A program made the position numbers and the translations under genes. From Candidatus Absconditabacterales bacterium (GTDB taxonomy: Bacteria; Patescibacteriota; Gracilibacteria; Absconditabacterales; Absconditicoccaceae): 30,762 nucleotides of DNA. Where the stretch lies: NCBI GenBank assembly GCA_023228925.1, contig JALOAF010000013.1:1-30762 (forward strand), in the 5' to 3' direction. This document shows positions 1 through 30,762 of the stretch, one piece after another. The notes below the pieces were generated by a model that worked only from the letters and a program-made list of their open reading frames with translations, was not told the origin of the DNA and did no database searches. Numbering within the stretch: the first letter of the stretch is position 1; each line of letters starts with the position of its first letter.

Positions 1-28
1 AGCTGTTTTTCTATGATTTTCATGAATT

Positions 29-105
29 GTTTACACTTTTTCATCTAAATATTGGATAATAATAAAGAGGGATACCCTTTATTATATCTTTTTTAATGTG
101 TAAAC
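29..105. repeat. nested inverted repeat, outer arms GTTTACAC / GTGTAAAC
   Basis: Perfect 8-bp arms at 29-36 and 98-105 enclose the AT-rich terminator-like hairpin at 58-94. The double dyad lies at the left edge of the window before the first complete gene. It could be an operator pair, a bidirectional termination region or the end of an element. Only the symmetry is seen directly. Confidence 0.4.
58..94 (+). terminator. Rho-independent terminator-like hairpin
   Basis: An AT-rich stem (AATAATAAAG-A-GGG pairing with CCCTTTATTAT, one bulged A) with a 3-nt ATA loop is followed within a few bases by a T6 run. It would end transcription from a gene left of the window, or insulate the AAA ATPase gene. 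Confidence 0.5.
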
Positions 106-145
106 CTAATTGCTGCAATAGTAATAGTTTTATTGAAAATAAATA

Positions 146-173
146 TTGACATTTATTGTCTTAAATATATATT
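146..173 (+). promoter_or_regulatory. sigma-70-like promoter for the AAA ATPase gene
   Basis: A consensus -35 TTGACA at 146-151, a 16-bp spacer and a -10 TATATT at 168-173. The predicted transcript would start near 180 and give a leader of about 26 nt before the ATG at 206. Confidence 0.55.
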
Positions 174-205
174 TAAAATTATACTTTTAGATTTTAATTT
201 TTTTT

Positions 206-1660
206 ATGAACAAGAATATAATTAACTTAAATTTAATTGATGATAAAAAAATGAACATCAATACAAGTGAAAAGTCTAAACAAATACAATATATTCAATG
301 AACTTTAAGTGAAATAAAAAAAAATATTGAACATTTGACTGAAGTAAATAACACAAATAAAGATATTTATGATAAAATCAAAAAAGAAATCTTTGATATT
401 GTGTTGGCAAATGAACATTTAGCTATAGAAATAAATTCAATTCAAAGTGAAATAAAAAAAATATTATTGAACACAAATCCCAATTTAAAAATAAATTTAC
501 ACACAAAAAAAGAGGAAATTGATTTAAAAAAAAATGAAATAGAGACTAATACAAATAAAATTGAAACATTATCTCAAAAATTAAATGATATATCTAAACA
601 AATAAACAATATAGAGAACGAAATAAATATAGAAACAAATGATGAAATTTTTTTTTCATATCTGGGTCAATTGGTTAACTTTAAAGAACCTTCGTCTAAG
701 ATGAGCGTTAATGATTTGATAATAAAGCCAGAATGAATTAAAGAATTTGTAGATTCATACCAAAATAAAAACTTTCCAAAAGATTTGTTGGATAAGGTTG
801 TGTTTTTTAAGTGAAACAAAAACACTTGAAAACATTCTGTCATTAAAGCACTTGCTAATGATTTAAACCGTCCTGTATTTAGAGTAAAATATGATGATTA
901 TTTTAATGAAGAATGATTATATGTTATTTTTTGATTGATTACTTCTCATCTTAGACAACAAAGAGAGAAAAAAAACTGACAAATTGAATATTACAACCAA
1001 ACAATAGAACAAATAAAAAAAATAAAAGATTGAAAATTTCAAAAGGGTGATATCTATAGTATTCAAGACTTTGAAGGAAACAATTATGATTTTGATATGT
1101 GAACACAAAGATGAAAACAATGATATTTAGTTAATTTAGAAGAGTTTGCTAATAATTTAAAATATGATATAGATTTAATTGAAGACTCTTGTGTACTTTA
1201 TATAGATGACTTAGACCGCATAATACAGTCATCAAAATATGAAAAATGAGATTTGTTGTGACCTATTAAAATGGTAATAGATGATATAAAAAACGAAAAA
1301 CATGACATTATGTTAATTTTAGTTGGAAATGATTTATGAACTAATCACAATGACTTTAAGTTATGAATTGACAGGGTCTTCCAGTTTGATTGAATTGAAA
1401 AAAATTACCAAGGGACATTTGAACAAATGTTAAAAAAGAAACTAGAAAAGTTGAATATAAAGTATAGTATTTGAAAGTTTTCTTTGAACAATTTAGAGAA
1501 AAAATACAGAAATATTAAATTTTTGGATAAATTAGTAAAAAGAGTAATAAAAAATTATATCTGAACTTGAAAAATAATCACCCAAGAAAAATTTGATCTA
1601 GAATTAAACAATTTAATTGAATGAGAAAAATCTTTATATAATTGAATTTGATTAAAATAG
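206..1660 (+). CDS. coiled-coil AAA-type ATPase (UGA=Gly)
   Basis: A 484-residue protein when UGA is read as Gly. About the first 130 residues are Lys/Glu/Asn/Ile-rich with heptad-like character, so a coiled coil is likely. A P-loop GNKNTGKHS follows at residues 203-211. Both of its glycines (812-814 and 827-829) are UGA, and His stands where Ser/Thr is usual. The Walker B LYIDDLDR has its acidic pair at residues 334-335. A sensor-1-like LILVGND and an Arg-finger-like DRVFQFD come next. This order fits an AAA ATPase related to the FtsH/Cdc48 type, but there is no protease or membrane segment, so the substrate is unknown. It uses UGA for 22 of 27 glycines. It is preceded by a good promoter and followed by smpB 77 nt downstream. 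The ATPase fold is fairly sure; its job is not. Confidence 0.75.
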
Positions 1661-1737
1661 TTTTGTAATTTATTTTTTCTCTGTTTTTTTTATTTAAAAT
1701 AATTATATATTTATTGTAATTTAATTTTTTTGTAAAA

Positions 1738-2190
1738 ATGAAAATAATTTCAAAAAATAAAATAGCATATCGTGATTATAGTTTTGAAAAAAATTATGAG
1801 CTAGGAATAGTTTTGCTGTGACATGAGGTAAAATCCATAAAAATGTGACAAGTAAACATTAGGGATGCTATCGTAAGAATACAAAATAGAGAATTATGGG
1901 TCAAAAACATGGACATTCCTTTGTATAAAAAAACTTCTCCAATTTTGGCACCTGGATATCAAGCAAAAAGAGATAGAAAATTATTAGTTAAAAAAAGAGA
2001 ATTAGCTAAAATATCGGCATTAACAGACAAATCTGGGAATACAATAATTCCCTTAAAAATATATTTAAATCATAAATGATTTATCAAACTAGAAGTTGGC
2101 ATTGGAAAACTTATGAGAAAAATAGAAAAAAAACAAATATTAAAAGAAAAAGATATCAAAAGAGAAATGGATAGAGAAATAAGATCTTAG
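1738..2190 (+). CDS. smpB: SsrA-binding protein SmpB
   Basis: 150 residues, the normal SmpB length. SmpB binds tmRNA and delivers it to stalled ribosomes for trans-translation. The start MKIISKNKIAYRDY, the core ELGIVLLGHEVKSIK, the segment RELWVKNMDIPLYKK and the basic tail ending in KEKDIKREMDREIRS follow the family in order. The conserved glycines in LLGHEVKS and in NHKGF are UGA. The ATG at 1738 is the only start giving the proper N-terminus, and no Shine-Dalgarno motif precedes it. The substrates of ClpP, encoded elsewhere in this window, would include proteins tagged by this system. No tmRNA gene was found in the window. Confidence 0.93.
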
Positions 2191-2291
2191 CTGATAAAAT
2201 TGCTAGAATGATAAATGGACAAAATGATAATTAATAAATTAGAACTAGGCTGAAGAGTTGTAAATTATTGAGTAATTATAGACCATAAATA

Positions 2292-3386
2292 TTATCTAAA
2301 AAATATTTTTTTATAAATCATTTCTACAGCTAATTTTATACTATTAGAATTTTTTTGTCATTTTTTTAAGCTATGTTCTGTATAACGAATATGTACAGGA
2401 ACTTCTTTATATTTAATCTTATGTTTTTTTATCTGTTCATTTAATTCATTGGCATAGTGCATTCCATCTGCCATAATCTCAATTTTTCTAAGAGCATTTA
2501 TTTCTATAACTCTATATCAATTGTGAGGGTCTGATATTTTTGCACTATAAAAAATTACTGTAACTAGTCTAGAAATAGCTAGTATTATTTTTCTAAAAAA
2601 TGGAATATTTTCTGCTTTTCATCACTCAATAAACCTAGAACCTAAATATGCTTCAAATTTTCAACTATCTTTTTTAATTTCTGAAATAAAATATTCCATA
2701 TCTTTTATATCCATTTGCCCATCTGAATCAAATCAGACAAATCGTTTTACTTGAAGTTGATCAGCATATTTTTGAATAAATTTGTACCCTGTTTGGTTTG
2801 CTGCTCATCCTCCCCTATTTATTGTGTGAGACAAAATAACAAACAAACAATTAGGATATTGTTTTTTCTTTTCATATAAAACTTCTAAACTATTGTCTTT
2901 GGATCAATCGTTTATAAAAATTATTTTTTTGAATCAAGCTTTGATAATCTCATCAATAACAGATCCAACTACTTTTCATTCATTATAAACCCTAATATTA
3001 AAAATAAAATTATCTTTTTCTGTTTTATTTTTAAAATTTTTGATATTTTCTTTTTCTAATTCATAAGTCTTGTCTATGGAAAGATGCGTTATTAGTCTTG
3101 TAAGTTCATGTTTGTCTTTTGTATATTTATTGAATAATGTAATATAAAAATAAGCCAATACTACCAATGAAGCATATACTATTAAATCTGCTCATCTTGC
3201 TAATCCAAAAAATGTTCCAAATTTATTTAATAATGCATTGTCTATAGCAAAAATAATCAAGGCCAAAGATCACAAAAAAAACACAAAAAAATGTAAAATA
3301 TTCATTTTTTTGCGCTTGTATAAATCAATCCCAAAAAATAGAAATATAATGGCAACGATAATGATCAAAAATTGTAATAAAGACAT
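2292..3386 (-). CDS. membrane DUF2304 domain fused to family 2 glycosyltransferase (polyprenyl-phosphate type)
   Basis: 364 residues. The first ~110 carry three hydrophobic stretches (MSLLQFLIIIVAIIFLFFG, then HFFVFFLGSLALIIFAIDN, then LIVYASLVVLAYFYITLF), as in DUF2304 membrane proteins. The rest is a GT-A glycosyltransferase: VYNEG, the acceptor region INDGSKDNS, and the metal-binding FDSDGQ typical of DPM1/polyprenyl-phosphate sugar transferases. It probably moves a nucleotide-sugar onto a lipid carrier at the inner membrane. DUF2304 and GT2 proteins are usually separate neighbouring genes; here they are one chain. The ATG at 3384-3386 is chosen because it begins the first membrane helix. 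Several glycines (VYNEG, the Gly run after INR) use UGA. Sugar identity cannot be told. Confidence 0.82.
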
Positions 3387-3702
3387 GAAGTATAGTTTGA
3401 AAAATAAAGAGAATAGAGTTGTTGTTTTGAGGTGAGATTGAATAATATCTTAACTGTAATTTTTATTTAAATGCTGTAAAGCTGAATTTATGTTTAAGCT
3501 CTGTTGTTATGTGAATCAGAGCATATAAAATAGTTTGATATAAATTAATAGATGTTTGGTAAATAATTTTGCGAATGAATATTTGTGAATGAATATAGTA
3601 TGTATTAATGGTTCAATTAACTATATACTAATTTTTTTTTAAAAATCCAGTTTAAAAAATATAGACTTCAATTGTCTATATTTTTGTATTTTTTATAAGA
3701 TA
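3387..3702. other. intergenic region, no gene seen
   Basis: 316 bp between the GT2 gene and galE, both on the minus strand. It holds the galE terminator (3654-3685), a weaker dyad (ATATAGT/ACTATAT around 3595-3630), and presumably the promoter of the glycosyltransferase gene. No reading frame longer than about 20 codons with a coding look was found, even with UGA as Gly. Confidence 0.6.
3654..3685 (-). terminator. bidirectional terminator hairpin after galE
   Basis: A 10-bp stem AAATATAGAC/GTCTATATTT with a 7-nt loop, flanked by A-run and T-run so that a U-tract follows on either strand. It lies just beyond the galE stop codon (3703) on the minus strand. Confidence 0.7.
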
Positions 3703-4761
3703 TTAAGAATTATTTTTTTGTATAAATCTCCAAGCATCTTCTATAGCTTGATACATAGATCTACTATATTCTCGTCCTAATACTTGTTTTGCTTTTTGAG
3801 CATTTGCAATAGATGTGTCTATATCTCCAGGCCTTCTAGAAACTATTTTATAAGGAATTTCTTTTTCGGTAACTTTTTCTACTAACTCAATTATTTCTTT
3901 GACAGATTTGCCATCTCCTGTTCAAATATTGAATATATCAAAATATCATCTATTTGAATCAATTTTATTTTCTAATAAATATTCACGATATTTTAAGATT
4001 TGGTTGAATGCACTTAAATGAGCTTCCGCTACATCCATTACATGAATATAGTCTCTAACACCTGTACCATCTACCGTATCATAATCATCTCAAAATATTT
4101 GAACATGTTCTATTTCTCAATTAGCTACCTTTAGAATATAGGGAATCAAGTTACTTGGAACTCATTTAGGATCTTCTCCTATTAGTCCAGAGTGATGTGC
4201 TCATATTGGGTTGAAATATCTTAAATTTACAACATTAAATCATTTGAAAGTAGCTAAATCTTTTAGCATATATTCCATAATAAGCTTTGTTGTACCATAA
4301 GGGTTGTAAGTACCTACACGATCATTTTCACTAAATGGAGGTAATAATTTTGGAGAATCATAAACAGTCGCACTACTAGAAAAAACAATATTTTTTTTGT
4401 TGTATTTTTGCATAAGCTTTAATAAGTTGTGTGTTCAAATAACATTGTTTTCGTAATATAAAAATGGATCTTGACAACTCTCTCCCACTGCCTTTTTGGC
4501 TGCAAAATGAATTATTCCTTCTATTTCTGGGTGATTTTTAAAAACCTTTTCAAACTCCTCTAAATTTCTAATATCTAAATCATAAAATTTAAGTTTTTTT
4601 CATGTAATTTCTTTGATTTTATCTAATACAGAAATATCAGAATTGGATAGGTTGTCTACAATAATTATATTGTAATCTTCTTCCAGAAATACTGTAGATG
4701 TATGAGATCAAATATATCCTAATCATCAAGTAATGAGTATCGATCTACTCTGTTCTTCCAT
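3703..4761 (-). CDS. galE: UDP-glucose 4-epimerase
   Basis: 352 residues, full length for GalE, which interconverts UDP-glucose and UDP-galactose (or the GlcNAc forms) using NAD. The N-terminal Rossmann motif ILITGGLGYIGSH has three of its four glycines as UGA. The catalytic Ser region FSSSATVYD and the YxxxK pair in [11 protein letters not shown] are present. Further along are LRYFNPIGAH, the substrate-binding [18 protein letters not shown], the segment FNIGTGDGKSV and a C-terminal RRPGDI. The ATG at 4759-4761 gives [13 protein letters not shown], a normal distance to the NAD motif. It lies on the same strand as the glycosyltransferase and probably supplies its sugar nucleotide. The stop is followed by a strong hairpin. 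Confidence 0.95.
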
Positions 4762-4886
4762 AATAAAAATTAATATCTAAAAAAGATAAGCTGATAAAAT
4801 ATAATTACTTGAAAGAGAATTTCAAGCCTTAAGATTTTGGATGCTTTAGAATTGACATTTTGAGTAATTTTTGTTGAAGCAATTAT

Positions 4887-6197
4887 CTAATTGAAATCTT
4901 TAGTAGAAAAAACTTCTTCTAATTTGAATTCTTTTTCTTTTCAAGTCTTTAGGTTTTTTATTTTATAAACTCATTTCTTGTTTTCTTCTTCTCCAAAAAT
5001 TATAATAAACATATAATCTTGTTTATCGGCATATTGAATAGCTTTTGTTATTTTTTGGGTTTCTAATCCGCCAACAATATTTTTTCAGTGCTTTCTAAAT
5101 TCTATAGCTAACTTAAGAATATCATCGTGTAAAGAATCTTCCAATACAGGAATATATATTTTTTCAATTTGTGTTTTATCTAATACCGAATTAATTAGTC
5201 ATCGAGATTCTAGGAATAATTTTGTTGTTTCATCTCCAGGCGCGAATCAAACAGCTGCTATATCATCTTTTATAAATATCTTGGATAATCAATTGTATCT
5301 TCCTCAACCAAATAATGCTCTTTTGTTGTCTGGATGTGTATCAAATATTTCAAACACAACTCCATCATAATAATCAAATCATCTAATCAGACTTGGTTTA
5401 AATTCTAAATATTCAGAATATCATAAATTATTTAATGATTGCATAATAAAGTTTGTTTGTTGAATTCATTTGGAATCTTGGATAGAAGGAAATTTTTTTA
5501 TTAAATCTTGGATTGTTTTTGAATTCATATATTCAATTAGCATATTTACTTGATTTTGATTTAATCATTTTTCTAATAGAATTTCGTTTATAGATTCTTG
5601 TGGTAGTTTGTCTCGTTTGTCCATAATTCTAACTGTTTCTTGTTTTATATCTCAAGATAATCAAATTTCTAATAATATTGAATCTATGATAAAACGATTA
5701 TTTATATTTAATTTCCAAGATCATTTTGGAGGATTAAATTCCAACATCAAAGATATCGCTAAAGAAAGAATTTCTATATCAGCATAAACCGTATCAGATC
5801 AGAAAATATCTACATTTAACTGTCGAAATTCTCTATTTCTACCTCTTTGCGGTCTTTCATTGCGATAAAAATTAGCTATACTAAAATATCTGATAGGTTT
5901 TGCTAATTGTGAATAGTTTTTGGAAACCATACGAGTAACTGTCGGTGTCATTTCTGGTCTAAGAGCCAACTCAGAAATCTTTCATTCTCTATTTGTTATC
6001 ATTGTAAGTTCAGATCATCAAACATCTTCTCCAGATTTTGCTTTTCGAATTTCAGCATTTTCTACTAAAGGTCAAAGGTATTCTTGATATCAAAATCTTA
6101 AACAAACATTTCTCCAAGAATCAAAAATATATTTACGAATTTGAAATTCTTGAGGATATCGGTCTTGTGTTCATTTTGCTGGTTGTGTTGAAAGCAT
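4887..6197 (-). CDS. hisS: histidine--tRNA ligase
   Basis: 436 residues, normal for bacterial HisRS, a class II synthetase charging tRNA-His. It starts MLSTQPAKGTQDRYPQE, the usual PKGTQD lead-in, with the Gly as UGA. Motif 2 lies around FYRNERPQRGRNREFRQ. The histidine-specific signature LIRGFDYYDGVVFEIF is intact. It ends with an anticodon-binding domain (KNIVGGLETQKITKAIQYAD). It sits downstream of a hypothetical gene (60-nt gap) that overlaps lysS, so lysS, the hypothetical gene and hisS may be co-transcribed. A 125-nt gap separates it from galE. Confidence 0.95.
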
Positions 6198-6257
6198 AAT
6201 TAAAGGTAAATGAATAAAAAGAATTATAAATTAGTTTGTCGGAATTTAATTTATTGA

Positions 6258-6764
6258 TTATATGCTTAAATCTTTTACAGCTATATGTTCCTTTATTTTC
6301 TTGATAATTTCTTGTCATTTTCTTCAAGCAGATCCTCAAAAAAATCAAATAACAAAAGAATAATTGGCTATATTTTCAGAAATTATATCTCAATATTGTT
6401 CTTGGAGTTTTTTTATATTTTCTTTTGCTTGAGAAATCACTTGATTGTTGTATCTTAATATAAGTAATTCTAAATTATGATTTTCTGCTGTATGATGATA
6501 TTGCTTTAAAATATCATAAACTATATTATTTCATTTATATTTATCAATTTCATTTGGAGAAACTGAAATATAATAAAAATCTGAGTAAGTTTGTTTTAAT
6601 TTGTCTAATAATGCCTTATTTTTATCATCAAGGAATAAACTATCAAACAAGTCTGAATTTGTTAGATTTTGAATATTTTTAGCTGACTTTATGTCATGTA
6701 AACTATTTTGAAAAAAATCTTTTTCCATATAATTTGTTGTATTAAAATTATTCAACATTTTCAT
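6258..6764 (-). CDS. hypothetical protein overlapping lysS
   Basis: 168 residues, not recognised. The N-terminal half is polar (Asn, Lys, Asp-rich). The middle (residues ~75-130) looks helical and partly amphipathic. Near the C-terminus there is a short hydrophobic glycine-rich stretch, SFVIGFFGGSAGRKGQE, encoded with several UGA codons, then a basic tail. The ATG at 6762-6764 lies inside the end of lysS, overlapping it by 17 nt (a second in-frame ATG lies 6 nt further in), which suggests translational coupling. The segment could be a weak membrane hairpin. No enzymatic motif is visible. Confidence 0.7.
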
Positions 6765-8364
6765 TTCAAGTATTTTCTGGTTTCATAATTGGGAACATCA
6801 CAACATCTCTAAGGTTATCTTGTTGAGTTAATATTGCTAAAATTCTTTCAAGTCACATACCAAACCCTGATTGTGGAGGCATTCCATACTCCATTGCTGT
6901 CACAAAATCCTTATCTTCTGCTGTGGCCTCTTCATCTCATTGAGCAGCAGCTTCTTTTTGAGCATCAAAATTTGCTTGTTGGAACACAGGATCTACCAAC
7001 TCTGAATATGCTTTACAAATTTCTCGCCCATTGACTAATAATTGAAACTGCTCTACTATTCCTTTATCTTCATCTGAAACTCTAGCTAAAGGTTGCATAA
7101 TTACAGGATAGTTGTAAATAAATGCAGGTCATAATATTTTTGGTCTAAGAACCTTTTTGTATAAATAGTCTATCAATGTTGTTGTTCCCATTGTGTCCAT
7201 TCTTTCAAATTCAATTCATTTTGCTTTGATATCTGACCTAAGCTTATCAGCATCATTTTGTCAGTATTGTGTAATATCTATTCCACTTGCATTAAAAATA
7301 CCTTTTGTATAATCTATTCTTTCCCATGGTGTGGAAAAATCTACTTCTTTTGTGTTTCAATCCTTATCTTTTACTGGTATTTTTCTATCTAATCACATAT
7401 TATCAAAAATATAGTCAAACATTTTTTCAGTAAACTTCATATTATCTTCATAATTTCGATATACTGCATAATGTTCTACTTGAGTAAATTCTTGTAGATG
7501 TGAAGGATCAGATCATTCGTTTCTAAAATCTTGTCATATCTCAAAAACTTTTTCAAATCTTCAAACTGTCGCCTTTTTAAGAGCAGTTTCAAATGCTATT
7601 CTAAGATAAAATTCTGTATCAAAGTCGTTGTGGTATGTGATAAAAGGTTTTGCTGCAGCTCCAGAAGCTGCATTACAAAGTATTGATGTTTGAATTTCTG
7701 TAAATCATTCTTTATGATAAAACTCTCTTAATATGTGATAAAATTTAGATTTAAATAAAAATCTTTCATAAGAATTTGGATCCATCGTCATATCCAAATA
7801 TCTTTTTCTATACAATTCTTCTTGATCTACCAATCCATGAAATTTTTCTGGTAATGGTCTAATTGCTTTGGATAAAAATTTAAATTCAGAAACAAAAATA
7901 GTCAGCTCTCATTTGTGAGTAGTAAAAACTTCTCCTCTAACTCAAATAAAATCTCAAACATCTATCATTTTTTCCATAAATTTGTATGCAGATATCTCTT
8001 GATCCTCAGACAATAAAGACTCAAACAATTCTGAAGAGTTTTGAGAAATAGATCTGTCTATTTTACAATTGTCTCTGTGAAACATAAGTTGTATTTGTCC
8101 AGTAGAATCAAGTAGTCTCAAAAACGCTAATTTCCCATGACTACGATGAAGCATCACTCTCCCTGCCGTTTTGATTTGTAGTTCAGGTTTTGGGATAATA
8201 TCATTGATATCTCTATGAGCTTTATCTCAAAATTCCTTGATAATATCAACAATAAGGTGTGTTTTTTGGAAACTTTGAGCATATGGAACTACTCCCATTT
8301 TAGACATTGCCTTTGTTTTTTGGATTCTAACATCTCTTTCAGATAATTGATTGTTTTGGTTCAT
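6748..8364 (-). CDS. lysS: lysine--tRNA ligase, class II
   Basis: 538 residues, slightly longer than the ~500 typical of LysS. An OB-fold anticodon domain comes first (TAGRVMLHRSHGKLAFLRL, then FIGVRGEVFTTHKGELTIFV). The class II core follows: motif 1 around YRKRYLDMTMDP, motif 2 with FEIGQDFRNEGSDPSH, and motif 3 GFGMGLERILAIL. These identify LysRS, not AspRS or AsnRS. The start is MNQNNQLSERD at 8362-8364. Only 64 nt separate its start from the stop of the pilin-like gene. Its 3' end overlaps the following hypothetical gene. Confidence 0.94.
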
Positions 8365-8428
8365 TAATTTATTATTTAAGAATTAAATTTGTATTTATAG
8401 TCATTAAATAAATAATAATTTAAATATT

Positions 8429-9529
8429 TTAAGGTAAAAAGCCAGTATAATTAATTTCCTTTCGATTAAAATAAGAATTTTTGAATCAAATTGATGTTTG
8501 CAAGCTTATTTCTTCATTGGAATCGTGTCAATAAATGTTTGCTGTCAAAGCTATTGTGATGTAAGGATCTAATAAATGTTCTGGTTCATTTATAGCCAAA
8601 TAAGGATCTTTTGCTGGCCAAAGTTCTATATTTCGGTCTGAAATTGTAATTTTTGGATTTGTAAGATTGACCCGTCCATCATCGGAATCAATTGGTAACT
8701 TGTATCAAGAAAGCATTCATGATCAAATAGATTCTCAAGAACAAATAAATCAATTAGAATAATCACATGCCCAAGTGTCTATAAATCAATCTTCAGTGAA
8801 TTGATCTGAGTTTTCAATATTGTGAGAATTTCATAAATCAAATCATTTCAATTTTAGAATTTGTATTGTATATTGTGATTCGTTTTTTCAAGTGTACAAT
8901 CAATCTCAATTCAAATCTATTAAAGTAAGAAGTTTTTTCCTGAAAAAAATCCTATGATTTCATTCTTTATTAATTAGGTATAATTCTTGAACTCAAGTAT
9001 TGTGATAAATAGAGGTTGGTCAAGTTCAAAGAAAAACATCATTTCAATCATTTAATGTAGAATCTATAATATTCCAAAACTGATATTGATATTGTAAAAA
9101 TTTTTGTACTCAAGACTGTATGCATCAATTAGAATCAGATAATGAATAATGATTGTATCAAGGCTGTCCTCAATCTATATTGGAACAATAGTATAAATTT
9201 CAAGAATTTCAATAGTGTGTAAATAAGTCACAATATCAGTCTCAAGTTTTTTGCCAAGAAAATTCTTCTGTACTTGAGCTACATCAAACTACTCCTCTAT
9301 TAAAGTATTCTTCATAATCTATAGTATAATCCAATGATAAGTCAGAAATTTGATCCAAAAAATTGTTGGTTTCTGATAATAAAACTTGTTGATTTAAAAT
9401 TGTTTTTTCTGATATTTTTGTATTTACATACATATGAAAAATTATTCATGCTATCAAAGAAAAAATAATTGTTGCCAAAACTATTTCAAACAAAGTAAAT
9501 GCTTTTTTTTTCATACTAAAAAATTTCAT
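8429..9529 (-). CDS. type IV pilin-like / prepilin N-terminal domain protein
   Basis: 366 residues from the ATG at 9527-9529, or 361 from an in-frame ATG at 9512-9514. Either start leads into KKKAFTLFEIVLATIIFS, a class III signal: basic residues, FTLFE with the required Glu at mature position 5, and a hydrophobic helix. Ala stands where the residue before the cleavage site is normally Gly. The remainder is a long Asn/Ser/Tyr/Asp-rich extracellular region with several cysteines. It is larger than a major pilin, so a minor pilin or pseudopilin is likely. No pilus assembly ATPase, prepilin peptidase or platform gene lies in the window. It diverges from clpP. Confidence 0.75.
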
Positions 9530-9663
9530 AAAAATAAGTCTTTTACAGTTTGTTTTTTACTATTATGTTCAAAAATTTCAAGTTGATTTTGTTTATGATA
9601 AATATAAAAGATTTAGTGATAAAATTTGTTTTCTTTATTTTTATTTTTTGAACAAAAAGATAA

Positions 9664-10248
9664 ATGACCTTAGTACCTAGTGTTATAGAAAAAAGTAAGG
9701 CTGGAGAAAGAGCCTATGATATTTATTCTAGACTTTTGGAAGATAGAATTATTTTTGTTTGAGATGTTGTTTCAGCACCATTGGTAAATACTGTTGTAGC
9801 ACAATTATTGTATTTAGAAAAAAAAGATCCAGACAAAGATATTGTAATGTACATAAACTCCCCTGGATGAGAAGTTTATAGTGGTATGGCTATTTATGAT
9901 ACTATGCAACACATAAAATGTGATGTTGTAACTATTGCTACTTGATTGGCAGCATCTATGGGCTCTATATTTTTAGCTGGAGGAACAAAATGAAAAAGAT
10001 ATGCTTTACCTCATAGTAAAATAATGATTCATCAGCCACTAATTAGTTGAGGAGGGATTACATGACAAGCAACAGATATTCAAATTGAAGCAGCAGAAAT
10101 GATGAAGGTAAAAAAAATGTTTATAAAATTAATGTCTGAACATACTGGACAAGACATTAAAAAAGTAGAACAGGATATGGAAAGAAATAATTGGATGACT
10201 CCAGAAGATGCTTTAAAGTACGGTATTATTGATAAAATCATAAAATAA
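9664..10248 (+). CDS. clpP: ATP-dependent Clp protease proteolytic subunit, Asn in the catalytic triad
   Basis: 194 residues, normal for ClpP, the barrel-shaped peptidase that works with Clp ATPases. Family blocks are clear: [40 protein letters not shown], the nucleophile Ser98 in LAASMGS, and His123 in MIHQPL. The third member of the triad, Asp185 in E. coli ClpP (ERDRF), aligns with Asn175 in MERNNWM. The alignment holds because the only length change between His and this site is a 3-residue insertion after HQPL. Listeria ClpP1 is known to carry Asn here. UGA supplies several conserved glycines. The second UGA-free TGG beside Asn175 is a true Trp codon. There is no Shine-Dalgarno motif upstream. 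Confidence 0.95.
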
Positions 10249-10348
10249 TAAGTAAAAAGTGATGAAACAATAAAACGACAACATGATAAAATGCAATTAG
10301 TATGGTTGTAAACTGTGATTAATAACAACTGTGTAATATAAATTATTT

Positions 10349-10354
10349 TATAAT
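10349..10354 (+). promoter_or_regulatory. -10 element TATAAT before the small acidic gene
   Basis: A perfect TATAAT 14 nt before the ATG at 10369, predicting a leader of about 8 nt. The -35 is weak. The near-leaderless transcript would fit the absence of Shine-Dalgarno sequences in this window. Confidence 0.35.
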
Positions 10355-10368
10355 ATAAAGTTTTGAAA

Positions 10369-10608
10369 ATGGAAGATGAGTGATTGATAATCGGTGAAAC
10401 CGATTTTAAGATAATAGATGAAAAAGAATTACAAAATATAAAAGATAGTGAAAACATCAAAAACGATAAACAAAAAACAAGTTGAAACTTGAAAGACGAT
10501 TTGATAGATTTGTGATTATTGGATTATAAAAATTTAAGTGATGAAGAGAAAAAAATATTTGATGCATTAGAAGATGAAAAAAGAGATAATGAATTTTATG
10601 ATTTATAA
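10369..10608 (+). CDS. small acidic hypothetical protein
   Basis: 79 residues, strongly acidic and rich in Asp, Glu, Lys, Asn and Ile. It begins MEDEGLIIGETDFKIID and ends with a helical-looking acidic stretch (SDEEKKIFDALEDEKRD). It contains six UGA codons or fewer scattered among glycines and ends in TAA. It lies 120 nt after clpP and before recJ. I do not recognise a family. The composition, UGA at Gly positions and the preceding -10 box support it as a real gene. It could be an adaptor or regulator of a neighbour, but nothing proves that. Confidence 0.6.
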
Positions 10609-10776
10609 TTAGAAAAATTACTTATATTTCCAAAGATGATTGTTTCTTAATAATCAATTAGGGAAAAAATTATTTAGCTAATTGTCCCTTTAGCTAACAA
10701 AATCCAATGCTAAAGGTTGATAAAAAACGAATTTTATCAACTCAAAAAAGTTTTAATATTAAGAGCTTAGTAAAAA
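10609..10776 (+). promoter_or_regulatory. structured intergenic leader before recJ
   Basis: 168 bp with several inverted repeats: CTTTAGC/GCTAAAG with a 14-nt loop (around 10690-10717), and a perfect 10-bp stem GTTGATAAAA/TTTTATCAAC with a 6-nt loop at about 10716-10741. No clear T-run follows the last stem, so a transcribed leader is as likely as a terminator. No gene is seen. Confidence 0.4.
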
Positions 10777-12438
10777 GTGAAATATAAAATATTGAATGAA
10801 GATGAAAATTTGAATTTAATCGAAAGATTATTAAAAATTAGAGGCATAAGTGAAGATGCCGATATTTTTTTGAATCCAAAAATAAAAGATTATCGATTGG
10901 ACCCTATGAAACTAAACGATATGTCAAAGGCTGTAGATAGGATAATATTGGCTTTGAAAAATAATGAAAAAATTATGATATTTGGAGATTATGATGTAGA
11001 TGGGATAACATCTAGTTTTATTTTGTTCAAATTTTTTACAAAATTCTTGAAATACAGAAATATTAGTATTATGTATCCAGATAGAATCGAAGAATGATAT
11101 GGAATCAAAAACTTACATCTGGATGAGATAAAAAAAAAGGGAGTAAGTTTGGTGATTACTGTAGATAACGGGATTACAAATATTCAAGAAGCAGAATATG
11201 CTAAAAAAATTTGATTGGATATGATTATAACTGATCACCATAAAAATTTAGAAAAAATTCCAGATGCTATCGCTGTAATAAATCCTTTGATTTCAGTGAA
11301 TTATAATTTTAAGTATTTAGCATGAGTTGGTGTTGCTTTTAAGTTGTTGTGTGCTTTATTGGATAATACTAAAAATCGAAGCGAAAAAAAGAAAAATGAT
11401 ATTTTTAATTATTTTTTACCGATAGTAGCCATTTGAACAGTTGCAGACATTGTGTCATTAACTTGAGAAAATAGATTGTTGGTAAAAAAATGATTGGATT
11501 TAATAAATAAGCATCGTGATCAAATACCAGAATCATTGCAATGATTTTTGGAGTACCTTAATTTAAAAGAGGTAGATACTTTCCATATAGGATTTGTAAT
11601 TTGACCCAGAATAAATGCATGATGAAGAATTGATTCTCCTTATAATAGTTTAAATACATTATTATTTACTGGAAATAAACAACTAGAAGCACTACAAAAA
11701 ATAGATGAAATAAATAATGATAGAAAAAAATTACAAGAAGATGCTTTTAAAATAGCAGAAGAAATGTTGGACTTAGATCAAAAAATTTTAATTGCAGAAC
11801 ATGAAGATTTTCATGAATGAGTAGTAGGTATAGTTTCGTGAAAAATCACTGAAAAGTACAACAAGCCCAGTATTGTTTTTAAAATAAATAAAGATAAATG
11901 AATTGCTGTTGCCAGCCTAAGATGACCAGAATATTTTAATATAATAGAAATGTTACAAAAACATTCTGATTTGTTAGAAAGATCTGGAGGGCACAAACAA
12001 GCTGGATGACTAACAATATTATTAGACAATTTAGATGAGTTTAAGCAAAATGTAGAAAAATACTGTAATGAAATAATTAGTGACGATGATTTAGGAAAGA
12101 TATTATATATCGATACAAAAATATATAGCGATGAGTGGAATTACCAGCTAATACAAGGATTGGAAAATCTTGCACCTTTTGGAGAGTGAAATAAAGAACC
12201 ACAATTTTTATTTGAGAATATAACTGTTGAAAAGGTTGAAAAAGTATGAAAAAATGGGAATGGACATATGAAAATATATTGAATATTTGGAGATAAAAAA
12301 ATCAATTTTCTATTTCGATGAAAAGGTGATATGATAAAAAAAATTAATGTTGATAGTAAGATTAATATTATATGAAAAATTAAAAAAGATGACTTTAACG
12401 GAGGTCATTACGTGAATTGAACTGAAATAATTGAATAA
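10777..12438 (+). CDS. recJ: single-stranded-DNA-specific exonuclease RecJ
   Basis: 553 residues, usual for RecJ, the 5'-3' ssDNA exonuclease of recombination and mismatch repair. The DHH-family motifs are all present: FGDYDVDGITSS (Asp residues at 71-75), ITVDNGI, ITDHH (153-155) and GTVADIVS. The DHHA1 domain follows with SGGHKQAGG, then a C-terminal OB-like region (LAPFGEGNKEPQFLFEN). It starts with GTG at 10777, needed to include the conserved N-terminus MKYKILNEDENLN. UGA encodes many glycines, for example in IGPRINAGGRID. It is followed by two short hairpins (12441-12490). Confidence 0.95.
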
Positions 12439-12445
12439 TAGTGAA

Positions 12446-12460
12446 ACAAACTTTGTTTGT
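12446..12460 (+). repeat. short hairpin ACAAACTTTGTTTGT after recJ
   Basis: A 6-bp stem ACAAAC/GTTTGT with a TTT loop directly after the recJ stop. A related AAACAA/TTGTTT pair follows at about 12472-12489. The core CAAACTTTGTTTG recurs exactly after the PHP-domain gene at 21495-21507. Confidence 0.45.
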
Positions 12461-12608
12461 GTTAGAATAATAAACAAGGACTTTGTTTGCAACAAAATGT
12501 TAAATTGAAATATAAAAATTTAAAATTAGCAACTAAGTTAATAAATTCGAACTAATCAGTTTTGTAGATATATTTAATATAAAATTTTTTAAAAATAATA
12601 ATTTATGA

Positions 12609-13076
12609 ATGAAAGAACAAGAAAGACTGCAGGTTTGTAATGTGATTAACAACTTTTTGGAAGCAAAAGGATTTTTCCCATATCTAATAGATTTGGAAAC
12701 ACATCCTATGTTTTGACCATTATTTAAAAATCTTGAAAAAGAACAAAAAGAAGATATCGAAAAAATCATAGATGAATGTATTGTAGAAAAATTAAACTCA
12801 TACAAAACTAAATGATGAGAGTTGTTTAGGAGATTTTTTGAAGTAAATGAAGATGATTTTTGGAGATTTAGAGATATGAATTGTGATGATAATTTTGCAC
12901 AAACTAAACAATTTCATGAATTAGGGAGAAAAATAGAAGCAGAATTATTTAAATATGAATGAATTTTGACAGAAAAAATGTTGGAACAGGAAAAGTGATT
13001 GGACAAGGTGGTTGGCTCTTTTTATAATATTGTATATAGCTATTTCCCTAGATTAAACTTGGTAGAAAGCGAATAG
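12609..13076 (+). CDS. hypothetical protein, 155 aa
   Basis: Not recognised. The protein is polar, rich in Glu, Lys, Phe and Asn, and seems largely helical. It starts MKEQERLQVCNVINNFLEA and has an unusual number of Phe and Trp residues (for example DDFWRFRDMNCDDNF). It ends YFPRLNLVESE. There are no membrane segments or signal peptide. UGA occurs at five or six positions including a GG pair near residue 69. The nearby ATG at 12605 is in another frame and hits TAA after 11 codons, so 12609 is chosen. It sits between recJ and a small basic protein. Confidence 0.65.
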
Positions 13077-13189
13077 TAGAAATAAATAAGTTTAATTTTA
13101 TTCTGAAGAAATAACTTATTGATATTTTGCTTTAAAGCCATACACTATAAGTTGTAATTATAAAAAACTTTTATTTTTAATTTAAAAAA

Positions 13190-13474
13190 ATGTCTATTAC
13201 AAAACTTTGAAACGAGAAAGATGGTTTAAGAGGAAAAAAGTCATCCAATTTTATAAAAAAAATCAGTGATAAAATTTTTTCTTTTTTATCTTGAAGTAGA
13301 TATTATGATGATGAAACTTGAGTAGACACAAGAACACAGACAGAAAGAAATTTAGAAAAAACATGAGAAATGTATTATTTAGAAAAAGAAAGAAATAAGG
13401 AAGAAACTGAAAAATATAAAAAAGACTGAAAATTTATTTGAGACTGAGAACACTTGGGGAAATTAGTCAACTAA
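13190..13474 (+). CDS. small hypothetical protein converging with alaS
   Basis: 94 residues, highly charged, with no hydrophobic segment. It starts MSITKLGNEKDGLRGKKSS, then has KKISDKIFSFLSGSRYYDD and a Lys/Glu-rich helical middle, and ends GEHLGKLVN. At least seven glycines are UGA. Its last 12 bases overlap the end of alaS on the opposite strand (TTAGTCAACTAA holds both stop codons). Function unknown. The run of UGA codons and open frame support a real gene, though homology was not recognised. Confidence 0.55.
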
Positions 13475-15040
13475 ATGTAAAAACACTCATTCATATTTTT
13501 GAACATCTTTTATTTTTACTCGTTCTCAATTATCCAATTCTATCCAACCCGAATCTCATTTTTGTCATCCAGATTCAGCATAGAAAGGAGTTTGATCAAA
13601 TATTAAAACTCTTTGTTGATTGACTATAAAATCTTTTAGCAAGGAGATTTTTTTGTTTTTATAAGAATCATCTTCTATATCATAAGCTATAAACTTGGTT
13701 TGAGGTATTCATTCTAAATACTTGGACCAATCTATATCTTTTTGAAATTTAGCTGACTTGCGAGATCTTTCTTTTTGATTTTCTAATTCTTTTTTGAAAG
13801 CATCCTCGTCTATGTGAATGTTGTTTTCAAGACAAATTTCTTTTGTAAGTTCCAATGGAAAACCGCAAGTATCATACAAAAAGAAAACATCTTTGGAATC
13901 TAATAGGGAATTTTTTGGAAGATTTTTTATTTTTTCATCCAATATTTTTATAGCTCTATTTATAGTTGTTTTGAAAACATTAATTTCTCCAAAAAATCAT
14001 GTCATTATTTCATTTATATTAAGTTTGCGAACATTTAATGAAAAAAAATCTAGAGAATGAGAAATAAAAGATTTTAGATCATTTTCTGATATATCTTTTA
14101 ATAGAATTAAATTGTAATACATCCTCCTAATTATCATTCTCAAAACATAACCAGTTCAAACATTTGATGGGATTGCTCAATCATTTAACAACAAACTAGC
14201 TGTTCTGAGGTGGTCTGCTACAATTCTAAATCTTATTTCATTTCAAATATAAGAAATTCATGTATATTTTTGAATTAAATCGATTATAGGCTTGAATATA
14301 TCTGTATCAAATATTGATTCTTTATTTTGTAATACCGCACACATTCTTTCAAATCACATTCCAGTATCTACATTTTGATTTTTAAGTTTTGTTAGCTTTC
14401 CACTTTCATCACGATAATATTCCATAAAAACATTATTTCGAATTTCCATCCAATTATCCTCATCGGTTTTTACATTTGAATCAATAGGAGGATAGTTGGA
14501 ATCACCTACTCGATAAAATATTTCAGTATCTGGACCACAGGGTCAAATTGGACCTGGACTTCGCCAATTATCTTTAACTCAAAGAAAGGAAATCTTATCC
14601 TCAGGAATTCAAATTTCTTTTCGATATTTAAAACTTTCTTCATCTCTTGGAGATTCATTGTTTCATTCAAAAACGGTGACTGCTAGTTTTTTTGGATCAA
14701 ATCATAGCTCGTTTACCAAAAATTCATAAGACCACATAATTGATTCTTTTTTGAAATAATCTCATAAAGACCAATTTCACATCATTTCAAAAAAAGTTAG
14801 ATGAGACGTATCTCATACTTCATCTATATCAACAGTTCTGATACATTTTTGAATATTAAATAGTCTTGATCATAATTCATGTTTTTTTCCTGACAAATAA
14901 GGAATAAGTTGTTGCATACCAGCAACATTAAACATGGAAGTACTTTCTTTGGATGATAATAATGAAACTTCTGGTAAATACTTATGGTCGTGTTTTAACC
15001 AAAAATCTTCTCGTTTTTGTCTTAATATTTTAGAGTCCAT
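13463..15040 (-). CDS. alaS: alanine--tRNA ligase, short form without editing and C-Ala domains
   Basis: 525 residues, whereas bacterial AlaRS is about 870. The class II catalytic core is intact: FNVAGMQQLIPYLSGKKHE, then DTSHLTFFEMMGNWSLGDYF, GPCGPDTEIFYR and MGFERM. The tRNA-recognition region follows, with IVADHLRTASLLLNDGA and the segment VLRMIIRRMYYNLILL. The beginning of the post-core barrel, TPFYAESGGQKGD, is present. The chain ends about 40 residues later with TAA (13463-13465). The Zn-binding HxxxH and CxxxH of the editing domain and the C-Ala domain are absent, and I saw no continuation on either strand nearby. The reading frame up to the stop is clean, so this is a shortened gene, not decaying debris. 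It starts with ATG at 15038-15040. Confidence 0.88.
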
Positions 15041-15161
15041 AAAAATAAGATTAGTAGTGAAAGATTAAAAGTCTTTATAAAATTTATTAAGTTTCTCAAT
15101 TTTATAAATCTATTGTTATTGTACAATCTGATAAACTTTTACAAATATTTAACTTTATGTG

Positions 15162-17234
15162 CTATAATTGAATTTCTGATCATCAAATAGCCTTTAAGGT
15201 GTCATCATTTACCAAACTATCTATATATTCATATAAATTAACTTTATTTACTCACTCATTAGTTAAAATATACATTTCTGGTCTGTTTCCAGAATTTTCA
15301 GATATAGAAATATCTAAAACCTCTTCTCCTGTTAAATCAAATTTGAAACTAAATAGATAATATAAGTTAAATTGGGTATTATATTGATCATTTGTTTTCA
15401 AAGGATTTGAGGTATATACTGTAAATGTTTTGTTTATTCTATCAAATAGATATACATACTTGGAATTTAGATATGCAATGACCTTGATATCATCAGAATA
15501 TTTGTTTGTGATAGTATCTCATCATAATAGTTTAACTTCACGAATATCTAAAGAAACTCCATACCCAGGTCTTCGTAATTGATATAGTTTTCAAGCATTC
15601 CAAGTGAGAAAGGTAGAATCTATTGCAACATCTCCAAATTCTCAAACAAAATTAACTCAACTTTCATAACCTGCCATAAGAGAATAACTTTCTCATCATT
15701 GATATGAAACTTGCGATCACACTGTGTTTCTATATCTAGTAACAAAAGCTCAGTCAAGTGCATTTTTTAAGTTAGATTGAAAAACATATAAATTTGCTTT
15801 TCAATATACTCAAACTCATCAAATTGTGTCTGGGAATCCTGCAGGATCTGAAGTAATAAGTGGCTCTACTCCAGCCTTATTTACAGAAAAAATACGACCA
15901 TCTTTTGTATAACAATACAGACCATCTCTTAATAAGTTTGCTGAACATCATTGAATAGTAGAATCAATGTTAAACTCTACTAAAGATCATCTAGAACCGT
16001 CATTTACTACTCATACCATGGCTCACTTGGTTCCTCAAATATTCAATCATCTTTGAAAATCAACAAACAACACATCTCAAATTTTTGATTTTTCTGTAGT
16101 GTTTAATGATAATAGTCTGGTTTTTATGCCAGTAGCTGGATCGTCTAATTTCGATAAGTTTTCTAATCTAATAATATTGAATCATTTGTAGTAATCATCT
16201 TCTATAATTCCTTTTAAATTTTCAACATCTTCTAGCCATCTCCCCCTGTTTTCTAAAAGATTTAGCTTTTCTACTATTTGACTATATTTTACTCATTTTT
16301 GATCTGAACTAGGATCCATTTGTTTGAAAAGTAAAATATCTTTTTTGATATCATCTATTGTAATATCGACTATCACTCAATCTGCTGTTTTGAATATAGA
16401 ATCTTTGGAAGTGTTTAGCAATTGAGATAAAACGCTATATAACATAATTAAAATAACAACACTTAGAAGCAAAATGGTAATATAATATTTATTTGCTAAC
16501 AATCTTTTGGTCCAAGCAGTATTGAGTTTTATAGGATTTTTAATTTTTGATAATCTATTGTTTGTTTGTTTTTCTACAATAGTTCAATGAACATGATAGT
16601 TGGCTATCAATGCTATGTTTTCCTTTTCTACTCTAGCAACAACAAGCTTTTCTATAAATTCTATAAAAGAGCTTTCTTCTGTTGACAAAACATCTTCCAT
16701 TTCGTTGATATCTGATTGATCCAAAACATCTGATAATTTTGTACCAATGTATAATAGTTCATCTCATGTTTGGATATCTCACTCTATAAAATCTGAAAAT
16801 ATATCTATTTTTGATTTTTTATTGAATCAATTGTGGAGTTGATAATTTAATTTTTTTTCTCTAAACATAACAAAAGATACATCTCATATCATAGATGCCA
16901 TGATTGTAGAACCAGCTATAATTTGGATATATCATTTGATATTAAAACGATCTACATCAGTAACCTTATCTGCAAATTTATTTAGATTTATGTTTAGAGT
17001 TTGAAGACCTTCTTCTAAATTATTTTTGAGATCTGTTTCATCATAAATTTCTGTGTTTGATTTGTCTATAAATTCTGCTAAAAAATCTTGTAGTAAATCT
17101 TTTTGATATTCTAAAAATTTATCTGAATCAAAAACAACATAAGAATTTACTATTACTCAATTTGCTAATTTTTCTTTGAAAGAAAAAGATTGATTGTCTG
17201 CTAAATAATTATGTTTTTTTTCTTTAATCTGCAT
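15162..17234 (-). CDS. large single-pass membrane protein with PP2C-like N-terminal region and propeller-like C-terminal region
   Basis: 690 residues. The N-terminal ~205 residues resemble a degenerate PP2C-type phosphatase fold: ASMIGDVSFVMFREKKLNYQ and then FIEGDIQTGDELLYIGT. The acidic metal ligands are not convincing, so it may be a pseudo-phosphatase. One hydrophobic helix, YYITILLLSVVILIMLYSVL, lies at about residues 248-268. The outer ~420 residues are beta-rich with repeated short strands (for example LLRDGLYCYTKDGRIFSVN, later KYVYLFDRINKTFTVY), which suggests a beta-propeller. Function is not known. Neighbours on the same strand are a WecG-type glycosyltransferase and a murein amidase, so an envelope role is plausible. 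Domain calls are inference from pattern. Confidence 0.6.
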
Positions 17235-17304
17235 ATTTTTTGGAAGAAATTATATAAAAAACTATATCAACAAAATTATTATATCTTTTTTAAGGTATCA
17301 ATAT

Positions 17305-18132
17305 TTAATCTTTTTTCAATAGTAAATATCTAAAAATATAAGGAAATAATGAAAAACTATTTTTTACTTTTTTATAGTTTCTTTTTGGATCTGTGATAAA
17401 TCTCCAAAGTCGCTCTAACTTTATGGTTCTAACAAACTTTGGAGCTCTTTTTTGTGTTCATTTTTTTACTGAACTATTTGGGCTTTCTCATGCTAAGAAA
17501 TCGAACAATCATCATACTGTAAAAACTATTAAATTACTTTCTTTAATTTTGTAATAATTTTTTATAGTTCGTAATTCTTGAATTGGATTTGTGGGAGTAG
17601 ATCTAGCTACTAATAAAATATTTAATGTTTCTTTGTTGTTGTTTTTTGTTTTTTTGAATTCATCTCGATCAAATTCTGAATATCCATCTTGAATGTAAGA
17701 TATATCAAATCATTTATAAGAAAGTGTATGTTTTAATTCTTGGACTATTTCTTTTTTAGCTCAATGTAATGATATAGAAATTCTTTGACTACCGTATCTT
17801 TTTTTGATTTCATCTAAAAAATAAGGGATAAAATCTGTGCCATTTAGATTTGAAAGATTTTTTGTAGCTAAAGAAAATCTACGATTAGCTAAACGATAAA
17901 ATATTTGTAATGCTATGCCGTCAGGTAAAAGAAAATCTCATTTTGTGATGGCTTTGTAATAATCTTTTTGAAGAGTAGTTTTTTTTGTGGATTCAAAAAG
18001 TTTTTGTTCTTTGATAATAGCAAAATAAATGAAATTTGATATTACAAATCATTGTTTTTCGTATAAATTCAAGACACTATCAACAGCCTTTTCAGCACTG
18101 TTAGGAAATATTTTTTGTAAAATTTCTTCCAT
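17305..18132 (-). CDS. WecG/TagA/CpsF-family glycosyltransferase (GT26)
   Basis: 275 residues, close to the family's ~240-260. These enzymes add ManNAc or a related sugar to lipid-linked precursors of teichoic acid, capsule or common antigen. Support comes from FLLPDGIALQIFYR (the family PDG motif) and the C-terminal pattern VGGLFDFLAG, then RAPKFVRTIKLERLWRFITD, which matches the usual FD-AG...RAP...LEWLYRL...P block. The central region is divergent, including ISLHGAKKEIVQELK. Start ATG at 18130-18132. It is flanked by the large membrane protein (70-nt gap) and the amidase-SpoIID gene (86-nt gap) on the same strand. The exact sugar and acceptor cannot be told. Confidence 0.8.
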
Positions 18133-18218
18133 GAATGATGTTTAGTAATAAAGTGGTTTTGTTTTTAACAATATTTTGTTGAGAATATTTTTGTAATAAA
18201 TATAGCTAAATAATGCAA

Positions 18219-20225
18219 TTAAAGGGTTTCAATCACTATTCCAGGATAGTAGTAGCGAAGTATATCTGTATAACTCCATCCGAATTGAGTCCACCTTTCA
18301 GCTCCAAGTCAGCTTAGTCCAACTCAATGTCCAGCGAACTTTTTATCTTGGCATATTCACAAGTCAAACTTTGATTTTAGATAAGGAGTATCATTTCGTC
18401 ATCGTTTTTCGTTTGCTGAATAAGTAAATCCAGCTGAACATGAAAAGTATGGTAACAATGGAACATTATTGTTGTAAAGAACAATTTTATTTTTTGTTTT
18501 TTCTAATGCCGTATACCATTTTGTCAAAGTTTTTTCTAATCATGCTCACACATATTTTTGGAAAATCCTAGAATCATCCACAGCATTGTAGGTAGCTTGT
18601 GAAGGTATATTTGGATGAATATTTTTTGGATTCATATAAAATAAAGCATAAGATTTGGATATCAACGACATAACTTCATTTTTTGTAGTTGATTCTGTAT
18701 CATTGGTTTCTGCTATTCACTTCATATAATCTCAAAAAGGAAGCTTGTTTATAACTACATATTTATTTTGTTCTACTCAATTTAGATCTTTCATATAATC
18801 TTTTTTGAAAATCAAAGAACCACGAAAAGTATTCCAAGCTATACCAGCATAAGATTTTCTAGTGTAATTATCTATACTGATAAGGCTGTTTTTTGGTACA
18901 ACAGACAATCTATCTACATTGTAAGTATTTCATCACAAATTCAACTGTAGTTTGTCAGAAACTTTTATAGTAGCATTATTTGCTTCAAGTTTATTTTGAT
19001 TAAAATAAAAAATACATCATTGCTCACAAGACAAATTATATTCAGAATAATCTTGAGTTAGTTCGTAAAGAAGCACAGAAATATCTTGATTTAAATAAAT
19101 TTTGGCCTGATTTTTATCTATTTTTCATAATAATCTACTAATATTTGCATTTGAAAATGTTATATTGTTTTTGTTTATATAGTCGTTTTTAATAGCTCTA
19201 ACTGCTGGTGCAATTTTAGTTTGCATAGATTCAAAGTAGCTATAAGTTAATTTTGTTTTGGGAGCTGGCTTGGATGAATTGTTGGTGATAGTTTCTTGTA
19301 CTGATTTTAAGCCACTAGCACTTGTAAGAGTTTTTCATTCCAAAAGATCTTTTACTCCATTTCTAACAAAAGGAAGCAATTCATACAAATATTTACCAGG
19401 ACAAGCTGTAATACCAGCATCTTTATGTCATGCTATTACATAATTTTCAGCAGAAACAATATATGGAGCTTCTTTGGAATCTTTATGATAATCTGTTCTA
19501 GAAAAAGGATTTATATTATATTTCTTAGCTAAAGCTGCAGATAATCTAATAAGAGAATCAAGTGCTTCTTTTGTGGGTTTTACATTTTCAAAGTTTCAAA
19601 TTAAAGAAACTCCTATGCTTGGTGTGTTGTTTCGTTTTGCATGAGCTCAAACTACTCACTCTCATCCTGCTCTACCTTCATAAATATTTCCAAAAGGATC
19701 TATCAAAAAATTGTAACCTATATCTCCTCGTCAATTAGTAATGGTGTGGTATCGATAAACTCAACTCAAATATTCCAAAACATCTGACTTGTTGTTTAAA
19801 ATTGTATTGTCTGATGCTGTGTGATGAACAATAATTTTTGTTTTATTATTCTTGATATATTCTGGCCAAAAAAGATAATTCCCATTGCTTTCATATTTTG
19901 TCCAATCTAAATCTATTTCAGAATAATATTTTGATTTCAAATAATCATTTGCCATTTGTTCTTGGTATTCTTGCTCTTTAATAGACCAATATTTTTCTGC
20001 ATCTGTTTCTCTAAGTTCATTCATTTTTTGTTCGTTTTTTTCTGAATTTATTTTATTTCTTTCGATTTTGGACATAGTAGAATATCTCAAAGCTTCGTTT
20101 GCTCATCGTTGATCACGAGTTATGATTTTAATTCACGGAAGATTTCGATCTGCTGCAAAAATAGCTGAAAATCAAAATGTAAAAACAGATAGCAATAAAA
20201 AAATAATTTTAAATTGTTTGACCAT
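18219..20225 (-). CDS. secreted N-acetylmuramoyl-L-alanine amidase (PGRP fold) fused to SpoIID/LytB domain
   Basis: 668 residues. A signal peptide opens it (MVKQFKIIFLLLSVFTFGFS, Ala-rich cleavage region). After a Glu/Lys-rich linker comes an amidase_2/PGRP domain: IIVHHTAS with a Zn-binding His, GDIGYNFLIDPFGNIYEGRA, and GHKDAGITACPG with the remaining ligands. From about residue 420 a SpoIID/LytB domain follows: INKLPFGDYMKGIAE with the candidate catalytic Glu, then SYALFYM, PYFSCSAGFT and AGHGVGLSGLGA, ending in DILRYYYPGIVIETL. The first domain cuts the stem peptide from MurNAc; SpoIID enzymes are lytic transglycosylases that prefer such stripped glycan. Having both in one chain joins two consecutive steps of murein breakdown. 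In sporulating bacteria the activities are separate proteins. Confidence 0.88.
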
Positions 20226-20265
20226 AGTTTCAGTAGTTTTTATATTTATAAAAAAGTATTATTTT

Positions 20266-20293
20266 CTTATATTGAATAAGTTTATATTTTCAA
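20266..20293 (-). promoter_or_regulatory. candidate promoter for the amidase-SpoIID gene
   Basis: On the minus strand a -35 TTGAAA (20288-20293), a 16-bp spacer and a -10 TATAAG (20266-20271). The transcript would begin near 20259, about 34 nt before the ATG at 20225. Confidence 0.4.
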
Positions 20294-20432
20294 CTAAATT
20301 ATTTTTGTAAATAATTTCTAACTTAAAAGTTTTGAATAAAGAATTTTTATATTTTATAAAATCAAAAAAAATGATTTTACAAAGTGATTTGTAAAGTATA
20401 ATAATATTGTGGAACAATATATTCATTTTTCA

Positions 20433-20476
20433 TTGAATCTATTTTTTAAAAAACTATATACTTATTGTATAAGTAT
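20433..20476 (+). promoter_or_regulatory. candidate promoter with overlapping 8-bp hairpin before the PHP gene
   Basis: A -35 TTGAAT (20433-20438), a 16-bp spacer and a -10 TATATA (20455-20460). A perfect stem ATACTTAT-TGT-ATAAGTAT at 20458-20476 starts within the -10 box and covers the likely start point. The stem is followed by T5, so it may be an operator or a short attenuator. Confidence 0.4.
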
Positions 20477-20501
20477 GATTTTTAGTTAATTTATTGGAAA
20501 T

Positions 20502-21440
20502 ATGCAATTTACTCATCTGCATTGACATAGTACTTTTTCTTTTTTAGAAGCTATATGAACTCCAAAAAAAATAATCCAAAAAGCTAAAGAATTAAACTTT
20601 GAAAATATAGCTTTGACTGATCTTGGAGGAATATATGGAGCTATTGCTTTTTATGACAGTGCCAAAGAGAGTGGGATAAATCCTATTATTGGCACAGAGT
20701 TGGGTTTTGTTTTGGACATCAATGGGTATAATAAAATTGAAAATATTGGAAATGTTTGTTTATTGGCAAAAAATGAAGATGGATACAAAAGCTTGATGAA
20801 AATAGTTTCTCATGCAAATCAAGAATGAATTTCTGGTAAAGCAAAATGTGATATCAAAATGTTGGAAAAATTCAATCAATGATTGATTGCTTTTATGTGA
20901 GGAGAAGAATCATGGATTGGAAAAATGATTTTTAGATCTGAAGCTGATGAAAAAATAATTGAAATAATAAAGATGATACAAGATAAAATTTGAAAAGAAA
21001 ATGTTTTTTTGGAGCTTGTAGCACAAAGTGAGTTAGAAAATCAAAACTTGAAAAAAATAAATAACAAAATAATTGAACTAGCTCAGCAATTAGAAATAAA
21101 GTGTATTGTAAACAACATTTATCAATATATAAACCAAAACGACAAAGAAGTATGGGAAATGGCTTTAGCCATCAAAGATGGAAACAAAATATATGATGAT
21201 CACAGAAGAAAACCAAAAGAAAAATATCATTTGATGTCTGGACAAGAAATTTTTGATATAATGGTAGACAATTGATATAGTGAAGAACAAACTAAAAATT
21301 GGATAAACAATAACAATGAAATAGCTAAAACTATAAAAATAGAAATTCCTATGGGACAAACTTTATTCCCAAACTACTCTACTCCACCACATATACAAGA
21401 ATTGTATGAAAAAGTAAAAAACAATTTAATTTCAGAATAA
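20502..21440 (+). CDS. stand-alone PHP domain of the DNA polymerase III alpha (DnaE) type
   Basis: 312 residues against about 1,100 for DnaE. It matches only the N-terminal PHP domain: MQFTHLHGHSTFSFLEA with the HxH metal pair, ALTDLGGIYGAIAFYD, then PIIGTELGF, then VCLLAKNEDGYKSLMKI, and the later YHLMSGQEIFD. It ends just after LFPNYSTPP, the linker that in DnaE leads into the polymerase palm, with TAA at 21438-21440. In the usual TDHG motif the His is Leu, so one metal ligand is missing. No polymerase sequence follows. It may be half of a split dnaE or a PHP protein with another role. The intact frame argues against recent decay. In DnaE-type proteins PHP is a proofreading nuclease or a structural module. 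Confidence 0.8.
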
Positions 21441-21493
21441 TTTTTTGAAAATAAAAAAATATTTATAAAATATCAAATTTTTGGCAATTATGT

Positions 21494-21541
21494 TCAAACT
21501 TTGTTTGACCACATATTTTGTCAAATATAGTTTTGACAAAA
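21494..21541. repeat. two inverted repeats between the PHP gene and the helicase gene
   Basis: The first is TCAAAC-TTT-GTTTGA at 21494-21508, sharing the core CAAACTTTGTTTG with the hairpin after recJ. The second is a perfect 10-bp pair TTTTGTCAAA/TTTGACAAAA (21516-21525 and 21532-21541). They may be a terminator pair or an operator for the helicase gene. Confidence 0.45.
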
Positions 21542-21625
21542 AAGCAAGTAAAAAAAATTTTTGTGATTGAAAAATAATTGGGTATCTATAAGTTGGTAAA
21601 TAATTTAATTAATTTTGAAAAATGA

Positions 21626-24007
21626 ATGCAAAATGTAAAAGAATATTTGGCTTGAAAGTTAAACGAAGAACAATTAAAAGCTGCTTTACATACAGATAGT
21701 TCTAGTTTAATTTTAGCTGGAGCTGGATCTGGAAAAACAAGAACATTGACATATAAAATATGATATTTAATGTTTGGCTTAAAAATCAATCCAAGCAACA
21801 TTTTGGCTGTAACTTTTACCAATAAGGCAGCCAATGAAATGAAAGAAAGATTACTAGAAATTTCAGAAGAGTTTCAAGAAATAATTTCTGATGATCAATG
21901 ACAATCAATGTCAAACAAATCTTCTTTACAAAATGAAAACAAACAAAACATTGAAAGCAAAGAAAAAAATGACCAAGAAGATAGTATTAATGATTTTTTG
22001 GATTTTATAGAACAAACTAAAACAAATACGAGTGGAAATAGTATCAAATATAACGAAAAAGATTTTAAACGAATTGGGACCTTTCATAGTATTTTTCTAA
22101 AAATACTAAAAGAAGATATTGATAAATTGGAAATGAAATATGACAAAAATTTTACAATAATAGATTCAAATGATAGCAATAAGGTAGCTAAAGATCTTTT
22201 AAAAAAACTTAATTTAGATGAAGTATTCAAACCAAATGAAGTAAAGTGATTTATTAGCAATCAAAAAAATAATTGATACGATGCAAAAATGTTCCAATCA
22301 AAAACGACTACAGATTATGAACAAAATATGGGAAAAGTTTATGTAGAATACCAAAAAGAGTTAGAAAAATCAAATATGTTGGATTTTGATGATTTATTGC
22401 TACTACCATATTTGCTTTTTAGGAAAAGACCCGATATATTAGAAAAATGGAAAAAGAAATTCTTGTATATTATGGTCGATGAGGCTCAAGACACAAACTG
22501 GATACAATTTGAACTTATGATGATGCTTAGCGGAAAAGATGGAAATATTACCTTGATATGAGATGATTATCAAAGTATTTATGGCTGGAGATGAGCCTTG
22601 ATGGAAAATTTTTTGAATGTAAAAAAGTATTGGCCAGATATCCAAATGTTTAAACTACAAATCAACTATCGTTCTCGTCCATATATTGTAAATGCTGGAA
22701 ATTCCATTATAAAAAATAACTTAAAACAATACAACAAAGATGTACATTCCCATAGAGAAGAAGATGGAAAAATTACTGTTTTTTGTCACAACTCTGATAT
22801 AGATGAAGCAGCAAATATAATAGATCTGATTATGAAAATGAAAGATAAAGGTAAAATTGAAAAACTATGAGATGTTTCCATATTATATAGGACCAACGCT
22901 CAGTCTTCTACTTTTGAACAAATTTTAGTACAAGAAAAAATACCCTATAAAATATGGTGAGCATATAAGTTTTTTGAAAGAGAAGAAGTAAAAGATATTT
23001 TGGCATACATTAAATATTTAGCAAATAGTGGAGATTCTGTTTCTTTAAAAAGAATTATAAACAAACCAACAAGATGAATTGGAAAAGATAGTCTATTAAA
23101 ATTGGAAGATTATGCGACTATCAATGGTTTGACACTTCATGAGGTATTAGAAAATATAGAAAGCATCCCTGTCGAAATTAACAGCAAGGCCAAAAATGGA
23201 ATCTTAGAATTTAAAAGAATAATCCATGAAATTACTGATAATTGGGACAAATACTGACCTGCTGACACTATTAGCAAAATAATACAATCTATAAAATATA
23301 AAAGCCATTTGGAGGAAAAGAAGACTCATGGAAGTAGTAAAGTAGCAGAAAGGTATGAAAACATCTGACAATTAATAAATATGGCATCAAGTTATATACA
23401 AAAATGACATGAATCTATAAAACAATTTATAGAAGAAATAACATTGATGACCGATGTGGTAAATGATGAAAATGCAAGTGCAGATGTAATCAAGCTTATG
23501 ACTATTCATAGCAGTAAGGGTTTGGAGTTTCCTTATGTATTTATAGCTGGTGTAGAAGAAAATATGTTTCCTTTGACAAATGCTGTAATGGAAGCGCATT
23601 TGTTGGAAGAAGAAAGAAGATTGATGTATGTGGGAGTTACTAGAGCAAAAGATTATTTGTTTTTATCTTATGCAAATAGCAGAATGACTCGGTGACAATT
23701 TAGAAACAATCCTCCTAGCAGATTCATTTGAGAGATACCAGAAGAGCTTACAAAACATTATGATCTATGATCTGGTAGAAGCAAAAACTCAAGAATGGAA
23801 TCTCATTCCGATCAAAACAATATGATGTATTATTACGATGATACAAGCAGGCCAGAAATTAATATAAATGAATGAGATAATGTAAACCACAAACTCTTTG
23901 GTGATGGCTATGTGTTGGAAATACGAGACCACTTAGCAGTAGTAAGATTTAACGATCCAAAAATAGGAGTAAGAAAAATGGAAGCAAGATTTTTAAAAAC
24001 AATATAG
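21626..24007 (+). CDS. UvrD/PcrA/Rep-family superfamily 1 DNA helicase
   Basis: 793 residues, an ATP-driven 3'-5' helicase of repair and replication restart. Motifs in order: Q-motif region [10 protein letters not shown], Walker [14 protein letters not shown] (residues ~30-42), Ia [16 protein letters not shown], Ib [19 protein letters not shown] (Asp285), [61 protein letters not shown] low-complexity Ser/Asn/Glu/Lys-rich insert sits between Ia and Ib (residues ~93-145), unusual for PcrA. The C-terminal end has the tail FGDGYVLEI...VRF typical of PcrA. The start is ATG 21626; in-frame TTG codons upstream (21578, 21593) would add only a short extension without homology. PcrA and UvrD cannot be separated here. 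Confidence 0.95.
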
Positions 24008-24048
24008 CTTGTTGATTCATCGCCTAGTTCTTAAATAAAAATACTCAA

Positions 24049-24076
24049 GTGACATAAAAATAGCTTTATTTATAAT
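24049..24076 (+). promoter_or_regulatory. promoter giving a leaderless transcript for the CoA-binding gene
   Basis: GTGACA (24049-24054), a 16-bp spacer and a perfect -10 TATAAT (24071-24076). A start 6-7 nt after the -10 would coincide with the ATG at 24083, so the transcript may be leaderless. Confidence 0.5.
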
Positions 24077-24082
24077 AATACT

Positions 24083-24448
24083 ATGATCGATCCAAAACTA
24101 ACTTATGCTGTAATATGAGCTTCAAATAATGTAGAAAAATACTGATATAAGGTATTTAAAGACCTTATAAAAAAATGATTTAATGCTATAGCAATAAATC
24201 CAAACGAAAAAGAGATTTTTTGAAAAAAAGCATACTCTACTCTATCAGACTTTAAATGAAAAATAGATTTTGCAATTTTTGTATTATCTCCAAAATTTTC
24301 TTTAGCAATTTTAGAGGAGGTGAAAAAACTTTGAATACAAAAAGTTTGGTTTCAGCCTGGTGCAGAAAGCGATGAATGAATTGAATTTTGCAAAAAAAAT
24401 GATATTGAATATATTGCCAATGCTTGTGTTATGATACAAAGTAGTTAG
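24083..24448 (+). CDS. CoA-binding domain protein (YccU-like)
   Basis: 121 residues, a single Rossmann-like domain of the CoA_binding_2 family. The N-terminal LTYAVIGASNNVEKYGYKVF fits the family's nucleotide-binding VGAS motif with a Tyr/Gly pair. Then come FNAIAINPNEKEIFGKKAYS (the usual NP...G..ayps segment), IDFAIFVLSPKFSLAILEEV and KKLGIQKVWFQPGAESDEG. The Gln-Pro-Gly is typical. The exact role of these proteins is unclear; they bind CoA or acyl-CoA and are often annotated as predicted CoA-binding proteins. It follows the helicase gene by 75 nt but seems to have its own promoter. Confidence 0.88.
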
Positions 24449-24501
24449 TTTAACTTTTGTAAAAAAATTATTATAAGTTTTATCATTTTCATTATATTAT
24501 T

Positions 24502-24663
24502 ATGGCTATTGAAACAACAAAAAAGAGACCAGCAAAATCAAGATGATTGCAAATCTTACAAGAACTTTTGCTAAATGCAAAAACTAAAGAAGAAATTTAT
24601 GCTATCACTAAACTCTTTCGTGAAGCAAGCAAAAAGAAAACTAAAGAATCTAAAAATCTATAA
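24502..24663 (+). CDS. small basic hypothetical protein, 53 aa
   Basis: 53 residues, Lys/Arg-rich at both ends with a helical centre (LQILQELLLNAKTKEEIYAI). It starts MAIETTKKRPAKSRG; that Gly is its single UGA. The centre vaguely recalls the helical start of TrpR/YerC-like proteins, but it is too short to claim that family. A possible promoter lies just upstream: TTGTAA at 24457-24462, an 18-bp spacer and TATCAT at 24481-24486. A terminator-like stem follows. It lies between the CoA-binding gene and sod. Confidence 0.55.
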
Positions 24664-24664
24664 G

Positions 24665-24717
24665 ATTAAAAATACAAATTTTAAGAACGTAATCTCTTGT
24701 AAATTCGTATTTTATTT
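24665..24717 (+). terminator. terminator-like hairpin after the 53-aa gene
   Basis: An imperfect stem pairs ATACAAATTT with AAATTCGTAT (one mismatch) around a 20-nt loop and is followed by TTTTATTTTTAA. It separates the 53-aa gene from sod. Confidence 0.4.
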
Positions 24718-24759
24718 TTAATAATAAGGATAACTTTTTATTTTGATAAGTTATAATAA

Positions 24760-25356
24760 ATGATCACATTAAAAACACTAGCTTATGACTTTAATGCTTT
24801 AGAACCGTTTATTGATGCAAAAACTGTAGAAATTCATCATACAAAGCATCATCAGTGATATGTAGATAAATTAAATTGATTAATAGCTGGAACAGAATTT
24901 GAAAACATGAACTTGGAAAATATTATCATAAACTCTAACGGAGCCATATTCAACAATGCTGCTCAGGTTTGGAATCACACTTTTTATCGAGAAGGAATGA
25001 ACTGACAAGCTGAAAATGAGAAATGGGATTTTACTTACCGACAAGCAAAGGTAAAAGATCAGATTGAAAAAAAACGAGGAAGTTTTGAAAACTTTAAAAC
25101 AGAATTTACAAACAATGCTATATGAAATTTTGGATCTGGATGGACTTGGCTTGTGAAAGATGGTAATGGAGAATTAAGTATTGTAAATACTAGTAATGCT
25201 GAAAATCCTATGACCAGTGGACTTATCCCATTGTTGACTGTAGATGTTTGGGAACACGCTTATTATCTAAAATATCAGAATAGAAGAGCTGAATATTTAG
25301 AAAATTGGCGAAGTTTGGTAAATTGGGAGAAGGTCGAGGAACTGTATAAAAACTAA
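24760..25356 (+). CDS. sodB: superoxide dismutase, iron type
   Basis: 198 residues, the normal length. It turns superoxide into peroxide and oxygen. The metal ligands are visible: His in VEIHHTKHH, His in [12 protein letters not shown], and Asp and His in [12 protein letters not shown]. Gln in the NNAAQVWNH motif and the GSGWTWLV segment without the Mn-type Gln point to the Fe form. The match to the E. coli SodB pattern is close along the whole length, including the ending [13 protein letters not shown]. Only 4 of 13 glycines are UGA, for example in HHQGYVDKLNG, where Gly replaces the common Thr. The low UGA share fits high expression or acquisition from a standard-code donor. Confidence 0.93.
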
Positions 25357-25404
25357 AATATTTCAAGAAATTACAAGCAAAAAACAAGAAAGTTAGGTTT
25401 TGAA

Positions 25405-25437
25405 TGTATTTTTTTATTAAAAAAACATTTTTTTGAA
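25405..25437 (+). terminator. terminator after sod
   Basis: A stem TGT-A-TTTTTTT / AAAAAAACA with an ATT loop and a single bulged A, followed directly by T7. It is 49 nt after the sod stop codon. Confidence 0.55.
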
Positions 25438-25463
25438 TGAAAATAAAAACTTTTTATTTAATA

Positions 25464-25492
25464 TTGAAAAACTAGTGTCTTTTCTTTATTAT
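25464..25492 (+). promoter_or_regulatory. sigma-70-like promoter of the yraN-ctpA operon
   Basis: TTGAAA (25464-25469), an exact 17-bp spacer and TATTAT (25487-25492). The expected start is near 25499, giving a leader of about 24 nt. It lies after the sod terminator and before the two closely spaced genes yraN and ctpA. Confidence 0.6.
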
Positions 25493-25522
25493 GTAGAAAT
25501 AATTTTATATTAGAAAAAGAAA

Positions 25523-25864
25523 ATGAATAACAAAAAAGAGCTGTGAAGAATTGGAGAAGAGTTAGCTATTTGATATTATGAAGAAAATGGTTATGAAATT
25601 TTGGACACAAATTATACTATCCCTGGTGGAGAATTGGATGTAATAGCGCAAAAAGATGGAACAATCGTTTTTGTGGAAGTAAAGGTTGTGGAATATGTAG
25701 ATGATTTGATGTGATACATAAAACCCCAAAAATTAAAATTTCTATGAAGAACTATTGAGGATTATATGTACAAAAAGAATTTAGACTTTGAGGTAAGACT
25801 TGATGTTGTTTTTATAAAAAATAACAGTATTTTGGAGGTATTTGAAAATGTAACAAATTCCTAG
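25523..25864 (+). CDS. YraN/UPF0102-family nuclease-fold protein
   Basis: 113 residues, typical for the family. It has a restriction-endonuclease-like fold; the cellular role is poorly known and a link to DNA processing is suspected. Seen here: LGRIGEELAIGYYEENGYEI at the N-terminus, then the nuclease-type core GGELDVIAQKDGTIVFVEVK with the Glu/Asp...ExK residues, and the C-terminal LDFEVRLDVVFIKN. UGA codes for Gly in LGRIGEE (first), in the third Gly position before YYEE and in several others. It is 21 nt ahead of ctpA and shares its promoter. Confidence 0.88.
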
Positions 25865-25885
25865 CTTTTATAAGTTAAATAAAAC

Positions 25886-27103
25886 ATGAAAAAAATTAAA
25901 ATAATATTAATATTTCTGTTTGGTGTTTTGATTGGTGGAAGTATAATGAGATTTTGACCAAGTGATTTTTTTGACAATATTCTAAAATGAAAGAATGAGG
26001 AACAAAGTGAATTAGATTACTTTAAAAACAAATATGAACGCTTTGAAACTTTGGATGAGCTATTAAATTTTTGATACTATGATTATGAAAAAATAGATGA
26101 AGAAGATATGATTAAATGAGCTATTAAAGCTTATATTGATGCCATTAAAGATCCTTATACTGTATATATGGATGCAGAACAAAATAATGGTTTTTTGGGG
26201 AGTTTGGAATGAGAAGAAAATTTTGAATGAATTTGAGCTGCTGTGACTAAAAAAGAATATTATATACAAATTGAGGAGGTCTTGAAAGAGTCTCCTGCTA
26301 TGAAGGCCGGGCTTAGACCATTGGATCGTATTATAGCTATAGATACTGGATATGTAGAAAATGAAAGCTTGGAAGAGTCGGTTGCTAGAATCAAGTGACC
26401 AGCTGGGAGTAATGTAAGTTTAATAATTGAAAGATATGAAAAGGATGATAAAAGAGAAGTTTTTGAAATCACTATTATTAGAGAAACTATCAATATACCA
26501 TCAGTAGAAAGTGAAATATTTGAAATAAATACTAAAAAAATATGATATATAGAAATATTCTTGATAGGAGAAGAGACTGAAAACATATTCAAAAAAGAAG
26601 TAAATAAACTAAAGTCTGAATGAGTGGAAGGAATAATTTTAGATTTAAGAGGTAATGGATGATGACTTATGCCAGTAGCTGTAGAGGTAGTTTCTCATTT
26701 TATAACAAAATGACAATTAGTGGTCTCAGCCAACTACAAGTGATATCAAGATGAAAAATATTATTCAAAATGATTTGCAGAGTTTGAATGATTAAAAACT
26801 ATAGTGCTAATTGACTGAATGACTGCTAGTGCTGGAGAAATAATAGCTATTGCATTACAAGAACAAGCTGGAGCAAAACTTTTGTGAACAAACAGCTTTG
26901 GTAAATGAACAATTCAAACTTTAGATGAATTTAGAGATGGAGATAGCTTAAAATATACTATATGAAAACGATTTCCACCCAGTGATAAAAACATAGATAA
27001 TATATGAATAAAACCAGATATTATTGTGGAATTTGATATGGAAAATTATTTAGAAAACAATATAGATAATCAATTGGAAGAGGCAAAAAATTTGTTTAAA
27101 TAA
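25886..27103 (+). CDS. ctpA: S41-family C-terminal processing peptidase
   Basis: 405 residues. An N-terminal membrane anchor or signal (IKIILIFLFGVLIGGSIM) leads into a secreted or membrane-tethered serine protease. The order is the CTP family's: a helical lead-in with IKDPYTVYMDAEQ, a PDZ domain (FEGIGAAVTKKEYYIQIEEV, then SPAMKAGLRPLDRIIAID), and the S41 core GIILDLRGNGGGLMPVAVEV. The catalytic Ser is in IDGMTASAGEI and the Lys in GTNSFGKGTIQ. It ends with a substrate-domain segment GIKPDIIVEFD. Such proteases trim the C-termini of exported proteins. Many glycines are UGA, including those of the Gly triplet. It is in an operon with yraN. Confidence 0.93.
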
Positions 27104-27280
27104 AAAGAAGAAATTTGTAAAACCAAGATTTGAATGCTACAAGACATAAACTTGGATAAAACTATAACTTTATATGTTTTTTACAAGAATTTATTGTTCT
27201 ATGATGTAGGATTTGTAGTCTTATAAATTATAGAAAATCATATTGTTTTGTAAACTTTTAACCTTTAAACTTAAACTACT

Positions 27281-27589
27281 ATGATAAAAGTAATAGTACA
27301 AGATTCAAATTGAGTAGAATTGGGAAGTTTTGAAGCAGAAAAATGAAAAGTATTTACGGATATGGCGCAAGAACATGATATTGAGATTCCTTTTTCTTGT
27401 TGAAGTTGATCTTGCGGGCTCTGTTTATGTGAGGTTGTAGAATGAAGAGAAGTAATAAATGAATCATTTTTACAAGAACCTTTAATGGAAATGTATGAAA
27501 ATGAGGTTTTGACTTGTATTTCTGCCGTCAAAGATGAATATTTTGAGAAAGAAGAAAATTATACTATAATATTAAAAAGAAAGTTCTAG
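27281..27589 (+). CDS. [2Fe-2S] ferredoxin
   Basis: 102 residues, the size of plant/adrenodoxin-type ferredoxins, which carry one electron between redox enzymes. The cluster loop PFSCGSGSCGLCLC gives the C-x4-C-x2-C ligands, and the fourth Cys is in VLTCISAV near residue 82. Two of the three glycines inside the loop are UGA and one is GGG. An N-terminal ubiquitin-like strand pair (MIKVIVQDSNGVELG) precedes it. The partner enzyme is not in the window. The ECF-like sigma factor gene starts 28 nt downstream, so they may be co-transcribed. The 177-nt stretch upstream has no gene. Confidence 0.9.
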
Positions 27590-27617
27590 AAAAGGAAAAT
27601 GTTGAAGTGTTTAATTA

Positions 27618-28193
27618 ATGAGTTTAGCAAAAAATATGGATTTTGATAAAGAATTTATAGAACAACTGGTAAAACAAGATCAACGAGCTTTTAATGAGTT
27701 TTATCTTAAAACGGTTGATATGTTTTTTCGTTATATAAATTCTAATTTTTTTGTTAGTAAAGAAGAAGCTGAAGATATTATTTCTAATTTTTATGTAAAA
27801 CGGTGGAATGTGGTAAAAAAATATGATTTCAAACAATCTTTTTCTGCCTTTGCTTGGACTGTGTTTAAAAATCTTGTAAAAGATAGTTTCAAAAAACAAA
27901 AAGATATTTCTTTTAGTTCGTTTGATTACCAAGATTGAGAGAGTTTTGAAGAAAATATAGAAGATGAATTTGATATTTTTGAATTATTAGAAACAGATTT
28001 TCAGTTTAAACAAATAGAAGATGCAATGAAACAACTGGATATAGAGAGTAGAGAACTAATATATCTTAAATTTATAGAAGAAAAAGAAAATATGGAAATT
28101 GCAGAGATTTTGCAAATATCTAATGAAAATGTTAGACAAAAATTATCTAGGTCTTTGAAAAAACTCAAGTCTCTACTGATAAATGAGACATAA
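27618..28193 (+). CDS. RNA polymerase sigma factor, ECF-like
   Basis: 191 residues, ECF length. Region 2 is represented by FNEFYLKTVDMFFRYI and EEAEDIISNFYVKRWNVVKK, the -10 recognition part by FSAFAWTVFKNLVKDSFKK, and region 4 by MKQLDIESRELIYLKFIEE followed by a helix-turn-helix (NMEIAEILQISNENVRQKLS, then a basic Ser-Leu-Lys-Lys tail). An acidic linker (QDGESFEENIEDEFDIF) joins the two. There is a single UGA codon, at residue 107. No anti-sigma gene is adjacent, unless one lies in an unrecognised small frame. The start ATG at 27618 is 28 nt after the ferredoxin stop. Confidence 0.88.
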
Positions 28194-28404
28194 AACACCA
28201 TCACATTAAACAAAAATGTCAAATCAATTTTTGAAACACAAAAACAAAATAAGCACAATAAGCTACTTAAGACCTAGCTTGTTTACAAGAATTTATACTT
28301 TTTCAAAAGACTTATAAAAAATAAAAAAATATTGAAATTGAAAGTAATACTATTAGTATAACTTGTGTACACAGTACTATTTTTATTTATTAAATTGTAC
28401 AATT

Positions 28405-28680
28405 ATGACTAAAACTGCTCTTATCGCACAATTAGCTGAAGAATTAGGAGTTTCTAAAAAACTTGCAGCTGAACTAGTTAACACTTTTATTGATACAGTT
28501 ATTGCTGGTGTTAAAAAAGAAGGTGAAGTTAGAATCCAAGGATTCGGAACTTTCAGAAAATCACACAGAAAAGCTAGAGAAGGAGTTAACCCACAAAACC
28601 CATCTCAAAAAATCAAAATTCCTGCTATGAACGTTGTTACTTTCAAAGCTGGATCTGACTTCAAAGGAGCTGTTAAATAA
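28405..28680 (+). CDS. hup: HU-family DNA-binding protein
   Basis: 91 residues, a histone-like dimer that bends DNA. Seen: MTKTALIAQLAEELGVSKKL, the core VRIQGFGTFRKSHRKAREG, the DNA-arm region NPQNPSQKIKIPAM and the end VVTFKAGSDFKGAVK. A GTG at 28363 in the same frame would add 14 residues unlike any HU, so ATG 28405 is chosen. Unlike other genes here it uses no UGA: all eight glycines are GGA or GGT. It also prefers TTC, AAC and ATC, the pattern of a highly expressed gene. The upstream sequence has several small palindromes (ATACTATTAGTAT, GTGTACAC) and a strong terminator follows. Confidence 0.95.
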   Translation: MTKTALIAQLAEELGVSKKLAAELVNTFIDTVIAGVKKEGEVRIQGFGTFRKSHRKAREGVNPQNPSQKIKIPAMNVVTFKAGSDFKGAVK

Positions 28681-28702
28681 TAACAACTCACAGTCTAAAA
28701 TA

Positions 28703-28733
28703 AAAAATCTTCTACTTGTTAGAAGATTTTTTT
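28703..28733 (+). terminator. strong Rho-independent terminator after hup
   Basis: A long perfect stem AAAAATCTTCTA/TAGAAGATTTTT with a 5-7 nt loop (CTTGT) runs into a T7 tract. It begins 22 nt after the hup stop. Confidence 0.85.
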
Positions 28734-28816
28734 ATGTAAAAATATATAAATTAAAATTTTATTTACAGTAATAATGCTTTTCTGTTGATTTTGGATAACT
28801 AAACTATATTTTAGCA

Positions 28817-29239
28817 ATGTATTTATTTGTAAAACACAAAAAAATGAATTGATATGTTTTCTTAGCTTTTATCGTTTGAGGACTAATAGGTTTTTTCTTA
28901 TTTTACTTTAGATATAAGTATAAAGATGTAGTAAATGAATTGAGATGAAACTTAAAATCTGCCAATAAAGAACTAGAATACTTAAATCATGAACTAGATG
29001 AATTTACGCATCAAAATGCAATATTAAAAGAAAAAGTAACAGAACTACTTGATAAAAATGATGAATTATCGGAGGTGGTTGCTGAATTGAGTAAATATTA
29101 TGTTCATATCAAAAGAGCTAGTGAAAAAACTAGTGAACTTACCAAATTTTTAGCTGATCCAAATCCTGAAATAGAAGAAAAAATGAAAAATATTTTGAAA
29201 AGATCAGAAGATATAAGTAGTGAAAAAACTTTTTTTTAG
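28817..29239 (+). CDS. single-pass membrane protein with coiled coil
   Basis: 140 residues. After a short basic N-terminus (MYLFVKHKKM) comes one membrane helix (VFLAFIVGGLIGFFLFYF, with two glycines as UGA or GGN), a positively charged stop (RYKYK), then a long Glu/Lys/Leu heptad region (ELEYLNHELDEF, then ILKEKVTELLDKNDELSEVV) and a polar tail. The order predicts an N-in anchor with a coiled coil outside or, by the positive-inside rule, a cytoplasmic one. No family is recognised. It is 15 nt ahead of a methyltransferase gene, most likely in one transcript. Confidence 0.75.
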
Positions 29240-29254
29240 TAGAATTTTGTAAAT

Positions 29255-29893
29255 ATGGCACATAATTCTAAATATGTAAAAATATTGAATTCAGAAGAAT
29301 GATATAATCTAATTTCAAATCAATATAAAAAACATCATTCTCATCTGGATTCTTTTTTAAACTTAGAAATATCCAGATTTCTTCCGAGAAAACATGAAAA
29401 TCTGGATATAATAGACTTAGGAGCAGGAGATGGTAGAATTTTCAAACATTTTGAAAATATAAATTTTAGAAAATATGTAGCTTGTGATATAGCAGAAAAA
29501 CTGTTAGAAAAACATCCAAAACAGTGAATAAAAGTCCAAAAAATAGTATGTGATTTAAATAAAAAATTATCATTTGATGATGAAAGTTTTGATATTGCAA
29601 CAAGTTTTTTTGTCTTGGAACATATCAAAAATTTGGAATGATTATTTGAAGAAGTTTATAGAATTTTAAAAAATGGAGGAAAGCGAATAATTGGACACTT
29701 TATACAAAGAAGAGAATTTGAATGGGAACATTGAAAATGAAAAGAACATATCAAATTTAAGATACAACAATATCGTTATAAATTAGAAGACTTAAAAAAA
29801 ATAGCTGAATATAATTTTTTTAATTTCAAATATCAGGAAATTGTGGGAAAGTGAGTTTTAATAGGATACTTGATTGTGTGTGAAAAAAATTAA
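29255..29893 (+). CDS. class I SAM-dependent methyltransferase
   Basis: 212 residues. The SAM-binding motif I IIDLGAGDGRIFKHF, acidic motif II (KYVACDIAEKLLEK), the DLNKKLSFDDESFDIATSFF segment and the motif VLEHIKNLEGLFEEVYRILK with GGK follow the Methyltransf_11 pattern. The target, possibly a lipid, quinone, RNA or small molecule, cannot be read from the sequence. Start ATG at 29255, 15 nt after the coiled-coil gene. A hairpin follows the stop. Confidence 0.88.
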
Positions 29894-29903
29894 AAAGACA
29901 AAA

Positions 29904-29937
29904 AAATATCTTTTCTGTAAAAGAATATTTATTTTTG
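29904..29937 (+). terminator. terminator after the methyltransferase gene
   Basis: A stem AAATAT-CTTTT / AAAAG-A-ATATTT with a loop of about 4 nt (CTGT) and one bulged A, followed by ATTTTTG. It starts 11 nt after the stop codon. Confidence 0.5.
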
Positions 29938-29993
29938 CAATATTGCGAGCTAGAACAATAATTTAATGAGTTCTTTTTTGTAATAAAAAATTT

Positions 29994-30060
29994 TGTCATC
30001 TTGCTAGCTTTGCGAAGGCTTCGATGGTGGTTGCAATAACTAGCCTTGTACAATAACGAG
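29994..30060. other. GC-richer structured island of unknown nature
   Basis: In an otherwise AT-rich gap, 30003-30047 is visibly richer in G and C and carries nested pairings: GCTAG/CTAGC (30003-30007 with 30040-30044), TTGC/GCAA (30010-30013 with 30033-30036), CGAAG/CTTCG (30013-30017 with 30019-30023), and an alternative AAGGCT/AGCCTT (30015-30020 with 30042-30047). It could be a small structured RNA, a dispersed repeat or a decayed gene. No tRNA cloverleaf could be fitted. Confidence 0.35.
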
Positions 30061-30143
30061 TCAGTAAGTATTTGTGAAAGAAATCTAAAAAAATAGAAGT
30101 AAGAATACTTGGAAACAACAAGGATAAACTTGCATATAGTAAG

Positions 30144-30572
30144 TTATTTTTTAGCTGTTCGTTTGGATTTTTTATCAAATGCTAATATTGGATAGAAAAC
30201 TATAGGTAAAAACCAAAGTCCTACTCAAAATGCAGAATTTTTGTTAAACCTTTTAGCAATATCAAAATTTAAAATAATCATTAAAATTCACAAAACTGGT
30301 GGAAATAATATCCATCGAGTCCGTCAAGTAGGTCTACCAGCTAATTTAAACATAAGATAAATATTGTAAATTGGAATCAAACTACCCCAACCTGGTAAGT
30401 TAGCTTTTTCTAAAACTTTCCAAGTTGAAATAATCATAAAAATAGAAATTAACCCAAAAATAATAAAAAACATTCCAAATAATGCAAAAGATCATGCAAT
30501 GGCTGCCATAGCTAATTCCTTAGATACAGAGCCAGTAAGCAATAAATCAGAAGTTTCTAAAAAGTAGTCCAT
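30144..30572 (-). CDS. DUF5684-type integral membrane protein
   Basis: 142 residues with three or four membrane helices (SFALFGMFFIIFGLISIFMI, later WILFPPVLGILMIILNF, then GVGLWFLPIVFYPILAF). The signature is the loop WKVLEKANLPGWGSLIPIYN, followed by a Phe-Lys-Leu-Ala-Gly-Arg-Pro segment and DIAKRF, characteristic of the DUF5684 family, often found near signal peptidase. The role is unknown. It ends in a Lys-rich tail. The start is ATG at 30570-30572 with a good minus-strand promoter upstream. Confidence 0.83.
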
Positions 30573-30603
30573 GATTTTTTAATAAAATTTAAAAATTATA
30601 CTT

Positions 30604-30633
30604 ATTATATAATAAAAAATCATAAACTTGCAA
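30604..30633 (-). promoter_or_regulatory. promoter of the DUF5684 gene
   Basis: On the minus strand, -35 TTGCAA (30628-30633), an 18-bp spacer and a perfect -10 TATAAT (30604-30609). The start is expected near 30597 with a leader of about 25 nt. Confidence 0.45.
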
Positions 30634-30657
30634 GATTGGTTAATTATCATTCAAAAA

Positions 30658-30717
30658 GCACCACCAAATAAATATAGTTAGATTCCTTCATTCCCTAACT
30701 AAATTAAAAGATGGTGC
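30658..30717 (+). repeat. nested inverted repeat at the left end of a probable IS30-type element
   Basis: Outer arms GCACCA (30658-30663) and TGGTGC (30712-30717), inner arms TAGTTAG (30675-30681) and CTAACTA (30695-30701). The outer right arm covers the start codon of the transposase frame at 30711. It is richer in G and C than the surroundings. It may be part of the terminal region of an insertion sequence or a fold that hides the start codon. Confidence 0.5.
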
Positions 30718-30762
30718 AAACACAATGATGTAAAAAAGGACAAATAACTCAAGAGGAAAGAG
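30711..30762 (+). CDS. IS30-family transposase, N-terminal fragment cut by the window edge
   Basis: Only 17 codons are visible: ATG at 30711, then MVQTQGCKKGQITQEER. The GQLT-EER opening is typical of IS30-family transposases, where it begins the N-terminal helix-turn-helix. One in-frame UGA (30726-30728) would be Gly, so the element seems adapted to code 25 or uses a different start. Catalytic DDE residues lie beyond the window. Its start codon sits within the right arm of a stem. Identity rests on a short stretch, so confidence is moderate. Confidence 0.5.

Follow-up and report, generated by a model that had tools for sequence, protein, structure and literature searches.

The window (the whole stretch of DNA that was analyzed) contained 30,762 nt, and its GC content was 26%. 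It contained 29 genes between positions 206 and 30572, spanning 87% of its length. No tRNA was found in it. Among the 8,957 codons of these genes, TGA occurs in frame 329 times, and TAA and TAG not at all. At least one in-frame TGA was present in 28 of the 29 genes; the exception was the HU gene, with none. The longest TGA-free run was 144 codons, and the mean was 24. Nineteen genes end in TAA, 10 in TAG, and none in TGA, so UAA and UAG are the sole stops. The preliminary description of this DNA had claimed that the genes are intact only if TGA is sense and that they close with TAA or TAG, and both claims held. The features used here are as follows.

206..1660, plus strand: AAA ATPase domain protein (PF00004), 484 aa; 22 in-frame TGA
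1738..2190, plus strand: SmpB, named from sequence; 3 TGA, one of them in LLGHEVKS (1813-1836)
2292..3386, minus strand: DUF2304 and glycosyltransferase family 2; 12 TGA, 1 CGA, the latter facing CGA and TGG in relatives
3703..4761, minus strand: GalE-like epimerase; 12 TGA, three of them in GGLGYIG (4708-4728)
4887..6197, minus strand: HisRS; 21 TGA, 5 CGA
6748..8364, minus strand: LysRS; 16 TGA, 2 CGA, at residues 303 (7456-7458) and 447 (7024-7026)
8429..9529, minus strand: pilin-like protein with no Pfam match; 28 TGA, 2 CGA, 1 CGG (8672-8674)
9664..10248, plus strand: ClpP, named from sequence; 6 TGA
10777..12438, plus strand: RecJ, named from sequence; 21 TGA, 3 CGA
13463..15040, minus strand: AlaRS, 525 aa; 20 TGA, 6 CGA
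14621..14623, minus strand: AlaRS residue 140, CGA; Trp in 19/19 outgroup proteins
14561..14563, minus strand: AlaRS residue 160, CGA; Trp in 19/19 outgroup proteins
14438..14440, minus strand: AlaRS residue 201, CGA; Trp in 19/19 outgroup proteins
15162..17234, minus strand: unassigned 690-aa protein with no Pfam match; 33 TGA
17305..18132, minus strand: WecG/TagA glycosyltransferase; 8 TGA, 3 CGA
18219..20225, minus strand: Amidase_2 domain protein; 24 TGA, 7 CGA
20502..21440, plus strand: stand-alone PHP domain protein; 7 TGA
21578..24007, plus strand: UvrD/Rep helicase; 18 TGA, 2 CGA, 1 CGG (23690-23692)
24760..25356, plus strand: Fe superoxide dismutase (FeSOD); 4 TGA, 4 CGA
24988..24990, plus strand: FeSOD residue 77, CGA; opposite the Trp of HTFYW in three SOD chains compared
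25309..25311, plus strand: FeSOD residue 184, CGA; opposite Trp in three SOD chains compared
25886..27103, plus strand: CtpA-type S41 peptidase; 21 TGA
27281..27589, plus strand: 2Fe-2S ferredoxin; 5 TGA, two of them in CGSGSC (27398-27415)

Protein identity and gene order assign the window to the Absconditabacteria (SR1). Its LysRS is 92% identical to a protein named Candidatus Absconditabacterales. For 13 full-length loci, some of them records of candidate division SR1, the identity is 72 to 88%. Identity is at most 55% to the loci from L014 down (L056, at 78%, is partial). The nearest genome compared was UR.bin133, with a median protein identity of 89%. Collinearity with it extends over 24 kb, and 15 window genes match the gene order of its contig C22. 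The lineage had been placed among Gracilibacteria and Absconditabacteria, and it is the latter that these data indicate.

The sense of TGA was scored in alignment columns of 126 standard-code proteins from 5 genes (2,576 usable columns). Columns with less than 60% occupancy were dropped, and LysRS loci L014 to L020, L022, L023, L056, and L077 were left out. TGA fell in 84 outgroup columns, of which 46 were dominated by Gly; the hypergeometric P value of 9e-40 rejects chance. The log-likelihood was +99.7 for Gly, and the second best of all residues scored -75. TGA also stands at the glycines of the motifs named in the preliminary description, and GalE GGLGYIG is spelled TGA TGA TTA GGA TAT ATT TGA. 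Its reading of UGA as glycine is thus confirmed. The TGG that it reported at Trp positions in Fe[11 protein letters not shown] was also found, with TGG at both tryptophans and GGA at the glycine.

The window genes contain 42 CGA and 4 CGG codons (together, CGR), which make up 46 of the 100 tryptophan codons of the window. CGA in the window is tryptophan, not arginine. It fell in 17 outgroup columns, of which 5 were dominated by Trp and none by Arg (hypergeometric P 1.9e-8). The log-likelihood was +15.4 for Trp, -3.7 for Phe, -6.4 for Tyr, and -23.0 for Arg; ordinary TGG, scored for comparison in 16 columns, gave +14.3 for Trp. The 12 CGA columns not dominated by Trp count against this reading. 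Most of them are Phe, Tyr, Leu, or mixed, and in one, at UvrD residue 783, the commonest residue is Arg, in 4 sequences. The window CGA codons were also aligned with 14 Absconditabacteria loci at 31 positions, leaving out alignments of fewer than 60 columns and less than 50% identity. They faced CGA 42 times, TGG 29 times, CGG 6 times, and other codons 10 times; none of the others was AGA, AGG, CGT, or CGC. LysRS residues 303 and 447 are CGA, TGG, or CGG in all 14 aligned loci. When CGA was rescored as Trp instead of Arg in two proteins, the Pfam scores rose in both: from 136.9 to 142.0 for Sod_Fe_C, from 93.2 to 99.8 for Sod_Fe_N, and from 452.3 to 467.5 for tRNA-synt_2c.

CGG in the window is very probably tryptophan as well, judging from relatives and the logic of the tRNAs. 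The sense of these 4 codons rests on relatives because the window offers one usable outgroup column and one aligned position. The column (UvrD 23690-23692) contains Y9 F9 W1 and scores 2.4 for Tyr, 2.2 for Phe, and 1.8 for Trp. The aligned position (pilin-like gene, 8672-8674) faces TGG five times and CGA three times. Across Absconditabacteria loci CGG was paired with CGA 69 times, TGG 48 times, CGG 22 times, and AGG and CGC once each. Six pairs of CGR with an arginine codon among these loci count against tryptophan.

The other two CGN codons keep their meaning. CGT faced AGA only twice in the window, and a new sense for CGU and CGC was therefore suspected; it was rejected because their outgroup columns score as Arg. 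HisRS motif-2 arginine 112 (5862-5864) is CGC at a residue that is Arg in 17/17 outgroup proteins, so CGY remains arginine. The column of LysRS residue 74, which is CGY in the window, contains Arg in 54/54. The senses of UGA, CGA, CGU, and CGC are thus shown in the window itself.

Codon exchange was counted between UR.bin133 and RAAC1_SR1_1 in 274 ortholog pairs. Here, as in the exchange counts among loci, a column needed 4 of 8 identical neighbors and was otherwise dropped. CGR exchanged with TGG 203 times (observed/expected, 0.87), with AGR twice (0.012), and with CGY once (0.011). In standard-code control loci at 40 to 70% identity, CGR-TGG exchange was 0 against 1,311 expected, and CGR-AGR exchange had an observed/expected ratio of 1.05. 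TGA was paired with GGN in 1,809 cases. Ortholog codon exchange supplies an independent further test that supports the code predicted for Absconditabacteria in 2021.

Both relatives encode a tRNA(UCA) with glycine features (G1:C72, C2:G71, G3:C70, and U73). Both also encode tRNA(UCG) and tRNA(CCG) with the tryptophan-type G73 and U20, like tRNA-Trp(CCA). Their Arg tRNAs (GCG, UCU, and CCU) all have A73 and A20. No further CGR-reading tRNA was found in either genome. In relative G002, tRNA(UCG) has G1:C72, unlike the A1:U72 of tRNA-Trp, which counts against the tryptophan reading. Each of the two relatives has one full-length release factor, of the RF1 type (PAT or PDT), and RF2 was not detected in UR.bin133 (a MAG) or RAAC1_SR1_1 (a complete chromosome). 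Of the 36 relatives that came first in the list, 34 had a single PF00472 match scoring more than 100 bits, and 10 of these read as the PxT type. A tRNA-Gly(UCA) and the absence of prfB had been proposed as checks, and both were borne out in the two relatives. Given its kinship to UR.bin133, the window's own genome presumably has the same tRNA and release factor inventory.

We consider it close to certain that the window is chromosomal DNA from a member of the Absconditabacteria (SR1) in which three codons are reassigned, with UGA as Gly, CGA as Trp, and, from the logic of the tRNAs, CGG as Trp. The CGR-TGG exchange, the AlaRS Trp columns, and the tryptophan-type tRNAs lead to this code. RF2 would have been lost, and RF1 would terminate at UAA and UAG. 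UGA would be decoded by the tRNA(UCA) with glycine acceptor features. The tryptophan-type tRNA(UCG) and tRNA(CCG) would decode CGA and CGG, beside the ordinary tRNA-Trp(CCA) for UGG, and a single TrpRS probably charges all three. Arginine would be decoded by tRNA(GCG) at CGU and CGC and by tRNA(UCU) and tRNA(CCU) at AGA and AGG.

Some gene callers assume table 4, in which UGA is tryptophan, and the public database copy of the window LysRS (P0001) shows 16/16 TGA as W. The chance that this code applies is negligible, and the preliminary description was right to exclude it. None of the 84 TGA columns was dominated by Trp, the Trp log-likelihood was -126.8, and TGA was paired with TGG 7 times in the orthologs (observed/expected, 0.025). 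Columns and exchange together refute it. NCBI table 25, which bears the names of SR1 and Gracilibacteria, differs from the standard code in UGA alone, leaving CGA and CGG as arginine. The preliminary description had adopted it. Its glycine and its two stops stand, but its arginine at CGA does not: the CGA columns favor Trp over Arg, no aligned window CGA has an AGR or CGY partner in the 14 loci, and CGR exchanges far more with TGG than with AGR or CGY. Plain table 25 is refuted for CGA, and as an exact description of the code it is scarcely credible.

CGA and CGG might instead be ambiguous codons, translated sometimes as Arg and sometimes as Trp, if selection has cleared CGR from arginine sites. 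The patterns are those of sequence alone, and a clean split could also arise if CGR were selected against wherever Arg is critical. Shulgina and Eddy likewise state that sequence cannot exclude ambiguous translation (PMC8629427). Against this, the UCG and CCG tRNAs of the relatives lack A20 and A73, no other CGR-reading tRNA was found there, and CGR makes up nearly half of the Trp codons. We regard ambiguity as very unlikely and prefer tryptophan at both codons. Experimental proof of the 2021 prediction of CGA and CGG as Trp was not found in the literature searched.

With CGR lost to tryptophan, arginine is left in two islands, AGA/AGG and CGU/CGC. Serine is the only amino acid of the standard code with islands unlinked by a silent one-base path. 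AGR-CGY exchange in the 274 ortholog pairs was 0.39 of expected (95% interval, 0.33 to 0.47). In the same set, serine TCN-AGY exchange was 0.46 of expected and leucine exchange 0.95. Standard-code loci at 40 to 70% identity gave 1.14 (0.77 to 1.17) for AGR-CGY; the expectation was computed differently for the two sets, and the control loci are not matched in phylum or GC content. Further comparisons were weaker. At 60 to 95% identity the values were 0.47 (0.02 to 0.53) for Absconditabacteria and 0.72 (0.51 to 0.76) for standard-code loci, with intervals that touch. At 70 to 95% identity they were 0.47 (0.02 to 0.53) and 0.67 (0.54 to 0.83), and the intervals again touch. Gracilibacteria gave 0.63 with a wide interval (0.00 to 0.72). 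The low CGT-AGA exchange seen in the window, with CGT and CGC still arginine, led to this observation. We lean toward the view that the move of CGA and CGG to tryptophan reshaped the code, leaving arginine islands without a silent one-base path, and that exchange falls as it does for serine. No earlier report of such a split was found in the literature searched. If it is true, the clade is a natural experiment on the constraints that a broken synonymous network places on the evolution of proteins.

Table 25 mistranslates Absconditabacteria proteins, since 46 of the 100 tryptophan codons of the window become arginine. FeSOD residues 77 and 184, among the best Trp columns of the window, are CGA and are mistranslated in this way. 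The database LysRS has another error, the one at UGA. Among 120 LysRS proteins listed of 7,969 found, the two CGA columns contain only Arg or Trp (88 Arg and 32 Trp in one, 57 Arg and 63 Trp in the other). This has the look of a single tryptophan spelled differently from record to record. The biochemical question is how one TrpRS takes the anticodons CCA, CCG, and UCG while ArgRS refuses CCG and UCG.

The closest known system is the Absconditabacteria code predicted by Shulgina and Eddy in 2021 (PMC8629427). The window shares with it UGA as Gly, CGA as Trp, very probably CGG as Trp, and low GC content. Its relatives share the tryptophan features of tRNA(UCG) and tRNA(CCG) and the use of tRNA(GCG) and AGA for arginine. 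Shulgina and Eddy, for all but one species, give fewer than 37 CGA and 7 CGG per 10,000 Pfam-aligned codons; they regard the CGR reassignment as at an early stage. The window has 47 CGA and 4.5 CGG per 10,000 gene codons, a different denominator; with 60 UGG, CGR amounts to 46% of Trp codons. The codon exchange test and the arginine split are our additions. NCBI code 25 has UGA as Gly and the UAA and UAG stops in common with the window but keeps CGA and CGG as arginine and fails there. Reassignment of CGG to Trp is also described in the same source for some Gracilibacteria, Anaerococcus, and RFN20 Bacilli (PMC8629427). In these lineages too, a tryptophan-type tRNA takes a CGN arginine codon at low GC content. 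The Firmicutes Anaerococcus and RFN20 lost tRNA(UCG), and CGG alone moved (PMC8629427), whereas in the present case tRNA(UCG) is retained with a changed identity, and so CGA moved too.

The window contains 29 genes on both strands when UGA is taken as sense. They occupy 87% of the sequence (30,762 bases), which has a GC content of 26%. The genes contain 329 in-frame TGA codons and no in-frame TAA or TAG. They terminate in TAA (19) or TAG (10), as the preliminary description had said of all gene ends, and the GalE, SmpB, ferredoxin, and Fe-protein motifs that it quoted were all found with the codons claimed. TGA is the top glycine codon (329 of 582). Twenty of the 29 proteins were submitted to Pfam and 16 matched, ordinary housekeeping families among them. 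No tRNA genes were found in the window. Three of its genes are as follows.

6748-8364, minus strand: LysRS
13463-15040, minus strand: AlaRS
20502-21440, plus strand: PHP-domain protein

The AlaRS is short (approximately 525 amino acids) and terminates inside the editing region. It is similarly short in relatives, at 528 in locus L010, 457 (possibly cut) in L001, and 570 codons stop to stop in the complete chromosome RAAC1_SR1_1. The PHP-domain protein has 312 amino acids, and the remainder of the DnaE polymerase is absent. Its orthologs in RAAC1_SR1_1 and in UR.bin133, a MAG and the nearest relative genome examined, are about equal in length.

The LysRS, HisRS, AlaRS, RecJ, and UvrD of the window were aligned with 126 outgroup proteins, with TGA, CGA, and CGG masked. 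The outgroup was taken to be standard-code and comprised 19 relatives with more than one release factor match (four genes) and 54 loci (LysRS). Across 2,576 columns, well-sampled codons recovered the expected residue. Codons that did not rank their own residue first (GCG, TGC, ATC, CTC, CTG, CCG, TCC, TCG, and ACG) were thinly sampled or weakly conserved. TGA had a log-likelihood of +99.7 for Gly and -126.8 for Trp, which upholds UGA as glycine and not tryptophan. CGA scored +15.4 for Trp and -23.0 for Arg over 17 columns. The code 25 label therefore stands for UGA and fails for CGA, which it reads as arginine.

Trp dominates 5 of the 17 CGA columns, compared to 15 of all 2,576, and Arg dominates none. 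The other 12 (Phe, Tyr, Leu, or mixed) count against CGA as tryptophan. AlaRS residues 140, 160, and 201 are CGA, and all 19 outgroup proteins have Trp at each of them. FeSOD residues 77 and 184, also CGA, face Trp in three solved superoxide dismutase chains shown; the structure search query had CGA as Arg and was thus set against this outcome. CGG had one usable outgroup column, which was aromatic and undecided between residues. The public database copy of the window LysRS reads TGA as W at 16 of 16 codons and CGA as Arg. Across the 120 LysRS proteins listed, only Arg or Trp occurs in the CGA columns, and the single TGG column contains Trp in 89 and Arg in 31.

Codon exchange between orthologs needs no outside genetic code. 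We defined the Absconditabacteria locus group by a LysRS identity of approximately 71% or more. At 31 positions in 14 of these loci, window CGA was paired with CGA (42), TGG (29), CGG (6), and others (10), and never with AGA, AGG, CGT, or CGC. Across all Absconditabacteria loci at 60 to 95% identity, CGA or CGG (CGR) was paired with TGG 210 times, with AGA or AGG (AGR) twice versus 329 expected, and with CGU or CGC (CGY) 0 times versus 216 expected. Standard-code loci at the same identity gave 1 CGR-TGG and 1,001 CGR-AGR pairs. The 274 ortholog pairs of UR.bin133 and RAAC1_SR1_1 gave 203 CGR-TGG, 2 CGR-AGR, and 1 CGR-CGY. Absconditabacteria loci show six exceptions in which CGR is paired with an Arg codon; they fall in four gene pairs to which L006, L056, and L011 belong. 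In the higher-GC loci L002, L004, L006, and L007, CGA plus CGG outnumber TGG (in L004, 62 plus 25 versus 55 per 10,000 codons), so these loci may spell Trp mainly with CGR.

The first 24 kb of the window are collinear with UR.bin133 contig C22 (15 genes in order), and median protein identity to UR.bin133 is 89%. We examined 687 kb of about 1.1 Mb of UR.bin133 and all of RAAC1_SR1_1. Each contains one tRNA of types UCA, CCA, UCG, CCG, GCG, UCU, and CCU. Both tRNAs(UCA) have G1:C72, C2:G71, G3:C70, and U73, the tRNA rule for glycine according to PMC8629427. The CCA, UCG, and CCG tRNAs have G73, U20, and A1:U72, except that UCG of RAAC1_SR1_1 has G1:C72. The GCG, UCU, and CCU tRNAs have A73 and A20. 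Full-length or nearly full-length relatives of tRNA(UCA) with at least 85% identity occur in 31 of 59 genomes, all within the first 36 listed. This tRNA is strongly conserved (85 to 100% in the 31 genomes; L380-L409 and L410-L439 compared), and tRNA(UCG) drifts far more. In UR.bin133 and RAAC1_SR1_1, A36 of the UCA anticodon is followed in the loop by G37.

Both of these genomes encode a single full-length release factor, and its PxT motif is of the RF1 type (PAT in RAAC1_SR1_1, PDT in UR.bin133). RAAC1_SR1_1 has a second PF00472 match at 54 bits, to a short protein read as ArfB-like. Among the first 36 of 59 relatives listed, 34 have exactly one PF00472 match above 100 bits, one has a weak match, and one has none. 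All 10 release factors inspected from the 34 contain PxT. The motif varies (PAT, PDT, PET, and PVT; UR.bin133 C64:18049-18381 and L131-L138). The GGQ context is unusual, AASSxGGQNANKNQTG or close to it; several outgroups have the RASGAGGQHVN type. PF00579 has two matches in each of four genomes. By reading, the pair in two inspected genomes is one TyrRS and one TrpRS, so a single TrpRS presumably charges three tRNAs. The Trp of GGSDQWGN, which we take to be a TyrRS motif, is CGA in both.

Loss of CGR from arginine leaves AGR and CGY without a silent single-base path. Between UR.bin133 and RAAC1_SR1_1, AGR-CGY exchange occurred in 107 pairs, 0.39 of expectation (0.33 to 0.47), compared to 0.46 for the two serine islands and 0.95 for leucine. 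At 40 to 70% identity, the ratio was 1.14 (0.77 to 1.17) in standard-code loci and 0.32 (0.15 to 0.53) in Absconditabacteria loci; at closer identity the intervals touch, and Gracilibacteria gave 0.63 (0.00 to 0.72). A narrow literature search found no published account of this split, which is thin support for novelty.

At LysRS identities of 55% or less, CGA of L018 is paired with AGA (50) and CGT (10) at 14 positions and so looks like Arg. CGA of L015 is paired with TGG (16) at 2 positions and looks like Trp, positions being sparse. CGG of L016, L017, L019, and L020 is paired with CGG or TGG at a few positions (1 to 3 each) and resembles Trp. These mixed senses agree with the patchiness that Shulgina and Eddy describe for Gracilibacteria (PMC8629427).

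The UGA-to-glycine observation is genuine but already known, and the code 25 label is incomplete. PMC13092985 gives UGA as a stop codon turned glycine for class JAEDAM01 (53 genomes). In the literature searched, we found no later test of CGA/CGG as tryptophan in the Absconditabacteria clade. The code of the window is the Absconditabacteria code, with CGG in the window inferred from relatives. It shares UGA as glycine, CGA as tryptophan, and very probably CGG as tryptophan with the code of that name in Shulgina and Eddy (PMC8629427).
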